NCBI GenBank assembly: GCA_011772205.1
Contig: WVZY01000029.1
Coordinates: 1 to 64,000 of the forward strand
DNA from: Candidatus Latescibacterota bacterium
Lineage (GTDB): Bacteria > Krumholzibacteriota > Krumholzibacteriia > WVZY01
DNA: 64,000 nt
Reading direction: 5' to 3'
Part shown: piece by piece, positions 1 through 64,000 of the stretch
How the letters are laid out: each line of letters begins with the position of its first letter
Position numbering within the stretch: the first letter of the stretch is position 1
The notes under the pieces: generated by a model
Told to the model about the DNA's origin: nothing
Databases searched by the model: none
What the model saw: the letters and a program-made list of their open reading frames with translations, nothing else
Made by a program: the position numbers and the translations under genes

Positions 1-61
1 GCTAGTCCTTGTCCGGGTGGGAATCGCACCCACTAGTTCAACCAGGCTTGGCCTGGCACAC
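1..61 (-). ncRNA. Group II intron, 5' end only (runs off window)
   Basis: Read on the minus strand, the transposase frame stops matching its family at position 61. The sequence there begins GTGTGCC, which fits the GUGYG 5' end of group II introns. It continues with a short hairpin and a GTGGGTGCGATTCCCACC stem-loop of the kind found in domain I. The break falls inside the conserved NGICER motif of IS481 transposases, so an intron insertion explains both observations. Only 61 bases are visible, with no domain V or maturase, so the call rests on the 5' motif and the clean junction. Another inserted element is possible. Confidence 0.42.
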
Positions 62-878
62 CACAGATCCCGTTCGTCTGCGGACTCTTTGTCTTCGTTT
101 TCGTGTGCTCGATGTCGTTCAAGGCCAAGTAGAGCTGGTACTCATGTCGCTCAACGTTGCCGCAAAACTCCGTCCCGCGATCCGTTAGAATCCGGAGAAT
201 CGGGATCCCCTCTGCTTCATAGAACGGCAAGACTCGATCGTTCAACAGATCGGCGGCGACCAGAGCTGTCTTGCGATCATAGAGCTTGCAGATTGCGTGA
301 CTGCTGTAGGTGTCAACGTACGTCTGCTGGTAGATTCGGCCGACACCCTTCATTGTGCCGACATAAAAGGTGTCCTGAGAACCGAGATAGCCGGGGTGCT
401 CGGTCTCGATTTCCCCGTGCGCTTCCTTCTCGTGCTTCGCTTTCTCAAGAGCCACAATCTGCGCCTCGGTCAACAGGTAGCCTTCTTCAGCCACTTTGGC
501 CTCGAGAGCTTTGAGGCGTTTTTTCATCGTCTCCAGGTCGTGACGCTGCCAGACGCATCGAACCCCCGCCGGCGAGATCGTCATCCCCCGCTCGGCCATC
601 TTCGAAGCGATCCGGACCTGGCCGAAGGCCGGATATTCCAAGGCCAACTCCACCACAGCCTTCTCCACCTCCTCCGGCACGCGGTTCTTCGGATTTGGTT
701 TGCGGCGGCTGATCTCCTTCAAAGCCTCGATTCCGCCCTCGTCGAATTTCTTCTTCAACCGATAAAACGTGTCTCGGGAATACCCTAGCGTTCGGCAGGC
801 TTCGGAGACGTTGTCCAGGTAGGCGCCCAGCTCTAGCAAATTGAGCTTGGCTTTGATAAGCTTAGCTTCGGTCGTCAT
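62..878 (-). pseudogene. IS481-type DDE transposase, interrupted near the C-terminus
   Basis: This is an IS transposase of the IS481 type. An N-terminal helix-turn-helix (residues about 20-60, ending RDTFYRLKKKF) is followed by an rve integrase core. The first two catalytic aspartates are visible, in SQDTFYVG and in LTDRGTEF. Family members continue from SPQTNGIC into ER, where the E is the third catalytic residue. Here the frame leaves the family right after NGIC and stops ten residues later in apparent intron sequence. The enzyme is therefore dead unless the intervening sequence splices out. The element's upstream end probably lies near 964, where the minus strand reads TGACACTGCCCC. The other end is outside the window. 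Confidence 0.85.
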
Positions 879-975
879 GGTTTTTACCCCCTTGCTTGAG
901 ACTTGGGTTAATTTCCCAAGCAGGGTACCATGGCGGCCTCTCTCTTTCGAGGGGCAGTGTCAGATCAAATATTAA

Positions 976-2879
976 CTAGCCCACATCAATTTCGTAATAG
1001 CACCATGTCTTGCAATGATCTCTGTGAAAGCTTTCGTCCTCCTTCTCGAGCTCTCTGAGCATCTTTTCGACTAAGGGAGTGTATTCTTTGATAGATTTTT
1101 CTCTTTCCTTGAAAGCTTTAACAATGTCTGCAAAGAGTTTGAGTAAAGGCATGCCCTCTTTTAAACGCTTCCAGGCACTCAAAGCTTCCGTAATAAACAA
1201 AGCAAGCAAAAACGCTTCATCGCAGTTTTTAACCCCTTTTTTTTAATAATATTTTTAATAGCCAACTGGTTGTTTTTCATCGTGCCAACACTATTTACTA
1301 TCACTTCAAAGTATCCGCCGTCCTTTAAGATTGTCCTGAGCGCGGTCATGACCTTGTCTATATCCATACTTCCGGTGCTTTTTTCAAGTTCCGGCTCCAA
1401 GAATGTCTTAAACTCTCTGCGTGTGTTCAAGTTCTCTATAAATCCGGCGGTAAGTCCCATTGTCAAGCCGATTCCTGCTCCTGCCATTCGACTCGGTAGA
1501 CCCATGACAAGCGCCTGGGTAGCAGCACTCCCCTTTTCCAGCATTTGTTCTATTGCAATCCCACCAACAGATCCTAGAGCCTTTACACCTGCTTTGCCTA
1601 CTTGCAACCTCTTTCGCGGTATATCCTTGATGGCGTGTTGCCTTTTCAAGGGCGGTTTCTCCGACTTCCCCTGCCCCCCTTTTCCCTCCCCTTCCCCTGA
1701 CGGCTTTTTGATGGCTGCCGAGCCAAATCTCTTCGAGATAGCTTCAGATGTTTGTTTTTTAAGCATTAAATCCCCGTAATCGAATACTTGCCTTTCTTCT
1801 TGCATACTTTTCTTCTCGAGGAACTCTGAAAATTTGGTCCCACTTAGCATTTTTTTTAGATCCTCGCTGTGATCCGTATATTTCCCTTTTTTCTTAAAAG
1901 CATATCGGTATGCATCATTAAATATTCTTCGAAAGGGCTTTCTCTCCTTTTCTGAAAGCGTCCTTGAAGTTTTAACCATAGGGCAGATGGGTCTCTCCTG
2001 CCACAACCTGTAGCAGCAATCCGAATTCTTGCAGTTTTCGTGTACTGGAAATTCTGGATCTGGATTTGGTTGTGCTTCAGCAACTTGCTTATATATAAGG
2101 CTGAGGGCTTCATTAAACATTACTACATTCCAATCGTTAGCCTGGTTCTCAAGTTCACGCTTGATCCAATCGACCAGATCCAAAAAGACGCTGAGATCAT
2201 GATCGAGGCACGCTTGCCAGAAGATGACCTTGTGGTAGCTATAGGTTGCCCGAATGACCTTTTCGCAATTTCCGTTACTCTTTGCAGCTTGGTAAGATTT
2301 TTCCAGCTCTTTCCATGCTTTGTTTAGTGTTTTGATATCGTCGGATATGTTCGAAAATTTACGTTTTTGCAGATAAAATCGCAGCTTGTTTATTACGCTA
2401 GTTGATCGCTCACCACGCTGGAATTTTGTTACGGCCCCTTTGGAATATTCTGCACGTATATTTCGCCAAAGCTTTTTTAAGCCTCATCCGGCAAAAGATC
2501 TCATAAATGCCTTAATCGCAGAGCCTCCAGTGAGAACTTCTGAGGAACCGGCTGTAGATGTGGCCAAAGCAGCACTGCCGATTGTCGCACCCGAGCCGAC
2601 TATCATATTGACGACCTTTCTTTTGCTCCGGCTCGCCCGTTGCTTTATCTTTTCCGCCGGAGCCCGCTTGAAAGCTCCTTTTTGAACTTGTTTATCCCGA
2701 AAAAATCCCTCACTTACTTTTGATGGAAAACGATTCTCCTGTTGTCCTTCCGGTCTATACTGATTCCAGTCCGCTTTATCGGGTGCCGGAAGCTCCTTCC
2801 CCTCATAAGCATAATGCATGGCATGAACCCAGAGGAGTTTCCCGTCTAATCTTCCGTTCGCCACGGCAATTTCCTCCAT
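976..2879 (-). pseudogene. Unrecognised ~630-residue protein gene broken by an in-frame TGA and an A8 frame change
   Basis: I do not recognise this protein. Three pieces form one reading. Residues 1-131 (2879-2487) end at a TGA (2486-2484). The same frame then stays open to 1179, about 434 more codons. At the T8 run 1237-1244 (A8 on the coding strand, followed by GGGG) the other frame continues without a stop to 976, ending YYEIDVG. Visible features are two Gly/Ala-rich hydrophobic stretches that could enter membranes (just before the TGA, and around 1450-1600), a cysteine cluster (ENCKNSDCCYR) and a lysine-rich linker. The A AAA AAG heptamer at the junction matches the slippery site of dnaX-type -1 frameshifting, but two lesions in one gene more simply suggest decay or sequencing error. 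Confidence 0.55.
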
Positions 2880-3046
2880 TTAAAAATTTTCAATCGATTT
2901 CCGACATGATCGCTTTGCGCATCAGCGTGCTGAAAAGGGATTTCGAACGCTATTTTTTCTATTCTGCAACAAGAGCACCTGTCGATCAATTGATCAAATT
3001 CGAATTCGTCGTATTGACTCGGATCCTGGTTGGACTCGAATTCCAC
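2846..3046 (-). CDS. Small acidic Cys-containing ORF, possible N-terminal piece of the downstream broken gene
   Basis: A 66-codon ORF starts at GTG, has an acidic beginning and a CSCC cluster. It overlaps the first 34 bases of the next ORF in a different frame. Its composition looks coding. It could be a translationally coupled small protein, or the true N-terminus of the broken gene downstream with one more frame change near 2880. No strong ribosome-binding site is visible for the downstream ATG at 2879, which mildly favours the second reading. Confidence 0.3.
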   Translation of the reverse strand: MEFESNQDPSQYDEFEFDQLIDRCSCCRIEKIAFEIPFQHADAQSDHVGNRLKIFKWRKLPWRTED

Positions 3047-3082
3047 CTCATTCGGGGCCCGGGGTGTGCGAGATTTTTCCGC

Positions 3083-4744
3083 TTACTTGAAATTCCAGCG
3101 GACGATAAAGCGTAGCGAGGTTCTCCAGACGTCCGCGCCGGGGACATGATTCTCGTTCTCGATGAGGGCCCGCGCGATCTCGGCGCTCGCGTGCGAGTTG
3201 CCGTCGAACGCCCACACCACACGCAGCTTGAGCGACGTCGTTCGCTCCACAACACCCGACGGGAACCTGGGCGAGGGGTCGTCACCGGGTTCGAACGCTC
3301 TGAAGCCGTTGCCTTCCCCCCGCCGGAGCGACGCGAAGAGAAGCGACGTGGTCAAACGGGGGAGTGGGAAAACATCCACACTGGCAGTCAGCAGATCGGC
3401 GTCGGGTCCTTCCGTCACGCCGAGGATGGGCTCGCCCACGTTCGGATTCCCGGATCCGCCCACGTGGTAGTTGAGGCTGTCCCTGTGTGTGTAGGTGTAC
3501 ATGGTCACGTGTCGGTACCGCACGTCGAGGTCGGCCGGCAGCGGACGCGCGAGCGCACCCCGGACTCCGACGTTGAAAGCATAACTGTCCGCCGCGCTGT
3601 CGCCCCGCTCGTACTGGAAGTCGTCGATCAACAGACTCCCATCGACGACGAGGCCATTGGTGACTCGATACTTCGCGTCGATCGCCCAAAGCACGTTGTC
3701 GTCGCCCCGTTCGGCATACTGGTTTGCATAGAAGCTCGCAAAGGGGAGAAGATACGCCGGGTCCAGGAGTCTGTCGCGGTGAATTACCGTTTCCGACAAA
3801 CCGAGAACGAGCTTGCCAACCATCATCTGCAGCCGGTGCCCCGACAGATATCGCTCGTCGGTAGAGGAAAGGATCACGTGGATCGCGTCCAGACGAAAGT
3901 TCTTGAAGCGGATTCGGCCGCCGAGCAGATCCTGGCTGCCGGCTTCTTTGGCAAGGATGACATTGCGATCGCCCGCAGGACCCCAGTCTACATAATCCCT
4001 GCCAAGAAAGAGGTTACCCCATCCCCGATAGTACGCGAGATACGAGCGCTCGTAGAGGGATGTGAGCCCCCTCCAGCTTCTTTCCCTCGTTGACGGGTAG
4101 GCGCCGCGCTCGCGTCCGTCGCGTTCGGGCCCCATGACGATCCGGTACCGGAGCTCGTAAGTCCACGAATCGGTAATGTGCAGCCGGAGTGTGGGGTTCG
4201 AGACACCAAAGAAGTCCCACTGCGTGGTGTCGCGCGCCGCCGCGCCAAGATCGATATCGAATTCGAAATGCAACGAACCATCCGAGGCATAGAGAACCGG
4301 TGGGTCGAAACGGGCTTTTGGATTCGCCTGCGATTCGGAGTCGAAGAACTCCTGCTCGAGTCGATCCAGATTGAATTTGTCCCGACCATGGAGAGTTGCC
4401 TTGGAGGCCGCTATGCCCTCCTTTATCTCGCTGACGTACTGGATCACCTCGTCGCGAGTAAAACGCCTCTCGGACGGGAGAATACAAAACCCCAGCGCCT
4501 CGAAACGCGCCAGCGCAAAATAACTCCAGTGATACGGAGGAAGAAACTCGTGCCCGATCTCCTTCGACACGGCGTGGGCCGGCAAGATGAGTAGGGGCAC
4601 AAAAAGAAGCAGCAACAAGACGGCGAATGATGTGCGCCGGCTCGTTACCCACCGCTTCGCCTCACGGGGTATCGAAGCAGGTTTCCCCCATAGCGGTCCC
4701 CGCGCTAAGGTGTGCCACAGAAAACTCGAAATGCGTACGGTCAT
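3083..4744 (-). CDS. Wzi-like capsule assembly / outer-membrane beta-barrel protein
   Basis: A 553-residue exported protein that resembles the Wzi capsule-assembly family of outer-membrane beta-barrels. A long basic N-terminus leads into a hydrophobic leucine-rich stretch (about residues 40-55) ending LPAHA, a typical signal peptide with cleavage. A short helical domain containing PSERRFTRDEV follows. The rest is alternating aromatic/polar strands (YERSYLAYYRGW, FLGRDYVDWGPAGDR), ending in FIVRWNFK, as expected of a barrel. In the family such proteins hold surface polysaccharide. Here the substrate is unknown and no capsule genes are adjacent. The only in-frame ATG is at 4744, giving an unusually long n-region. 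Confidence 0.7.
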   Translation of the reverse strand: MTVRISSFLWHTLARGPLWGKPASIPREAKRWVTSRRTSFAVLLLLLFVPLLILPAHAVSKEIGHEFLPPYHWSYFALARFEALGFCILPSERRFTRDEVIQYVSEIKEGIAASKATLHGRDKFNLDRLEQEFFDSESQANPKARFDPPVLYASDGSLHFEFDIDLGAAARDTTQWDFFGVSNPTLRLHITDSWTYELRYRIVMGPERDGRERGAYPSTRERSWRGLTSLYERSYLAYYRGWGNLFLGRDYVDWGPAGDRNVILAKEAGSQDLLGGRIRFKNFRLDAIHVILSSTDERYLSGHRLQMMVGKLVLGLSETVIHRDRLLDPAYLLPFASFYANQYAERGDDNVLWAIDAKYRVTNGLVVDGSLLIDDFQYERGDSAADSYAFNVGVRGALARPLPADLDVRYRHVTMYTYTHRDSLNYHVGGSGNPNVGEPILGVTEGPDADLLTASVDVFPLPRLTTSLLFASLRRGEGNGFRAFEPGDDPSPRFPSGVVERTTSLKLRVVWAFDGNSHASAEIARALIENENHVPGADVWRTSLRFIVRWNFK

Positions 4745-4995
4745 TGGCTGGCGATACTCTCCATGAATTGCCCGCAGGTGGCGCCAGGCGTTACCACCGG
4801 GCCGAAGAAAACAACGCTGTTCGAGTGCCTAAGCTACTACATCCCAAGACAGTGCGCAATTGCTTTGCTTGCAATCTTCACGGCCGATTGTCGTTGCATT
4901 TGTACAAACGGGCGCCTAAGCTACTTTCATGATTGCAATTGAACTCGATGTAACGCGTCGCCGCGTAATGGATTGTCCTTTGGCACCGAGAGAAC

Positions 4996-5772
4996 ATGGA
5001 CGAGTCTCGAATAGCACGTGAGCAGGAATTCTGGGACGGAGCCTTCGAAGAGCCGACACGGTCCTCCGCATGGGGGTTCTACGCGACCGCCAAGACGAGT
5101 GCCGAATACCACCGCAATCTCGTTTTGGAAGACTGCGAAGGTAAAAGCGCGCTGGAGTTTGGATGCAGCGCCGGTAGTTTCGCTTTCGAGCTGGCAGGGA
5201 GAGGCGCGAACGTTACGGGTATCGATCTATCGCAAAATGCCATCGAGGCCGCGCGCAAACAGGCGAAGGCAAAGGATCTGGCAGAAAACACAGTTTTTGA
5301 GGTGATGGACGCCGAAGATTTGACGTTTGCTGCCGGGACGTTCGATCTGGTTTACGGCAGGAGCATCTTGCACCACCTGGATATCGCAAAAGCGCTGGGA
5401 GCAATCGTGCGAGTTTTGAAACCGGGTGGGCGCGCCGTCTTCTGCGAGCCACTGGGACACAATCCGTTTATCAATCTCTATCGAAGGCTGACGCCGCGCA
5501 TGAGGTGCGAGGACGAGCATCCGCTGACCAAACGCGATCTGGATACGATGCGCGACTTCTTTGCGACCGTCGACATCCGTTACTTTCATCTGGTCAGTTT
5601 GGTGGCAGCACCGTTTCGCAAGCTTCCAGGTTTCGCCGTGCTTCGTCGATGTCTGGAGACCGTGGACCGCGGTCTTTTCAAGATGCCGTTTATGCGGCGA
5701 CAGGCGTGGATTGCCGTCATAACATTGTCGGCCCCGATGACGGGTGCTCGCTCCGACCATCCGGATCACTGA
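4996..5772 (+). CDS. Class I SAM-dependent methyltransferase
   Basis: A 258-residue Rossmann-fold methyltransferase of the Methyltransf_11/25 kind. Motif I is ALEFGCSAGSFAFELA (residues 52-67), followed by the acidic loop GIDLS that binds the SAM ribose. A FDLVYGRSILHHL strand comes after, and a VLKPGGRAVF motif lies further on. The C-terminal third (FRKLPGFAVLRR and beyond) is probably substrate-specific. The substrate cannot be told. The gene stands alone between the divergent outer-membrane protein gene and the DnaE-like gene, with no obvious pathway partner. Confidence 0.8.
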   Translation: MDESRIAREQEFWDGAFEEPTRSSAWGFYATAKTSAEYHRNLVLEDCEGKSALEFGCSAGSFAFELAGRGANVTGIDLSQNAIEAARKQAKAKDLAENTVFEVMDAEDLTFAAGTFDLVYGRSILHHLDIAKALGAIVRVLKPGGRAVFCEPLGHNPFINLYRRLTPRMRCEDEHPLTKRDLDTMRDFFATVDIRYFHLVSLVAAPFRKLPGFAVLRRCLETVDRGLFKMPFMRRQAWIAVITLSAPMTGARSDHPDH

Positions 5773-6132
5773 GGTGCCTCTATCTGCAAATGCAGTATGA
5801 TCTTCGTGCGGGGGCGCGGTAGAGGGGCGCTGAGGGAGGGGCGGTTAAAGCCGTGCACGATGCTAAGAAGCAACCACGCGCTGTCCTTCCGGCTTCCGAG
5901 AGGAATCAATGAATCGCATCATCTTCCAGGTCGAAAGCATCCTAAAGTATCTTCTGAAGACACCTCTTTAACTAATTACTAAATAACGGAATAGATAACC
6001 ATTCCTCTGTACCCTGCAAGCTCAAGACTCTTGTGCTGCATCAAGTCATGTGTTAGTTTGATAGCAAGAGTGATTCCGGCGCCTGCGCCTGCCAGGAATA
6101 TCCGGCGCAAGCCCGAATGCTCCCTGTTGCCT
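5773..6132 (+). other. 360-base spacer with a possible 20-codon leader ORF
   Basis: No recognisable gene lies here. A short ORF at 5909-5971 starts with ATG after a GAGAGGAATCA sequence resembling a ribosome-binding site and encodes MNRIIFQVESILKYLLKTPL. It has no known relative and may be chance or a leader peptide. The frame upstream of the DnaE-like start (6031-6132) stays open, but its Pro/Ala/Arg-rich translation does not look like the family. Confidence 0.25.
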
Positions 6133-9100
6133 ATGGAAAATATCCACAAAATCCCACCTTTTGTTCATCTGCGCGTTCGATCTTTTTACAGCATAGGTGA
6201 AGGGCTTTCCTCACCGGCGGAGATCTGCTCGTACGCGAGCCGGTCGGGCTATAAGAGTGTTGCGATCACGGACACCAATCACACATACGGTTTCCTGGAG
6301 TTCCACCGCGAAGCGCGCAAGCACGAGCTCAAGCCAATCTATGGAGCAGTACTGTTTCATACCACCTTGGCAACGGAAGGAGAGCAACAGTATCCGCTCA
6401 CCGCCATCGCGATTTCCAGTGAGGGATTGAGGCATCTCGTCTCTCTGGCGAGCCTTTCTCATTTATTGGTTGAAAGCGGTTCTGGGCTGGGTTCGGACCT
6501 TTTGGAACTAAACGCAGCGGGCCTTGCCATCCTCTTGGATTCTAGAAAGAGCGAACCAGCTCAGCATGTTTCCGCCGGCAATCTCGATGCGGCCGCTAAA
6601 TCCATCAAGGCGCTGAAAGCGATCTTTGGAGATCTTCTGTTTATCGAGATTCGAGAGGATGAAGATCGTGAGGATCGGGAACTGGCGAAGCAGCGTCGTG
6701 CGCTTGCCGCGGAGGCCGGCGTGAAGCCTGTGTTGACCGAGGATGTCTGCTACGTGGGAGCCGACAAGCGCGGTATTCTGGGGCTTCTTGGTGAGATACG
6801 GCACCCGAATCTAGGGAGGGACTTTTTTTCTGGGCCTGAGCTAGAAGGGGAAAAGGGTATGAAACCGGCCCCCGAAATGGCAAAGCGCTATTACGCATAC
6901 CACGACGCCTATGAAAACGCCCTTGCCATCGACCGAATGGTACCTGGGGATCTGCTGGACGAATGGCGGTTGGATGAAGGAGAGCCGGACATCAAAGCGC
7001 CTGTCTGGCGGTTCGAAGATCCGATGAGCACGTTCCTCGACAAAGTGGTCCGGCGATTCGATCTGCATTTCCATTATTTGAGCCCGGCAGGATTGGCTAG
7101 AGGGAGAGCCATCCTGAACCAGGAAATCGAGCAGATAACACGGTTGGGCCTCGAACGACTGTTTCTTCTCTATCACGAAGTGATCACCCGGCTCCAGGAT
7201 GCGAGAATTTCACTCGGGCCCGCAACGGGTCTTGGCGTTCAGTCTCTTTGCGCGTATCTCCTCGGCATTACTTCTTTCAATCCATATCAGTTCGACGAGG
7301 GCTTTCAGCCGCTGCTCGAGCCGGCGTCCGGGCGCAGTGGGATTCTCGAAATCCAGCTCGGGAGCGAGGATCGAGAAGAAGCCGTCCAATGTTTGCGGGA
7401 TGTCTTTGATCAGCATTGCATTGCATATGTCCCGACGGTTGATCACATCACCTCGAGCCGCGCGCTCAAAATCACCGCAAAGAGCCTGGAAATCGATGAC
7501 AAAGAAGTGTCCGAAGCATTGAGAATCACCATGCAAAATCCGGGACGGTCGCTCCAATCGCTGTTCGAAGAGTCCAAGGGGCTCGGGCAAATTTATCGGC
7601 GATCCGCCAGAATACGGGAGGTTCTGTCGAAAGCCGCTGCAATCGAGGGTCTCCCCTGCGGGTTCATTCATTCGAAACGGAGCGTGGTCGTCTCTCCCAG
7701 GGCGATTCGCGAGTTTCTCGGGTATACCTTCGATAAGTCGAAGGATGAGCTGTTCGTGCAGGCAACTCGGGAAGCATTCCCGGTTGGCAACATGTACCGG
7801 ATCGATTTCACGCCTCTCGGCGCCCTCACGGTTTGTGTACGCACGGACAACGAAATCCGAAAACAAAAGTTGAAGGTACATTTATGGGACAGCTTGCCGA
7901 TCGATGACAAAGCGGTATGGGCGGACGTACAAGGCGGAAAGGCAACGGGAGTTTATCTCCTGGAAAATCCCCGCATCCAAAAGCAAACCACGGAATTTTC
8001 CCCGCAATCGATCGAGGATCTAACGCATTTTCTCGCGCTCATGCGCTTGCGGGATGAAGAGAAGACTTTTTCAGAGCGCTTGGAGGCGTTTCAATCGGGA
8101 ACGGAAGCGGACTACGATTACATGCCGGATCTCGTGCCGTTATTGAACAAGACGCACGGAGCGATTCTCTATGAAGAGCAGCTGCGCGACCTCCTCTCAA
8201 TGCTCACCGGAGTGAGTGCCGAAGGGGCGTACCGAATGTTGGACCATTTTCGGACCGGTGATCCGGGCGTGCTCTCGAACCTTCGCAGAGATTTCATGAG
8301 CGGAACGGCGGATCAGGATGTCCCTATGGAAGCGGCAAACGAATGGTTCGAAAAGATTCTTTATTATTCGGACAGGGTGCTCAACCGGCAGCGGATACTG
8401 GCTGATGCGCTCCTCGTCTATAAGGCGTATTATTTAAAGCATCACCATCCGTTCCATTATTATCTGTCCCTTTTGAATACGTACTGGAACAACGAGACAA
8501 AGGTGAAGAACTATCTCGCCTACCTTCACGATCTCGATGCGCTGCTTCCGATTGACATCAACCGGAGCGAACTCTATTTCACGCTCGAGAACGGTAAAAT
8601 CCGGTTAGGCTTCTATATGGTGGAGGGTGTGAGTTATCCCTCGGTCCTCAGGATCTTGAAAGCGCGGGGCCGCCGAAAGTATCGATCATTGGAGAACTTT
8701 ATCCGGCGCACCAAAGGAAAAGGTGTTTCCGTGGAGGAAGTGGGCCGGCTGATCCTCGTCGGGGCATTCGATTTCACGGGAATATCGAGAACCAATCTGG
8801 TGAATGCGCTGCCAGAGCTTTACGAGCAGCCCGTAAACGGCGCCACGCGTGGTTTGAACGGCCAGTATGAAATGCAGCTCAGTTTTCCTCCAGTATCAGA
8901 GGATACGCAAGGTGAGGAAAAGGAAGCGCTGTTCGAGAGGCTGATAAAGGGGAAACAGGATCAGGCTGCCTCGGGTGGAGCGGAAGTCTACGATGTCGTC
9001 TCGTCTCTCGACCAGTTTTACTCCAAACCTATCGCCTCCCAGGTGGAGATTGACGGGCGGATCAGCAATCTTCAGCGGTTGAAAACGAAATCCGGACGGG

Positions 9101-9342
9101 TTCTGGGCTTCTTTATCCTTTACGATGTAAGCGCGCTCGTTCAGATCTACGTGCCGTGGGATCGTTTCGGGCTCTTCGGTGAAATTTTGGAAGAGGGAAG
9201 GGATGTCATCGTGAGGGGCCGGGTGACGGTTCGCGATGAGAGGAAGGTGTGCGAGGCGACGGAAATCAAATCTGTTGGAGAAGAAGCGGACGAAGAAGAG
9301 GGGGATTTGGGCGGCGAAGAGAAGGCGGAAGAAGACACGTAG
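6133..9342 (+). CDS. DnaE-like DNA polymerase III alpha paralog, apparently catalytically dead
   Basis: About 1069 residues with the order of a replicative DnaE: PHP domain, polymerase palm, fingers, helix-hairpin-helix region, OB fold (VEIDGRISNLQRLKTKSG) and an acidic tail. The start is taken at ATG 6133 because family similarity begins at FVHLRVRSFYSIGEG. Key residues are gone. The PHP metal motif reads HLRVRS and AITDTNHTYG. The palm motif that should carry PD(F)DxDF, after GPATGLGVQSLCAYLLG, reads SGILEIQLG (about residue 401-410), so both catalytic aspartates are lost. A third aspartate may survive in RIDFTPLG. The reading frame is intact over 3.2 kb, which argues for selection for a non-polymerase role. 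Partners and function are unknown. Confidence 0.85.
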   Translation: MENIHKIPPFVHLRVRSFYSIGEGLSSPAEICSYASRSGYKSVAITDTNHTYGFLEFHREARKHELKPIYGAVLFHTTLATEGEQQYPLTAIAISSEGLRHLVSLASLSHLLVESGSGLGSDLLELNAAGLAILLDSRKSEPAQHVSAGNLDAAAKSIKALKAIFGDLLFIEIREDEDREDRELAKQRRALAAEAGVKPVLTEDVCYVGADKRGILGLLGEIRHPNLGRDFFSGPELEGEKGMKPAPEMAKRYYAYHDAYENALAIDRMVPGDLLDEWRLDEGEPDIKAPVWRFEDPMSTFLDKVVRRFDLHFHYLSPAGLARGRAILNQEIEQITRLGLERLFLLYHEVITRLQDARISLGPATGLGVQSLCAYLLGITSFNPYQFDEGFQPLLEPASGRSGILEIQLGSEDREEAVQCLRDVFDQHCIAYVPTVDHITSSRALKITAKSLEIDDKEVSEALRITMQNPGRSLQSLFEESKGLGQIYRRSARIREVLSKAAAIEGLPCGFIHSKRSVVVSPRAIREFLGYTFDKSKDELFVQATREAFPVGNMYRIDFTPLGALTVCVRTDNEIRKQKLKVHLWDSLPIDDKAVWADVQGGKATGVYLLENPRIQKQTTEFSPQSIEDLTHFLALMRLRDEEKTFSERLEAFQSGTEADYDYMPDLVPLLNKTHGAILYEEQLRDLLSMLTGVSAEGAYRMLDHFRTGDPGVLSNLRRDFMSGTADQDVPMEAANEWFEKILYYSDRVLNRQRILADALLVYKAYYLKHHHPFHYYLSLLNTYWNNETKVKNYLAYLHDLDALLPIDINRSELYFTLENGKIRLGFYMVEGVSYPSVLRILKARGRRKYRSLENFIRRTKGKGVSVEEVGRLILVGAFDFTGISRTNLVNALPELYEQPVNGATRGLNGQYEMQLSFPPVSEDTQGEEKEALFERLIKGKQDQAASGGAEVYDVVSSLDQFYSKPIASQVEIDGRISNLQRLKTKSGRVLGFFILYDVSALVQIYVPWDRFGLFGEILEEGRDVIVRGRVTVRDERKVCEATEIKSVGEEADEEEGDLGGEEKAEEDT

Positions 9343-9418
9343 AGGGCACGTTTACCTGCTTGGCAAGGGGCTCATCTTGTCATTGGGAGGGCGCCTGGTT
9401 TGCGCCTATTGTGAGGCG

Positions 9419-9435
9419 GCCCAAGTGGGCTTTTT
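9419..9435 (+). terminator. Short rho-independent terminator after the DnaE-like gene
   Basis: GCCC-AAGT-GGGC followed by TTTTT lies about 80 bases after the DnaE-like stop. It is a weak four-pair stem but is well placed to end that transcript before tRNA-Glu. Confidence 0.45.
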
Positions 9436-9497
9436 CGTTTGACTTTGGCCTCCAGCGTTGTTAATTGTATTAAGCCCGAATTCTCTCCTATTAAGGC

Positions 9498-9575
9498 GTC
9501 CCCATCGTCTAGTCAGGCCTAGGACACCGCCCTTTCAAGGCGGCAACACGGGTTCAAATCCCGTTGGGGACGCCA
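9498..9575 (+). tRNA. tRNA-Glu (TTC)
   Basis: A complete cloverleaf. Acceptor GTCCCCA pairs with TGGGGAC, the discriminator is G and CCA is encoded. The anticodon stem CCGCC/GGCGG encloses CTTTCAA with anticodon TTC, and the T arm has the GGTTCAAATCC loop. Its 3' end (CGTTGGGGACGCCA) is the sequence repeated through the next 29 kb, so this gene is the likely founding attachment site of the array. Confidence 0.97.
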
Positions 9576-9589
9576 TACTTCACGATCAT

Positions 9590-9620
9590 GCCGTTTGGCA
9601 AGTACGTCAAACGGCTTTTT
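9590..9620 (+). terminator. Terminator after tRNA-Glu
   Basis: The eight-pair stem GCCGTTTG/CAAACGGC with a ten-base loop and a T5 tail starts 14 bases after the tRNA CCA end. Confidence 0.8.
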
Positions 9621-9784
9621 ATATGTGGGATATACACTTATACCGTTAGTAGTAAGGTTCGAACACAGCTCTTTTAGCAATCCTGCTTGGTCGTTGAGGG
9701 TCATTATTAAATAGTTATCAGATATACTCTTACAAAGTTCGATCAAAATCTCCCCCAAAGCCATGAAATCGCGGTTGGCTGACC

Positions 9785-10114
9785 TCAACTTAACCTCTTC
9801 CTCTGCACAGCCGCATGGTGTCCAAGGTATTCTCCCTGGGCAGTGTAGAACTCAAAGTCCATCACACAAAAGGAAACGAACTGATTCGAGTCATTCCGCA
9901 CACGGATCTCAGCAGCGCTGTATTTGTACTCCTGGCGGATGTTGAGGATGGTTACCTCAATATTGCTGCGCCCTTGCTTCTGCTGGCTCGAATCGGCGAT
10001 CGGCTTAATCTGCTGCATGCCAGCGGACTGTGTTTGTGAGGTCTGAGGAGTTGTCCTCTCGGTCGAGCAGGACGATACCAGCAACAGTACTGTAAAAATC
10101 GCTAGGTATCTCAT
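9785..10114 (-). CDS. Small lipoprotein
   Basis: A 109-residue protein with a lipoprotein signal (lipobox LVSSC near residue 15), a Gln/Ser/Thr-rich linker, and a beta-type domain (NIEVTILNIRQEYKYSAAEI, then FEFYTAQGEYLG). The pattern resembles FxLYD-like extracytoplasmic domains, although the end looks cut short (VQRKRLS stop). Its start lies at the stop of the upstream membrane protein gene, with AGGAG spaced correctly, so the two form an operon. It is the first cargo after tRNA-Glu. Substrate and role are unknown. Confidence 0.65.
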   Translation of the reverse strand: MRYLAIFTVLLLVSSCSTERTTPQTSQTQSAGMQQIKPIADSSQQKQGRSNIEVTILNIRQEYKYSAAEIRVRNDSNQFVSFCVMDFEFYTAQGEYLGHHAAVQRKRLS

Positions 10115-10431
10115 TATGGCTCCTTCAGAGCGTTGTTTACCAGACTACGCATATGAAAATAGGCAACCCAGGGTCCAATTGGGGTTGTGAACCAGGTTAA
10201 CGCACACCAAACGATCCAGCTCCTGTTCAGTCGTTTGGCGAGTCTTCCCAGACAGACGATAAACGCCCAGAACGCGAACAAGGCAACAATATATCCAAGC
10301 ATATACACTCCGCCGATTGCATCGGACAGATCGAAGTTTGAGAGTATAAACAGGACCGCTACCAAGCTCGCCATAACGATGAGGTGTACCGTGAGCCATT
10401 TCATTAGGCTCCGCAGTTCGTTGGAATTCAT
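10114..10431 (-). CDS. Small membrane protein, first gene of the lipoprotein operon
   Basis: About 105 residues with three predicted transmembrane segments (around LIVMASLVAVLFIL, VYMLGYIVALFAFWAFIV, and WIVWCALTWF). I chose ATG 10431 over the more upstream in-frame start because AAGGAGG lies seven bases before it. The family is not recognised. The N-terminal coding region begins only 20 bases from the right-hand cassette boundary core at 10454, so its promoter must lie in or beyond the repeat. Confidence 0.65.
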   Translation of the reverse strand: MNSNELRSLMKWLTVHLIVMASLVAVLFILSNFDLSDAIGGVYMLGYIVALFAFWAFIVCLGRLAKRLNRSWIVWCALTWFTTPIGPWVAYFHMRSLVNNALKEP

Positions 10432-10453
10432 GACGCCTCCTTGCTTGCGGGGA

Positions 10454-10575
10454 GGGGACGCCATTTCAATTTCCGGTCAAACCTGGTTAACTTAGTGGCG
10501 GGGCGCTCTTTTTGGGTTTTATGCCGCAAGAAATGCTTTGGCGAAGGCCTCGGCGGTTCTAATAGTACGAGGTCA
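10454..10575 (+). repeat. Boundary repeat, family A, ~120-bp unit
   Basis: It starts with the GGGGACGCCA core, then TTTCAATTTCCGGTCAAA and a unit ending GCGGTTCTAATAGTACGAG. It is nearly the same as the units at 14665-14795 and 32932-33062, but the closing core is degenerate (GTCAAACGCC). On the minus strand the last part encodes RTAEAFAKAFLAA followed by a stop. Confidence 0.8.
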
Positions 10576-10617
10576 AACGCCGCAGTCCTCCCCGGCGTGT
10601 CGCGCAACGCAAAAGAG

Positions 10618-10646
10618 AAAGGCCCGGACGAGATGCCCGGGCCTTT
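10618..10646 (-). terminator. Terminator of the fasciclin gene
   Basis: The near-perfect stem AAAGGCCCGG/CCCGGGCCTTT has an 8-base loop. On the minus strand it lies about 35 bases after the fasciclin stop. Confidence 0.8.
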
Positions 10647-10680
10647 TGGGTCTCGAGTTCGGATTGCCAAGTAATTAGAC

Positions 10681-11229
10681 CTAGTTCGAAGCCTCTTCTT
10701 GCTCGGGTGGGATCATCACCGCGTCGATGACGTGGATGATTCCGTTGGTAGCGACGATGTCAGTCTTGATGACTTTTACACCCGCGATCATGACACCTTC
10801 CTTCTTGACTTCGACACTGGCTTCCACTCCGTTGAGCATATCTGCGGCCTTGATTTTGGCCACGTCCTTTGCCATGACTTCACCTGTGACGACGTGGTAC
10901 AGGAGCACCCTGGTGAGCGCGTCCTTGTCCTTCAAAAGACCCTCGAGCGCGCCCTCGGGAAGAGCCGCAAATGCCTCGTCGGTGGGTGCGAAGACGGTGA
11001 ATGGGCCTTCATTCGTCAGTGTCTCGGCCAAGCCAGCGGCGTCGATCGCCGCGACTAACGTCTTAAAGCCAGCCTCTTGGGCTGTCTCATAAATGGAGTG
11101 CTTGTGGTCATGCTTGGCGTGCTTCGCACTGTCCTTGCCACATGAGCCGCAGTCAGCGTTGGCGATGGGCGCGAAAGCGATGGCGAGGGCGAAGATGGCT
11201 GAAGCCGCTGCCATGGTGGTCTTTCTCAT
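10681..11229 (-). CDS. Secreted fasciclin-domain protein
   Basis: A 182-residue protein: signal peptide ending IANA, a short His/Cys/Lys-rich mature start (CGSCGKDSAKHAKHDHKH) that could bind metal, then one fasciclin (FAS1) domain. FAS1 hallmarks are visible: FKTLVAAIDAAGL, GPFTVFAPTDEAF, LLYHVVTGEV and NGIIHVIDAVMIP. FAS1 proteins act in adhesion or matrix contacts; the role here is inferred only from the fold. AAGGAGG sits correctly before the ATG, with a promoter and terminator of its own, so it is a self-contained unit within its cassette. Confidence 0.92.
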   Translation of the reverse strand: MRKTTMAAASAIFALAIAFAPIANADCGSCGKDSAKHAKHDHKHSIYETAQEAGFKTLVAAIDAAGLAETLTNEGPFTVFAPTDEAFAALPEGALEGLLKDKDALTRVLLYHVVTGEVMAKDVAKIKAADMLNGVEASVEVKKEGVMIAGVKVIKTDIVATNGIIHVIDAVMIPPEQEEASN

Positions 11230-11297
11230 TATCGATTCCTCCTTGGGATTCTTACACTGCTGCTGTTTACGGGTAACCTGACCCGACTGTCCTCGGT

Positions 11298-11325
11298 AAG
11301 ATAAAGGGTGTTATAAAAATGTCAA
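11298..11325 (-). promoter_or_regulatory. Sigma-70 promoter of the fasciclin gene
   Basis: On the minus strand TTGACA (11325-11320) is followed after 16 bases by TATCTT (11303-11298), about 70 bases before the fasciclin start. It overlaps the first codons of the transposase fragment on the other strand. Confidence 0.6.
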
Positions 11326-11573
11326 GGACAAAAGGTGAACATTTTGTGAGCCCATGGGGCTCGCGAAGGCGCATGAGGGCGAGCCGGAAATTGAGAGTCC
11401 TCGCCCACGCCGAAGAGAATGGCAACGTCTCAAGAACCTGCAGATATTTCGGCGTTTCACGGGATACGTTTTACCGATGGAAACGAGACTACAAGCGGCT
11501 GGGGGATGAGGTAGAACATCGGAAGGAATCGAATTTCATTTGCCTTGAAAATTTGTCAGAAATCTCTTATTAG
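11319..11573 (+). pseudogene. IS481-type transposase, N-terminal HTH fragment
   Basis: 84 codons with a helix-turn-helix matching transposase N-termini: KLRVLAHAEENGNVSRTCRYFG then VSRDTFYRWKRDYKRLG, clearly like the RDTFYRLKKKF stretch of the transposase at the window start. After KRLGDEVEH the similarity stops and the frame ends; no rve core follows. It is a relic cut off next to a family A repeat, so cassette formation or recombination may have removed the rest. Confidence 0.7.
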
Positions 11574-11587
11574 ACCGGAAACTGTGG

Positions 11588-11653
11588 TTATGCTGCAAGA
11601 AGAGCCTCGGCGAACTCCTGCGCGGTTCGATTAACGTATATTTGGGGACGCCA
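11588..11653 (+). repeat. Boundary repeat, family A, short form
   Basis: A core-proximal half ending GCGGTTCGATTAACG then TTTGGGGACGCCA. The minus strand reads WRPQIYVNRTAQEFAEALLAA and a stop, the clearest form of the family A antisense peptide. Confidence 0.75.
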
Positions 11654-11770
11654 CTTTATTTGAATTCTCCTAAGCCAATGAAATAAATCAAATTACCGGC
11701 CCAATTCGATCGTCAATAGAATTCTGAGCTCGTATCGCCGCCGACAACCCGTTGCGATAGCACAAGTAGC

Positions 11771-11794
11771 GAGTTCAAATTCCGCTGGGTGTGC
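11771..11794 (+). repeat. tRNA T-arm-like fragment
   Basis: GAGTTCAAATTCCGCTGGGTGTGC resembles a tRNA T arm plus acceptor 3' strand but has no tRNA body. It lies about 120 bases right of the boundary core, as do similar pieces in other modules. The 264 bases 11654-11916 hold no gene. Confidence 0.4.
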
Positions 11795-11916
11795 TTGAAT
11801 ATATAAGTTGCGCGGTGGCGCATGATCTCACTCCGCATGTCTGATCCAGGGGTGAGCACGTGCCCGTTGTTTGGGCGCTAAACATCAGGTAAGATTCTGA
11901 AAGCCGGAATGGTCTT

Positions 11917-12468
11917 ATGTTCGAGTTGATCGTCTTCGTTGTGGTGTCGGCCGCTTTGGTCTACTTGTCCCGCAGGTCTCTGCGCGCGCCTCGTTCTCAT
12001 GGCTTCTATCGCTTCTTCGCCGCGGAATTTGTTCTGATACTAGTTCTTCTCAACTGGGATGATTGGTTTCAGGACCCGTTTGCTTCGCGTCAAGCAGCTT
12101 CATGGTTATTGTTAGCTGTTTCAATCGCGCTTGTGGTCCACGGTGCCTATCTGCTAAAAGTCGTCGGGAAGCCTGACAGTAGGCGAAGCGACGAAGTGCC
12201 TTTGGCCGGCATCGAGAAAACGACTTCACTAGTGTCCGTTGGCGCCTACAAATACATTCGCCATCCGATATATGGCTCGGGTTTCTATGGGACATGGGGA
12301 GTGTTCTTGAAGGATCCATCGTGGCCAGGCATGGCCTTGGCCCTGGCGGCAACCGTCTTTTGGGTGATAACAGCAAGGACTGAAGAGGCCGAATGTATTC
12401 AGTACTTTGGTGCCACATATCGGGTCTACATGAAGCGGACCAAGATGTTTGTGCCTTTCCTATTCTGA
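11917..12468 (+). CDS. ICMT/PEMT-like membrane methyltransferase family protein (array copy)
   Basis: A 183-residue protein with about four to five transmembrane segments and the C-terminal signature of isoprenylcysteine carboxyl methyltransferase-like proteins: YKYIRHPIYGSGFYGTWG, then EEAECIQYFGATYRVYMKRTKMF. The RHP and E-E residues in this block bind SAM in the family. The substrate is unknown; bacteria with such proteins lack prenylated CaaX proteins, so lipid or small-thiol methylation is more likely. A close paralog lies at 63173-63724 outside the array. Confidence 0.8.
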   Translation: MFELIVFVVVSAALVYLSRRSLRAPRSHGFYRFFAAEFVLILVLLNWDDWFQDPFASRQAASWLLLAVSIALVVHGAYLLKVVGKPDSRRSDEVPLAGIEKTTSLVSVGAYKYIRHPIYGSGFYGTWGVFLKDPSWPGMALALAATVFWVITARTEEAECIQYFGATYRVYMKRTKMFVPFLF

Positions 12469-12495
12469 CAGCGATCACGCCACCCCGGAGCGGTC
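12468..12495 (+). repeat. Partial family C repeat
   Basis: CTGACAGCGATCACGCCACC matches the left part of the family C units at 29763-29851 and 34215-34299. The rest is missing, so this is a relic between the ICMT-like gene and the next gene. Confidence 0.4.
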
Positions 12496-12586
12496 TCATA
12501 GTGCACTTCGAATTCGATAGGATACGTGTACACGCGAAGGGTACGCTCAACACCTGTCGGTATTGGCTTGGTGTGGAGGATTCTCT

Positions 12587-13525
12587 ATGTCGCCGCCGTT
12601 CACGACAAGCGTCGGCAAACCCATTCTAGTTTTCGGTGGGACTGGTCACTACGGGCGAAACATCGTCCGCAGTCTTCTGGAAAGCGGAGTGCGTGTTCGT
12701 GTTTTGAGCCGCAACGCGCCGCGCGCGCGATCGGTCTTGGGAAATGAGCCTGAAGTAATAGAAGGCGACATCACGTCGCGGCCGACGGTCATCTCTGCGC
12801 TCGACCAGACCAGGGCAATCATCATTGCTGTATCCGCTTTTACGTGGAAAACCATTCGCAGGCGTACAGAGATCGAGCGGGACTCCGTGCTCTGGATTCT
12901 CAAAGAGGCTGATCGTAGGGGCATCGTTCGGGTTGTCTGTCTCTCAGGCTACGACGTTCGCAAGGATTTTGCCGAGAAGCTCGGCGTGCTTGCGATGGCC
13001 AGACCAATGCTCGACGTCCAGGCCGCTCTCGCGGAATCGCGGCTGAACTGGACTGTGTTGGGTTGCCCGCCGTCTATGGAGATCTTCTTTGCGATGATCC
13101 GAGGCGCGAGGATGATCGTCCCCGGTGGGGGACCGCCGGCGCTACCCTCAATCTCGCCGGTCGACGTAGGGACGATAGCCGCCCAGGCCGTGCTGCGGGA
13201 TGATCTCGGCGGCCAGAGGATCCGGCTGCCCGGACCGGAAGCGCTCTCTTTTCCGGAAGCGGCCCGACGCATCTCAGCAGTCTGGGGCAGAGAGATTCAT
13301 TTTCATCGAATTCCAGTGACGCCACTGAAGATCGCCTCTGTGCTCACCCGCCCGTTTAACCCCTTCCTTGTGCACCTGGTGATGGCAATCAGGATGCTGA
13401 ACAACTTTCCGGGGGAATTTGCGGCAGAAGTCCCAAGAGATCACCAACTGCTGCGGGAGGCGTTCGACTTTACTCCTACATCTCTGGAGGTGGAAGCGCG
13501 CAGGCGAATGGGGGAGGTGCAGTAG
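12587..13525 (+). CDS. NAD(P)-binding NmrA/SDR-type protein
   Basis: A 312-residue atypical short-chain dehydrogenase. The Rossmann nucleotide motif is ILVFGGTGHYGRNIVRSL near the N-terminus, followed by VIEGDITSRPTVISAL, as in NmrA-like sugar-epimerase relatives. The Ser-Tyr-Lys triad is not obvious (LSGYDVRKDF carries a Tyr), so it may be a sensor or a redox enzyme with a weak active site. ATG 12587 is preferred because GGAGG precedes it by seven bases; the upstream frame has no such site. It shares a module with the ICMT-like gene and is probably co-transcribed. Confidence 0.75.
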   Translation: MSPPFTTSVGKPILVFGGTGHYGRNIVRSLLESGVRVRVLSRNAPRARSVLGNEPEVIEGDITSRPTVISALDQTRAIIIAVSAFTWKTIRRRTEIERDSVLWILKEADRRGIVRVVCLSGYDVRKDFAEKLGVLAMARPMLDVQAALAESRLNWTVLGCPPSMEIFFAMIRGARMIVPGGGPPALPSISPVDVGTIAAQAVLRDDLGGQRIRLPGPEALSFPEAARRISAVWGREIHFHRIPVTPLKIASVLTRPFNPFLVHLVMAIRMLNNFPGEFAAEVPRDHQLLREAFDFTPTSLEVEARRRMGEVQ

Positions 13526-13590
13526 GGGCAGACCGCGGGCGGAACGTATTTCGATAATTGGTGCCGGGCTTGGACGCGGTCAATTCTTCT

Positions 13591-13661
13591 TGGGTGTTAT
13601 GCGCAAGAAACGTCTCGGTGAAGGCTTCTGCGGTTCTAACGTCGTTACATTGGGGACGCCA
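13591..13661 (+). repeat. Boundary repeat, family A
   Basis: TGGGTGTTATGCGCAAGAAA to GCGGTTCTAACGTCG, then ACATTGGGGACGCCA. Minus-strand translation is WRPQCNDVRTAEAFTETFLA without the stop, owing to a small deletion at GCGCAA. Confidence 0.75.
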
Positions 13662-13778
13662 TTTCAATCATGGCTTTGTAAACTTACACCCTAACAGGAT
13701 TTACGGGTCAAAGTGACAATTGGGACGAAGGCGCCGTTTCACTCGTCATGTGCAACTCGTTGGGATAATATCAAAAAT

Positions 13779-13801
13779 GAGTTCAAATCCCGTCCGGGGC
13801 A
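13779..13801 (+). repeat. tRNA T-arm-like fragment
   Basis: GAGTTCAAATCCCGTCCGGGG resembles a T arm and acceptor end. It lies 118 bases right of the preceding boundary core, with no tRNA body upstream. Confidence 0.4.
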
Positions 13802-13867
13802 TTTTTTGTGTTTGGCAAATATTGTTGCGATGTATGCAAGTCGGCTGAAACAACAAGGAGGAATAAA

Positions 13868-14500
13868 ATGGTTACGAGCAAAAAACATACTTACGTCATA
13901 CTGATGTTCTTGGGAACCGGACTCTTATACACCGCCTTCGGCGAAAACGCGTTTGCACATTGTGACACGCTTGACGGTCCAGTGGTGCGAACGGCAAGGA
14001 TCGCGCTTGAAAAGCGTGATGTAACGCCATTGCTCAAGTGGGTCCAGGCCGATGATGAAGAGCAGATTCGAGATGCTTTTCAGAAGACTCTTGCTGTTCG
14101 GGCCCAGGGTCCCGAGGCCAAAGAACTAGCCGATATGTATTTTTTTGAAACGCTGGTGCGTATTCATCGGGCGGGTGAAGGGGCTCCCTACACCGGTTTG
14201 AAGTCAGGTGAAGCTGTGGACGCTGCTGTTACCCTGGCCGACGAATCGCTGCAAAGTGGATCAGTGGATGATCTGGTGGGTGTTCTGACGAGCGCCATGG
14301 CCAAAGGTATTCGTGAGCGTTTTCAGCAGGCTCTGGAAGCACAAAAGCATGCCGATGAATCTGTGGCGGCCGGGCGTGAATTTGTGAACACTTACGTGAG
14401 TTTCACACATTATGTCGAAGGCGTGCACACCACTGTCGAGGGAAGTGCTGCTCAGTATGGTGAGGGGGCGATAGAAGGACACAGCAACCACACACATTGA
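13868..14500 (+). CDS. DUF6448 family exported protein
   Basis: A 210-residue protein. A signal peptide ending FAHC leads into the HCDTLDGPVV start typical of DUF6448. Family blocks follow: LLKWVQADDEEQIRDAF, ADMYFFETLVRIHRAGEG, APYTGLKSG, and FVNTYVSFTHYVEGVH. ATG 13868 is chosen because AAGGAGGAATAAA precedes it; the upstream frame runs through repeat sequence. The function of the family is not known to me; the conserved His and Cys at the mature N-terminus and a His-rich C-terminus (EGHSNHTH) suggest metal binding. It is the only gene of its module. Confidence 0.8.
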   Translation: MVTSKKHTYVILMFLGTGLLYTAFGENAFAHCDTLDGPVVRTARIALEKRDVTPLLKWVQADDEEQIRDAFQKTLAVRAQGPEAKELADMYFFETLVRIHRAGEGAPYTGLKSGEAVDAAVTLADESLQSGSVDDLVGVLTSAMAKGIRERFQQALEAQKHADESVAAGREFVNTYVSFTHYVEGVHTTVEGSAAQYGEGAIEGHSNHTH

Positions 14501-14609
14501 ATTGTCAGCTAGCAAGTTCCAACCATTTCGACTTCCAGTGAACCCTCGTCAACTTGACGGCGGCAGGCACGGACTCGTAGCGATCGGAAATTGGCTCCTG
14601 GTCAGATGG

Positions 14610-14674
14610 TATGCTGCCATAAGCGCAACGGCAAACTCACGGGCGGTTCGATTAACGTCACGTTGGGGACGCCA
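14610..14674 (+). repeat. Boundary repeat, family A, divergent
   Basis: It ends GCGGTTCGATTAACGTCACG then TTGGGGACGCCA. The minus strand reads WRPQRDVNRTAREFAVALMAA with no stop. Its T-arm-proximal part is closest to the real tRNA-Glu (WRPQRDLN in the tRNA antisense). Confidence 0.7.
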
Positions 14675-14795
14675 TTTCAATTTCCGGTCAAACCTGGTTA
14701 ACTTAGCGGCGAGGCGCTCTTTTTGGGTTTTATGCCGCAAGAAATGCTTCGGCGAAGGCATCGGCGGTTCTAACGTCGTTACATTGGGGACGGCA
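14665..14795 (+). repeat. Boundary repeat, family A, ~120-bp gene-less unit
   Basis: A unit bounded by GGGGACGCCA on the left and GGGGACGGCA on the right, nearly identical to 10454-10575 and 32932-33062. It contains no gene. The minus strand of its right half reads RTADAFAEAFLAA and a stop. Directly right of it CGCCTTTTTAACCTATTGG begins the next module. Confidence 0.8.
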
Positions 14796-14886
14796 CGCCT
14801 TTTTAACCTATTGGTAATAAATAATTTATGCCATCCAAAATCTGTGCGGCAAGCCCTCTCCTAGCCGATGTGGGGCACGATTTCGC

Positions 14887-14942
14887 TTGCCGTTTGATCG
14901 ACGGCTCGGTATGATATATGCGTCTATGCGCAACTACGCAGG
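14887..14942 (+). promoter_or_regulatory. Promoter and possible ArsR operator
   Basis: TTGCCG (14887-14892) is followed after 17 bases by TATGAT (14910-14915). Just downstream a TGCGT...ACGCA inverted pair lies between the promoter and the GTG start at 14952, where an autoregulating ArsR-type repressor would bind. Confidence 0.45.
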
Positions 14943-14951
14943 TGACTGATC

Positions 14952-15341
14952 GTGGAAGAATACACGCAAGTTTTCAAAACGCTAAGTGATCCAACCCGTT
15001 TGAGGATCCTTCGCTTGTTACTCGATGCAGGCAAGGAACTGTGCGTTTGTGAGCTGGTCGATAGCCTCGAGGAGCCTCAGTACAACGTCTCGAAGCACGT
15101 CACTGCGATGCGATCAGCCGGGCTCCTGAAGAGCCGCAAAGAAGGCCGCTGGGTGTATTACTCTCCGCAGAGTGCCGACGGGGAGTTTCTGAAACTGCTC
15201 TCTCGGGCGGTGGCGGCAATTCCTGAACGGCATGTCAAGCATGACCGCGCAGAGCTCAGGAAACGACTGAAGCTGCGCGAAGGCGGGAAATGTCTTACAG
15301 GTGTGCGGAAGGAACATCTTCTGGGAAAGGTATCGAGTTGA
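14952..15341 (+). CDS. ArsR-family transcriptional regulator
   Basis: A 129-residue winged-helix repressor. FKTLSDPTRLRILRLLL and the recognition helix QYNVSKHVTAMRSAGLL are typical ArsR/SmtB. ELCVCEL contains the CxC metal(loid)-binding motif of arsenic-sensing members; another Cys lies in GGKCLTG. It starts with GTG. Its stop overlaps the TTG start of the MtrA-like gene, so it heads a four-gene operon (ArsR, MtrA-like, OB-fold protein, membrane protein), which it probably represses until a thiophilic ion is bound. Confidence 0.88.
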   Translation: MEEYTQVFKTLSDPTRLRILRLLLDAGKELCVCELVDSLEEPQYNVSKHVTAMRSAGLLKSRKEGRWVYYSPQSADGEFLKLLSRAVAAIPERHVKHDRAELRKRLKLREGGKCLTGVRKEHLLGKVSS

Positions 15342-16504
15342 AGAAGGCGTCCGCAAACGGTGCGATTCAGAACATCATCGACGAAATGCAGGCCGCGACG
15401 GCCGCAGTGAAATGCCACAAGTGTGGCTGTTTCCATGGTGCGCTGAGTGAACTCACAGAAGCATTACCCAGCATTCCTTCTGAGGCACGCGAAATTATTC
15501 AACCTGTCATCGAGACGGGTAAGAAGCACAGGATCCCGGAAGAATATGATTGCATCGGCTGTCCCGTTTGTTGGCCAGCGAACGCCCTCAACTTTGCGGC
15601 GGAGGCGTTTGCACATATCGAGTTTGGGGGTGACAGCTGTCCGACAGAGATGCCAGCGCGAGAACATAGTTGGCCACCGTTACCGGGAGACTTCACGGTT
15701 CTCGACCGTGCAGGTCACGTGGCGGTCTGCGCGCTCACATCCAAAGGGTTGGTTGAAGGTGTTGTTGAAGCGCGTCCGAGCGGCGTGGCGATTGTCGGCA
15801 CGCTGTACACGGAAAATCTGGGCATCGAGAGAATCATCACCAATGTGCTCTCCAATCCCAACATCACGACGCTCCTTATTTGCGGTGCGGACTCGGAGCA
15901 ACGGATCGGACACTTACCCGGGCAGACCTTCCTCAGCCTCTTCGAGCACGGTATCGATGAGCGAGGGCGTATCATCGATGCCAAAGGACGGCGCCCGCTC
16001 ATCAAAAACATCACACACGATACGATTGAGACGTTTCGGAAAGAGGTTCGGATTCTGGACCGAATCGGCGAAGAAGACGTTAGCGGGCTTGTGGAAGCCC
16101 TCGCGGGCATATCAGCGGATCAGGAGCCGCGCCGTGCCGAAAGACGGACCCATGACGTCCCCCGGGAGATCCACGCTCAGCCGGTTGAACGCCTCGTGCT
16201 TGACCCCAAAGGGTACTTCGTTGTTTTCCCCGACCGCGAACAGCAATCTATTCTCATCGAGCATTACCTCAACGATGGCACTTTGGCGCATGTCTTCACG
16301 GGAGAGCGTGCCGACGATCTCTACGCCACGGTGATCGCCCATGAGCTTGTCTCGCGCCTTGACCACGCTGCGTACCTCGGGAAAGAGCTGGTACGGACTG
16401 AACAGGCGCTCAGAACGGGCGAGCCTTACATCCAAGACCGAGCGCCCGAGCCGTCCTGCTGCGCGTCAGCCGGTTGCACGGGGAATCACAAAAGGGAGTC
16501 CTGA
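15338..16504 (+). CDS. MtrA-like (tetrahydromethanopterin S-methyltransferase subunit A family) protein with DUF4346 tail
   Basis: A 388-residue cytosolic protein. A Cys-rich N-terminus (KCHKCGCFHG at about 25, YDCIGCPVCW at about 75) suggests an Fe-S or zinc site. The middle resembles MtrA of methanogens (WPPLPGDFTVL, TENLGIERIITNVLSNPNI, GQTFLSLFEHGIDERGRI). The C-terminus matches DUF4346 (LDPKGYFVVFPDREQQSILI, then VSRLDHAAYLGKEL). In methanogens MtrA carries the corrinoid. Start TTG 15338 overlaps the ArsR stop by four bases and follows GGGAAAGG. Control by an ArsR-type protein suggests methyl transfer or corrinoid chemistry on a metal(loid), but this is inference. Confidence 0.72.
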   Translation: MKKASANGAIQNIIDEMQAATAAVKCHKCGCFHGALSELTEALPSIPSEAREIIQPVIETGKKHRIPEEYDCIGCPVCWPANALNFAAEAFAHIEFGGDSCPTEMPAREHSWPPLPGDFTVLDRAGHVAVCALTSKGLVEGVVEARPSGVAIVGTLYTENLGIERIITNVLSNPNITTLLICGADSEQRIGHLPGQTFLSLFEHGIDERGRIIDAKGRRPLIKNITHDTIETFRKEVRILDRIGEEDVSGLVEALAGISADQEPRRAERRTHDVPREIHAQPVERLVLDPKGYFVVFPDREQQSILIEHYLNDGTLAHVFTGERADDLYATVIAHELVSRLDHAAYLGKELVRTEQALRTGEPYIQDRAPEPSCCASAGCTGNHKRES

Positions 16505-16507
16505 TCA

Positions 16508-16903
16508 ATGACATTCGTAAGAACGGCGATCATAGTCAGTGTGGCGTTACTAGTTATTTCTGTGGTCTCACCCGTTTCAAGTTATGGTCAGAGCGATTCC
16601 ACGGTGACAGACACTCTTAACGTCGACAAGCTAGCGAAAGACCCCAAGGGATTCGCCGACCGTGAGATAACGGTTACAGGAGTGGTCGGTGCGGTTGTTC
16701 CGAAGCAAAAGCTGTTCACGATTATCGATCAGTCTGAGTATGCGGAATGCAAAGTCGTAACGTGTGCCCGGTACGAAATCCCGATTGACTTCACCGGAAA
16801 GTTGCCGGACCCGGAGCAGGTCGTCATGGTGACGGGAAAGCTGGTCCAGCCACAGCCGGGGCGCTTCCTCTTTAAGGCAAAGCGCGTGGAGATCATCAAA
16901 TGA
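16508..16903 (+). CDS. Exported OB-fold-like protein
   Basis: A 131-residue protein with a signal peptide (VALLVISVVSPVSSYG) and a small beta domain: FADREITVTGVVGAV, LFTIIDQSEYAECKV, QVVMVTGKLVQPQPG, RFLFKAKRVEII. The pattern fits the tRNA_anti-like OB fold found in periplasmic proteins. Two cysteines (AECKVVTCARY) flank a turn and might bind metal or form a disulfide. It follows the MtrA-like gene by three bases and overlaps the next gene by ATGA, so it is in the ArsR operon. Confidence 0.65.
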   Translation: MTFVRTAIIVSVALLVISVVSPVSSYGQSDSTVTDTLNVDKLAKDPKGFADREITVTGVVGAVVPKQKLFTIIDQSEYAECKVVTCARYEIPIDFTGKLPDPEQVVMVTGKLVQPQPGRFLFKAKRVEIIK

Positions 16904-17418
16904 GGCGTTCCACGTTCCTCATCTGCCTTTTTGTCTTTGCCGTCGTCTTCGCGGCGCACTTTGAGTATCACGCCTGGCAGGAGGCCCGGGTGGCGTCCCA
17001 GTGGGTAGCGCTGGATTCTGTGGAAAGACCTTCGGCGTGGGCACGTTACGCAGAACGACAAGATTTCTACCTTGGTTACTCCTATGCGCTTGCCGCGGCC
17101 TTCACAGTTTTTGCCGTGCTGTTCAGCCTTCAGCAGCGTCGTCGCGAGGTGGGAGGTATCCTGGGCGGCGTCACTCTTATCGGCGGGCTCTACGCCGCCG
17201 GGTGCTTCCTCATCGGTTGCTGCGGATCACCTATGCTCGTCGTTTATCTGTCGCTATTCGGATCTTCATTTCTGGGCGTCATCAAACCGATCGTCGCGGG
17301 GATCACGACCGTTTCGATCGCCCTCAGCAGTTTCTATATCATTCGCAGATCCAGACGCGCATGTTGTCCGCCGGTAGTTGATGGCGAACGGGTCTCGCCT
17401 GCTCGCAATGCGAGGTAG
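16900..17418 (+). CDS. Four-TM membrane protein with Cys-rich helix
   Basis: A 172-residue integral membrane protein with four predicted helices: an N-terminal FLICLFVFAVVFAAHF, then segments around YALAAAFTVFAVLF, LIGGLYAAGCFLIGCCGSPML and VAGITTVSIALSSFYI. The third helix carries a GC...GCCG cluster, a possible metal or thiol site in the membrane, and RRACCPP ends the protein. It overlaps the OB-fold gene by four bases, so both are translated together. The family is not recognised; by context it may move or sense the ion detected by the ArsR protein. Confidence 0.6.
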   Translation: MRRSTFLICLFVFAVVFAAHFEYHAWQEARVASQWVALDSVERPSAWARYAERQDFYLGYSYALAAAFTVFAVLFSLQQRRREVGGILGGVTLIGGLYAAGCFLIGCCGSPMLVVYLSLFGSSFLGVIKPIVAGITTVSIALSSFYIIRRSRRACCPPVVDGERVSPARNAR

Positions 17419-17442
17419 CTCTCGTCCGGCGGGTGTCGTGTA

Positions 17443-17539
17443 TCAGGCGACAAGCCGCTCAAGCTGCTGTATCCGCTCGACTTGATACTCATCGAGGCAA
17501 AATAGTGGAGTTAGATACTTTGTCCCGTTGGGGACGCCA
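17443..17539 (+). repeat. Boundary repeat, family B
   Basis: A 97-base unit ending CTTTGTCCCGTTGGGGACGCCA. The minus strand reads MKWRPQRDKV then, after a one-base frame change, FCLDEYQVERIQQLERLVA and TGA. Other copies lie at 23821, 29667 and 32846. Confidence 0.8.
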
Positions 17540-17695
17540 TTTCATTCCATCGCGCATAATCCATTTGATTCGATCAGCTTGCCGGTTCGAACACATGATC
17601 GTTTGGGCCTCAAAATTCTTATCGCGCCCCGCAATCCCTTGCGATATCATGGGTAGCGGTTTTCCAATGCCATTGGGTAGGCCCGGAGTTCGCGC

Positions 17696-17889
17696 GTGAT
17701 CGGAAAGACCGTATCCCACCTCAAGATCATTTCAAAGCTCGTTGAGGGCAGCTTGGGAGGCGTCTAGAAGGCCGCGGACACCCGCCTCGACCGCCACGTC
17801 GTCATCAGGTTTCTTACTTCATCGCGCTCAACCCAGGACGCCGCCAAGAAGCGTTTCATTCACGAACGTGTCAGCGTTCGTCGAAGGAA
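17696..17889 (+). pseudogene. Ser/Thr protein kinase, N-terminal relic
   Basis: From a GTG at 17696 one frame reads VIGKTVSHLKIISKLVEG, GSLGGV, a TAG, then KAADTRLDRHVVIRFL and AAKKRFIHERVSV. This is the start of a Pkn/Stk kinase: the intact kinase at 34453 reads MIGKIVSHYRILARIGHG, VVYKAHDEKLGRMVALKFL, and RKRFVREARAAS in the same places. The glycine loop is damaged, the catalytic lysine is lost (VVIRF for VALKF), a stop interrupts, and the rest of the kinase is missing. It is a decayed fragment just before the next gene. Confidence 0.7.
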
Positions 17890-17901
17890 GGAAGTGATGA
17901 A

Positions 17902-18537
17902 TTGGATCGCCAAATTAGCCCGTCCACCGCATGGGTTCGTTTAGCTTCAATCACCGGCCTGGCAAGTATTCTGTGCTATTTTGCTGCAGCATTCCTTCCC
18001 CTGCCGGATATGTTGGCCCGGCTCCTCGTATTCGCCTTCGGACCGTTGCTTTGTGTGGCATTTCTGGGACTCTATCGTTACATGTCCGTGGATAGCGATG
18101 GGCCGGTACTACAGGTGGCGTGCCTGTTTGGCATCCTTGCCGGTGTTTTAGTGACAACCATGCTGGTCGTCCAGGTAGGCAATAACATGGCCCAGTCCGA
18201 TATGCTGGCCGCGGCAGACAGCGATACCGCCAAGGAAGCAATTCGAACGGCCGGGCGCGCCGTCAACCGCGTGCAATACCTGCTGGATGTCGTATGGGAT
18301 ATATTCATCTGCGTCTCAACCGTTCTACTCGCGATCGTTCTCTGGTCTCATCCCCGTTTCGGCAAGATATGGGGTGCTATTGGCTTTATGGCCGGTCTTG
18401 TTCTGCTGGTCTTGAACCTGCATTCGTTCCCGTACCCTCCGGCCGAGGCGGGTTCCGTCGATCTGGGTCCATTGGTGGCGTTGTGGATGCTGGGTGTGTT
18501 TGTCCGGATGTTGCTTTTGATCCGAAAAAGCGGATAA
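17902..18537 (+). CDS. Six-TM membrane protein
   Basis: A 211-residue protein with about six hydrophobic helices (ITGLASILCYFAAAFLPL, LLVFAFGPLLCVAFLGLY, CLFGILAGVLVTTMLVVQ, DIFICVSTVLLAIVLW, GFMAGLVLLVLNLHSF, LVALWMLGVFVRMLLLI). No catalytic motif is obvious; the layout is like DUF998/DUF4386-type membrane proteins. I take the TTG at 17902, preceded by GGAAGGAAG; an overlapping ATG in another frame gives no long ORF. The kinase relic directly upstream means its native promoter may have been replaced. Confidence 0.6.
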   Translation: MDRQISPSTAWVRLASITGLASILCYFAAAFLPLPDMLARLLVFAFGPLLCVAFLGLYRYMSVDSDGPVLQVACLFGILAGVLVTTMLVVQVGNNMAQSDMLAAADSDTAKEAIRTAGRAVNRVQYLLDVVWDIFICVSTVLLAIVLWSHPRFGKIWGAIGFMAGLVLLVLNLHSFPYPPAEAGSVDLGPLVALWMLGVFVRMLLLIRKSG

Positions 18538-18576
18538 ACGGAGTTTGCCAATCTTAGGTACCAACAGGGGGTCATT

Positions 18577-19681
18577 GTGAAGAGTCTAATAGCCGTACTA
18601 TTGCTTGTCATAGCGGGTATGCCGGACATCGCCGCTGCTTCGAAAACCGAGAAAACGAAGTGGGTGGACTCAGAGGTCGTGACCTCGTATGTGAGCGGGA
18701 CGAGTCCCACGCTAATCCTGGGTCTGGACACCAACCTGGAGATTTGCCTTGCGCTCCGCGAGGCAAGGACGATCTCGGAGCTTCGTTCGGATAGCGTACC
18801 GGTCACCGACTCGCAGCTGATCCTTCTGCAGCTGTGGCGGCTGATCGAGCGGTCGGATGATGGAAAGATGAGGTGCACGGTGCCGATCATCGAATCGCCG
18901 GCAACCAACAGAACTCGAGGTTCTCGCCCAGGCCGTGACGGACGAGTTGCTGAGCGCCCTCGGTCCGGATATCGATCGTTACGTCGGGACGGTGCGGGAG
19001 GCCGGATGGCCCGGCAGCAGCTATGCGCTGTTGGGCTCGTTTGTCCTCGATGATCTGGCGTGGAAGGCGCTTGAACGCCTGGGTGCCATAGAGAATGCGG
19101 ACGCCAGCGCCATGGATACGGGAAGTCAGCACTGGTCAGGCGTCACGTGGATCACACTGCCTCCGCAAACCCACAAGTTGGGCACCAACTCATATCCCAC
19201 ACCCGATGGCGTACTCTGTATGACTTGGACGCCGTCGTCGCTCCCGGAGCAAGAAGCTCTCAGGCAACCGGAACTTCGAGAGGAATTGACGGCGATGGCT
19301 TCGGGTCGGCTTGAAGGACCGTCGGCAGATCGAATCCAGTTGCTGGAACAGTTGGGACTCGTCCAAAACGGGGGTCTGAACGTGCCGGTTATCAGGCCGG
19401 ATACGCCCGTGTGTGTGGAGAGTGGCAGGCTGGCGATGCAGGCTGCCCGGGCACTTGTTGTGTCGGAACCGTTCCGCGAGATGAAGCGTCTGACCGAAGC
19501 GCAAAACCCCGCAGTCGCTTTGATCATGGCATATCATTGGGTTTATCCAAGGCTCATGAGCCAGCTGGAAGTTCGTGGTCTTGTCCGTCCGCTTGTGCTG
19601 GATGGTCGATCCGGGACGCCGTTAGAGCCAACGGTCTACGTCGTGACGAATGAGGCGGCATGCGTGGGACCATCGGAATAA
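18577..19681 (+). pseudogene. Exported protein of unknown family, frameshifted
   Basis: Two overlapping frames form one protein of about 368 residues. The first (from 18577, GTG) has a signal peptide ending DIAAA and runs to TVPIIES near 18897. The second frame carries on from about 18905 (PTELEVLAQAVTDELLSALG) to 19681. After the shift the first frame turns Arg/Gly-rich, as non-coding sequence does. SQLILLQLWRLIERS suggests a helical domain in the first half. I do not recognise the family. The shift may be a true mutation or a sequencing error. Confidence 0.6.
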
Positions 19682-19784
19682 GATTTTGTTCACGTCAAGG
19701 ATCAACGCTTGATACCGAACGTTGAACATCGGCTCTTTACAACACCAGAAGTTCAAGCTGTCGGATTCGCAGAGCGCCGGCGCT

Positions 19785-19832
19785 ATTGAGCTCGGTCAGA
19801 GGGATTCGAGCGCTGTTCCGTTGGGGACGCCA
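19785..19832 (+). repeat. Boundary repeat, partial (core and arm only)
   Basis: GATTCGAGCGCTGTTCCGTTGGGGACGCCA keeps the core and a T-arm-like GATTCGAGC. The antisense peptide begins WRPQRN but does not continue like family B. Right of it TCCATTAACTTATTATC opens the PadR module. Confidence 0.6.
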
Positions 19833-19919
19833 TTCCATTAACTTATTATCATATAACGTTATAAATAGCCCGCCGACCGCAAGACCGTCCGGATCGCGTC
19901 GGTCGCTCTAAAAACCCTC

Positions 19920-19954
19920 TTGACAACTAGCCCATATAGTGCTATACTGTATAC
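19920..19954 (+). promoter_or_regulatory. padR promoter with operator over the -10
   Basis: TTGACA (19920-19925), 17-base spacer, TATACT (19943-19948). The motif TATAGTGCTATACTGTATAC (19935-19954) overlaps the -10. Its reverse complement recurs before the ABC exporter gene, so it is the probable PadR binding site. Confidence 0.8.
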
Positions 19955-19993
19955 GTCAATGAAAAACTACGTGAAATTGGAAGGATTGGAGTT

Positions 19994-20533
19994 ATGTCAT
20001 CAGTCGAATTGATCATTTTGGGGATTCTTCTGGATAGGCCACTCAACCCGTATGAACTGGCGCGCCAGATCGACGAGCGGTCGGTGTCGAGGATTCTCAA
20101 AATCAGCAGACCGGCTGTCTACAAAGTCTGCAAACGGCTGGCTCGCCAGGGCTATCTAAGGGGCAAAGCCATGCGTGAGGGAGAATTGCCTGAGAAAACC
20201 GTGTACTCGGTCACGCCAAAGGGGAAAAAGCATTTCCAGCGGCTGATGGAGCACTTTTCGCGGGCGGCCCTGCCCATGTATTTTGAATTCAATTCCTTTC
20301 TCTTTCATATTGAACGGATCGAGAGCGGTAAAGCCCAGGAAATGCTGGGCAACCTTCAAACCGAACTGCTGGAACTGCAGGAGTGGGTGATTGCCCACCA
20401 GAAAGAAGAGGCAGCCCGCTGGTCGTTTGCGCCTGAAGCGATTGTAGAACAGTACAGCATGGTAATCTCCGCGCTTGTGAAATGGATCGACAAAACGATC
20501 AGAAAGCACAAGGAGCTTGACCGGCCGCGGTGA
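19994..20533 (+). CDS. PadR-family transcriptional regulator
   Basis: A 179-residue regulator. The N-terminal winged helix (VELIILGILLDRPLNPYELA, ISRPAVYKVCKRLARQGYL, EKTVYSVTPKGKKHFQRLM) is classical PadR. The C-terminal PF10400-like helices (around ELLELQEWVIAHQKEE) would form the dimer and effector pocket. It lies directly before an ABC exporter and shares a sequence motif with its upstream region, so it most likely represses itself and the exporter until a drug or peptide ligand binds. Confidence 0.92.
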   Translation: MSSVELIILGILLDRPLNPYELARQIDERSVSRILKISRPAVYKVCKRLARQGYLRGKAMREGELPEKTVYSVTPKGKKHFQRLMEHFSRAALPMYFEFNSFLFHIERIESGKAQEMLGNLQTELLELQEWVIAHQKEEAARWSFAPEAIVEQYSMVISALVKWIDKTIRKHKELDRPR

Positions 20534-20551
20534 AATTTTTTTAACGGTCTA

Positions 20552-20572
20552 CTATACCGTATAGCACTATAC
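20552..20572 (+). promoter_or_regulatory. Second PadR operator, before the ABC exporter
   Basis: CTATACCGTATAGCACTATA is the inverted form of the motif in the padR promoter (GTATAGTGCTATAC core). It lies 27 bases before the exporter start. A TTAACG about 18 bases left of CACTAT could form a weak promoter covered by the site. Confidence 0.75.
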
Positions 20573-20598
20573 GACATACCAACACAAAGGAGGAAACG

Positions 20599-21354
20599 AT
20601 GTTTCACAGTCGATCCGGAGTTCAACCGAATGAGTCTATATCCGGAGGTAATCGAGACAGCTCGCTCATTCGCCTGCAGAATGTGACCAAGGTTTTCGAG
20701 ATGGCGGATCGAAAAACGACTGTTCTGAGGGGGGTCAACCTGGACATCCGGGCTGGAGAGTTTGTTGCGATCACCGGCAGATCCGGCAGCGGGAAATCCA
20801 CCTTGCTCAATATGCTGACCGGAATCGACCATCCTACGACGGGCGACGTAGTGATCAACTCGACCAACGTTCACACGCTGAACGAGAGTCGATTGGCTCG
20901 CTGGCGGGGGGAGAACATCGGGATTGTCTTTCAGTTCTTTCAATTGGTCCCCACGCTGTCGATTCTGGAAAATCTGGTGCTCGCGATGGATTTCGTGGGG
21001 AAGATCCCGCGGCGTGAGCGGGACGGCCGCGCCCGCGAACTCTTGCATCAAGTCGGCATACTGGAGCACGCGGACAAGTTCCCTGCGGCCCTATCCGGCG
21101 GTGAACAGCAGCGTGCGGCAATCGCCAGGGCGCTGGCCAATGACCCGCCTATCCTTGTCGCCGATGAGCCGACAGGGAATCTGGACGGCCTCACGGCAAG
21201 GGCGATCCAGGAATTGTTCTTTGAACTTGCCGCTCAGGGCAAGACGGTCATCATCGTCACTCACGAGAATCTGTCCAATTTTCCGGGGGCAAGAGCCGTT
21301 GCTATAAACGATGGATTGGTGCTTGACACCGAAGCTCTTCAGGCACGGCACTAG
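20599..21354 (+). CDS. ABC transporter ATP-binding protein (MacB/LolD type)
   Basis: A 251-residue ATPase of the MacB/LolD/FtsE class. Walker A is GRSGSGKST, the Q loop lies in FQFFQLVPTLS, the signature is LSGGEQQRAAIARAL, Walker B is ILVADEP, and the switch histidine is in IIVTHE. AAAGGAGG sits well before ATG 20599. The next gene, 11 bases later, is its FtsX-type permease. Together they form a complete mechanotransmission-type exporter or lipid-release pump. Confidence 0.95.
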   Translation: MFHSRSGVQPNESISGGNRDSSLIRLQNVTKVFEMADRKTTVLRGVNLDIRAGEFVAITGRSGSGKSTLLNMLTGIDHPTTGDVVINSTNVHTLNESRLARWRGENIGIVFQFFQLVPTLSILENLVLAMDFVGKIPRRERDGRARELLHQVGILEHADKFPAALSGGEQQRAAIARALANDPPILVADEPTGNLDGLTARAIQELFFELAAQGKTVIIVTHENLSNFPGARAVAINDGLVLDTEALQARH

Positions 21355-21365
21355 GGAGGTCGATC

Positions 21366-23798
21366 ATGCACGCATTGTTGGCTTTCATTGTGGCGGGAAT
21401 CCTGTGGTTTTCCAGAGAATTTCACATCACAAAAACACAATTGAAGAAAGTGGTCAGCGATCTTATGACCAGGCCCGGGCGTACCGCGCTCGTCATCGTG
21501 GCGCTGATCATCGGACTTTGGGGAGTCGGCTCGATAATCGTATCGATCGTTATTTTGCAAAACGACCTGAGCCAGAACTTCCTGCAGACGCGTCCGGCGC
21601 ATGCCATCATGACTTCGAAGAATTTCGATCGTTTGGACATGACGGCATTCCGCGAGCGGGCTGACATCGAGAGCGCTGAGCTGCGCGACTTCTCCATGCA
21701 GCGGATCGAGGTCGCACCGAACGAATGGATTCCCGTCTGGCTATTCGGGGTCGAAGATTTTCAGAATTTTAGCATGGCACAGATCTATCATGTAAGCGGC
21801 GATTCTGTTCCTGCATCCGGTTCCATACTTATAGAACGAGAGTGCCGGACCATATCCAATTTGGACTACGGAACGGTGGCCAATCTTCGAGTGGGGGGCA
21901 GGCGACTCAAGGTCCCTGTATCGGGGGTATGCTTCGACCCGGCTCAGGCCCCCGCGACCCAGGATCACTTTGTGTATGCCTATGCTGACAAGAAGACGTA
22001 CAGCCAGATTACCGGCCAACCTGCCAATCAGCGGCTGATTGTTCGCGTGAGAGACGCGCGCAGCAGGAAGGATGTTCAGGTTGCCGCCGACAAGATGATG
22101 GCATACTTCGAATCCATGGGTATCTCCGTGACGAAACTCGAGGTCCCCAAGTTCAACGAACACCCTCATCAGTGGCAGTTGAACACCCTTCTCTTTCTTC
22201 AAGGTGCGATCGGTTTTCTGGCCTTCCTGATGGGCGCGGTGGTGGTCTCTCAGCTCATGGCCGCCATCCTGTCCCAGCAGATCCGACAGATCGGCGTGCT
22301 CAAAGCGATCGGAGCGTCGCGGCGTCAGATCCTGCGCATGTACATAACGATGGTGCTTGTATTTGGAATTGTGGCTGGAGCGGTCGCGATCCCGCTCGCC
22401 GTCTGGTCAGGATTCGCCTTCTCTGACTTTGTCGCCACCAAGATCAATTTCGAAGTACTCACTTCCCGCCTGCCGATTCAGGTGTATGTGTACCTGGCGA
22501 TCACAAGCGTTATGCTACCGGTGTTGCTGTCACTGCCGGCTCTCCTAAGAGGCATCAACGCTCCGGTGCAGCAGGCGCTTGGAGACTATGGAATCGGGCA
22601 GAACGGCAGGGTCAAAAGCGACAAAATGGTATCGATGCCACGGCTGTCCAGCACCTTGACCATGGCTGTCCGGAATGTCGGCCGGAGGAAGAAACGCCTT
22701 GCGTTGACGGTGATCGCCATGGCTCTCGGTGTGGCGATATTTGCCGCCGGATTCAACGTCAGACGATCTCTGGCTGTACTTTTATCCGATGTGAGAGATG
22801 GCCTGAGATATGACGCACAGGTGGTTTTCGGGGACCAAATCCCAAGAGACCGGGCCCTGCTTCCCTTCCGAGACCTGAAGAATGTCAGCCGCGTGGAGGC
22901 GTGGAACGGCGGAAAGGGGGAGGTGGAAAGCCGGCTCGTTTCTGCGGCGGATGGTGTCGGTATCGTCGCTCTTCCCTACAACACCGATCTGTTTCGCTTG
23001 CGTATCGTAGAAGGTCGCTGGCTGCAGCGGTCGGGTGAGACCGAGGTCGTGATGAACCGGCGGGCTCTTGAGTTCTATCGAGATCTGAAGGTCGGCGGCT
23101 TCCAGACCCTCATTGTTGACAGGAATCAGATCCGGGTGAAACTGGTCGGCATCATGGACGAGTTCGACAAAGCAAAGATATACATCGATAAGGACAGGTA
23201 TGATGCTTTGGCCAATCCGGATCACCTGGTCAACAGCCTGATGTTCGTCGCCAGGGACAGGGGTCCGGGGCAAGTGATGGCTCTCAAGCATGACATCGAG
23301 AATGCCATTGCGTCCTCGGACCTGAACGTGCTGTACGTGATGCTTCCGGCCGAGCGAACGCAGATCATATACGACCACTTGAATATCATTCTTTTGATAC
23401 TCTTGTTTCTCGCCTTCCTGGTTCTTCTGGTCAGCGCCCTGGGCATGGCGTCGGCCACCGGAATCAACATCATGGAAAGAACACGCGAGATTGGAGTGCT
23501 GCGTGCAATAGGCGCCACCCCTAAAACAATCTACAATCTGTTCGTGACCGAGGGATTCGTTATCAGTGTGGCGGGCATCGCGCTGGGTCTTATCTTGGCC
23601 TTGCCGCTTAGCATGTTGGCTTCACCGTTTTTCGGCCGCTTGATGCTGGGTGACGGCGGAGCGCTCCGGTTCGCCTGGAGCCCAACCGGTTCTATGATCA
23701 CTCTTATTGCCACCCTCCTATTCGGATGGCTGGCCAGCAGGATTCCTGCGGGGAGCGCCATGAAGGTTTCAACGCGCGAGGCGCTGGCCTATGAGTGA
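21366..23798 (+). CDS. FtsX/MacB-type ABC permease (duplicated FtsX domain)
   Basis: An 810-residue permease. An N-terminal TM helix (LVIVALIIGLWGVGSIIVSI) is followed by a MacB-like periplasmic domain, an FtsX domain of three helices (GAIGFLAFLMGAVVVSQLMA, then IRQIGVLKAIGASRRQIL), a second helix and periplasmic domain, and a second FtsX domain (TREIGVLRAIGATPKTIY). This is the full 8-10 TM layout of LolCE/YbbP-like permeases in one chain. Substrate is unknown. Without an adjacent membrane-fusion protein, a lipid, peptide or lipoprotein role in the inner membrane is as likely as drug efflux. Confidence 0.92.
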   Translation: MHALLAFIVAGILWFSREFHITKTQLKKVVSDLMTRPGRTALVIVALIIGLWGVGSIIVSIVILQNDLSQNFLQTRPAHAIMTSKNFDRLDMTAFRERADIESAELRDFSMQRIEVAPNEWIPVWLFGVEDFQNFSMAQIYHVSGDSVPASGSILIERECRTISNLDYGTVANLRVGGRRLKVPVSGVCFDPAQAPATQDHFVYAYADKKTYSQITGQPANQRLIVRVRDARSRKDVQVAADKMMAYFESMGISVTKLEVPKFNEHPHQWQLNTLLFLQGAIGFLAFLMGAVVVSQLMAAILSQQIRQIGVLKAIGASRRQILRMYITMVLVFGIVAGAVAIPLAVWSGFAFSDFVATKINFEVLTSRLPIQVYVYLAITSVMLPVLLSLPALLRGINAPVQQALGDYGIGQNGRVKSDKMVSMPRLSSTLTMAVRNVGRRKKRLALTVIAMALGVAIFAAGFNVRRSLAVLLSDVRDGLRYDAQVVFGDQIPRDRALLPFRDLKNVSRVEAWNGGKGEVESRLVSAADGVGIVALPYNTDLFRLRIVEGRWLQRSGETEVVMNRRALEFYRDLKVGGFQTLIVDRNQIRVKLVGIMDEFDKAKIYIDKDRYDALANPDHLVNSLMFVARDRGPGQVMALKHDIENAIASSDLNVLYVMLPAERTQIIYDHLNIILLILLFLAFLVLLVSALGMASATGINIMERTREIGVLRAIGATPKTIYNLFVTEGFVISVAGIALGLILALPLSMLASPFFGRLMLGDGGALRFAWSPTGSMITLIATLLFGWLASRIPAGSAMKVSTREALAYE

Positions 23799-23820
23799 CC
23801 TCTTTGCCGCGTGGGTCGGC

Positions 23821-23916
23821 TCACGCGACGAGCCGCTCAAGCTGTTGTATTCGCGTGACTTGACACTCGTCGAGGAACAGTAGCAGGGTTAGAACGTTGC
23901 CCCGTTGGGGACGCCA
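23821..23916 (+). repeat. Boundary repeat, family B
   Basis: A unit ending CCCCGTTGGGGACGCCA. The minus strand reads WRPQRGNVLTLLLFLDECQ then VTRIQQLERLVA and TGA in one frame. Confidence 0.85.
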
Positions 23917-24282
23917 TACTTTTTAACTTATTGTTAAATAAATCGTTACGTAGCTAGCGAATACAGGATTGTCTGGGTTCGAGTCCCAGTACAGCACCCT
24001 GTCTCCTGAGGGCGCTGAGTACATCGCCGTGCGCCTGCCAGCTTTTTCACCCGATACGGTCAGAAAAGATGAGGGGTAGCGTCCTAACAGCCGGATGCCG
24101 TAATGGCCGTAAAATCGATGGCGCTGCAATGCAGCCATGCCCCAACGCCAGGCACTCTTCATGACGAATCTCGTGCGTTCACTTCCGACGGCAAGGGTCG
24201 GCTCCCAGGGACTGTGAACGGCAAGCAATAGAACCAGTATTTCGTTCCTAAACAACAAGGGCAATCTGTGATGTGGAGACAA
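23917..24282. other. Module start with T-arm-like piece; no convincing gene
   Basis: TACTTTTTAACTTATTG follows the core. TCTGGGTTCGAGTCCCAG at 23972-23989 is a perfect T-arm hairpin with no tRNA body. A minus-strand ORF to 24282 has a plausible hydrophobic start but runs through this repeat, and I do not recognise it. Confidence 0.35.
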
Positions 24283-25689
24283 CTATCGCGGCTCTGTGAC
24301 TACCGTCTCCGGGAGCCTTATGTGCACTCGTGTACCCTTGCCCTCCGTGCTTTCGACCACGATCTCGCCTCCGTGGCGTTGTACGATACTCTGAGATGTC
24401 ATCAGGCCGAGGCCAAGCTTTACGCGGCCCGTCTCCCTTGTGAAACTTGGTGCAAAGAGGTTCTTCATGCGCTCTTGGGGGATCCCAACACCCGTGTCCA
24501 CGATGTCGATAAGTACAGACCCCTCTCTCGCCGAAGTACGAATTTCGATCACCCCCGTATTCGAAATTGCCTCAACAGCGTTCTTCAGCACACTCATGAG
24601 TAACTGATTAATTTCACGCGCGTGGCAGCGAATGCTCGGAAGTTCACCGAAATCCCTTTTCACAGTGATTCGGTCGCCGGTTTCCCGGGCGAGCAGCGTG
24701 AGGCAATCAGCCAAGGCCTGGTTGAGGTTGTAGTCCGCTGTTTGTGCGTGGTCGAGGCGAGTGAAGCGCTTTAGCACTTCGAGGGTCTGCTTGACGCGTT
24801 CTGTGGCGTCCTCGAGTGCGGTGGCGCCTTTCTGGATAGCTGAAATAATCCTCGAGCGCATCTGGCTCTGCTCCTCGTCGGTCTTCGAAGTGTTGCTCCG
24901 ATCCGTCAGCTCGAGTTGCTGTGCACCGCGATGCACAACATCCGCCGCGCCCACAATGGCCCCCACCGGGTTGTTCAGCTCGTGGAGAAGACCCGCCACC
25001 ACGTTGGCCGTTGCGCTGGTCCGTTCGGCCTGGACAAGCTGGGCTTGCGTCACTCGCAATTCCTCGAGCGCGATCGCCAACTCACTGCGCTGGCGAAAGT
25101 CCTTCCGCGAATAGTCCTCGAGCGCATATGCGCCGAACAAGGTTATTATGCCTGCGGAAATCAGAAAGAAGTTGTTGTTGATGAATATCGGCCCCCGACC
25201 CTGCAGAAGCCCTTCGGAAAGCAGACGTTGATCGAACACGGCGACGAACTCGTATGCAATGATGATGACGATGCAGCAAACGGCGGTCGACCGGAACCGG
25301 AGCCGTACGACCGTGAAGCTGTAGGTCAGGACCAGCATCAGCCCTGCATAGTAGTACCTGAAGCCCGGCTCGTGCTCCTGTGCGACGAGAATCATGCAGA
25401 CGATACCCAGGCCGGCAAACAGCACAAAAACTACGGCGAGCTCCTGCAGGCGCTGCTTCGCGCGGCCATTGAAAGTGAGCGCCAGGACCCCCAAACATGT
25501 GGGCACTACGACCGCGAAGCGGATTATGTGCACCTGGCGCCAGGACTCGGGAAGCATCCAAAGATCGAGTGGGCCGAACAGCGCGTACAGGACCGCGCCG
25601 AGGATCAGGCCAAATCGCACGTTTGTTAATGACGTAACCGCGTAGTCGGCCCGGAACAGTGCTTCACGTTGGGAATCGAACTTTTCCAT
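24283..25689 (-). CDS. Membrane sensor histidine kinase
   Basis: About 468 residues. Six hydrophobic helices (about residues 25-185) form an unusual membrane sensor, then a coiled coil (ELAIALEELRVTQAQLVQAE) leads to a HisKA-type H box LLHELNNPVGAI. The ATPase has N box LKNAVEAI, G1 DTGVGIP and G2 LGLGLM. ATG 25689 (MEKFDSQREALF) is preferred because AGGATTGAG precedes it. No response regulator lies next to it, so it is an orphan kinase within the array. The ligand is unknown. Confidence 0.88.
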   Translation of the reverse strand: MEKFDSQREALFRADYAVTSLTNVRFGLILGAVLYALFGPLDLWMLPESWRQVHIIRFAVVVPTCLGVLALTFNGRAKQRLQELAVVFVLFAGLGIVCMILVAQEHEPGFRYYYAGLMLVLTYSFTVVRLRFRSTAVCCIVIIIAYEFVAVFDQRLLSEGLLQGRGPIFINNNFFLISAGIITLFGAYALEDYSRKDFRQRSELAIALEELRVTQAQLVQAERTSATANVVAGLLHELNNPVGAIVGAADVVHRGAQQLELTDRSNTSKTDEEQSQMRSRIISAIQKGATALEDATERVKQTLEVLKRFTRLDHAQTADYNLNQALADCLTLLARETGDRITVKRDFGELPSIRCHAREINQLLMSVLKNAVEAISNTGVIEIRTSAREGSVLIDIVDTGVGIPQERMKNLFAPSFTRETGRVKLGLGLMTSQSIVQRHGGEIVVESTEGKGTRVHIRLPETVVTEPR

Positions 25690-25793
25690 CTCAATCCTGG
25701 CTAGGTATCGAGAGCAACGGCAAAATTGCCACGCTAAAATCGATGATAGTGCCAAACCGGCGCGCAGCGTTCTAGAGCAAACTGAGCGCGGGG

Positions 25794-26991
25794 TGACCTT
25801 ACCCCATTCTTTTATCCAGCGCAGAGTTAGTTTTGGGCCCCATTTTCTGCATCCATCGCCGCTTCAGTAGGCGTTCGATATCCTAACGATCGATGCGGTC
25901 GCTCCCTGTTGTACACGTCACGGTACCAATCCATAACCACTTGAGCTTCTCCCCGGCTCCAGAAGAGCTCCTCGTTGAGACACTCGTCGCCTAGCTTTTC
26001 CTGGAAGCTCTCCACAAGACCGTTTTCCCAAGGGCTCCCGGGTTCTATAAACACCGGCGTCAAACCCTTCTCCTCCAGCCACGCTGTCAATCGCTTCGCC
26101 ACAAACTCCGCGCCATTATCACTCCGAGTATACATCGGTGTCCCACGCTCTGTCATCAGCTCATCCAGCTTCTCGATCACATGTCGGCTATCCATCCGCT
26201 TCTCCACACGGATTTCCAGGCACTCCCGCGTGTGTTCATACAACACCGTCAACATCTTGAGCTTCTCTCCATATTCGGTTCGATCATGAATGAAATCGTA
26301 ACTCCACACCTCATTCCGTCTCCTCGCCTGGGCATAGTGATCTGACCCATCCGCTCTCTTATGCTTCCGAGGACGCTTCCTAGGCAACGGAAGTCCCTCG
26401 AGTTTAAACAATCGCTCAATACGCTTGTGGTTCACCCGATAGCCCTGGCGTCGTATCAGCTCCGTCATCCGCGGTGTCCCATAGCGTCGGTGCCTACCAG
26501 AGAACCGCTTGAGTTCCTCTCGTACCAACACATTGACCAGGTCCTCCGGACGCTTCACGTATCGGTTCGTCCCTCGACACACACCCACGTGCCGGCACGC
26601 GCGTCGCTCTCCCATCCCTTTCCCCATCAACACCGCGACGACCTCGAGATCATCCTCAGGCCCAGCCTTTTTTTTCATCACCTCTTTCTGGGCCTGGATC
26701 ATCATCGCCTGCTCGCCCACCAGCTCCTTGAGCTTCCGGTTCTCTTCCTCCAACTGCTCGATCCGCTTGACCTCCGATACCCCCAATCCCCCATACATCC
26801 GCTTCCAACGGTAGAACGTCTGTTCGCTGATCCCATGCTTGCGAAACAGGGCTTTGCGCTCAGCACCACGCTCCGCCTCACGAAGGATCGAAACAATCTG
26901 TTCGGGTGTGAATCGTTTCCGAGCCATCTCACTCTCCTCTCTGGCCCAGAAACTAACTCTTAGGCTGGTTCAAAATCTAGGGGAAACGTCA
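25794..26991 (-). mobile_element. IS3-family insertion sequence, complete
   Basis: The ends read TGACCTTACCCCATTC (from 25794) and, inverted, TGACGTTTCCCCTAG (from 26991). Similarity continues through CCAGC and AGAGTTAGTTT on both sides, giving imperfect inverted repeats of about 45 bases with TGA...TCA tips. No clear target duplication is seen. It landed directly beside a tRNA-3'-end-like sequence at 26994-27021. Confidence 0.8.
25827..26927 (-). CDS. IS3-family transposase (single-frame)
   Basis: A 366-residue protein joining an OrfA-like HTH and leucine zipper (KRFTPEQIVSILREAE; IEQLEEENRKLKELV) with the rve core. Catalytic residues are visible: D in VWSYDFIHD, D in TRSDNGAEF, and E in NGLVESFQEKL, 35 residues after the second D. 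Most IS3 members make this product by frameshifting between two ORFs; here both halves are in one frame without a slip site. The gene is intact and the IS ends are recognisable, so it may still be active. Confidence 0.93.
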   Translation of the reverse strand: MARKRFTPEQIVSILREAERGAERKALFRKHGISEQTFYRWKRMYGGLGVSEVKRIEQLEEENRKLKELVGEQAMMIQAQKEVMKKKAGPEDDLEVVAVLMGKGMGERRACRHVGVCRGTNRYVKRPEDLVNVLVREELKRFSGRHRRYGTPRMTELIRRQGYRVNHKRIERLFKLEGLPLPRKRPRKHKRADGSDHYAQARRRNEVWSYDFIHDRTEYGEKLKMLTVLYEHTRECLEIRVEKRMDSRHVIEKLDELMTERGTPMYTRSDNGAEFVAKRLTAWLEEKGLTPVFIEPGSPWENGLVESFQEKLGDECLNEELFWSRGEAQVVMDWYRDVYNRERPHRSLGYRTPTEAAMDAENGAQN

Positions 26992-26993
26992 GT

Positions 26994-27021
26994 CTGGATT
27001 CGAGCCCTCCTAGGGGAGCCA
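26994..27021 (+). repeat. tRNA 3'-end-like fragment ending GGGGAGCCA
   Basis: CTGGATTCGAGCCCTCCTAG then GGGGAGCCA looks like a T arm, acceptor strand and CCA without the tRNA body. It differs from tRNA-Glu and may come from another tRNA. It may mark a further cassette boundary. Confidence 0.45.
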
Positions 27022-27110
27022 GTATCCTGCAAACTGACCGGAGATTCTGCTCAGGCTGCGAGTAACGTTTGCACAAAAGTTCGAGCAATTTCCTGTTCGG
27101 GGAGGCACTC

Positions 27111-28679
27111 CTATTGGGATCGAAGCGTCCAGGCTTTGTACGGGTAAACGATCACAACTCCGACCATCGCTCCCACCGCAATCCCACCCCAGAAGATTAG
27201 AGATCTCGGATCAAGGGAGAACCACCAGTGCTCCCAAAGTGGAACCAGCACACTGAGCACTCCGGCTAGGATGAGGATCATCGAGATCAATCCAGCAAGC
27301 AGTGACTGGCGAAAAGCGATTCGGTCCCCGCGGCGCGATCGCGCGGTTGTAAGCAGGGCGCGGATGACGAACCACCCAGCAAGGAATGGAATCAGGGGGT
27401 CCAACGGGTCGGCTTTCACACGGGGCTGGAAGACGGCCAAGCATGCGGACACGAAGACCAGTCCCGCCACATTCCCGGTCACGCTGAACATCGATGGTTC
27501 AAGAGCGCCCCGCCACTTCGAGACCGGCCTCCCGGACTGCGGGTACGAGAGGCGGTAGCCCAGCAGCCCGATGGGGCCTAGGAGTGCGGTCACGAACGAC
27601 CAGGCCCATGTCGTGCCCCGACGTTTCGCTGCCCCTCGAGCGAGACTCCAGCCAAGAACGATCAACGATGCCGCGATCAGAACGAGCCACGCCAGCGACG
27701 CACGTCTCGCGCGTGTGGAGCTACCCGCGTCGAGGTATCCGGTCATGAGATCGAAGAACTGCGCTTCGTAGTCCGCCAGTTTGACTCCCATGCGACTCTC
27801 GAAGGCGGTCGTGAAGTCTGCCCCATCTGCAATATCCGTAAAGACTCGGACAACGTCCTGCAGTGATTTCCCGTAACCGTCTGGGTCCAACAGATACTCA
27901 ACGGCCAATTGGTACGTCGGGTAGTGGTACTCAGAACAGGCCTTCCAAGTCTCTTCCTTGGTCCAATCGCCGACCTGATCATCCGACTTGAATGAGATGG
28001 GACTGAGTCGCCCATACTTATCGGTCAGATAGTCCAGGTAGCCAAAATCCCGGATTGTACGTGCCGTGACTCCACCCGTTACGGCTTAGGCAAGTCCTTC
28101 GGAAAACCACACATGTACCCGGATCGCCACGGGAAAGTTCGCCACATCCCTGCCCTTCAGCAGTGCTTCCACCACGTGAACCATCTCGTGTTTGGCGGTC
28201 GCCCGATAGAAGTCCAGGTCGCGGCTGCGTTCTTCGTGATCCAGCGACCAGATGATGAAACCGCAGTAGTACGCCCGCGCGCCCCAGTTTTGCTCGTCCC
28301 GGTTCTTGTAGGCGTAAATGTGGATCTTGTCCTGGCCGGGAGGAAAACGAAGCATCTCATCTCCGACGATCCCAAACTCGGAGACCAACTCAGTCAGAAG
28401 CTCCTCGCCGATCTCAGCGACGGCTTGTCTCGCTTCCTGACTCGCTTCATCGCTATAAACCACGAAATTCTGGCTCTCATACGGGTGGCCATCGTGGGGC
28501 CACTGTTCGCGTGTGTACCACGAACCACTGTCAACCATCTGGGCTGATGCGGGCGATTGGGATGGATCTTGGGCGGAGCCGGTGGTGAGGACGGCGACTC
28601 CGACGAGATAAGTCAACGTGAAGAATATTCTTGCTCTGTGTCTGCGGCGACCGGGGGAGCGATCCACCTTACTCTCCAT
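27111..28679 (-). pseudogene. Membrane metallopeptidase-like protein (peptidase MA type) with nonsense codon
   Basis: One frame from 28679 to 27111 (about 522 codons) is broken only by TAA at 28086-28084. A signal peptide is followed by a domain with KHEMVHVVEALL (the HExxH zinc motif is HEMVH) and WFSEGLA, where the third zinc ligand E lies. The stop comes right after; the next codons (AVTGGVTARTIRDFGYLDYL) continue the family, so GAA to TAA is likely. Four to five TM helices fill the C-terminus. As written the zinc domain could be made alone, but the membrane part would need a new start. Confidence 0.75.
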
Positions 28680-29156
28680 GGCTGTACCGAGGTCGGTTTT
28701 CGAGTGAGCTGAGAAACATACAACAACGTACGAACGATTCCAAAATTGGTTGCGCGTATATGGTTAGCGGTTGACGATGGTTTTCTTATTGGGCGCCGCC
28801 ACGAAAGCCACGGATGTTCGAAGAATGTTGCATCCGGGGTAGCCAGTTCTATCCCCGGACTTGAGCAATTAGGCAGGTTCTAATCTCGTACACTCTGGGG
28901 ACCGACGAGTTTCCGTAGTCCCATCCGTTTCGCCTTTCATTTTCTTTTCAGGCTCGAAGATGGGTACGAAATTCTTCCGGTGCGGGAACTACTCGGGTAG
29001 GATGTCAAGACAACGATGGTTTGCACGCACGTACTTTGCCGAGGCCCGGCCGCCGAGACGTGTGATTCACGGGCGGGGCCTTTTAACTTTGAAGGCACAG
29101 GCGGATTGTCGCTATCCTGGCAGTCGTGTCAGTTTGCGGGAGAAAGGTGGAACGCA
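28680..29156. other. Gene-less stretch with a degenerate family A boundary
   Basis: No gene is recognisable. GCAGGTTCTAATCTCGTACA then CTCTGGGGACCGACGA at 28873-28908 matches the end of family A (GCGGTTCTAACGTCGTTACA, TTGGGGACGCCA) with errors, so it is a probable decayed boundary between the peptidase and the next module. Confidence 0.45.
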
Positions 29157-29606
29157 ATGGAACCAACGCTCGTTACATGGTTGCTCGTCGCATTCGGTGT
29201 GATCACTCTGACGCCGCTCACCGTTATCTATGGGATCTTTCTGCGGGACCCAAATGCCCCAAAGTCGAAAGATCTGATGATTGGCGAGGGTAAGGACTGG
29301 AGGGACAAGACACATTTTCGTCTCAATCTGGGTTTCGCCTGGACCGATTTCTTGTTCTTCGTTCCGCTGTTCGTTTCCGGAAGCGTCGGTGCGCTTCTTG
29401 GTCAACCCTGGGGGTACGTTCTCTTCGGGGCAGCAGGCGCGGGAATGCTCTACATCAACATCATCCTGTGGTTCGTCGAGAAGGAGCATGTCTATCCCGC
29501 GCTCGGACCGCTCCGCTATTTCACGTACTTCTGGGGATTCTTCGTATACTGGGGAGCGCTAGCCCTGGCTTACTCGGCTCTACGCGTCGGTGGGATCGAG
29601 TTCTGA
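29157..29606 (+). CDS. Small four-TM membrane protein
   Basis: A 149-residue integral membrane protein with helices around LLVAFGVITLTPLTVIYGI, FAWTDFLFFVPLFVSG, YVLFGAAGAGMLYINIIL and YFTYFWGFFVYWGALALAY. I use ATG 29157 (AAAGGTGGAACGCA before it). The family is not recognised. It is the only gene of its module, directly followed by boundary repeats B and C. Confidence 0.6.
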   Translation: MEPTLVTWLLVAFGVITLTPLTVIYGIFLRDPNAPKSKDLMIGEGKDWRDKTHFRLNLGFAWTDFLFFVPLFVSGSVGALLGQPWGYVLFGAAGAGMLYINIILWFVEKEHVYPALGPLRYFTYFWGFFVYWGALALAYSALRVGGIEF

Positions 29607-29666
29607 TATGCGATGAGGACCACCGCTGAGCGGGGATCCCTCGGCACTCTGATTTCGCACGCCATT

Positions 29667-29762
29667 TCACGCCACCGCCCGCTCGAACCGACGTATCGTC
29701 TCGACTTGGTACTCGTCAAGGAATAACAAGAAAGTTGTCACTTTGTCCCGTTGGGGACGCCA
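29667..29762 (+). repeat. Boundary repeat, family B
   Basis: It ends CTTTGTCCCGTTGGGGACGCCA. The minus strand is one open frame: WRPQRDKVTTFLLFLDEYQ then VETIRRFERAVA and TGA. It is more diverged than the other copies, with most changes at third codon positions. Confidence 0.85.
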
Positions 29763-29851
29763 TTCTTTTCTGACTACGATCACGCCACCTGGAGCTGTAA
29801 CTTCTTTGCTGACAGCAAAAAAGTTCTAAGATAATCCCCTACGGTACGCCA
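29763..29851 (+). repeat. Boundary repeat, family C, gene-less 89-bp unit
   Basis: Bounded by GGGGACGCCA on the left and GGTACGCCA on the right. The minus strand reads TFLLSAKKLQLQVA and TGA. Paired with 34228-34299. Confidence 0.7.
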
Positions 29852-29910
29852 CGCCTTTTTAACCTATTACATAACAACAAAATAAACGACTCCGGACTTG
29901 CTGAAGTGTT

Positions 29911-29938
29911 TGGTTTCGAGTCTTACTCCGGGGAGAGC
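29911..29938 (+). repeat. tRNA T-arm-like fragment
   Basis: TGGTTTCGAGTCTTACTCCG then GGGAGAGC lies 60 bases right of the boundary at 29851. It sits in the same place as the fragment at 23972. No tRNA body is present. Confidence 0.35.
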
Positions 29939-29951
29939 ATGAAAATTGCCA

Positions 29952-29994
29952 TTGACGTGCGCTCCTATATGATACATGATTCCTAAATAGGAAT
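29952..29994 (+). promoter_or_regulatory. fur/katG promoter with palindromic operator
   Basis: TTGACG (29952-29957), 17 bases, CATGAT (29975-29980). The palindrome ATTCCTAAATAGGAAT (29979-29994; 7-2-7) overlaps the -10, where a Fur/PerR-type regulator would block its own transcription. AAGGAG precedes the GTG start. Confidence 0.7.
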
Positions 29995-30015
29995 ATATTC
30001 TTAGCAAGGAGAACT

Positions 30016-32719
<2,704 letters not shown>

Positions 32720-32757
32720 TTCCTGTGGATGGCTGTTGCCCCAGGAGCGGAGCTCTT

Positions 32758-32792
32758 AAAGGGCCAGGCTAATCAGCCTGGCCCTTCTTTTC
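32758..32792 (+). terminator. Strong terminator after katG
   Basis: The 12-pair stem AAGGGCCAGGCT/AGCCTGGCCCTT with loop AATC, followed by CTTTTCT. Confidence 0.92.
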
Positions 32793-32845
32793 TCGCCGGG
32801 CGTCTCGGCTTCGCGGTGGCGCCTTGCGCATTTAGCCCACTCATC

Positions 32846-32941
32846 TCAAGCCACTAGCCGCTCAAGCTGTTTTATTCTCTGAGCTTGGCACTCGTCTATC
32901 AAACACAAAGAAGTTGGCACTTTGTCCCGTTGGGGACGCCA
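32846..32941 (+). repeat. Boundary repeat, family B
   Basis: It ends CTTTGTCCCGTTGGGGACGCCA. The minus strand, from an ATG in the adjoining family A unit (MFDRKLKWRPQRDKV), reads on through ECQAQRIKQLERLVA to TGA, a complete 44-codon ORF. Confidence 0.85.
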
Positions 32942-33062
32942 TTTCAATTTCCGGTCAAACATGGTTAACTTATCGGCGAGGCGCTCTTTTTGGGCTTCAT
33001 GCCGCAAAAAATGCCTCGGCGAAGGCCTTTGCGGTTCTAACGTCGCTACATTGGGGACGCCA
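32932..33062 (+). repeat. Boundary repeat, family A, gene-less ~120-bp unit
   Basis: A unit with exact GGGGACGCCA at both ends and no gene. It is nearly identical to 10454-10575 and 14665-14795. The minus strand reads RTAKAFAEAFFAA and TGA. Right of it GACTTTTTTAACTCATTG opens the next module. Confidence 0.85.
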
Positions 33063-33137
33063 CGACTTTTTTAACTCATTGATATACAATGTGATACACG
33101 GCCAGAAGGATACAAATTCGTCTGGCTGAAAGGGTTG

Positions 33138-34115
33138 CTATCGGTCCTGATCAGGGAGGCGAATGATGCCTAGCTGCTGCAGCGGGACTAGCATGTTCTT
33201 ACTCCACCACTTTTCCACCATCCTCCCGTCAGCAAAACGATGAATGATCATTAAGGACTCCATTGTCACCCCGCCCATGTCAACGGTACAACGCTCTACG
33301 ACCTTGTCCCCTTCGGCAATCAGATCATCAACAGTGACGGCGAGAGGACCGTCTAGCTCTGACTCGACCCATTGCTTGTAACTTTCGTAATCGGCAACCG
33401 CGGGCCAGATGGGATCGTGATTGACGAATTCGGGGGCTATCAGCTCGAGTATTGCGTCCACGTTCCCTTGCTTCCATCCCTCCACCTCCTCGTGGAGGAC
33501 GAGGTTCCTATTGGTCGCTGGATCACCAGGGTCGCCGGTTACTTCTGACGACGGGCTCCATTGGTAATCCTGAGTTTTCCGGTTCAGCGCGGGCAGGGGT
33601 GCAGCGGGCATCGGAAGTATAACTCCGAGCTGTTGCATTAGACCGAGCATGTCATAGCTCCACCAGGCTTCATCTATCTCGCCATGGACCAAACGATGGA
33701 TATTCATCCCCGTCACAGTCACATGCACCGATGTAGGCGGGACGCCCCAAAAATTGCCTTTGTGTGTGCCGGTAAGTGTCCAGCGGCTCGCAACTTTGTC
33801 CCCTTCAGTGATCATGTCGTGAATTTCAACATGGAAGTCCGGGAACGCAGTGCGACTTTCAACGACCCATACTTTGTAGCTTTCGATATCGGTGACCTTG
33901 GGGCGGTTGGGATCGTGGTTGACGAAGTTGGTGGCGAAGATCTCCTCTGCGATGGTCAAATTTCCCGTATTCCACACTTGAAACCAGCGCTTGACGAGGT
34001 TCTCGTTCTTTGTAGTGGTGTCAATTTTCTTAGGACAAGCACTTATCGCCAGAAAGGACAAGCCCATGAATAATAGAAACAAATTTTTCTTAGCGGAATG
34101 CTTTCCGTTGTGCAT
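33138..34115 (-). CDS. Lipoprotein with two SnoaL/ester cyclase-like domains
   Basis: About 325 residues. Lipobox FLAISAC is followed by two SnoaL-like (NTF2 fold) repeats: first VKRWFQVWNTGNLTIAEEIF to GNFWGVPPTSVHVTVTGM, second HEEVEGWKQGNVDAILELIA to MESLMIIHRFADGRMVEKWW. Each has the ANFVNHDP/PEFVNHDP-type block of polyketide cyclase relatives. A dimer-like NTF2 pair in one chain anchored to a membrane suggests small-molecule binding. Start taken as ATG 34115; earlier in-frame Mets lie in non-hydrophobic leader sequence. Single gene of its module. Confidence 0.8.
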   Translation of the reverse strand: MHNGKHSAKKNLFLLFMGLSFLAISACPKKIDTTTKNENLVKRWFQVWNTGNLTIAEEIFATNFVNHDPNRPKVTDIESYKVWVVESRTAFPDFHVEIHDMITEGDKVASRWTLTGTHKGNFWGVPPTSVHVTVTGMNIHRLVHGEIDEAWWSYDMLGLMQQLGVILPMPAAPLPALNRKTQDYQWSPSSEVTGDPGDPATNRNLVLHEEVEGWKQGNVDAILELIAPEFVNHDPIWPAVADYESYKQWVESELDGPLAVTVDDLIAEGDKVVERCTVDMGGVTMESLMIIHRFADGRMVEKWWSKNMLVPLQQLGIIRLPDQDR

Positions 34116-34214
34116 TGCTCGCATATCTGGATCCACCGGTACTCCCAATTATTTTGTCCGCATTGCTATTCCTACACATAGCGGAACTCCTCTCAATAAG
34201 TCAATGACAAGGTT

Positions 34215-34299
34215 TTCCCGACATCGATTACGCCACTTCGAGCTGTAACTCCTTTGCTGACAACAAAAAAGTTCCAAAATGATTCCCTGCGGTACGCCA
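34215..34299 (+). repeat. Boundary repeat, family C
   Basis: It ends CCCTGCGGTACGCCA. The minus strand reads WRTAGNHFGTFLLSAKELQL then EVA and TAA; the copy at 29763-29851 reads WRTVGDYLRTFLLSAKKLQL then QVA and TGA. Confidence 0.75.
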
Positions 34300-34452
34300 T
34301 TTCTTTCGCCCGTTGGAAGCTAAGCGGTTTACTTGACATACCAAATGATTAGACCATCAGACCGTGAGATTTCAGTCGTCTACCGCCGATTCATTAGGAT
34401 ACTATTAGCAAAAGAGTTGGAATCCAGCTCACAGACCACCCGGAGTGCGAAC

Positions 34453-36714
34453 TTGATCGGTAAAATAGTTTCTCATTACAGAATCCTCGCCAGGATCGGC
34501 CATGGCGGGATGGGCGTTGTGTACAAGGCCCATGACGAGAAACTCGGCCGGATGGTGGCGCTCAAATTCCTGCCGCACCACCTGAGCCAGACGGACGAGC
34601 AGCGCAAGAGATTCGTGCGTGAGGCGCGGGCGGCATCTGCCCTCGACCATCCCAGCATCTGCACGATCTTTGACATCGACGAAACCGACGATGGACAGAC
34701 GTTCATCGCCATGGGTTTGTGCGAAGGTGAGCCGCTCGAAGAGGTGATCTCGCGTGGTGCCGTGCCCATCGACAGGGCTGTGGAGATAGCGAAGCAAGTG
34801 GCACAGGGCCTGGCCAGCGCGCACGCTAAGGGCATCGTGCACCGCGATATCAAGCCGGCGAACATTATTGTGACCTGCGACGGCGGTGTGAAGATCGTCG
34901 ATTTCGGGCTCGCAAAGCTAATGGGACAAACCGCGATCACGCGGGAGGGGACAACGGTGGGAACGGTAGCCTACATGTCGCCCGAGCAGGTGCAAGGCGG
35001 CGACGTCGACCACCGCACCGATATCTGGGCCTTGGGCGCGGTGCTCTATGAGATGATTGTCGGCGTACGTCCGTTCGAGGCCGACCACGATGCGGCTGAG
35101 CTATATCGGATCCTGAACGAAGAGCCGGCACCGATTGTAACACTTCGCCAGGAAATCCCGGGGGCAATCGCTGCGGTCATCCACCGCGCACTAGCGAAAA
35201 ACATTGGGGATCGCTTTGATTCAATGGAAGAATTGGTATCCGCACTCGGTTCAGCTTGCTCGGACGTCGGAGCAACGCCGACTGCAGATCGATCCTTAAC
35301 TCTTACCCGCGCTCGCACCGCACTCGAGCGTTACGATTGGTCCGAGGCCTTCGCGGCGTTTGCCGACGCTGACTCGCAAGTCGAGCTGGCACCGGAGGAC
35401 CTGGAACGATGGGCTATTGCGGCCGAGTGGATGAGCCGCTTCGACGCTTGCGTCGGCGCCCACGAGCGTGCGCACGCTCAGTACGTCAAAGCTGGTCGGC
35501 CCGCCGATGCGGCCCGTGCAGCCGTCGAGCTAGCTAATATCAACTACATCTCTGGCGCTCGTTCGGTGTGCAACGGTTGGCTCAAGCGAGCCGAGAAGCT
35601 ACTCGAGGGAGTGCCCGAAGCGGTAGCTGAAGGCTATCTCGCCCGCCTGAAGGCAAAGATCGCCATTGAGGCGGACCATGACCTCGACACCGCATTGGAA
35701 CACACGATCAAAGCAATAGAAGTCGCGGAGAGATACCGTGATGCAGACCTGGGAGCGCTCGCCACACAGGATCAGGGGCGTGTGCTCGTGCTGAAAAACC
35801 GCGTGAAGGAAGGGATGGAACTTCTTGACGAAACCATGGCTACGGCGATCTCCGGGGAGTTGTCTCCGTTTGTAGTGGGTACTACGTTTTGCAATATGAT
35901 ATCGATGTGCGAGACGATTGCGGACTACCGGCGTGCGGGGGAATGGAGCGATCAAGCGACTCGGTGGTGCCGGCCCTATAGCGAGTCCCCGTTTCCGGGA
36001 ATCTGCAGCGTGCACCGTGCCGAGATCATGAGTGTGCGCGGCGATTGGGCCGCAGCGGAGGGCGAGGCCGAACGAGCGTCCAGGATATGCGAGGGACGAG
36101 TTACGTCCGTCGCGGCCGAGGCTTACTACTTGATGGGCGAGATCAAACTCCGCCGGGGCGAGTACCAGGGAGCAGAGACATCGTTCCAAGAAGCCCATCA
36201 ACGGGGCCGACACCCGATTCCGGGACTGGCGCTGCTACGGGCGGCACAGGGACGGCACGACGCGGCGAAATCGCTTATCGACCGCGCCTTGTCCACCAAA
36301 AGCCTAGACCTCGACCGAATCCGGCTCCTTCCTGCTGGTGTGGAGATCGCGCTCGCGGCAGGCGATGTCGTGACCGCTCGCGAACGCGCGGAGGAGTTCG
36401 AGTCGCTTGCGGCGGGATTCGGATCGACGGTATTCTCCGGGCACGCTAGTCATGCGACCGGTGCCGTTGCAATTGCCGAGGGCAAGGTGGAAGAGGCGCT
36501 GTCGTCACTTAGTACGGCTCGCCGAAACTGGCAGGCGGCGGATATGCCCTACGAAGAAGCGCGCACGCGCCTACTCCTGGCTACTGCGCATTGGAAAGTA
36601 GGTGAAGCCGACCTCGCCGAGCTCGAAGCACGCGCGGCCCGCGCTGCCTTCGAACGCCTAGGTGCCGCCAAAGACCTGGAGCGTGCCGATTCTCTTATCG
36701 CAGCGAACTCCTGA
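34453..36714 (+). CDS. Ser/Thr protein kinase with TPR-rich C-terminus
   Basis: About 753 residues. Kinase domain: glycine loop IGHGGMGVVYKA, catalytic Lys in VALKFL, HRDIKPANI catalytic loop, DFGLAKL, and APE-like SPEQVQGG. The rest (about residues 290-753) is a long run of TPR-like helix pairs (ALERYDWSEAFAAF, AEGYLARLKAKIAIEADHD, GEIKLRRGEYQGAETSF), as in bacterial Stk proteins that scaffold partners. No TM helix is evident. I prefer TTG 34453 (MIGKIVSHYRIL, GGAG seven bases before) because family members start there; the frame is open further up. Target unknown. Confidence 0.87.
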   Translation: MIGKIVSHYRILARIGHGGMGVVYKAHDEKLGRMVALKFLPHHLSQTDEQRKRFVREARAASALDHPSICTIFDIDETDDGQTFIAMGLCEGEPLEEVISRGAVPIDRAVEIAKQVAQGLASAHAKGIVHRDIKPANIIVTCDGGVKIVDFGLAKLMGQTAITREGTTVGTVAYMSPEQVQGGDVDHRTDIWALGAVLYEMIVGVRPFEADHDAAELYRILNEEPAPIVTLRQEIPGAIAAVIHRALAKNIGDRFDSMEELVSALGSACSDVGATPTADRSLTLTRARTALERYDWSEAFAAFADADSQVELAPEDLERWAIAAEWMSRFDACVGAHERAHAQYVKAGRPADAARAAVELANINYISGARSVCNGWLKRAEKLLEGVPEAVAEGYLARLKAKIAIEADHDLDTALEHTIKAIEVAERYRDADLGALATQDQGRVLVLKNRVKEGMELLDETMATAISGELSPFVVGTTFCNMISMCETIADYRRAGEWSDQATRWCRPYSESPFPGICSVHRAEIMSVRGDWAAAEGEAERASRICEGRVTSVAAEAYYLMGEIKLRRGEYQGAETSFQEAHQRGRHPIPGLALLRAAQGRHDAAKSLIDRALSTKSLDLDRIRLLPAGVEIALAAGDVVTARERAEEFESLAAGFGSTVFSGHASHATGAVAIAEGKVEEALSSLSTARRNWQAADMPYEEARTRLLLATAHWKVGEADLAELEARAARAAFERLGAAKDLERADSLIAANS

Positions 36715-37066
36715 CGCCGATTTGCTCGTGATGTGTATGAGTAATAAGCAAGCATCCTAAAGATTCCGAACCTCTGATTAGGGTCTCGGAGTAGCTTCGA
36801 ATGCCTCGGCCTGCGGGAAGACCCAACTGAGAATGCATACAGGTATGAACGGACCCTTTTGGGGATCGCCACGCGTTGCCAACTTGGGTCTTATACCGTT
36901 AAAAATGCCCGCGCGAAGGCTTCAGCGGTTCCAACGTCGCTACATCGGGGACGCCACTCTACTTTTGATTTCGCATCTGCATATCGCCACATCGTCTACG
37001 AGTTGGAACCAAAAGGCGAATAATCCCCACTTTCTCGTAAAGTGCTTTATGTCAAAAGGAATACTG
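36715..37066. other. Spacer holding a family A boundary
   Basis: 36861-36956 is bounded by GGGGATCGCCA and GGGGACGCCA with the family A body between them, about 25 bases shorter than the 120-bp units. The minus strand reads WRPRCSDVGTAEAFARAFLT and a stop soon after. Nothing else recognisable is present. Confidence 0.7.
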
Positions 37067-38059
37067 ATGAAAGCGATTGTATATGAAAGATACGGCCCAC
37101 CCGATGTTCTTCAGCTCAAAGAAGTAGAAAAACCTGTCCCCAAAGATAATGAAGTATTGGTTAAAATTCATGCGGCATCCATAAATTATATGGATTGGGG
37201 CTTTCTTCGAGGTGAGCCGCTGTTAGTCCGCCTCTGGTCCGGGCTTTTTGAGCCCAAAAATAGGATACTTGGAGCTGACATAGCAGGACAGATTGAAGCG
37301 GCTGGTGAAAATGTAAAGGAGTTTCAGACTGGTGATGAGGTATTCGGAGATATATCGGGTTGTGGACACGGCGGTTTTGCCGAATATGCGGCCGTTCCTG
37401 ATAATCTCCTGGTATTGAAATCCGCGGGTATTTCATTCGAAGAAGCAGCGGCTGTACCGGTAGCAGCAATCACCGCTTTGCAGGGAATTCGCAAAGGACA
37501 GATACAACCAGGGCAAAAGGTATTGATTAATGGAGCATCCGGTGGCGTTGGAACATACGCAGTCCAGATTGCCAAATCGTTCGGAACTGAAGTGACTGCT
37601 GTGTGCAGCACAACGAAATTGGATATGGCGCGATCGATTGGTGCAGACTTTTGTATTGACTACACGAAGGAGGATTTCACCCAAAGTGGGCAGTGTTATG
37701 ATCTTATTGTTGCTGCTAATGGGTATCATTCGATTTCAGATTATAAGCGAGCATTAACACCTGAGGGAACTCTCGTTGTCACCGGAGGTTCCATGGCTCA
37801 AGTTTTCCAGTCTATGTTTCTAGGACCATTGATTTCATCGATCGGGAGCAAAAAAGTAATGAACATGGGAGTGGCCAAACCAAATAAAGAGGATTTGACC
37901 TTCTTAAAGGAGCTTCTCGAATCAGGTAAAGTGAAACCTATTTTAGATAGGTGTTACACTTTAAATGAGGTACCTGATGCTCTCCGCTATTTTGGAGAAG
38001 GACACGCCCGAGGAAAAGTCGTCATAACTGTGCCGTCGCGGCGTCGTACGTTTTCATGA
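37067..38059 (+). CDS. NADPH:quinone oxidoreductase-like MDR protein
   Basis: 330 residues of the medium-chain dehydrogenase/reductase superfamily, quinone oxidoreductase branch: MKAIVYERYGPPDVLQLKEV start, NEVLVKIHAASINYMDW, and nucleotide loop NGASGGVGTYAVQIAKSFG. Zinc ligands of alcohol dehydrogenases are absent. ATG 37067 follows AAAAGGA. The family usually ends GKVVITV; here PSRRRTFS is added, which looks like readthrough into foreign sequence at a recombination joint. Codons are more AT-rich than in neighbours, suggesting recent acquisition. It reduces quinones or enones; the substrate is unknown. Confidence 0.88.
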   Translation: MKAIVYERYGPPDVLQLKEVEKPVPKDNEVLVKIHAASINYMDWGFLRGEPLLVRLWSGLFEPKNRILGADIAGQIEAAGENVKEFQTGDEVFGDISGCGHGGFAEYAAVPDNLLVLKSAGISFEEAAAVPVAAITALQGIRKGQIQPGQKVLINGASGGVGTYAVQIAKSFGTEVTAVCSTTKLDMARSIGADFCIDYTKEDFTQSGQCYDLIVAANGYHSISDYKRALTPEGTLVVTGGSMAQVFQSMFLGPLISSIGSKKVMNMGVAKPNKEDLTFLKELLESGKVKPILDRCYTLNEVPDALRYFGEGHARGKVVITVPSRRRTFS

Positions 38060-38193
38060 GCAAGGGGCGCGAAGTCGATTTCTTTGACAAGGCGAAGATC
38101 ACCGACGGCGAAGGCGACCTGGAATGGATACGAAAGGTGCACGCCACCCTTGTCTCCATCAAGGGAGACGCCCTCACGCAGAGGGTCGATTAA
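38056..38193 (+). pseudogene. 45-codon ORF, likely C-terminal relic of another gene
   Basis: ATG overlaps the oxidoreductase stop (ATGA). It encodes MSKGREVDFFDKAKITDGEG through LEWIRKVHATLVSIKGDALT to RVD. It looks coding and stays open upstream (AASYVF), so it is more likely the 3' end of a lost gene than a new small protein. The family is unknown. Confidence 0.35.
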
Positions 38194-38212
38194 CGTTACC
38201 TTGGGGGCGTCA
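38150..38212 (+). repeat. Last, weak boundary repeat of the array
   Basis: AGGGTCGATTAACGTTACC then TTGGGGGCGTCAA resembles the short family A form (GCGGTTCGATTAACG, TTGGGGACGCCA). CCTTCTGACCGATTGCTATA follows. I place the array end here. Confidence 0.45.
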
Positions 38213-38306
38213 ACCCTTCTGACCGATTGCTATACTATAGAATGCGAATCCTAGTGGGCGCATAGACTTGCCCCTTTATGTAAACCTACGGGAAGGGGGG
38301 ATCTGC

Positions 38307-39239
38307 ATGACTGTTGCCGGTAACATCTTGCAGGCTATTGGGAACACATCGCTGGTGCAGCTACGTAATGTTGTTCCGCCTGGTTATGCGAAGATTTTTG
38401 TGAAACTCGAGTGGGAAAACCCCACTGGAAGCATGAAAGATCGAGCGGCCCAGGCGATGATCTCGAAGGCTGAAGAAGATGGCCGATTGAAACCTGGGGA
38501 TACTATTGTCGAGTACACGGGAGGCAGCACAGGTATTTCGCTCGCATTGGTTTGTGTTGCCAAAGGCTACCGTCTTCATATCATCACATCCGATGCGTTC
38601 AGTCAGGACAAATTGAATCAGATGGCGGCTTTCGGCGCAGAACTCACGATGGTTCCAAGTGAGGGGGGCCTTACTACCAAGAAGTTGATTCTGGATATGA
38701 TCGAGGCCGCTAAAGAAGCCAGTAAAAGACCACACACCTATTGGACTGACCAACTCAATAATGCTGACAGTATTAAAGGCTACTATCCATTGGCAGAGGA
38801 AATATGGAAACAGACAAACGGAGGGATTGACGCGTTTGTCCATAGCGTCGGCACGGCCGCGTCATCGCGTGGAGTAGCGACTGTGTTGAAGCGCTACAAA
38901 CCCAAGCTCAAGATGATCGCCGTCGAACCAGGCGAATCCGCAGTTTTGTCGGGTGGCCAGGCTGGACCTCACAAGATTGAAGGGGTGGGAATTGGCTATA
39001 CGCCACCACTTTGGGAGCCGAGTCTTGTGGATGAGATAATCGCGGTTAATACGGATGACGCGAAAGCCATGGCCAGGCGTTTGGCTCGAGAAGAGGGACT
39101 GTTCGCCGGAACTTCCTCAGGAGCAAATGTCCTTGCGGCAATACGAATAGCAGAGCGATTAGGGCCAGACGCAAAGATCGTCACTTTGATGTGTGACTCT
39201 GGATTGAAATATCTCAGCACAGATGTCTACAGGAGATAG
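38307..39239 (+). CDS. Cysteine synthase-family PLP enzyme
   Basis: 310 residues of the CysK/CysM/cystathionine beta-synthase fold. GNTSLVQL start, PLP lysine in NPTGSMKDRAAQ, substrate loop EYTGGSTGISLA, phosphate-binding SVGTAASSRG, and C-terminal VTLMCDSGLKYLSTDVY. ATG 38307 follows a GGGGGGA stretch; the longer frame has no family similarity. It would form cysteine from O-acetylserine or a related beta-replacement; the exact donor cannot be told. Confidence 0.9.
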   Translation: MTVAGNILQAIGNTSLVQLRNVVPPGYAKIFVKLEWENPTGSMKDRAAQAMISKAEEDGRLKPGDTIVEYTGGSTGISLALVCVAKGYRLHIITSDAFSQDKLNQMAAFGAELTMVPSEGGLTTKKLILDMIEAAKEASKRPHTYWTDQLNNADSIKGYYPLAEEIWKQTNGGIDAFVHSVGTAASSRGVATVLKRYKPKLKMIAVEPGESAVLSGGQAGPHKIEGVGIGYTPPLWEPSLVDEIIAVNTDDAKAMARRLAREEGLFAGTSSGANVLAAIRIAERLGPDAKIVTLMCDSGLKYLSTDVYRR

Positions 39240-39263
39240 AGCGTTGGACCAGAACGAGAATCC

Positions 39264-39599
39264 TTAACGGTCGTCGCTCTGCTGAGCGCAACGCAAACAC
39301 TTTTCGGCTTCGGGAAGCGCCTGCAGCCGGCGCTTGGAGATCGCCTTGCCGCATGTGGTGCATATGCCATACGTTCCCTCGTCGATTCTTCTCAACGCCG
39401 CGCCAATGAGGCGTGCTTCATCTCTGCCGGCACGCGCCAATCGATGCAGGACTTCGTCGTCATCCGCTTCGACAGCTTGCTCCTCGATGTCGTCGTCTTC
39501 CGGCTGACGCAGGGTTTCATTGATCTCAGCGAGCCGCTCTTGGAGCGACTTGAGCCTATCTTCCAAGAGGGCCCTCCATTTGGCAGTATCGTCGGACAT
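39264..39599 (-). CDS. DksA/TraR-type zinc-finger protein
   Basis: A 111-residue regulator. An N-terminal coiled coil (LLEDRLKSLQERLAEINETL) is rich in acidic residues, then comes the C4 zinc finger GICTTCGKAISKRRLQALPE with CLRC. The DxxDxA tip of true DksA is not clear (EADDDEVLHRLARA is the nearest), so it may be a TraR/YbiI-type relative binding RNA polymerase through the secondary channel. Single gene, convergent to the PLP enzyme. Confidence 0.85.
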   Translation of the reverse strand: MSDDTAKWRALLEDRLKSLQERLAEINETLRQPEDDDIEEQAVEADDDEVLHRLARAGRDEARLIGAALRRIDEGTYGICTTCGKAISKRRLQALPEAEKCLRCAQQSDDR

Positions 39600-39759
39600 G
39601 ATCTCAACCTCCGCGCTTCGTTTTCATAGCGACAACACCGGGCAGAAAGAAACGCCATCCAATCTTTGGTGCAGGGCGACAAGCGCGTGTGGACGCAACC
39701 CGCGCCTGATTCTTCCTCCCAAGATGGGATATGCCATACTTCCAGAAACAGTTGCTAGA

Positions 39760-39885
39760 TTATTTTAGCATAGTCCTTAAAGCTTCATAAGGTGTTTCTC
39801 CGTTCAACGTCCCGTGGAGTCAATTATAATAGCAGAAGTGTCCGCAATGCGCTAATTTCTTGTTCAAATCCGCATTATTTGCTTA
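39760..39885 (-). pseudogene. IS3/IS481-type transposase C-terminal fragment
   Basis: The minus strand reads NKKLAHCGHFCYYN, a stop, LHGTLNGETPYEALRTMLK, stop. The block matches the YNxxRPHGALNGxTPYEAL end of rve transposases. The rest is gone. The remainder of 39600-39976 holds no gene. Confidence 0.7.
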
Positions 39886-39976
39886 AGGCGATCGCTGATG
39901 TAACTCTACCTCATCCGAATGGTGAGATCTTTTGACATGGCTGTTTGGGAAAGTGGAACGTTAGCAGGGAACCGGC

Positions 39977-40375
39977 ATGGAGTGGGTTCTTCTCATAATC
40001 TCACTCGGTGTTATGACTTTGGGTGCTGAAGGTCTCGTTCGGGGTTCGTCCCTTCTCGCCCTGCGAATGGATGTAGTTATGATCGAGTACCCACGGAAGG
40101 GCGTGTATTCGTACGGTTTCGTTACCAGCTACGCAACCCGGCACTATGCCGATGGCGCCATCCAGCTGGCGAACGTCTTCATCCCCGGCCCACCTGTGCC
40201 CACTACCGGAGTTCTGATCGCGCTGCCGGTCGAGGAGCTTTTCTATCTGGACATATCCGTGGAGGACGCGCTGAAACTGATACTCAGTGGCGGTGTGGCT
40301 GCGCCGGACGATCTGCGTCAACGAACGCCGCAGGAGCTGCCGGGAAACGATAACCCAAACGCGGGTCGCGGATAA
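39977..40375 (+). CDS. Chimeric ORF: CaCA antiporter start joined to DUF502 C-terminus
   Basis: 132 codons. Residues 1-30 (WVLLIISLGVMTLGAEGLVRGSSLLAL) are the first helix of a calcium/cation antiporter (CaCA). From about residue 34 the sequence (MIEYPRKGVYSYGFVTSY, PGPPVPTTGVLIALPVEELF, YLDISVEDALKLILSGGV) is the periplasmic C-terminal half of DUF502 proteins, lacking their two N-terminal TM helices. Two unrelated genes were joined in frame, probably by a deletion. The single CaCA helix could still anchor the DUF502 part. An expressed chimera or a relic are both possible. Confidence 0.65.
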   Translation: MEWVLLIISLGVMTLGAEGLVRGSSLLALRMDVVMIEYPRKGVYSYGFVTSYATRHYADGAIQLANVFIPGPPVPTTGVLIALPVEELFYLDISVEDALKLILSGGVAAPDDLRQRTPQELPGNDNPNAGRG

Positions 40376-40440
40376 GCATCATTCGATGAAGGGGGATTAG
40401 CACGGGGGCTCGCTTCATCAAGGCATATCTGGTGCCTCAA

Positions 40441-41409
40441 CTAATGGCTTTTATTATGAATTTGACTCTGAACAACGCGAATAAGTTGAAGCCGGCTTTT
40501 CACGTCCAGCTTTTGATAGATGTGGTAAATGTGATTTTTTACCGTGTGGAGTGAAATAAACAGTTCCCCCGTTATATCTTTGTTGCTTTTCCCTTTCAGG
40601 ATCAATTCTATAATCTCCTGCTCTCGCTTGGACAGCCCGTATTTCGAATAAAATTCTTCGAGGTTGGCTTCAAGCATGAGCGGCAGGCCATCGGGCGCGG
40701 GCTGGAATTTCCTGAGATAATATCGCAGATAGAGCAGCGGTGGAAGGTTGGCGGAAAAATGGAGAAAAATAGGGAACAGATGCGGATCAAACGGAGAGCT
40801 GATCGAGTTTTGCGAAAAGATCAAGATGATTGTGAATCCGAAGAAACAGATCAAGCTATAAATGCGAACGGCTTTTCTCTGGTTGCTGTCTTTGAGGTCT
40901 CTCGATAGGAATAATGCAAAAGCAAGGATCAGAAGATAAGATGCGAAGGTTATTTTATCCAGAACAGAAAACAGAATGACTGAAATTCGGGCGTCCTGGC
41001 TGCGCAAAAAGTTTTTCGTTACCAGCACCAGGATCAGAAAGAACAGCGCCCAGAACGCAACATAGCCTCGTGTGAGATAAGGAGGAATTTTCTTCTGGAG
41101 AAAACCCGCCAAGAACGAACAGAAGAAATAGATTGCCAGGGGGATGAAGGGAAACACCAGAAAAACGAAGATGTGGTTCAGAAGCATAATGGTCTCGGCC
41201 GGTTGGCCGCTCAACAGTCGGAAGGCAAGATATCTCCCTATGAGATCGATGAATCCGGCGACAAAAAAGGTGGAGATAAAATAGAGGTAATTCAGAAGAA
41301 AGAGGAGCTGAAATCTCCTGTGAAGAAGAAAGCACAAGTATAGCGTTGCCAGGGCGATACCCACAGTGAACAGGTAGAGCAGAGGAGAGATGAGATTCGT
41401 CATTGTCAA
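40441..41409 (-). CDS. LuxR-type regulator with seven-TM sensor
   Basis: 322 residues. Seven hydrophobic helices fill residues 1-230 and form a membrane sensor. A C-terminal LuxR helix-turn-helix follows (LSKREQEIIELILKGKSNKD, LFISLHTVKNHIYHIYQKL). Joining a polytopic sensor straight to a DNA-binding domain makes a one-component membrane-bound regulator. Composition is more Leu/Phe/Ile- and AT-rich than in neighbours, though membrane proteins always are. The ligand and target genes are unknown; the divergent gene at 41669 is a candidate. Confidence 0.85.
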   Translation of the reverse strand: MTMTNLISPLLYLFTVGIALATLYLCFLLHRRFQLLFLLNYLYFISTFFVAGFIDLIGRYLAFRLLSGQPAETIMLLNHIFVFLVFPFIPLAIYFFCSFLAGFLQKKIPPYLTRGYVAFWALFFLILVLVTKNFLRSQDARISVILFSVLDKITFASYLLILAFALFLSRDLKDSNQRKAVRIYSLICFFGFTIILIFSQNSISSPFDPHLFPIFLHFSANLPPLLYLRYYLRKFQPAPDGLPLMLEANLEEFYSKYGLSKREQEIIELILKGKSNKDITGELFISLHTVKNHIYHIYQKLDVKSRLQLIRVVQSQIHNKSH

Positions 41410-41668
41410 ACCGTACTAATTGATCTTCCAGTAGCAAACCGGGCGGATTCTTTTCGACCACATCATTGCAATTCCTGATCGTCTCAATCGAACTTCATAA
41501 CAGAGGCTTTGGCAATAGGAAAAAAGTCTCATTTGTTGAATCCACACCTTTATCTCATTGTCATTCTTTTATTTTCAACCTAAGTTAATGCTGTGTGGAC
41601 GAGGGGAAGACCATGATAGAACTGTTGCTCGAGAGCGTGACCGACAATCTGGACAAAGGGGGAACTAG

Positions 41669-42097
41669 ATGAAGAAGATCAGCATAGGGCGTGTTATTCT
41701 CGCTGGTTTTGTGGCAAGCCTGGTTTTTCTGTTTGTTGAGATCGTCCTGGAAGGGTCTGTCCAGCTCATCTTTGGCGTAAGCGAGACCGAACTGATGCGG
41801 GAAGCTCGCATGACTCTACCTTCTGGAACCCTCTACTATGTTGTAACCATCGTATATCTCTATATGGTATGCACGTTGATCATGTGGGTCTATGCAGCCA
41901 TCCGGCCTCGGTTCAGAAGTCGTCTGCATGCGGGCTTGGTGACGGGCATGATTTTTTGGCTGTTTGTCGTTTTATTCCTGGTCAACTACAGCAACATCGG
42001 ACTGTATCCGCTGAAATTGGGTCTGCTGGGCATGGGATTCAATCTCGTTGAAATTCCTGCAGCAGTCATCGTGGGAAGTCTTGTCTATAAAGAGTAA
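41669..42097 (+). CDS. Four-TM membrane protein
   Basis: 142 residues, with helices at VILAGFVASLVFLFVEIVL, LYYVVTIVYLYMVCTLIMWV, LVTGMIFWLFVVLFLVNY and LGLLGMGFNLVEIPAAVIVG. GGGGG precedes the ATG. No catalytic residues are clear and the family is not recognised. It is divergent from the LuxR-type gene. Confidence 0.65.
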   Translation: MKKISIGRVILAGFVASLVFLFVEIVLEGSVQLIFGVSETELMREARMTLPSGTLYYVVTIVYLYMVCTLIMWVYAAIRPRFRSRLHAGLVTGMIFWLFVVLFLVNYSNIGLYPLKLGLLGMGFNLVEIPAAVIVGSLVYKE

Positions 42098-42318
42098 GTG
42101 TATGCGATCAAGCACTCCGCGAAAGAAGCGAGGCGCAAATGTTTTTCGACAGACCGGATCCGGGAATCGGCTATATTCTATCCCATGTTTTAGCCATGCT
42201 GTCTTTGTTAATTATTGATTGATGGAAGTTCACTGGCACCAGCGAAACGAGTGATTTTTTAAGCCGTTTTCTCTGCTTGATTTCTTTTTGATCAATCGAG
42301 ACACTCGTCCAGGGGTGC

Positions 42319-43014
42319 ATGCTCGTGAAGCTGCCGTTTTTGATCTCGGTGCCCCACGCGGGGCTGGTCGTCCCCCCCGAAGTAGAAGACATCTGTGTCC
42401 TCACAGAGAGGCAAATCATCGAAGATGGCGATGAGGGTGCGTCGGAGATATATGATATCGCCGACGAGGTCGTCCAGTATGTTACGACGTCCATTGCCCG
42501 CGCCGTCGTCGACGTGAATCGCGCTGAAAACGACCGCCGCGCAGACGGCGTCGTCAAAACGCATACGTGTTGGAGCGTTCCGGTTTACAGCGAGTCCCCT
42601 TCGGAAGAAACGGTCGAAAAGCTACTCGAGGCCTACTACCGGCCGTATCACCAACGGCTGAGCGAATCAGGTGCCGGGATAATGCTCGGAATCGATTGTC
42701 ATACGATGGCATCCAAAGCTCCCCCCATCGGCCCCGACCCGGGGTCCATTCGCCCATACATTTGCCTTAGCAACGCCGATGGCACGTGCTCCCCAGAGTG
42801 GCTCCAGGCATTGGCGCGCAGTTTTCAGAAAACTTTTGGCGTGCCGGTCGCTGTCAATGATCCATTCAAGGGCGGTTATATCGTCCGGACGCATGCCGGT
42901 GAAATCCCGTGGATCCAGCTCGAACTATCCCGTGCGCCGTTTGCAACGAACGCTGAAAAACGGGCCAATGTGTTGGACGCGCTAGGCGATTGGCTGAGAG
43001 AAGCTCTGAGCTGA
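42319..43014 (+). CDS. N-formylglutamate amidohydrolase-like enzyme
   Basis: 231 residues of the FGase (HutG2) family: SVPHAGLVVP at the start, DVNRAENDRRADGVVKT, CHTMASKAP (conserved DCHTM zinc site), and PFKGGYIVRTHAGEIPWIQLEL at the end. It would deformylate N-formylglutamate in histidine breakdown or a related N-acyl amino acid. No hut genes are near, so the substrate is open. AGGGG precedes the ATG. Confidence 0.9.
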   Translation: MLVKLPFLISVPHAGLVVPPEVEDICVLTERQIIEDGDEGASEIYDIADEVVQYVTTSIARAVVDVNRAENDRRADGVVKTHTCWSVPVYSESPSEETVEKLLEAYYRPYHQRLSESGAGIMLGIDCHTMASKAPPIGPDPGSIRPYICLSNADGTCSPEWLQALARSFQKTFGVPVAVNDPFKGGYIVRTHAGEIPWIQLELSRAPFATNAEKRANVLDALGDWLREALS

Positions 43015-43251
43015 GGACTCCTCTCGTTTTTGGCTGATTCACGTAGCCCGTACAATTCCCGGCAAACTCGCAGGTGATCTCAGTAATGAGCTATCTCCCA
43101 TATCCATGATCTCCTTAGCGCTCGCCAGCCGCCGCCACCAAGCGAGCCCCCCGAGATAAATAAAGCTTCTTGCCTAAGACAACATTCAATGCGAGAATCA
43201 CATCCGTCGAACCTTCGGTTGGTCGGCTTCTTCACATAGGCAGGTACATGG

Positions 43252-44199
43252 ATGTCCGATTGGTGGTCGGATCTCATCAACTGGCTCCAGCGATTTTTGG
43301 GTCTTTCTCCCTTCGTGATCGAGCGGCTCATCTGGACGTTTCTCGCTTGGCTCGTCTATTTCATATTCCGTCTGACCGTCTCCTTTGTCGTCGAGCGCCG
43401 GGTGACCGATGTCGCCAGGCAGTATCTCCTCAGAAAATCGGCAAGCTATGCCCTGGGTTTTGCCGTCATCATCGCCACCTTGGTCATATGGTTCGGCAAT
43501 CTAACCGGCTGGGCGGCGTATCTCGGCATCCTGTCCGCAGGGCTGGCGATCGCCCTCCAGGATCCCGTGACGAACGTTGCAGGCTGGATTTTCATAACCA
43601 TCCGCAAACCTTTTGTCGTCGGCGATCGCATTCAAATTGGAGAGCATCGAGGAGACGTGATCGATATGCGGCTCTTCCAGTTCTCTCTCATCGAAATCGG
43701 CAACTGGGTGGACGCCGATCAGAGCACCGGCCGGATCATACACATACCCAACGGTTGGGTTTTCAAGCAGAGCACAGCTAATTATACGCGGGGATTCAAT
43801 TTCATCTGGAACGAACTCGCGATTACGATAACTTTCGAAAGCAATTGGGAAGGCGCCAAGGAAATCCTGAGCGAGATCGCCACGAAGCACTCGATACTTA
43901 AGAGCCAGGAAGCGCAAGACCAGGTCCGCAAAGCGGCGCGCAAATACCTGATCTATTTTCAGCATCTAACACCCATTGTGTGGACATCGGTTGCGGACAA
44001 CGGTGTTACGCTGACGGTTCGATACATTTGCGATCCTCGCAAGCGGCGGTCGACGGAGGCGGCCATCTGGGAGGATGTGCTCGAGGCTTTCGGATCAAGA
44101 TCCGATATCGACTTCGCATATCCCACAACCCGTTTCTACAACAACGTGTCGGAAGGAAAGCCGGAGGCGAGGGCAGAACCTGGAGTTCAGACCAAATAG
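43252..44199 (+). CDS. MscS-family mechanosensitive channel
   Basis: 315 residues. Three N-terminal helices (VIERLIWTFLAWLVYFIFRL, YALGFAVIIATLVIWFGNL, then pore helix AAYLGILSAGLAIALQDPVTNVAGW) precede the MscS beta domain (FVVGDRIQIGEHRGDVIDMR, then IIHIPNGWVFKQSTANYTRG). The C-terminal alpha/beta domain is present and rather long. It would open under membrane tension in osmotic shock. The PP2C gene starts about 140 bases later. Confidence 0.93.
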   Translation: MSDWWSDLINWLQRFLGLSPFVIERLIWTFLAWLVYFIFRLTVSFVVERRVTDVARQYLLRKSASYALGFAVIIATLVIWFGNLTGWAAYLGILSAGLAIALQDPVTNVAGWIFITIRKPFVVGDRIQIGEHRGDVIDMRLFQFSLIEIGNWVDADQSTGRIIHIPNGWVFKQSTANYTRGFNFIWNELAITITFESNWEGAKEILSEIATKHSILKSQEAQDQVRKAARKYLIYFQHLTPIVWTSVADNGVTLTVRYICDPRKRRSTEAAIWEDVLEAFGSRSDIDFAYPTTRFYNNVSEGKPEARAEPGVQTK

Positions 44200-44336
44200 C
44201 CAGCAGAGTTCTCGATCATCTCGCACTGGCTATCGGCGCAGAATGGAGTGGAACTGGAGTTCGTTTTTGAATTTTCTTGCCCAGGTCGGAGCGAACGGTA
44301 GACTTTCTGATGAGATCAATCTCAAAGGTCGTCCCC

Positions 44337-45143
44337 ATGCAGTCTCACATTTTCACCGATGCGCATATGGATGCGCCGGAGTTCGTCGCGGCAGCACGAG
44401 TGCGGGTGGGCATTTTCTCGTCTCGATCCCCCGATCCCGACCATGACCGCAATGAGGATGCAGCCGCCGTTTTCGAGATCGACGAAAACCGGGCGGTTTT
44501 CGCCCTGGCTGATGGTGTTGGAGGTGTTCGTGGCGGGGACCTTGCCTCAAGCATCGCGATCGAGCAGCTGCAGCTGGCTATAGAAAGCGGTTTGCAGGAT
44601 GCGAAAAACCTGCGAGCTTGCATTGTCGATGCGTTCGAGAACGCCAATCGGATCATTACAGAGAAGGGAATCGGTGCGGCCACCACCCTGGCCGTGATCG
44701 AAGTCGATTCGGGAACCGTCCGGCCGTACCATGCAGGTGACACCGAGATCATCGCCTCAGGTCTGCGGGGAAAGCTCAAACTGCAGACCCTTGCGCACTC
44801 TCCCGTTGCCTACGCCGTCGAAAGCGGAATCATCGATGAGCAAGAGGCGATGCAGCACGATGATCGCCATGTGGTTTCAAACTTCGTCGGCAGTCCTGAC
44901 ATGCGTATCGAGATCGGTTCCTCGCTCTCCCTGGCGCGCAGGGACACCGTCATTCTCGCCAGCGACGGCCTCACCGATAACCTCCATACCGATGAGATCA
45001 TCGAGATGATTCGGAAAGGTCCGCTGGACGCCGTCATGAAACGAATAGCCTCCGAAGTAGCACATCGAATGCACCATTCCACCGGAGACCACCCCTCGAA
45101 ACCCGATGATCTCACGTTCCTGGTTTTCCGCCGGACGGAGTAA
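44337..45143 (+). CDS. PPM/PP2C-type protein phosphatase
   Basis: About 268 residues. Motifs of metal-dependent phosphatases: DRNEDAAAVF, FALADGVGGVRGGDLAS, GIGAATTLAVIEV, HAGDTEIIASGLRG, and VILASDGLTDNLHTDEI. Start ATG 44337; the frame before it runs into the mscS end. It may counteract Ser/Thr kinases such as the one at 34453, but they are 10 kb apart and no link is shown. Confidence 0.9.
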   Translation: MQSHIFTDAHMDAPEFVAAARVRVGIFSSRSPDPDHDRNEDAAAVFEIDENRAVFALADGVGGVRGGDLASSIAIEQLQLAIESGLQDAKNLRACIVDAFENANRIITEKGIGAATTLAVIEVDSGTVRPYHAGDTEIIASGLRGKLKLQTLAHSPVAYAVESGIIDEQEAMQHDDRHVVSNFVGSPDMRIEIGSSLSLARRDTVILASDGLTDNLHTDEIIEMIRKGPLDAVMKRIASEVAHRMHHSTGDHPSKPDDLTFLVFRRTE

Positions 45144-45230
45144 GGGAAGGGATCTGATCCGAGGCCGCGCCGGCCGGCTCCCATAGACTGGCGCCTTGAC
45201 AAACATCCGAATTTCCTATAGAGGTGACTT

Positions 45231-46322
45231 ATGGCTATAAAATGCAAATCACGCTTAGTAGTGCTTGCAGTTCTTTTGCTCCTGACGTTTCTGGTCCAGT
45301 GTGCCAGAGAGCGGGGACCGGCCGATCCTTCCAGCGATATCATCGATAAGTACTTCGACGCTATTGGAGGGAAAAATAGCATCGAAGCGGTGGATAACCT
45401 GGTCATCGGGGGCTACTACGGCAATGTGTTCATTGTCAGGGGCGACAGCATGACGCTTTACCTCAAGAAGCCACTCTCACTGCGAAGGGAGTCCTACGGC
45501 CGGGTCATCACATACGATGGAGAAACCGGTTATATGAACGCCTTCGGCGAGCTTACCGAAACCAAGGGCGATTACCTAACGAGCCTTCGTTACTACGCAG
45601 GCTTCTTCCACAACTGCTTCAGCCTCCTTAAATTCGGCGACGCACTCGATGAGGCCACTTATCTTGGCGAGAGGCATTTGGGGCCGCAACATGAACATGT
45701 GATATCCATCCCTTTTGAGGGAACCGACTATGAAGTCCACATCCTGGCCGACAGCTTTCTCGTCGACAGGATTGTGTTCCCCTTCGGCGATCCGAAGCAA
45801 GGTACGAGGATGGTAAACTCCCTGAAGAATTACAAGGAGTTCCACGGCGTGCGGATGCCAACGGTGCTGACCTTTGATGTCGTCGGCCGCGAAGCAGCTC
45901 CTATGAAGCTCGAAGTGATCAGCGTCGAATCACAGGAATCGCTGCCGGATTCGCTCTTTGAGAAACCGGATATCCGCATCGAAGCCCCGACTATTCAAGA
46001 AGGTGTTATAACAGGCTTCATCTACGACGACGTCGAAGGAAACATTCTTACAAACGTCAGAAGAGAACACATGGAGGAACTGGGAATCGAACCCGGACAA
46101 TTCATGACCTTCGAGGTCGAAGGAAAAACGATGAGCGTCCGCTATGTCGAGAACATCCATACAGGCTTCAAAGGAGCCCAATTGGGCGACTACATGGCCA
46201 TCTATTACCAGACGCCTCTGCTATCCATTCTGATGTTTGGGGAAGGCGCTCTTTCGGATGTCTTCGAGTTCGAAAAGGGACAAGAGATAAAGATATGGGC
46301 GACCGAGGGCGGCGGGGATTGA
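45231..46322 (+). CDS. Lipoprotein with LolA-like part and a SAM-hydroxide-adenosyltransferase-like C-terminal fold
   Basis: 363 residues. Lipobox LTFLVQCA. Then DKYFDAIGGKNSIEAVDNLV opens a LolA/DUF620-like beta domain of the kind used in periplasmic lipid handling. From about residue 255 (VITGFIYDDVEGNILTNVR; LGDYMAIYYQTPLLSILMFG) the spacing of GNILTN and of the LSILMFG strand recalls the C-terminal domain of SAM hydroxide adenosyltransferases (DUF62). The catalytic N-terminal domain of those enzymes is absent. This would be a new pairing; the second assignment is tentative. Single gene. Confidence 0.6.
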   Translation: MAIKCKSRLVVLAVLLLLTFLVQCARERGPADPSSDIIDKYFDAIGGKNSIEAVDNLVIGGYYGNVFIVRGDSMTLYLKKPLSLRRESYGRVITYDGETGYMNAFGELTETKGDYLTSLRYYAGFFHNCFSLLKFGDALDEATYLGERHLGPQHEHVISIPFEGTDYEVHILADSFLVDRIVFPFGDPKQGTRMVNSLKNYKEFHGVRMPTVLTFDVVGREAAPMKLEVISVESQESLPDSLFEKPDIRIEAPTIQEGVITGFIYDDVEGNILTNVRREHMEELGIEPGQFMTFEVEGKTMSVRYVENIHTGFKGAQLGDYMAIYYQTPLLSILMFGEGALSDVFEFEKGQEIKIWATEGGGD

Positions 46323-46477
46323 GAAATCCGGGAAAAGGATTGATGGAAGACTGCGTAACACGGAGCCATTAACCAGTTGTCAGCGCGAATCAGAAAGCCA
46401 ATTGGATAGTGAGATAAAACGAACCTGAGAGATTGCAGACACGCGGAGTGTCCGCCAAGAAGGGCTCAAAAGAAGGA

Positions 46478-47440
46478 ATGAATCCAATGAAGAAGGATCA
46501 AAAGCTCAACAGAAGGGATTTTCTCAAAAAGGCTCCAGCCGCCGTGGCGGGTCTGGCAGCTGTCACTGGAGTATGTGCGGGAATGAATGATCTGTCGCCA
46601 GCCGCTTGGGCCGAGAGCTTGGCTAACGTCGGCGAATCGCCTCAAGAAAAAGAAATGCACGGCAAGTCGCTCGAGAAGGCCTCCTCATTCGAGGCGCCCA
46701 AGATCCGCCACTACCGGGCTCTGGGCAAGACCGGCCTGGAGCTTTCCGACATCAGCATGGGTGCCGCCGTGGACGATGCCGTCATCCGATACGCAGTTGA
46801 CCGAGGGATCAACTACTTCGACACAGCAGACTCCTATTATAACGGACAAGGCGAGGAGGCGTTTGGCAGAGTACTCAAGGGCATGCGGGATAAATGCGTT
46901 ATATCGACCAAACATATGGTCGAGCCGAGCTGGAACAAAGAAACGTTGATTGAGAAGGTCAACGCCAGCCTCAAGCGATTTAATTCAGACTACATAGACC
47001 TGCTGTTCATGCAGGGTGTCGGCGACCCCGCCCTTTTCAAGAATGAAGAGATCCTGTCGGCATACGATGAGCTCAAGAAACAGGGCAAGTATCGCTTTCT
47101 GTGCTTTTCCACACACGACACGGATGTTGTTGTCCCTGCCGCAATAGAGAGCGGCCTCTTCAGCGCAGCGATGCTGATGTACATTCCCAGCATGTTTCCC
47201 AAGATGGAGGAAATGCACACCAAGCTGTATGAAGCCGGGCTTGGCATCATCGCCATGAAAGCGCTGAAAGGCGGAGAAGGCGCGAACTTGCCTGAGAAGG
47301 CGAAGTCCGGTTTGACGTTCGCACAGGCTTCAATACAGTGGGCGCTGAGAGACGAGAAAATATCCACCGTGTTGATCAGCATGCGCACCTTCGAACATAT
47401 CGACGAGTATTTGAAAGTATCCGGGAGCGGTCTCTCGTAG
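46478..47440 (+). CDS. Tat-exported aldo/keto reductase
   Basis: About 320 residues. The twin-arginine motif NRRDFLKKAPAAVAGLA sends it to the periplasm folded. The TIM-barrel AKR domain has LGKTGLELSDISMG, FDTADSYYNGQGEE (Asp and Tyr of the tetrad), CVISTKH (Lys), and IDLLFMQGV. The tetrad His (normally LHGV) reads Gln, an oddity shared by some ferredoxin-type AKRs. The C-terminal Fe-S domain usual in Tat-AKRs is absent. ATG 46478 follows AAAGAAGGA. Confidence 0.87.
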   Translation: MNPMKKDQKLNRRDFLKKAPAAVAGLAAVTGVCAGMNDLSPAAWAESLANVGESPQEKEMHGKSLEKASSFEAPKIRHYRALGKTGLELSDISMGAAVDDAVIRYAVDRGINYFDTADSYYNGQGEEAFGRVLKGMRDKCVISTKHMVEPSWNKETLIEKVNASLKRFNSDYIDLLFMQGVGDPALFKNEEILSAYDELKKQGKYRFLCFSTHDTDVVVPAAIESGLFSAAMLMYIPSMFPKMEEMHTKLYEAGLGIIAMKALKGGEGANLPEKAKSGLTFAQASIQWALRDEKISTVLISMRTFEHIDEYLKVSGSGLS

Positions 47441-48325
47441 CATTCGAATCCAAAGCTCTGAAGTCGAATACTTGTGTCGGCGCGTTTATCATTACCGGCT
47501 GAGAAGCTTTGGAGGTCGTAGAATGCTTCGATCTTTAAAGCAGCAAATCGCCATAAAAATTTGCCTTATTAATTGATCGATTCAGTACTACGAATCTGAA
47601 TTCGATTGACTAGCATTCTTTTAATAGAAGTGGATCCGTGATATCGGTTATCATTCCAAATGTTGTTACAGCATATTTAATACTTGATTATTATCAACTA
47701 ATATGATATACTCTTTCAGCAGCTAACCGGGGAGGTTAGTGGATATCTAATTGGTATCTCAAATATTGCCTGGTCTCTAACAAGCCTCATCATCAGTTTA
47801 ACATCTTTGTATCTCACATCAGCTATTTAGCATCATCGTTCAGCTCCCCTTTTAGCGCAGCGGCTAATGCGTCCACCAGCATCGTAAAATCTGCGGAGAA
47901 GAATACTGGAGACGCCTCGCAGGAAGAAGAGCTTCAGTGTGCGCTATCAGGAGAACTTTCTCGGCGCCGGGATCTCGGCGCTGTTGATGTCGGTAGCCCG
48001 CCTGGATCTCGAACACGGGCTTGTATCCTTGTTCGCACTTGTTCGCTTTTTATGGCAAGCCGTTCGAGTCGGTCTACTCCAATGGGCTATTCTCAAGGCG
48101 ATTCTCGCTACATCTTTCGTTGAAGATGATAAAGGATCTTACGAAGTTTATTGGGGATTAGAACTCGAAAGACACTGGTGTTATTTTGCCCATACCCGAG
48201 CACCGCCGTTGTCTTCGGTATCCCGCCGTTAATGACGGCGGATATCTACCAAAAAGGATAGTCGGCACGCACTATCTACCCTCGATGAATAAGAGCTAGA
48301 AAAAATAATATATGGGGGAAATACA
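47441..48325. other. 885 bases without a convincing gene
   Basis: The first half is AT-rich. An ORF at 47939-48232 encodes a 97-residue hydrophobic product (MRYQENFLGAGISALLMSVA), with the frame open upstream and no ribosome-binding site; I do not recognise it. The second half probably carries the promoter of the sorting-signal protein gene. Confidence 0.35.
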
Positions 48326-49078
48326 ATGAAAAAGGGAACATTGATCCAAATTTCTTTGGTGCTAGCTGTTGCGGTTGCATTGACGATGATCCCTCATGTG
48401 AAGGCAGACAGCCAAGGTAGTTCGTTAGTAAGGGATACGCTGGTACTGTATCCAACGGACGATGCGCTTATTGACGCGAATTCGCCCGATCAGAATTGGG
48501 GATCTTCGAACTCAGTAAATGTCAGAAATAATTACGGTAGTGGAGGAAGTTGTTGTTGGGAACGGTGCGCGTTGACCAAGTTTGATATTTCCTCCTTGCC
48601 AGAGAACTGCACTATTGTTTCTGCAACGCTTAATCTCTATTATTATAATTGCTACGCTAATAATTGTGGCGATCGAGTCATAAACTGCTATCGACTGGTA
48701 AGTGATTGGGGTGAAGGCTCCGTTACCTATAATACACGGCCGGACACCGCGTCGAATATCACTTCTTTTTCGACGGTTCCGCTTGTTTATAGCTGGATGG
48801 ATTGGGTTGTCACAAGCGACGTAGAGGCGTTTTACAGCGGGTCGGAGACGAATTATGGATGGCAACTAATGGATGAAGTCTACTGGGGAAGTGCAAATAT
48901 CCCGGATGAGTATTTTCGCAGCAAAGAGTATGGAAGCAATATTCCATATCTTGAGATCATTTATGACCGTCCTGAAATCCCAACACTCGGCCAGTGGGGT
49001 TTGATCATCCTGTTCCTGTTGCTGGTAGGAGCCGCGGCCATTCTCATCCATCGCCGGCGAAGAGCTGAAGCGTTTTAA
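48326..49078 (+). CDS. DNRLRE-type surface protein with IPTL-CTERM sorting signal
   Basis: 250 residues. Signal peptide (MKKGTLIQISLVLAVAVALT), then a carbohydrate-binding-like beta domain of the DNRLRE type (DTLVLYPTDDALIDANSPDQ, then SATLNLYYYN) with cysteines (GSCCWERC, CYANNCG) likely forming disulfides. The C-terminus IPTLGQWGLIILFLLLVGAA with RRRRAEAF is a textbook IPTL-CTERM, recognised by an exosortase-like system. Such proteins are trimmed and exported with exopolysaccharide. No exosortase is in this window. A terminator follows. Confidence 0.9.
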   Translation: MKKGTLIQISLVLAVAVALTMIPHVKADSQGSSLVRDTLVLYPTDDALIDANSPDQNWGSSNSVNVRNNYGSGGSCCWERCALTKFDISSLPENCTIVSATLNLYYYNCYANNCGDRVINCYRLVSDWGEGSVTYNTRPDTASNITSFSTVPLVYSWMDWVVTSDVEAFYSGSETNYGWQLMDEVYWGSANIPDEYFRSKEYGSNIPYLEIIYDRPEIPTLGQWGLIILFLLLVGAAAILIHRRRRAEAF

Positions 49079-49100
49079 GTTATAATAGGAATTCAAGCGG

Positions 49101-49136
49101 AAAAAGGGTCAAGCTTCTTGTGGGCTTGGCCTTTTT
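49101..49136 (+). terminator. Terminator after the IPTL protein gene
   Basis: AAAAAGGGTCAAGC pairs with GCTTGGCCTTTTT (one bulge) around a 9-base loop, ending in a T run. Confidence 0.75.
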
Positions 49137-49157
49137 TCATGTGATAAGCGTGGATTC

Positions 49158-49340
49158 TCAACGGGTGGAAGAGGCGCTCTTCGGCTTGCCATTCCTAACG
49201 ATCAACATGCTGAATGGATTTTCCATCTGGTTGATATCTCGAAGCCGACCGGAAATTTTCTCGATCGGCGCCACGTCAATCCCTTCCGCGCTCAGAGAGG
49301 AGACTTTCCAGCCGTCGTTCAGCTGCAAGGGAGTTTTGTA
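49158..49340 (-). pseudogene. Serine hydrolase (beta-lactamase-like), N-terminal fragment
   Basis: The minus strand reads PLQLNDGWKVSSLSAEGIDV, APIEKISGRLRDIN, and FSMLIVRNGKPKSA then a stop. This matches the start of the serine beta-lactamase-like hydrolase family (DGWxVS...EGID...HSLLIVRNGKLVFEEYF). The break comes at the point where active-site sequence would follow; the rest is missing. Upstream codons are non-coding. Confidence 0.6.
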
Positions 49341-49581
49341 AAAATAAAGGGCCGCTGCGACGCATCTTGCGCTCGCGCAGGGGAGACGAGAACCGGAGAG
49401 AATGAAATGGCAGCGGTAATGAGGATGAATCGCAAGGTTTTTGTTTTGATTTTCCCAATGGCCTCCCGCTTGGGGACCTGAGAACGGTTCAGATAATCGC
49501 GGATTGCTTCGGCTGATCATACCATTCAGGGTAAGACCATGCATGTTAAAGGATGGATATTTCCTCGATGTTTGTCTATAG

Positions 49582-49815
49582 GTGTGCCCTTGCCTCGCCA
49601 AGGTGAGAAAAGTCTCCAGATGTTACTGGGCCTGGCGGTGCAGAGTAGTTGGTTCAGGCCGCCGGGGGGTGGTGGGATTCCAGTGTCGTGAAGCAGGCTG
49701 CCAGTGGTGAGGGGAAGGCACGCATCCCTGGGCGGATCTCTCTTTCCAGGGGGAACGTTAGTACTGAGCGGATGGTGCCCTGTCCGGAAGGGGTGCAAGG
49801 CGAAGCCCATCCAGC
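49582..49815 (+). ncRNA. Group II intron-like 5' fragment (domain I)
   Basis: It begins GTGTGCCC and continues with CTTGCC/GCCAAGG-type hairpins, GGTTCAGGCCGCC, TCGTGAAGCAGGCTGCCAG, GGGGGAACGTTAGTACTGAG and GTCCGGAAGGGGTGCAAGGC, wording familiar from bacterial group II intron domain I. No maturase ORF or domain V follows, so it would be a truncated copy. ORFs here are Gly/Arg-rich noise. The call is from memory of intron sequence only. Confidence 0.4.
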
Positions 49816-50088
49816 TCACACATCGAGTTGTAAACGGCTGTTGACGACGATTTTTAGATTGTGCAATGGTTGGGGATAGTGCATAAGTCAATCATCATCC
49901 ACCGCGGTTCAAAGTCGGCCAGCGTTAAACTTGAGCGCGTGACCGCATGGTAAACAAAGATCGGGTTTATCGGCCGAAGCAGGAGGATGCCATCCAAGAT
50001 AGCAAATATCTTGAAAATCGAAATTGCATCGATTAAAATTGATAAAATTAGATGCATGCAGGCTACCCGCTGGAGGGGGATTGAGGAA

Positions 50089-51624
50089 GTGGCCAACCCG
50101 CTTGACAATTCAAATGAGCCCGATCGTGCTAGGAGCATCAGTTTTACCAAGGAGCAGGCGCGGGCTGTCCAAGAGGCGCTTACACACAGGCCGAGGATTA
50201 GCATTCGACTTCGGATAGCCTTAGGATTTCTCATAACCTTTATCTTTACATGCGGTATTACTATCGCCGCCATGGTGTTCATATCCACTATTGCCCAAAA
50301 GTTGCGATTATTGGAGAAGGCCGGAACTTTCGAATTTGAAATACAACAAGCCCGCCGCTTCGAGAAGAACTGGTTCCTTTATGGAACCAACCTCTACGAT
50401 GCGCTAAACAACGTACAGAACGCGGAAAATCTGCTGAACAGCTTTGAAGATGACTTGCGAAAGACCATAAGCGATCGTGCTTATGAGACGATGTCATACA
50501 ATTTAGCGCGGTATAAGAAAACCTTGGAGGATCTGGACGCCCTGGCCAAGTCCGCTGATTCTTTAGTGGCGAATCAACGGTTGGCGCTTGAGTCCGAACT
50601 CAGGCACTTCGGAGCGGAGATTGTCACCAATGCATCGAACGCTGTTGACCAGGAGCGGCTCCGGATCCACACATGGTTGAACGCTTCAATGGTGGTTGCG
50701 TTGGCAGCGCTGTTTCTCGTTCTCATTCTTGTGGCCATTATTGCGGCTTTTATTGCCCGGCAGATTCTCCGCCCCTTCGGCCGCTTCGAGCAATACACTC
50801 GCCGAATCGCTGCCGGCGATTTTTCCCTGATTACGCCGGCTCGTAAGTACCGTGACGAATTCACGAATCTTGCAATTGCTTTGAATCACATGATGATGGA
50901 ATTCAAGGACCATGAAGAACAACTCATCAGCTCGAGCAAAATGGCTGCTGTTGGCAATCTAACAGCGGGGATCGCCCATGAACTGAACAACCCACTGAAC
51001 AATATCAGCCTTACAACTGAAGCGCTGATTGACGAGTTTGACAAGTGGAGCAGGGAGAAAAAGCTGGAGATGCTTAATGTAATTTTTTCTCAGGTCGAGC
51101 GGGCCGGTGCTACCGTCGCCAATCTGTTGGATTTTACACGGCGGGACGAGATATCTTTCGAGGAGCTTTCCATAAACGAGATAATGAATAGAACCCTGAG
51201 GCTAGTTGGCAACGAAATCAGCCTGAGTAACGTTCAACTCGAACTCGAGCTCGGTAAAAATCTTCCACGGGTTAAGGGCAATGCCGACAATTTGCAGCAG
51301 GTTTTTCTCAATCTTTTACTCAACGCCATCCAGGCTATGCCGGACGGAGGGAAATTGAGAGTTAAAAGCTATGTCGAGGATAACTCGCTTAAGCTTGACG
51401 TAAGCGATACCGGAATCGGCATAACCCGAGAGAACCTAGACAAGGTTTTTGACCCATTTTTCACCACCAAAGAAGTTGGAAAGGGAACAGGATTAGGTCT
51501 ATCGGTGAGTTATGGCATAATCAAAAAGCATCGCGGTGTTATAGCGGTAGAGAGCGAGGTGGGAAAAGGAACTACCTTCTCCATTACGTTACCTTGCTCC
51601 AATGGCGTACGCGAAAGGGAATAA
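50089..51624 (+). CDS. HAMP sensor histidine kinase
   Basis: About 511 residues. TM1 ([20 protein letters not shown]), a helical periplasmic four-helix-bundle sensor, TM2 ([20 protein letters not shown]), HAMP ([20 protein letters not shown]), H box [16 protein letters not shown] box [14 protein letters not shown]1 DTGIGI and G2 [12 protein letters not shown]. The start is uncertain: GTG 50089 follows GGAGGGGG, but the frame is open to 49987. Three receiver-only proteins follow within 3.5 kb and are likely partners. Confidence 0.88.
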
Positions 51625-51762
51625 CTTTGAGTCGAGTGGAAACACGACGCCGCGCTTCGTGACGGAACTGCCAGCTTGTTATTTTTTCCGTTTTCATTGC
51701 CGATAACCTGTGAAGAAAGACAGAGTGTGGGTTGAGGCCTACCATCCTGAAAGGAGAAGCTC

Positions 51763-52149
51763 GTGAGCCAAGAGATTAAAGTTTTGGTTTTAGATGACGA
51801 GCCCGTCGTTTGTGAGCGGCTTCAGGATTACTTAGAAAAGAAAGGGATGACTGTAGAGGCGTACACTGAGTCGCAGAGAGCCCTAGACAGGCTCAATGAA
51901 AAAGCCTTCGACGTTATTGTTACGGATATGAAAATGGAGGGACCTACTGGTATGGATGTTTTGCTTGCGGTAAAGCGAGGTTCGTATAATTCGGAGGTAA
52001 TAATAATAACAGGGTATGGTTCATCCGAAGACCTTCGGGAAGCGGAAGCAGTGGGCGTCTTCGAATACATTGGCAAACCCTTCAAGATGTCTGACATGTA
52101 CAACTTGGTAAAAAAAGCAGCCAGAAGAGCCCAAAAGCGCTCGAAGTAG
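51763..52149 (+). CDS. Receiver-only response regulator
   Basis: 128 residues, one REC domain: LDDEPVV acidic pair, phospho-acceptor Asp in IVTDMKM, Thr in IITGYGS, and Lys in GKPFKMSD. There is no output domain, so it may relay phosphate or act by protein contact. GTG start after AAGGAGAAGC. Lies right after the HAMP kinase. Confidence 0.92.
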   Translation: MSQEIKVLVLDDEPVVCERLQDYLEKKGMTVEAYTESQRALDRLNEKAFDVIVTDMKMEGPTGMDVLLAVKRGSYNSEVIIITGYGSSEDLREAEAVGVFEYIGKPFKMSDMYNLVKKAARRAQKRSK

Positions 52150-52240
52150 AGACTGGCCTTTCGGAACAGGACGGTCAGCGTGGGACATGGAATCCATCGC
52201 GAACAGAAGAAGTGCTCGATTAAGGTAAGCAAAGGTGAGC

Positions 52241-52636
52241 ATGAAAACCAAAGTCCTGATACTCGATGACGAACAGATAGTAGGTGAAAGGCTCAAAGCG
52301 TCGTTGGAGCTTGCCGGATTCACTGTCGATGCGTTTTCTTCAAGCCGCGAAGCTCTCCAGAAGCTGGAAGAAGAAAGCTATGATATCCTGGTCACCGATT
52401 TGAAAATGAGCGGTCCGGATGGAATGGAGGTTTTGCGCGCTGCCAGGCAAATGAGACCCGGTATCAAATCCGTGGTAATTACCGGATTTGCTACCAAGGA
52501 TACAGCGGAAGAGGCAATGCGAAGCGGGGCGGTGAAATTTATTGCAAAACCGTTTAAGATGAGCGATCTCAAGAAATTGCTGATGACGCTGTCAGGCATC
52601 ATAGATAACGAAGATCCTTCTGGATCTAATGAGTAA
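52241..52636 (+). CDS. Receiver-only response regulator
   Basis: About 131 residues. Acidic pair LDDEQIV, acceptor Asp in LVTDLKM, Thr in VITGFAT, Lys in AKPFKMSD. ATG 52241 follows AAAGGTGAG. It is close in sequence to 51763-52149 and 54535-54924, suggesting duplication within the cluster. No effector domain. Confidence 0.92.
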   Translation: MKTKVLILDDEQIVGERLKASLELAGFTVDAFSSSREALQKLEEESYDILVTDLKMSGPDGMEVLRAARQMRPGIKSVVITGFATKDTAEEAMRSGAVKFIAKPFKMSDLKKLLMTLSGIIDNEDPSGSNE

Positions 52637-52786
52637 TTGGAGCCAAATGTCACATTTATGCGAGCGTGACAAGTCGATCTGACCATTACGTCAGTTTACA
52701 AATCTTATTGAGCGTGATGGCCCCGGGTTTGCTCCTCGCGACAGCATTTCGAGTCTTATTCAGCATTTCCTGGAACAGGTAGGAAA

Positions 52787-53722
52787 ATGATGGCGCATCT
52801 TTACGTCTACCTTCCTATCGCCGGCATCAGCGTCCATATATTGCTGCTGCTTGGTTTGGGCTTGATGGTAGGTTTTCTATCAGGTTTGTTTGGAGTTGGG
52901 GGTGGATTCCTTTTGACACCGCTTCTTATGATGATTGGCATTTCACCTACGGTTGCCGCAGCTTCAGATGCAAACCAGATTGTTGCTGCTTCAACATCGG
53001 GGACATATGCCCACTGGCGTTTGGGAAATGTTGATTTCAAAATGGGTATACTGTTGGTCATAGGCGGGATAATTGGTGGGACGTTAGGTGTTCAGCTCAT
53101 AAAAATTCTCAGAGCTGTCGGCAACGCCGACTTCGTTATCAAAATTACGTATGTAGTGATGCTAGGTATCATTGGTACTTACATGTTTCAGGAAAGCCTC
53201 AAAAACTTGCAGCCGCGCGGCGTGCTGCAAGCGAGAGCCGGACGCGAGGCTAAATCATGGTTCGCCCGGTGCAGCGAGGCGCTGCCGCTCAGAATCCATT
53301 TCACCAAGTCGGGGATAACCCTGTCGATTTTTATGCCGCTTATCTTGGGCACGATGGTAGGGGTGCTATCGGCGATAATGGGTGTTGGCGGAGGATTCAT
53401 AATGGTCCCGGTAATGGTTTACTTGCTGCGGATGCCCATGCATGTGGTAGTCGGAACGAGTCTCTTCCAAGTCCTGTTTACCTGTATCAATGTGACTTTC
53501 ATGCAGTCATACTATAATCATACTGTGGATCTTATGGTTGCCCTCCTCCTGTTGGTGGGATCCACTTCGGGAGCGCAGGTCGGAGCGAGAATTAGCAATC
53601 GTCTCAGAGCTGACCAGTTAAAGATCATTCTGGCATCCATTGTTCTGCTGGTTATGATAAAAATGGCTCTTGGGCTGTTGTTGCACCCGAGCATGATGTT
53701 ATCTTACAAGGGGGGACATTGA
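52787..53722 (+). CDS. TauE/SafE-family permease
   Basis: 311 residues with eight to nine TM helices arranged as two similar halves. Each half opens with the family motif: GFLSGLFGVGGGFLLTPLL and VLSAIMGVGGGFIMVPVMV. TauE/SafE proteins export sulfite, sulfoacetate or related anions. A GNADFVIK loop and a longer central cytosolic loop distinguish this subgroup, which usually neighbours a TIGR02186-like gene, as here (four-base overlap). Confidence 0.93.
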   Translation: MMAHLYVYLPIAGISVHILLLLGLGLMVGFLSGLFGVGGGFLLTPLLMMIGISPTVAAASDANQIVAASTSGTYAHWRLGNVDFKMGILLVIGGIIGGTLGVQLIKILRAVGNADFVIKITYVVMLGIIGTYMFQESLKNLQPRGVLQARAGREAKSWFARCSEALPLRIHFTKSGITLSIFMPLILGTMVGVLSAIMGVGGGFIMVPVMVYLLRMPMHVVVGTSLFQVLFTCINVTFMQSYYNHTVDLMVALLLLVGSTSGAQVGARISNRLRADQLKIILASIVLLVMIKMALGLLLHPSMMLSYKGGH

Positions 53723-54504
53723 CGTTAAGGATATGCAAGGCGAGTCTCTTTTTGGGCCTGATATGTATTGCAACCTCTTCTTACGCTAATAACGTTATCG
53801 GGGAAAATCCGATCAAGCTTTCCGTCGTCCCTGATCACATCCGAGTTGGCACTACTTATCACGGAACTGAAGTGCTTTTCGAAGCGAACATCCCCCGTTG
53901 TAACGGAGTTGTGGTCAAGCTGGAAGGAAGGGACAATGAAGTGACGTTGAACCGCAAAGGGAGAGTGGCCGTTCTCTGGTTGAATGTAGCTCAGGTCATA
54001 GTCAAGAACGCCCCTCAGGCTTATATTCTTGCTGCTTCAGATAAGTTGGCAAACATCTGTTCGCGCGAAATGCAGCAACGACTAGGTCTTGGCCTCGAAT
54101 CTCTTCGGAAACGGATAACATTTGAAAGCGAAAAGCCGCTCATCGGTTCGGAGTTTGAGGAGTTCTTGAGATTGAATGAGCATAGTGGCTTGTATAATAC
54201 TAATATACAAATTGAGCTAAAGCCGGCGGCGGGAGACAGAGAGGAACTATCTGTCACTCTCCCGATTCCTTCAGTGATGCCCCCTGGAGAGTACGTGATC
54301 CAGCTCTACTGCTTTGAACACGGAAGCCTGATGCAAAAAACTGAAGCACAATTATCGATAGAGAAAGTTGGTTTACCTCTTCTTATAAGCACACTTGCTC
54401 AAGAACATGCCGCCCTGTACGGCATAGCCGCGATTATAATTGCCATGATGGCGGGAATTACTATGGGAGTTGTATTCAGCTTGAGAGCGGGACGCGGAAG
54501 TTAG
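53719..54504 (+). CDS. TIGR02186-like (Alph_Pro_TM) membrane-anchored protein
   Basis: 261 residues. Signal-like N-terminus, a periplasmic beta domain (PIKLSVVPDHIRVGTTYHG, TEVLFEANIPRCNGVVVKLE), and one C-terminal TM helix (YGIAAIIIAMMAGITMGVVF). The TTG start overlaps the TauE stop. The family is nearly always beside TauE/SafE and is thought to be its periplasmic partner; no activity is known to me. Confidence 0.8.
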   Translation: MTLRICKASLFLGLICIATSSYANNVIGENPIKLSVVPDHIRVGTTYHGTEVLFEANIPRCNGVVVKLEGRDNEVTLNRKGRVAVLWLNVAQVIVKNAPQAYILAASDKLANICSREMQQRLGLGLESLRKRITFESEKPLIGSEFEEFLRLNEHSGLYNTNIQIELKPAAGDREELSVTLPIPSVMPPGEYVIQLYCFEHGSLMQKTEAQLSIEKVGLPLLISTLAQEHAALYGIAAIIIAMMAGITMGVVFSLRAGRGS

Positions 54505-54534
54505 CGGTGATAGAGGCGCGCTGAGGGAAGCACC

Positions 54535-54924
54535 ATGAGCCGACAATTGGAAATACTGATACTCGACGATGAGGAGATTGTTTGTACTCGGTTGAAGCCC
54601 GCTTTGGAGAAAGCGGGGTACCGCGTCGAAACCTTTACCGACAGCAGGGAAGCGAAAGGGCGCCTCGAGAAACGGCGGTTCGACATCGTCGTGACAGATC
54701 TTAAAATGGCCAACGTCGACGGCATGGAATTGTTTCGATTTGTTAAAGAGAGGTGGCCAAAGACGGAGGTGATAATCATCTCCGGTTTTGTCACCGTTGA
54801 CGTTACGCGGACAGCTTTGCATGCGGGAGTCCGGGACATTATTCCCAAGCCTTTCAAGATCGAGCAGTTAAAGGATCTTATTAACAAAGTGGCGGATGAG
54901 ATCAGCCGCTCCCAGGATAAATAG
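54535..54924 (+). CDS. Receiver-only response regulator
   Basis: 129 residues. LDDEEIV pair, acceptor Asp in VVTDLKM, Ser in IISGFVT, Lys in PKPFKIEQ. Its end lies 14 bases before the GTG of the PpsA-like gene, so they are coupled. Confidence 0.92.
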   Translation: MSRQLEILILDDEEIVCTRLKPALEKAGYRVETFTDSREAKGRLEKRRFDIVVTDLKMANVDGMELFRFVKERWPKTEVIIISGFVTVDVTRTALHAGVRDIIPKPFKIEQLKDLINKVADEISRSQDK

Positions 54925-54937
54925 AGGGTATCATATT

Positions 54938-57502
54938 GTGGTATTTGACAGAATAACAAGAATCTTCCGTCGTCCTCATGCTGTAGATCTGAGCTATTTC
55001 AAAGCGTTATTCGAAAAGTTCCAGCAGATTCTCGAAGGCAACAATCGAGTTCTAGAACTTATTTCTGGGCTTGAAAACAAGCTGAGCGGGCAGTACATAT
55101 TCGATATTAACTACCTCAAAAGCGTAGTCGAGCAGCTTTCTGAAGAAGTATATCTTGTCATTTCGAACCTGAACGTTTTTGCCGACAATCGCTATCTTGA
55201 GCTCTTTTCCCGACAAGCGGCCATTCAGAAAGAATTGAAAGACATCGTGGAGGGGCACCCCGTCACGTCGGAAGACATGTATGTCATAGATTATGATGAT
55301 ATACATTCAGATATCACTGAGATCGTGGGAGGTAAGAATGCCAACCTGGGAGAAATCAGGAATCAGCTTGAGATGCTCACGCCTGATGGCTTTGTTCTGA
55401 CAACATCCGCGTATAGGCGTTTCATGGAGTACAACAATCTGTGGCCGGAAATCCACAGGATACATGCAGGATATCAGGGAGATGACAAGGAGTCTATCGA
55501 AGGGTACGATCGCGCTATTGACGATCTCTTCAGCAGTGCTCGAATTCCGCCGGATGTGATGAAAGCAGTTACCAAGCACCTCAATGAACTTCATAAACGT
55601 CAAAAGGGAATGTTTGGACTCGCGGTTCGTTCCAGCGCTTTTGGCGAAGACGCCCAGAGGCAAAGCTTTGCCGGCCAGTTCAAATCTTTCTTGAATTGCC
55701 AAAGCGTTGATGTCTTTTCGGCGTATATCAAAGTGATTGCAAGCCGTTTCAAATATGCAGTTGGGATTTACGGCGGTCAGCGGATCTATGAGGAAACGGA
55801 ATTACCGATGGCGGTTGGGATCCAACAGATGATTGCTGCCCGCTCAGCAGGCGTCATGTACTCCGTAGATCCTTCAGGGCGGCGCGTCGACTGTTTGGCT
55901 GTATCGGCGAGTTTTGGACTGGGTGTGGGAGTGGTCGGGGGAACAGCAGACGCGGATCATTTTCAGGTTTCCAGACTTGACCCCACACAGATAACTAACC
56001 GCCGGATAGGAACTAAGAGAACAGAGATGGTTGCGGCTGAACCTCGAGGCGTCAAGAGCATTCCTGTGCGAGAAGATTTACAAGAGCGTCCCAGCTTGAC
56101 AGACGATCAGGTAATCGAACTGGCTGAAAGAGCCTTACTGTTGGACAGGTATTTCAACCGGCCAGTGGATATTGAATGGTGCTTTGATGACCTAGGTAAA
56201 CTGCACATACTTCAGTGTCGACCCCTCAAGCTCCCTCCAAAGCCGAGGGTGCGACCAAGCGAAATGGCGGATGCTTTGGCCAGCAAGCCGGTGATAATGC
56301 GCAGGCAAGGGCAGGTAGCCCAAAGCGGCATCGCTGCCGGAAAAGTCTGGCAGGTCAATGAAGATGACGACCCGGGAGCTTTTCCAGTAGGAGCAATTGC
56401 CGTTACGAAATATACAACCCCGCGCTTGACATCAATAATTCGCCGCGCTGCGGCTATTATTACCGATGCAGGCAGTCCCAGCGGACACATGGCCACTGTA
56501 GCAAGAGAGTTCGGGGTACCCATGATCGTGAATACTGCTGATGCTTGCAAGCTTCTGGCTGACGGAGAAGAGATAACAGTGGATGCTGAAGAAAACATCA
56601 TTTACAAAGGGATCTTGAGAGAGCTGTTGGAATATGGAGTGGAAGCGGAAGATGTGTTTCGGGATCTTAGGGAATATCATATCTTGCGGCATCTCTTAAG
56701 AAGGATTTCACCCCTGAATTTGCTCGATCCTAACAGTCCTGGCTTCATTGCCGACAACTGCCGTACCTATCATGATATAGCGCGCTTCAGCCATGAAAAA
56801 GCTGTACAACTGCTGATAAATCTAAACATGTCCTCTCGACGTTTTCGGGGCCTTAAATCAAAGAAGCTCAAGCTTTCGATACCGTTGGGGCTATCCGTTA
56901 TTGATTTGGGTAACGGCTTGAGCTCCAGTGCGGATGCGAGTGAAATCGATGAGATGGATGAGATACAATCAGTTCCAATGCAAGCTATTCTTAAGGGTCT
57001 GACCTCCCCCGGAGTGTGGAGCACGCAACCGATGCAGTTAGGCTTTGGTGATCTCGTCTCCAGCCTGACTCGGCATTCGATGAGCGATCGGGTGGCCGAA
57101 TACCAGGGCCAGAATTTGGCAGTTATTTCCGGCCGGTATGCCAACATCAGCCTGCGGCTGGGGTACCATTTCAATGTTATAGATACGTATGTTTCCGAGA
57201 ATGTGAATGACAACTATATATATTTCCGCTTTGTAGGAGGGGTAACCGAAACCGAACGGCGGCACCTTCGGGCGATTCTAATCAAGGATATCCTCGAAAA
57301 GCTTGATTTCAAGGTGGCTGTAAGTGGTGACCTAGTCGTGGCGCGGCTAAAGAAGTTGGAAGCTGCAAGGGTGCTGCAGGTTTTGGAGGAGGTCGGTCGA
57401 CTCATTGGCTTCACTCGTCAGTTGGATACTCAAATGCAAAGTGAGGAATCGGTTCAGGAGTGCTTTCGGGCGTTTTTTCGGAATGGAAGAAACAACAAAT
57501 GA
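54938..57502 (+). CDS. PEP synthase-like protein lacking the TIM-barrel PEP domain
   Basis: About 854 residues. An N-terminal helical part (LSYFKALFEKFQQILEGNNR) is followed by a pyruvate/ATP-grasp domain (GGKNANLGEI, GLAVRSSAFGEDAQRQSFAG, PVDIEWCFDD, LHILQCRPL) and a phosphohistidine domain whose SGHMATVAREFGVPMIV keeps the catalytic His. The final ~300 residues do not match the PEP-binding TIM barrel of PpsA; they look like a new helical/beta domain (FRFVGGVTETERRHLRAILI). It could phosphorylate itself from ATP but not bind PEP in the usual way. It may be a phosphotransfer signalling protein controlled by the adjacent receivers. Start GTG 54938. Confidence 0.8.
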   Translation: MVFDRITRIFRRPHAVDLSYFKALFEKFQQILEGNNRVLELISGLENKLSGQYIFDINYLKSVVEQLSEEVYLVISNLNVFADNRYLELFSRQAAIQKELKDIVEGHPVTSEDMYVIDYDDIHSDITEIVGGKNANLGEIRNQLEMLTPDGFVLTTSAYRRFMEYNNLWPEIHRIHAGYQGDDKESIEGYDRAIDDLFSSARIPPDVMKAVTKHLNELHKRQKGMFGLAVRSSAFGEDAQRQSFAGQFKSFLNCQSVDVFSAYIKVIASRFKYAVGIYGGQRIYEETELPMAVGIQQMIAARSAGVMYSVDPSGRRVDCLAVSASFGLGVGVVGGTADADHFQVSRLDPTQITNRRIGTKRTEMVAAEPRGVKSIPVREDLQERPSLTDDQVIELAERALLLDRYFNRPVDIEWCFDDLGKLHILQCRPLKLPPKPRVRPSEMADALASKPVIMRRQGQVAQSGIAAGKVWQVNEDDDPGAFPVGAIAVTKYTTPRLTSIIRRAAAIITDAGSPSGHMATVAREFGVPMIVNTADACKLLADGEEITVDAEENIIYKGILRELLEYGVEAEDVFRDLREYHILRHLLRRISPLNLLDPNSPGFIADNCRTYHDIARFSHEKAVQLLINLNMSSRRFRGLKSKKLKLSIPLGLSVIDLGNGLSSSADASEIDEMDEIQSVPMQAILKGLTSPGVWSTQPMQLGFGDLVSSLTRHSMSDRVAEYQGQNLAVISGRYANISLRLGYHFNVIDTYVSENVNDNYIYFRFVGGVTETERRHLRAILIKDILEKLDFKVAVSGDLVVARLKKLEAARVLQVLEEVGRLIGFTRQLDTQMQSEESVQECFRAFFRNGRNNK

Positions 57503-57553
57503 TGTTTCATTGACCTGTTAAGATATACAGTGTAGCATGCTCTTTCGCGCTGA

Positions 57554-58582
57554 CTATTCTCCTTTGAGTCCCTCCAACCACTCCTCCAATAGATCCAGGT
57601 ATTCGGGCGGGTAGTTGCGCCAGCCACTCGCCGAGCGTCTGTTTCTTTCCTCCAAGCAGCCCGTCTCCGAAATGATGAGATTGTGATCGACACCAGAAAT
57701 GAGTTTCACGCGGCAATGCTTGTTTCCCGCCTTTTCCAGGGCGGATCGATAAGCACGCACTCCCTGATAGGGGTCGGCCTGGGTATCTTTCTCACCGAAT
57801 AAGGCCAGTACCGGAATCGTGGTCCGCTCGACGATCGTCATCGGATCGAAGAAATACTCGCCATCGAAGTTGGGTGGGTGCCATTCCTCTTCCGGTCTGA
57901 TGCCCATGTACATGTTGAAATCGGCCAGGACATCATACCGGAGCAGAGGCGTTTTGAGCCGAACGTATTCATCGTAGCTGGTCGATCTTTCGATATCTCC
58001 GACTAGTCGTTCGATCTCAGCGGCCTCTTCCTCTGAGAGTCCCGCGCAACGCGCTTGCGAGGCGACAAGGTAGGCACCCTGCTCGACGCCGGGCTCGCCC
58101 GGGCAGGAGATAGCGATCATAAAGGCGACATCCTTGCTCTTTTCGAGCACACGCGGCATGACGTACCCTGCTTGGCTGATACCCCACAAACCGATGTGGG
58201 TGGAATCGATGGAATGGTGACGCTTGAGAACTGCGATTGCATCGATGACGATCTGGGCCCGCTGCTCCACCAGGCGGCTGCGATCGATCTCACCCCGGGA
58301 TTCGCCGGTGCCCGGTTTGTCCCAAGCGAAGGTGGCGTAGCCTGCCTGGAGCATACGCTCCTGAAGAGGCGGATACGTACCCCCGGATATGCGGCTGTTG
58401 GGCCCATCGCCGTGCACGAAAACAACGGCGGGATGCGGACCAGCACCTTCCGGCAGCTTGAGATCTCCCACCAACTCGAATGGACCGGAATGAAATACGA
58501 TTTCTTCGACAGCCGGGCCGGAAGAACAGCCGGGAAGGCATTGGAGAAGGATCAGACCACAGATCAAGACATAGTTTCTCAT
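57554..58582 (-). CDS. Lipoprotein alpha/beta hydrolase
   Basis: 342 residues. Lipobox LQCLPGC, then an alpha/beta hydrolase: HPAVVFVHGDGP oxyanion region, GWGISQAGYVM-type nucleophile elbow (WGISQAGY), acid in ALFGEKDTQAD, and His in SGVDHNL. It resembles the BAAT/dipeptidyl-peptidase-like hydrolases that cleave esters or thioesters. Divergent from the CocE-like gene. Confidence 0.9.
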   Translation of the reverse strand: MRNYVLICGLILLQCLPGCSSGPAVEEIVFHSGPFELVGDLKLPEGAGPHPAVVFVHGDGPNSRISGGTYPPLQERMLQAGYATFAWDKPGTGESRGEIDRSRLVEQRAQIVIDAIAVLKRHHSIDSTHIGLWGISQAGYVMPRVLEKSKDVAFMIAISCPGEPGVEQGAYLVASQARCAGLSEEEAAEIERLVGDIERSTSYDEYVRLKTPLLRYDVLADFNMYMGIRPEEEWHPPNFDGEYFFDPMTIVERTTIPVLALFGEKDTQADPYQGVRAYRSALEKAGNKHCRVKLISGVDHNLIISETGCLEERNRRSASGWRNYPPEYLDLLEEWLEGLKGE

Positions 58583-58775
58583 TTTCTACTCCTCATCTTT
58601 GATTGCGTGCTCGTCTTCCGATCAGTAACGTCCCAGGTTTTTGCTTCTACGATGTAACACTTTACCATCGAATGGCTCGATGTCCAAGAAACCCTGTCTT
58701 TCTCACAGTTTTCTGCTAAACTACCGAAATGTTCGTCCCGTGACATCACACCCACACGTTCACTGGGAGAATCTC

Positions 58776-60656
58776 ATGAAGCGTCGGCTCATCGCGATGG
58801 TGATCCCCTTGCTCCTCGTGCCGTCCCTTCCTGCGGCGGAAGAGGAGGTCGAACTACCTCGTGACGAGTACATACGCGCGAACTATACCAAGTACGAGTA
58901 CCGGATACCGATGCGCGACGGTGTAAAGCTGTTCACCGTCGTGTACGAGCCCAACGATCGATCCGCGAAATATCCGATTCTGCTGTTCAGGACGCCTTAT
59001 TCCGTCCGGCCCTACGGTGCTGACCGCTACAAGACGCAACTGGGGCCAAGTGAGGAGTATGAAAAGGATGGATTCATCTTCGTATTCCAGGATGTACGAG
59101 GGAAGTACATGTCGGAGGGGGAGTTCGTCAACATGCGGCCGCACATTGATAAAAAGAAGGATCGGAGCCAGATCGACGAAAGCACGGACACGTACGACAC
59201 GATCGAGTGGCTGCTCGACCACTTGGATAACCACAACGGCAAGGTTGGCCAGTGGGGGATATCATATCCGGGATTCTTCACTTCCGCTGGAATGATCGAT
59301 TCGCATCCCGCGCTGAAGGCGGCCTCGCCGCAGGCGCCCATTGCCGACTGGTTCTGGGACGACATGCACCACCACGGAGCGTTTGTCCTATCACTGTCCT
59401 TTCAGTTCTTCTACGTTTTTGGGCAAGAGCGACCGGAGCCGACCACGGAGCGGCCCGACAGATTCGAGTTTGGCACCCCGGACGGATATCAATTCTTCCT
59501 CGATGTGGGCCCCCTCAAAAATGCCAACGAAAAGTACTTGAAGGATAAAATCAACTTCTGGAACGAGATCACCCAGCATCCGAACTATGACGAATTCTGG
59601 CAGTCACGAAACATCTTGCCGAATCTGAAAAATATCAAGGCGGCCGTAATGATCGTGGGTGGATGGTACGACACGGAGGATCTTTACGGACCGTTGAAAA
59701 CGTACAGGGCTGTCGAAAAGAACAATAAGGGAATCTTCAACGTCCTTGTGATGGGACCGTGGTTCCACGGCGGTTGGGCATGGTCCGAAGGCGAGAAGCT
59801 GGGGGACGTGGAGTTCGGCTTCAAAACCTCGGAGTATTACCGTGACAAAGTGGAATTGGCGTTCTTCAAGCATTTCCTCAAAGGTGGAGATGATCCTGGT
59901 CTGCCAGAAGCATTGATGTTCGAGACCGGTGCCAACCGCTGGCGGCGTTTCAATGCGTGGCCGCCGGAGGAACGCACTGTTAAGCGACTGTATCTTCAGA
60001 CAGATGGCAGGTTGACCTTCGAAATGCCGACAGCGGAGCAATCGTCGAGCGACGCTTACGTCAGCGATCCGGCCAAACCCGTCCCGTTCACGAAAGAGAT
60101 CACTTTGGGTTGGTCGAGAAAATATATGACCGAAGACCAGCGCTTCGCGGGTCGCAGACCCGACGTGTTGGTGTACCGGACCGATGTCCTCAAGGAGGAT
60201 TTGACCTTGGCTGGGCCGATCCAGGCCAACCTGTGGGTGTCCACAACCGGGAGCGCTTCAGACTTCGTTGTCAAGGTGATCGACGTGTATCCGGACGAGA
60301 TACCGGGATATGACAAAGAATCCGGCGAATTGAACCGTGGTGGGCAGCAAACCCTGGTACGGGCCGAAGTGTTTCGGGGGCGGTTCCGCGAGAGCTACGA
60401 GGAGCCAAAACCGTTCACGCCGAACGAGGTGGTAAAGGTATCGTTCGAGCTGCAAGACGTGCTGCACACATTCAAGCGGGGTCATTGCGTGATGGTGCAG
60501 ATTCAGAGTTCCTGGTTCCCGTTCATCGACCGCAATCCACAGAAGTTCGTACCCAATATCTTCGAAGCGGAAGAGGACGACTTCATAAAGGTTACCAACT
60601 CTATCCACCGGTCACGGCAATACCCTAGTCACCTAGAGATCGGCATTCTCGAATAG
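58776..60656 (+). CDS. CocE/NonD-family (S15-like) hydrolase
   Basis: About 626 residues. Signal peptide (LIAMVIPLLLVPSLPA), then the X-Pro dipeptidyl-peptidase/CocE fold: RDGVKLFTVVYEPNDR, QDVRGKYMSEGEF, WGISYPGFFTSAGM (Ser nucleophile in GISYPG), VGGWYDTEDLYGP (Asp) and GPWFHGGW (His). The C-terminal jelly roll (LTLAGPIQANLWVSTTGSAS) is intact. It hydrolyses acylated amino acids, proline peptides or ester drugs in the periplasm. ATG 58776 follows GGGAGA. Confidence 0.93.
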   Translation: MKRRLIAMVIPLLLVPSLPAAEEEVELPRDEYIRANYTKYEYRIPMRDGVKLFTVVYEPNDRSAKYPILLFRTPYSVRPYGADRYKTQLGPSEEYEKDGFIFVFQDVRGKYMSEGEFVNMRPHIDKKKDRSQIDESTDTYDTIEWLLDHLDNHNGKVGQWGISYPGFFTSAGMIDSHPALKAASPQAPIADWFWDDMHHHGAFVLSLSFQFFYVFGQERPEPTTERPDRFEFGTPDGYQFFLDVGPLKNANEKYLKDKINFWNEITQHPNYDEFWQSRNILPNLKNIKAAVMIVGGWYDTEDLYGPLKTYRAVEKNNKGIFNVLVMGPWFHGGWAWSEGEKLGDVEFGFKTSEYYRDKVELAFFKHFLKGGDDPGLPEALMFETGANRWRRFNAWPPEERTVKRLYLQTDGRLTFEMPTAEQSSSDAYVSDPAKPVPFTKEITLGWSRKYMTEDQRFAGRRPDVLVYRTDVLKEDLTLAGPIQANLWVSTTGSASDFVVKVIDVYPDEIPGYDKESGELNRGGQQTLVRAEVFRGRFRESYEEPKPFTPNEVVKVSFELQDVLHTFKRGHCVMVQIQSSWFPFIDRNPQKFVPNIFEAEEDDFIKVTNSIHRSRQYPSHLEIGILE

Positions 60657-60754
60657 GCAGGGTAGAGCGATCAACTGGCGAAATCCCGGCAACAATTGTT
60701 CGATCTGCCCGCTATGTATATATGGCCCCTCTGCTTTTCAGCTCCTCTTTTTGC

Positions 60755-61900
60755 TCACGAGGTCGATTCTTCTGGAGCTTCGTCGGCTCGATCCGTTTCC
60801 ACTTCATTCTTTTTCAATTGTCCCTCTGACTGCTGACCGAACGCAGTTAGTCCGCCGAGAGCTCCTAAACCCATCGTCTCGACAGCTGTGGAAGGCACGA
60901 TGATCATCGAGCCTTTTTGCCGCAGTCCCTCGAAGACCATGTTCATCGCTCTCAGGTGCAGCGCAACGGCGTTGTTCTGGTAGTGCTCCGACGCCTTGGA
61001 GAACTTCTCGGCGATCTCCGTCTCCGCGGTACCCAGTATGATCCGGCTCTGGCGCTCTCTCTCTGCTTGGGCCTGGCGGGACATAGCATCCTCGAGTCCC
61101 TTGGGAATGATGACATCGCGGATTTCGACCGTCTGGGTGGTGATTCCCCACGCGCTCGTCTTTTCATCGAGGACCTTCTGAATTTCTTCCCCAAGCTGAT
61201 CGCGCTCGGAAAGCAAGGTTGCCAGATCGTGCTTGCCGATGGCGTTGCGCAGCGCGGTCTGCGCCGAGAGAATCACGGCGTCGTCGAAGTGTTCCACTTC
61301 CAGAACGGCCTTCTGAGCGTCCCACACCATCCAAAAGGCAATGGCGTCCACATTCACCGGTACGGTGTCCGAAGTGAGCGTCGTCTCTGCACTGAAGTCG
61401 GTGACGCGGATCCGCTGATCCACGAACTGGGCCACCTTATCTATTACGGGCACAATACCGAAAATACCCGACGGCCGTAATCCTTTGAACTTGCCGAAAC
61501 GCAGCAGGACGGCCCGCTCCCACTGGTAAGCGATCTGGACGGATGGAGCCACCAACAGGGCGATCACGACTGTCGCGAGCATCACTTCGCTCTGTGGCCG
61601 AAGCATCAAGTAGCCGATCAAGCCGTCGGCGGTCCCCAGGATGACCACGGCTTCCCACACCTGGGCTATCCGGATGCAACTGGCTAGAGCCAGCGCGGAT
61701 AGTAGAAAGAGCAAGACCGCATACATGTTAGAGGGGTAGAGGACCAGGTGGATGACCAGGCCGATGATGAAAAACGCTACGAGCAGCAACACATTCAGGG
61801 GAGCGAATCGAAAATCGGCCCTGAGGGTGGTGGCGAACTTCTCAATAGAGAATCCAGCGAGCGCTTTTCCGATCCCAGTGGTTTTGGAAGTTGGGTTCAT
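60755..61900 (-). CDS. SPFH/band 7 (stomatin-like) membrane protein
   Basis: 381 residues. Two to four N-terminal helices (LNVLLLVAFFIIGLVIHLVL and later) precede an SPFH domain: YQWERAVLLRFGKFKGLRPS, VPVNVDAIAFWMVWDAQKA, and VIIPKGLEDAMSRQAQAERE with a coiled coil. This is the slipin/stomatin type that forms membrane scaffolds. The start overlaps the stop of the GntR-type gene (ATGA). Confidence 0.93.
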   Translation of the reverse strand: MNPTSKTTGIGKALAGFSIEKFATTLRADFRFAPLNVLLLVAFFIIGLVIHLVLYPSNMYAVLLFLLSALALASCIRIAQVWEAVVILGTADGLIGYLMLRPQSEVMLATVVIALLVAPSVQIAYQWERAVLLRFGKFKGLRPSGIFGIVPVIDKVAQFVDQRIRVTDFSAETTLTSDTVPVNVDAIAFWMVWDAQKAVLEVEHFDDAVILSAQTALRNAIGKHDLATLLSERDQLGEEIQKVLDEKTSAWGITTQTVEIRDVIIPKGLEDAMSRQAQAERERQSRIILGTAETEIAEKFSKASEHYQNNAVALHLRAMNMVFEGLRQKGSMIIVPSTAVETMGLGALGGLTAFGQQSEGQLKKNEVETDRADEAPEESTS

Positions 61901-62274
61901 GACGACTCCTTTTTTCTGCGGCGTAGCCCTTCCAGGACGTCTTCCAGGGTCAGCCCGTAGGTGGAGGCGCGAGCCAGAAGGTCGGTAAGGATTTGATCGA
62001 GCATCCGCTGCCTTTCCAGTCGATCGATCTCCGGCTTTTGGGTACTGACGAATGTGCCCGTGCCCTGGTGTGTTTCGAGCACACCCTCGATCTCGAGTTC
62101 CCGGTAGGCGCGGATGACCGTGTTTGGATTGATGGAGAGATCCACGGCGAGCTGGCGAACCGTCGGCAGCTGATCGCCCGGCTCCAGATTGCCGCGGGCG
62201 ATGCCAAACTTAACTTGTTCAATGACTTGCCGATATAGCGGGACGCCACTCCTGGCATCGATAGCGAACTTCAC
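61897..62274 (-). CDS. GntR-family regulator (YtrA-type, short)
   Basis: 125 residues. Winged helix GVPLYRQVIEQVKFGIARGN, LEPGDQLPTVRQLAVDL, NPNTVIRAYRELEIEGVL and GTGTFV are typical of the GntR family. The tail is short, as in YtrA-type repressors. The first gene of a two-gene operon with the SPFH protein; a near-perfect promoter and an inverted repeat lie upstream. Confidence 0.92.
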   Translation of the reverse strand: MKFAIDARSGVPLYRQVIEQVKFGIARGNLEPGDQLPTVRQLAVDLSINPNTVIRAYRELEIEGVLETHQGTGTFVSTQKPEIDRLERQRMLDQILTDLLARASTYGLTLEDVLEGLRRRKKESS

Positions 62275-62305
62275 GGCCCCTCCATTCTTTTATGAGCTAA
62301 AACAC

Positions 62306-62346
62306 TATTGTATTAGTATTATAGTACAATATATCCCGACTGTCAA
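62306..62346 (-). promoter_or_regulatory. gntR-SPFH promoter with inverted-repeat operator
   Basis: On the minus strand TTGACA (62346-62341), 17 bases, TATAAT (62323-62318): full consensus. The inverted repeat TATTGTA-12-TACAATA (62331-62306) encloses the -10, a likely site for the GntR-type repressor. Such a strong promoter would need tight repression. Confidence 0.85.
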
Positions 62347-62608
62347 GCCCGAGAGTGCGCGTTTTTCTAAAAAAATCTAGATTCCTGGCTGATGGGAACC
62401 GCGCAGCAAGCCGCCATCAATGCTCCGATAAGCTCCCGGCGGCTTCAACCGTCGGCAAATCCTGGAATCCGCACTCTCCAGGTGGCCAATTGCCGAGCTA
62501 CTTGGAAGCCCCAAGGTTCTCGATGCCTGGGTTTTTGCTTCTCGTACTCCGCGGCTGCGAGCTATCCTAGCACGATGAGGAATTTTTCCAGCTTCCAGAT
62601 GGAGCTCG
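62347..62608. other. No gene seen
   Basis: Nothing recognisable; ORFs are short and Arg/Ser-rich. Confidence 0.3.
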
Positions 62609-62698
62609 TTGATCCTTTGGCGCAGAACCAGGTTTGGGATTCTCGTTGGGCTGGCCTATATCGTATGGACCGTTGTCCACTTCGACGTCATTTACTGA
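62609..62698 (+). CDS. Possible 29-residue transmembrane peptide
   Basis: From TTG 62609: ILWRRTRFGILVGLAYIVWT then VVHFDVIY, stop. A basic start followed by one hydrophobic helix is plausible for a small membrane protein. It ends ten bases before the next gene. No clear ribosome-binding site; it may be a relic of a longer gene. Confidence 0.3.
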   Translation: MILWRRTRFGILVGLAYIVWTVVHFDVIY

Positions 62699-62707
62699 GA
62701 AGGTAAA

Positions 62708-63142
62708 ATGGATCAGCTATTTCCATATGCCCACATCGCAGCCGGTGTTCTCATTATCTGTGTGGGATTTGTTTTTCATTGGATTGGTCAATTTGTGTGT
62801 CTCATCGATTGGGATTTTGCTACGAAAATCGGGCTTGCGGAAAAGGGAATACTCCCTGAATACAGGGTATATGAACACGCCATAGCTACAGCTGATGTCG
62901 CAATCGGGTGGATCTATGGAATTGCAGGATTGGGATTGTTGCTTGACACCGAATGGGGCTATAAGCTGGCGTGGTTTCCGGGAGTGGTGTTTGTTTATCA
63001 CAGTATCAGTTATTGGTTTTGGACTAGGAATCGAAGAAAGTCCGCGCACCGGCTGGAGACCAGTTCTTTGAGGATTGGATGGTCCGCGGCAAACTTCGCT
63101 ACCGGTGTGTTAGTGATCCTGGTCGCTTGGAATGCAAGTTGA
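62708..63142 (+). CDS. Four-TM membrane protein
   Basis: 144 residues, with helices around HIAAGVLIICVGFVFHWIG, VAIGWIYGIAGLGLLL, WFPGVVFVYHSISYWFW and AANFATGVLVILVAW. GAGAAGG precedes the ATG. Family not recognised. It lies 30 bases before the ICMT-like gene and is probably in the same operon. Confidence 0.65.
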   Translation: MDQLFPYAHIAAGVLIICVGFVFHWIGQFVCLIDWDFATKIGLAEKGILPEYRVYEHAIATADVAIGWIYGIAGLGLLLDTEWGYKLAWFPGVVFVYHSISYWFWTRNRRKSAHRLETSSLRIGWSAANFATGVLVILVAWNAS

Positions 63143-63172
63143 CACATTGCTAACCAGAAACAGCGTGGTGAT

Positions 63173-63724
63173 ATGTTCAAACTGGTCGCCTTCTTTGTAT
63201 CGACAGCTTTCTTTATCTACTTATCCCGTGCTTCTCTGCGCGCGCCTCGTTCTCACGGCTTTTATCGCTTTTTCTTCTTTGAATCTGTTCTGGTCTTAGT
63301 CCTTCTCAACGCAGATCGCTGGTTTCAGGATCCTTTTTCTGCGCGTCAGATCGTTTCATGGCTGCTTCTGGCTGTTTCGATAGTATTGGTGGTACATGGC
63401 ACTTACTTATTGCGTATCGTTGGGCGACCGGATAACAAGCGAATCGACGAAGTGCCCTTGATCGGCATCGAGAAGACGACTTCACTCGTGACCGTGGGCG
63501 CTTACAAGTATATTCGCCATCCGATGTACGGCTCGGGATTCTACGGAACTTGGGGAGTGTTTTTCAAAGATCCGTCGTGGTTGGGATTCATCATCGCCCT
63601 GGCTGCAACAACTTTTCTGGTGCTAACAGCAAAGATCGAGGAAGCTGAATGCCTCCGGTATTTCGGACCCTCATATCAGGCCTACATGAAACGAACGAAG
63701 ATGTTCGTGCCTTTCTTGCTCTGA
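63173..63724 (+). CDS. ICMT/PEMT-like membrane methyltransferase family protein (second copy)
   Basis: 183 residues, the same length as the array copy at 11917 and very similar along its whole length: identical SRxSLRAPRSHGFYRFF, GIEKTTSLV-VGAYKYIRHP, and YMKRTKMFVPFL. The SAM-binding RHP and E-E residues are kept. By context it may modify the same small molecule as the array copy; which one is unknown. Confidence 0.8.
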   Translation: MFKLVAFFVSTAFFIYLSRASLRAPRSHGFYRFFFFESVLVLVLLNADRWFQDPFSARQIVSWLLLAVSIVLVVHGTYLLRIVGRPDNKRIDEVPLIGIEKTTSLVTVGAYKYIRHPMYGSGFYGTWGVFFKDPSWLGFIIALAATTFLVLTAKIEEAECLRYFGPSYQAYMKRTKMFVPFLL

Positions 63725-63734
63725 TTTCTCCGTC

Positions 63735-63962
63735 TCAGTTGCTCGCAATGGCTTCTTGGAATTCGATGACCTCCGCCGATTCCACCAAGTAGTAGTCATG
63801 ATGCACTTGGGGAGGCAGCTGAGAGGTGATGTCCTCGTTGAGTTGCCTTACTATAGCTGATTTTAATTTCAGGACTTCGCCTTCCAACCTGACGCACACG
63901 CGTTTGCCATCCGGCTCGAGGCTTTTTTTATGCAGAGCAAGGGTTTTCTTTAGATTCTTCAT
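63735..63962 (-). CDS. Small hypothetical protein
   Basis: 75 residues, basic at the N-terminus (MKNLKKTLALHKKSLEPDGK) and acidic at the end (YYLVESAEVIEFQEAIASN). No TM helix or known motif. Convergent with the ICMT-like gene with 10 bases between. The remaining 38 bases of the window hold nothing. Confidence 0.45.
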   Translation of the reverse strand: MKNLKKTLALHKKSLEPDGKRVCVRLEGEVLKLKSAIVRQLNEDITSQLPPQVHHDYYLVESAEVIEFQEAIASN

Positions 63963-64000
63963 TACATTTGAATTGGCCGGAACGATGTCGAGATCGCGCA

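Follow-up and report, generated by a model that had tools for sequence, protein, structure and literature searches.

What keeps a full-length DnaE intact when its catalytic residues are gone? An open reading frame in the window (the whole stretch of 64,000 nucleotides that was analyzed) raises this question. The initial annotation described it as a DnaE paralog with recognizable PHP, palm, fingers, HhH and OB regions but without the polymerase aspartates, kept by selection for another role. The 1069-codon frame was indeed intact from the ATG at 6133, and a TTG at 6031 is a possible earlier start. Its features are as follows.

6133 to 9342, forward strand: predicted catalytically dead dnaE paralog, 1069 aa, intact frame from ATG 6133
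6166 to 6654, forward strand: PHP domain, residues 12–174, with the degraded metal motif HLRVRS (Pfam PF02811)
7111 to 7806, forward strand: palm/thumb region DNA_pol3_alpha, residues 327–558 (Pfam PF07733)
7216 to 7245, forward strand: GPATGLGVQS in place of GPGRGSGAGS, positions R362, G363 and S364 lost (alignment to E. coli DnaE)
7339 to 7362, forward strand: GILEIQLG in place of PDFDVDFC, with D401 replaced by I, D403 by E and D405 by Q (alignment to E. coli DnaE)
7804 to 7806, forward strand: Asp558, matching E. coli D555 as third catalytic Asp, kept in YRIDF, with the neighboring K553 replaced by R (alignments)
8542 to 8796, forward strand: helix-hairpin-helix HHH_6, residues 804–888 (Pfam PF14579)
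8863 to 8880, forward strand: QYEMQL, a weak clamp-like hexapeptide at the position of QLELPF/QMELPF in relatives (alignment)
9043 to 9270, forward strand: OB fold, residues 971–1046 (Pfam PF01336)

The PHP, DNA_pol3_alpha, finger and HhH_6 regions exceeded the Pfam cut-offs and the OB region did so by a slight margin, so the regions named initially were recovered, the OB fold marginally. PHP, DNA_pol3_alpha, finger and HhH followed one another in the order of the C-family DNA polymerase fold (DnaE/PolC). By score the protein is a DnaE homolog, yet it reached 358 bits against TIGR00594 (curated cut-off, 434) and 369 bits against PRK05673 (curated NCBIfam cut-off, 1002 bits). The best structural matches of its AF2 model (pLDDT 76, pTM 0.67) were DnaE structures (7pu7, E 8e-53; 2hnh, TM 0.79 by target length).

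Alignment with E. coli DnaE set GILEIQLG exactly on PDFDVDFC, as first read. D401 and D403 were lost and D555 was retained, so the claim that the polymerase aspartates are absent holds for two of the three, and the set D401, D403 and D555 of a functional polymerase is incomplete. No catalytic aspartates were found elsewhere in the aligned core. The protein also lacked R362, S364, R390, R396, H511, K553, R709/R710 and H760, which were invariant in the compared active DnaEs; the arginines of the fingers were among the losses. In the PHP domain, the nine metal residues read RRETVPDDC instead of HHDHEHHDH. The degradation noticed as HLRVRS thus extended to almost the entire motif, and the proofreading exonuclease motif HHDHEH[C/H]DH was not present; relatives in families f4 and f8 keep 5–7 of its 9 residues. 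Two further DnaEs with intact motifs are encoded in the genome. One is a DnaE1 whose catalytic and PHP motifs are complete; the other is a DnaE2-type polymerase that has PDFDLDF as well as the third Asp. The dead protein is therefore not the only DnaE. Motif misalignment was ruled out because the loss extends over numerous invariant positions and is shared by orthologs, and sequencing or assembly error because the same loss occurs in many independent genomes. The alignments and the model confirmed that 6133–9342 encodes an intact protein of predicted DnaE fold without the catalytic residues.

The catalytic residues were lost in all three dead subgroups and fully conserved in the active C-family proteins compared. 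Dead proteins of f4 and f8, of about 920 aa, lost all three aspartates. The two f3 proteins kept GPGRG, with D401 replaced by E and D555 by His. An acidic residue occupied position 403 throughout, and D555 was kept in f1 and f2, which might suggest that the protein still polymerizes through an unusual metal site, made of D555 and E403 or of acidic residues elsewhere. We consider this very improbable indeed, given the fate of D555 in f3, f4 and f8 and the disappearance of the dNTP/phosphate-binding residues R362, K553, H511 and R709/R710 from both f1/f2 and f4/f8.

Orthologs with the same loss were searched in 80 genomes of the phylum, apparently Krumholzibacteriota (phylum and class coincide in this sample); most of the genomes were metagenome-assembled. 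Of the 34 genomes in five families, 30 had a dead DnaE (f1, 5/6; f2, 1/1; f3, 2/2; f4, 17/20; f8, 5/5), against 0 of 46 in the three others (f5, 0/4; f6, 0/38; f7, 0/4). The 30 positives include five partial or split copies (G005, G006, G026, G039 and G058). The break in the G005 ortholog (L216 10235–12430) coincides with a stretch of N in the assembly and is no proven mutation. The closest orthologs of the window protein were those of G001, G004 and G002 (49%, 42% and 40% identity, respectively), all sharing the loss, as did the more distant ones of G005 and G006.

In a maximum-likelihood tree of 47 sequences, all 16 dead sequences fell on one side of a branch with support 96/93, and the same split was obtained without the palm region (90/53). 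In this tree, read as unrooted, the dead clade stood apart from DnaE1, DnaE2A and DnaE2B. Long-branch effects are possible in this tree, so gene order was used as additional support.

Beyond the 80 genomes, a contig scan with the window protein alone gave no match. A pattern scan with the f4/f8 alignment served as the search outside the phylum and reaches f4/f8-like members only. Apart from the named relatives, its matches were ordinary active DnaEs. The relatives were labeled Candidatus Krumholzibacteriota/Krumholzibacteriia and some Latescibacterota. One contig (L073) labeled candidate division WOR-3 carried dead DnaE residues 1–721 with 100% identity to G028; it is probably mislabeled or contaminated. 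Plasmid and phage collections contained only matches of 21–26% identity to the window protein. With these matches and vertical synteny, a plasmid or phage origin was set aside.

The gene order concerned two features downstream of the frame.

9343 to 9497, no strand: gap between the dead dnaE and tRNA-Glu, the site of lexA in seven relatives (tblastn, relatives)
9498 to 9575, forward strand: tRNA-Glu (ttc), the downstream anchor (ARAGORN, relatives)

The initial annotation placed the frame just upstream of a tRNA-anchored array. The tRNA is real, but it is the gene's own conserved anchor across families and not the sign of an integrated array: of the 24 loci whose sequence continues past the dead dnaE, 23 had tRNA-Glu(ttc) there, among them the window, and each of the five families was represented. 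Upstream, tRNA-Lys(ttt) was found in seven loci (f1 G001, f2, f3 and f8); still farther upstream, the f2, f3 and f8 loci also carry purA. This common order of tRNA-Glu, tRNA-Lys and purA indicated one origin and vertical descent of the dead dnaE. In f5 and f7, an active-type Y-family polymerase gene and lexA precede the same tRNA-Glu(ttc) anchor (L205 7486–10265 and L208 244–4340), so the locus looks like an SOS polymerase slot. In L208, an extra 459-aa ORF without a Pfam match lies between these two genes.

Other neighbors were less regular. A gene for a GAF plus PP2C-type phosphatase protein lies divergently upstream of the dead dnaE at L053 10782–12125 and in eight other f4 loci. In the window, two ORFs of one family (36–878 and 11319–11570) flank the dead dnaE region, the longer being transposase-like, with a helix-turn-helix and integrase-type sequence. 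An ArsR-like gene and the next three genes (14946–17415) showed 79–94% protein identity to G002:C393, where they lie near a lexA. This exceeds the approximately 72% of DnaE1, and the block may be mobile, possibly a recent transfer, so this synteny was set aside.

Close pairs of dead DnaEs gave dN/dS values of 0.06–0.17 (pairwise, Nei–Gojobori), and the window copy against G001 gave approximately 0.15 with dS saturated. Together with intact frames in many genomes and class-wide orthologs at one locus, these values argue well for the selection for a non-synthetic role that had been proposed, and the comparisons showed a conserved family maintained under purifying selection. The dead protein evolves faster than DnaE1 (mean identity of 44% versus 72% in the same three f1 genomes).

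The conserved parts differed from those of an active polymerase. In f4/f8 dead proteins, PHP and fingers were the most conserved (52% identity), and palm and thumb, the HhH region aside, the least (38%); the palm/thumb of DnaE1 stood at 67%. This pattern, and five PHP metal positions kept in the f4/f8 group, would fit a protein whose polymerase part is vestigial and in which another domain works, for example a PHP domain remodeled as a nuclease or phosphatase or used as a protein-docking surface. However, hardly any PHP metal residues remain in the clade of the window and only a minority in f3, which makes a shared PHP enzyme activity unlikely. A PHP enzyme is thus weak as a general function, and we regard this whole explanation as improbable.

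A link to the SOS response came from the genes next to the dead dnaE. In seven genomes (G001 of f1, G006 of f2, G007 and G012 of f3, and G028, G035 and G047 of f4), lexA lay directly downstream, overlapping or nearly so, and both LexA proteins scanned contained Pfam LexA_DNA_bind and Peptidase_S24. A palindromic LexA-operator-like box between −35-like and −10-like elements was common to seven dead dnaE promoters; in the G028 promoter it reads TTGATAgCTATACATTTGTATAGTACTAT. The information of the box was 20.2 bits versus 12.9 ± 0.44 in 100 randomized sets. Its strict core ACAWWYGTNTAGTA occurred exactly once per genome in seven genomes, each time before the dead dnaE, and the G001 box was a diverged copy, GCATACATACATATGTATGC. 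The LexA of the dead dnaE–lexA operon may act mainly, or even solely, on that operon. The gene is thus a predicted LexA regulon member in G001 and several f4 relatives but not in the window. As comparative evidence, these operons and boxes showed an SOS-linked origin of the family.

In the window, tblastn with five LexA proteins found no lexA remnant in the 155 nt between the dead dnaE and tRNA-Glu, and neither LexA operator type was found before the dead dnaE. The single LexA of this genome belongs to a different subgroup and is encoded at a second SOS locus (G000:C77:104840–114210, L160), near an active DnaE2-type polymerase gene and a Y-family polymerase gene; at this locus, lexA and the Y-family gene have TTTCGGTTTnnTTTCGG-type boxes upstream. 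A third exact LexA2-type box was seen at G000:C53:11690–11706 (L194, about 2691), approximately 330 nt before a 176-aa ORF. Many f4 genomes likewise cluster LexA, Y-family polymerase and active DnaE2-type genes at a second SOS locus, in f4/f8 in the order lexA, Y-family polymerase, DnaE2-type. Judged by these comparisons, the window's own genome has lost the lexA link and is derived in this respect. Many f4 members and all f8 members likewise had neither an adjacent lexA nor the box; the gene can therefore be retained without SOS control.

The lost regulatory elements could also mean slow decay of a once-useful SOS polymerase, with the window copy heading toward a pseudogene. The faster evolution relative to DnaE1 and the absence of the gene from a few f1 and f4 genomes agree with this. 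Decay is decidedly improbable, however, since frames remain full-length at 40–50% protein divergence under the low dN/dS values given above, and still open although the catalytic loss is older than the divergence of several families.

The retained clamp motifs suggested what the protein may do instead. Proteins of f4 and f8 end in QLSLF-type motifs (including QLSFF), with Q and F invariant in 15 aligned sequences, and f1, f2 and f3 members have QLELPF, QMELPF, QMNMTF or QLELGF, either at their end or following HhH. A motif of the form QxxLF or QLxLxF toward the C-terminus was clear in relatives, and the proposed clamp binding finds its motif there, but the window copy has only the weak QYEMQL.

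Our best reading, to which we give a probability of roughly 0.4, is an ancient SOS-controlled C-family pseudo-polymerase that binds the clamp and perhaps primed DNA without synthesis and manages polymerase access. An ancient DnaE paralog of the phylum would have lost nucleotide addition and been maintained by selection. In its likely original setting, the gene heads an operon that it shares with lexA and that LexA autoregulates, and it is presumably expressed upon DNA damage. Through its kept DnaE architecture, the protein would dock on the beta clamp, and it might also engage primed or stalled DNA, a binding assumed from the fold. Seated where the replicative alpha subunit normally acts, and adding no nucleotides, it would hold back or slow the fork and determine which polymerase reaches the clamp. 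We infer such induction, binding and braking or exchange from the locus, the motifs and the fold, together suggesting a DnaE repurposed to manage replication after DNA damage. In its most specific form, a dead alpha subunit from the LexA operon that occupies the clamp and the primer terminus, stops replication at damage and gates polymerase exchange, we think the proposal unlikely.

A clamp motif and an SOS-type locus would also suit a mutasome scaffold, one of the roles first suggested, in which an active translesion polymerase (Y-family or DnaE2-type) would be brought to the clamp by the dead DnaE. Such a scaffold would be the mirror image of ImuB, a dead Y-family protein that recruits an active DnaE2. 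The active Y-family polymerase at the same anchor in sister families and the gene clusters at the second SOS locus point the same way, but that locus is not adjacent to the dead dnaE, and no partner was obligatory. G017 (97% complete, 2 contigs) has a dead DnaE, with no DnaE2-type gene detected and no LexA match, and G035, G047 and G055, all with a dead DnaE, gave no match for a Y-family polymerase. Incomplete genomes limit this argument from absent partners. The partner present throughout was the ordinary replisome. The lack of a fixed partner and the constant presence of the replisome favor action on the clamp, DNA and replisome over a dedicated scaffold, which is possible but on the unlikely side.

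If the most specific form of the pseudo-polymerase proposal is true, bacteria have a damage-induced replication brake made from the replicase itself. A 2013 survey, which admitted only sequences with intact active sites, described D401, D403 and D555 as absolutely conserved in the C family (PMC3919608). The dead clade is an old, class-wide, selected and LexA-tied exception. The passages of a 2026 survey that describe inactive Y-family groups and DnaE2 modules make no mention of an inactive C-family group (PMC12926913), and our literature search for inactive DnaE families yielded no C-family counterpart. The dead clade suggests that damage-response pseudo-polymerases are not confined to the Y family. 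It also offers a direct way to ask which replicase parts serve non-synthetic functions, and it cautions that a protein annotated automatically as "DnaE" may be incapable of DNA synthesis.

Among known systems, ImuB is similar in being a catalytically dead member of a polymerase family with a clamp-binding motif, and in its LexA control and cassettes that include lexA (PMC3919608, PMC12926913, PMC10421592). It differs in that ImuB belongs to the Y family and needs DnaE2, whereas the dead DnaE belongs to the C family and has no fixed partner gene. The error-prone DnaE2 (DnaE2A/DnaE2B) is likewise a non-replicative DnaE paralog with a degraded PHP site and with lexA and/or Y-family genes nearby, but it keeps the catalytic aspartates, and the dead clade lies outside DnaE2A, DnaE2B and DnaE1 in the tree. 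Inactivated archaeal B-family polymerases and the inactive half of eukaryotic Pol epsilon are conserved dead modules with structural roles. These belong to another polymerase family and are not known to be encoded in damage-inducible operons. With DnaE1 (Pol III alpha), the dead DnaE shares the order PHP–palm–thumb–fingers–HhH, the OB fold in some members and the clamp motif after HhH; it differs in lacking the catalytic site and in scoring below the curated DnaE cut-offs, and an intact DnaE1 is encoded separately in the same genome.

Follow-up and report, generated by a model that had tools for sequence, protein, structure and literature searches.

What stacks about sixteen small gene units in tandem behind a single tRNA gene, each of them ending in a copy of that tRNA's last bases, and have these units moved independently of one another? 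We analyzed positions 1–64,000 of contig C75 (89,217 nt in all; this 64,000-nt stretch is hereafter the window), which belongs to the 4.13-Mb, 96.5%-complete assembly G000, and searched 38 genomes, namely G000 and its relatives, each species being represented by a single, metagenome-derived assembly.

Core repeats and gene units behind tRNA-Glu

The 3' end of tRNA-Glu, GGGGACGCCA, occurs in 12 exact copies within 27 kb, on the + strand only (starting at 9566, 10454, 11644, 13652, 14665, 17530, 19823, 23907, 29753, 32932, 33053 and 36947), and when one mismatch was allowed the window held 20 cores, a number that shuffled sequences never matched (mean 4.8, maximum 13). The whole G000 genome contains 19 copies of this core, seven of them outside the window, of which six look like chance and one, on a 6-kb contig (C37), has the array's 65-bp flank. 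With the six chance copies taken as the background rate, one strand of 27 kb should hold 0.02 cores, and the probability of at least 11 is ~5e-27. Counts, shuffles and genome background thus agree with an earlier note on this DNA, which had reported the exact tRNA-Glu terminus in twelve + strand copies, and a random scatter of the core over the genome is excluded, 12 of the 19 copies being in the array. The figure of about six variants given in the same note was slightly generous, because the candidates at 10576 and 36862 are doubtful; four are clear, namely GGGGACGGCA at 14786, the degenerate GGGGGCGTCA at 38203, and CGGTACGCCA at both 29842 and 34290. No credible gene in the array is interrupted by a core. 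Since its last ten bases are the core, the tRNA-Glu gene is the putative attachment site (attB) of the array.

The units behind it measure 0.1–6 kb, with a cargo of one to several genes each (Table 1). Their contents had been outlined correctly before, except that the supposed ArsR operon consists of ArsR, an MtrA/DUF4346 protein and two unknowns, and that the unit at 33–34 kb, previously assigned to a SnoaL lipoprotein, is here re-described as SnoaL-like. In the former, the gene behind the ArsR-type regulator encodes an MtrA/DUF4346 fusion (pterin-binding), an unusual partner for a bacterial cassette (15290–16504). Two non-coding intervals of 121 bp hold both ends but carry no cargo, and a third is a diverged copy: the mini-unit at 14675–14795 is 89% identical to 32924–33084, and the one at 10464–10575 is 96% identical to 14665–14773 over 109 bp. 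In addition, 29766–29851 and 34214–34299 constitute an 86-bp repeat (84% identical), each copy closing with the CGGTACGCCA core, which appears to mark a second family of boundary sites within the array.

Table 1. Coordinates of the tRNA gene, the cassettes and the example ends in the window
Feature	Position	Strand	Details
tRNA-Glu(TTC)	9498..9575	+	ARAGORN; Rfam RF00005; last ten bases are the core; putative attB
C-terminal relic, large serine recombinase	9531..9803	-	open through the core into the antisense tRNA (..YPTYKKPFDVLAKRHDREV followed by WRPQRDLNPCCRLERAVS*)
Cassette 1: recombinase relic and two small minus-strand ORFs	9576..10463	+	core 10454-10463
Diverged 121-bp mini-unit: left end L3 and truncated type A right end	10464..10575	+	10454-10575 with the preceding core
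Fasciclin cassette (PF02469)	10576..11653	+	type A right end 11589-11653; core 11644-11653
Type A right end, example	11589..11653	-	encodes WRPQIYVNRTAQEFAEALLAA* through the core
PEMT/ICMT-like methyltransferase and NAD(P)-binding protein cassette	11654..13661	+	core 13652-13661
DUF6448 cassette (PF20046)	13662..14674	+	core 14665-14674
121-bp non-coding mini-unit, two ends, cargo-free	14675..14795	+	variant core 14786-14795
ArsR, MtrA/DUF4346 and two ORFs cassette	14796..17539	+	type B right end 17443-17539
Cassette with three ORFs without assigned function	17540..19832	+	core 19823-19832
PadR, ABC ATPase and FtsX permease cassette	19833..23916	+	core 23907-23916
Histidine kinase, IS3-type transposase, DUF4396 and unknowns cassette	23917..29762	+	core 29753-29762
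Type B right end, example	29667..29762	-	encodes WRPQRDKVTTFLLFLDEYQVETIRRFERAVA*
Short end, second att-like family	29763..29851	+	terminates in CGGTACGCCA
Fur and KatG cassette	29852..32941	+	core 32932-32941
121-bp mini-unit	32942..33062	+	core 33053-33062
SnoaL-like protein cassette, gene on minus strand	33063..34299	+	ends in CGGTACGCCA
Ser/Thr kinase-TPR cassette	34300..36956	+	core 36947-36956
Zinc-type dehydrogenase cassette	36957..38212	+	degenerate core 38203-38212 (GGGGGCGTCA)
Probable last cassette: PLP-dependent enzyme, cysteine-synthase type (PF00291)	38213..39240	+	without clear right end

Cassettes shared with a related genome

Searching the 38 genomes for the core with its flanks revealed an array, besides that of G000, only in G002 (Candidatus Krumholzibacteriia bacterium 13_May_SF_Bin18), a family relative whose assembly is fragmented and 86% complete. 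Its 13 array contigs, about 143 kb in total, contain 30 exact 12-base cores in same-direction runs as well as further degenerate sites, about 40 sites in all, and two of these contigs carry full tRNA-Glu genes.

The ArsR/MtrA cassette has two homologues in G002, 87% and 84% identical to it and set among unrelated neighbours. Across its three contexts (the window and the two G002 positions), identity is mostly 0.80–0.98 between the cores and mostly 0.22–0.5 outside, the similarity stopping at the cores. The DUF6448 cassette is 83% identical to a unit on G002 contig C238 and starts at the core in both genomes. Module-precise breakpoints between G000 and G002 were thus found at the cores, for the DUF6448 cassette at its start, and G002 carries single modules in new contexts rather than the same genes in the same order, in support of the mobile cassette system at the tRNA-Glu terminus that the earlier note had proposed. 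The array is a genuine gene-collecting site, since the same packages occur elsewhere in a related bacterium. Moreover, G000 and G002 are only about 65–66% identical over most of the host xerD region, compared with 84–87% for the ArsR/MtrA cassettes, which suggests that cassettes moved after the two genera had separated.

Two further cassettes have counterparts in G002: a gene related to that of the zinc dehydrogenase cassette lies behind a similar left end on contig C311, and the PLP-enzyme gene is 85% identical to a gene on array contig C391. Within the ArsR/MtrA cassette, 15672–16472 is mostly 94–100% identical to one of the G002 copies and identity is lower elsewhere, a mosaic that suggests recent exchange.

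The order dnaE then tRNA-Glu was seen in G000, G001, G002, G004 and G006; the locus is old. An efflux adaptor gene follows the tRNA in G001 and G006, which are array-free over the visible 1.5–1.7 kb downstream, and in G004 the tRNA-Glu end abuts an assembly gap.

Right-end reading frames and recombinases

Upstream of the cores, 65–100 bp are conserved in two main families that the earlier note did not include, type A (subtypes A' and C; ..GCGGTTCGATTAACGTGTATTTGGGGACGCCA) and type B (..GAGTTGTCACTTTGTCCCGTTGGGGACGCCA), and these right-end families recur at 13 sites in G000 and at about 40 in G002. Downstream of the cores lie the left-end families L1, L2 and L3, of which L1 often has a tRNA T-arm-like sequence at about +125; the strict T-arm motif is present at 10 of 57 sites, compared to 0.005 in shuffles. 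Pairing between left-end and right-end types was not significant, although the left ends had been typed automatically by an over-strict rule. A candidate inverted repeat linking the arms of type A and L1 scored 6.48 vs 5.65 (sd 0.32), a weak signal that stayed within the shuffle maximum.

On the minus strand, the sequence across the core reads TGG CGT CCC CAA, that is WRPQ, and the right ends encode conserved peptides of the form WRPQ...ALLAA* or WRPQ...LERLVA* (WRPQIHVNRTAREFAEALLAA*, WRPQRELIRTASDVIEALMAA* or WRPQRDKVTTLLLFLDEYQVERIQQLERLVA*). In this frame 54% of the single-base codon differences are synonymous, compared to 25–26% expected; the remaining minus frames gave 12–24%, and the plus-strand mirror frame 44–50%, as its register predicts. 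The position of the stop is kept, with TAA, TAG and TGA all used there. The right-end peptides are thus under codon-level constraint, and, given the synonymous excess and the conserved stop position, the core most likely belongs to the 3' end of a gene, the final 17–27 codons of which would have stayed behind at each right end.

The earlier note had inferred that the recombinase is encoded elsewhere, a point that finds no support here, because the best candidate is a large serine recombinase with a C-terminal relic inside the array, directly behind the tRNA. This C-terminal relic is 38% identical over 91 aa (E=3.9e-16) to a recombinase of G012, where a minus-strand ORF encodes a large serine recombinase's coiled-coil and C-terminal portion, crosses the core and continues into tRNA-Glu (..YRKPFDVLAEFARCPE followed by WRPQRDLNPCCQIENLES*); the C-terminal part in G012 is longer than the window relic and is broken by an assembly gap. 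Another serine recombinase adjoins tRNA-Glu in G008, so that both recombinase neighbours of tRNA-Glu identified in relatives are serine recombinases. Full-length relatives in the phylum are 500–510 aa long and harbor Resolvase, Recombinase and Zn-ribbon domains, and full-length serine recombinases in G024 and G008 end by reading into tRNA-Asn. Among fifty related recombinases on viral contigs, some terminate in antisense tRNA-Gln or tmRNA and others in native tails (..LLKLVA*, ..LLKVA*, ..FAA*), two kinds of tail that are consistent with an integrase gene that contains attP and exchanges its tail upon integration.

Neither G000 nor G002 yielded an intact recombinase ending in WRPQ or specific for Glu, and the search of the rest of the G000 genome likewise returned no intact Glu-specific enzyme. 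Two PF07508 recombinases of G000 (contigs C2 and C16) were considered as the source and rejected, as neither ends at the core, and so were the tyrosine recombinases of G000 and its family relatives, none of which ends in the WRPQ frame. Searched as a profile, the right-end tails matched no recombinase beyond the shared WRPQ (best E 0.13), and we infer the link between these tails and serine recombinases from position and logic, not from direct similarity. Only the first left end is recognisable as recombinase-coding. In the G000 and G002 arrays, neither a tyrosine recombinase nor a relic of one was found beside any core, and PF00589 had no match on the window contig, where the sole tyrosine-type trace is a 40-aa integron-type relic at 28929. 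This relic (28929–29045, + strand) matches the C-terminal end of an integron-type integrase (52%, E=0.002) and contains an internal stop; integron-type integrases occur in G002 (C392, L078) and G005 (L076). Related serine recombinases are encoded on the small G000 contigs C2 (L169; 525 aa) and C16 (L170). C16 also holds a tRNA-Asn, and the 240 bp adjoining the 3' end of this tRNA recur on C2 and on G002 contig C274, possibly representing another tRNA island.

Metagenomes can be searched for such arrays with the signature GGTTC-N15-GGGGACGCCA. When 2.9 million viral contigs were scanned, this signature had a single hit, attributable to chance, and a type B scan had none; signature matches in Microthrixaceae and IMG/VR look like chance as well. 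Repeated right-end-like sites (..GCGGTTCCAACTCGCAACCGTTGGGGACGCCA) that look real are present in Thermoanaerobaculia MAGs (L144 in G038; L146 and L153 in G039), and similar units may therefore exist in Acidobacteriota. In a Rhodospirillaceae MAG (G041 C67, L147, 1362–8727), a 7.3-kb integrase-less unit that also looks real extends from tRNA-Glu(CTC) to a right-end-like core, WRPQGEKVRTACSKRSFSGA*, with TonB-receptor-like and histidine-kinase-like ORFs as cargo. In G029 (C35, L024) and G028 (L039), extra tandem copies of TTGGGGACGCCA lie no more than about 100 bp from tRNA-Glu, those of G029 in a frame repeating WRPQRNHGTHMCE.

Probable accretion at the tRNA end, rival explanations and known systems

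Our preferred reading, to which we give a probability of about 0.7, is that the array is a tandem accretion of mostly integrase-less cassettes made by tRNA-targeting serine integrases, with attP within the 3' end of their own gene. The array would have grown by repeated site-specific insertion at the tRNA-Glu 3' end, the left and right ends of each cassette being the halves of an attachment site that the ten-base core joins when the cassette is circular. Each integration would restore the tRNA end and displace the older cassettes outward, which would produce same-direction repeats. The builders were probably phage-type serine integrases, most likely large serine recombinases whose own gene contains attP near its end. 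Upon integration, the right end would keep the native C-terminal tail and the gene would read into the antisense tRNA. The cassettes would subsequently have lost the recombinase gene and retained both end sequences, so that their movement would need an enzyme in trans. The repeats, the conserved ends, the coding constraint on the right ends, the recombinase relic, the module-precise sharing between genera and the unoccupied loci of relatives are observed, whereas serine recombination of all cassettes, their mobilisation in trans and any present activity are inferred. A bolder version, which we hold to be rather improbable, would make the array an equivalent of a chromosomal integron that is based on serine recombinases: a tRNA would carry a permanent store of cassettes, visiting phage-type serine integrases would move them in trans, and every stored right end would also provide the in-frame C-terminal tail for the integrase coming in. 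If that is true, the right-end peptides would stay intact through selection on integrase function.

Of the rival explanations, the strongest, though still unlikely, is a fossil array, in which one phage-type integration after another left remnants that decayed where they stood and cassettes never moved as units. Decayed cores and ends (38203, 10576 and a frameshift at 17530), an IS element inside one unit and the failure to find an intact integrase all speak for decay, but the two genera carry one and the same cassette at different places in their arrays, twice in the case of G002, with ends precise to the core; it is closer between them than host orthologues are, and the right-end frames are still open and constrained. 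Somewhat less likely again is that tyrosine integrases placed the cassettes, as in tycheposons and most tRNA islands, and that the serine relic is one later guest. Most known tRNA islands do rely on tyrosine integrases (PMC4383910), G000 has four non-Xer tyrosine recombinases, and type B right ends have 17 nt in common with the tRNA. However, the cores of both arrays lack tyrosine recombinases and their relics as neighbours, no such enzyme ends in WRPQ, and the tRNA-Glu neighbours in G012 and G008 are serine recombinases. Type A ends, moreover, have only about 12 nt in common with the tRNA, which is short for a tyrosine integrase.

Cassettes could also be moved by homologous recombination, with the repeated ends as partners, in place of a site-specific recombinase, the ends being 65–100 bp long and the ArsR cassette being mosaic (mostly 94–100% identical to one copy over 0.8 kb). 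We nevertheless regard it as improbable, as the ends of that same cassette differ between copies while the breakpoints stay at the ten-base core, and as the position of the array at the tRNA end and the rebuilding of the tRNA would be left unexplained. An integron, finally, is hardly credible: the small cassettes are arrayed in one orientation, an integron-integrase-like relic lies at 28929–29045 and G002 has an integron-type integrase, yet the boundaries are the tRNA end and not a GTTRRRY core, the array head is without an integrase gene, the right ends are coding-constrained, and many cassettes are multi-gene with genes on both strands.

From an uncultured phylum, the array shows that one tRNA end can gather many small, separately inherited adaptive modules, with cassettes common to two genera at core precision. 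The coding right ends also bear on a question raised by the serine recombinase DsiB, namely whether a neighbouring island supplies the C-terminus of an attP-containing integrase, and the arrays offer dozens of natural tail sequences for testing this. The DsiB-associated ssrA islands of Dehalococcoides are tandem, lie within 100 kb downstream of the RNA gene and are bounded by 3'-end repeats, and 15 of 31 are without an integration module (PMC3146451); their target is the tmRNA, their repeat is 20 bp long, and half of them keep a six-gene integration module. According to a suggestion made in that study, full function of the integrase may require either the circular form or a position downstream of an island that provides the 3' fragment (PMC3146451). 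Here, too, direct repeats of an RNA gene's 3' end bound tandem units, but the target is tRNA-Glu rather than ssrA, the repeat is 10–12 bp rather than 20 bp, the units are 0.1–6 kb and almost none keeps a recombinase. The six-gene module is absent among the annotated cassette genes, and of a DsiB-type recombinase gene overlapping the RNA gene there is only the C-terminal relic in the window and the longer, gap-interrupted part in G012. The displaced 3' tails are conserved and constrained in our arrays, whereas a tail supplied by a neighbouring island was only suggested for Dehalococcoides (PMC3146451).

Additive islands, at tRNA-Lys in Ca. Methylopumilus (PMC10872708) and in Ca. Actinomarinales (PMC7771536), resemble the present array in that recurring last bases of a tRNA delimit serially inserted cassettes; in the descriptions of those islands compared here, coding right ends and a serine recombinase do not feature. 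Like tycheposons, the array consists of cargo units anchored at a tRNA border, but tycheposons are defined with tyrosine recombinases, and none is found at the cores here. As in CIMEs and accretion islands, att-flanked tandem units stand without integrase or conjugation/transfer genes; known CIME cases, however, are mostly pairs beside an ICE or IME, whereas here about sixteen units (G000) and about forty sites (G002) are present and no intact mobile partner was seen. With chromosomal integrons the array shares a long, same-orientation store of small exchangeable cassettes, but it differs in its core, GGGGACGCCA, in its multi-gene cassettes and in the absence of an integron integrase with attI at its head. 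Arrays of this kind thus have close precedents in the Dehalococcoides ssrA islands and the additive tRNA islands, from which the target, the scale, the near-absence of integrases and the constrained tails set this one apart.
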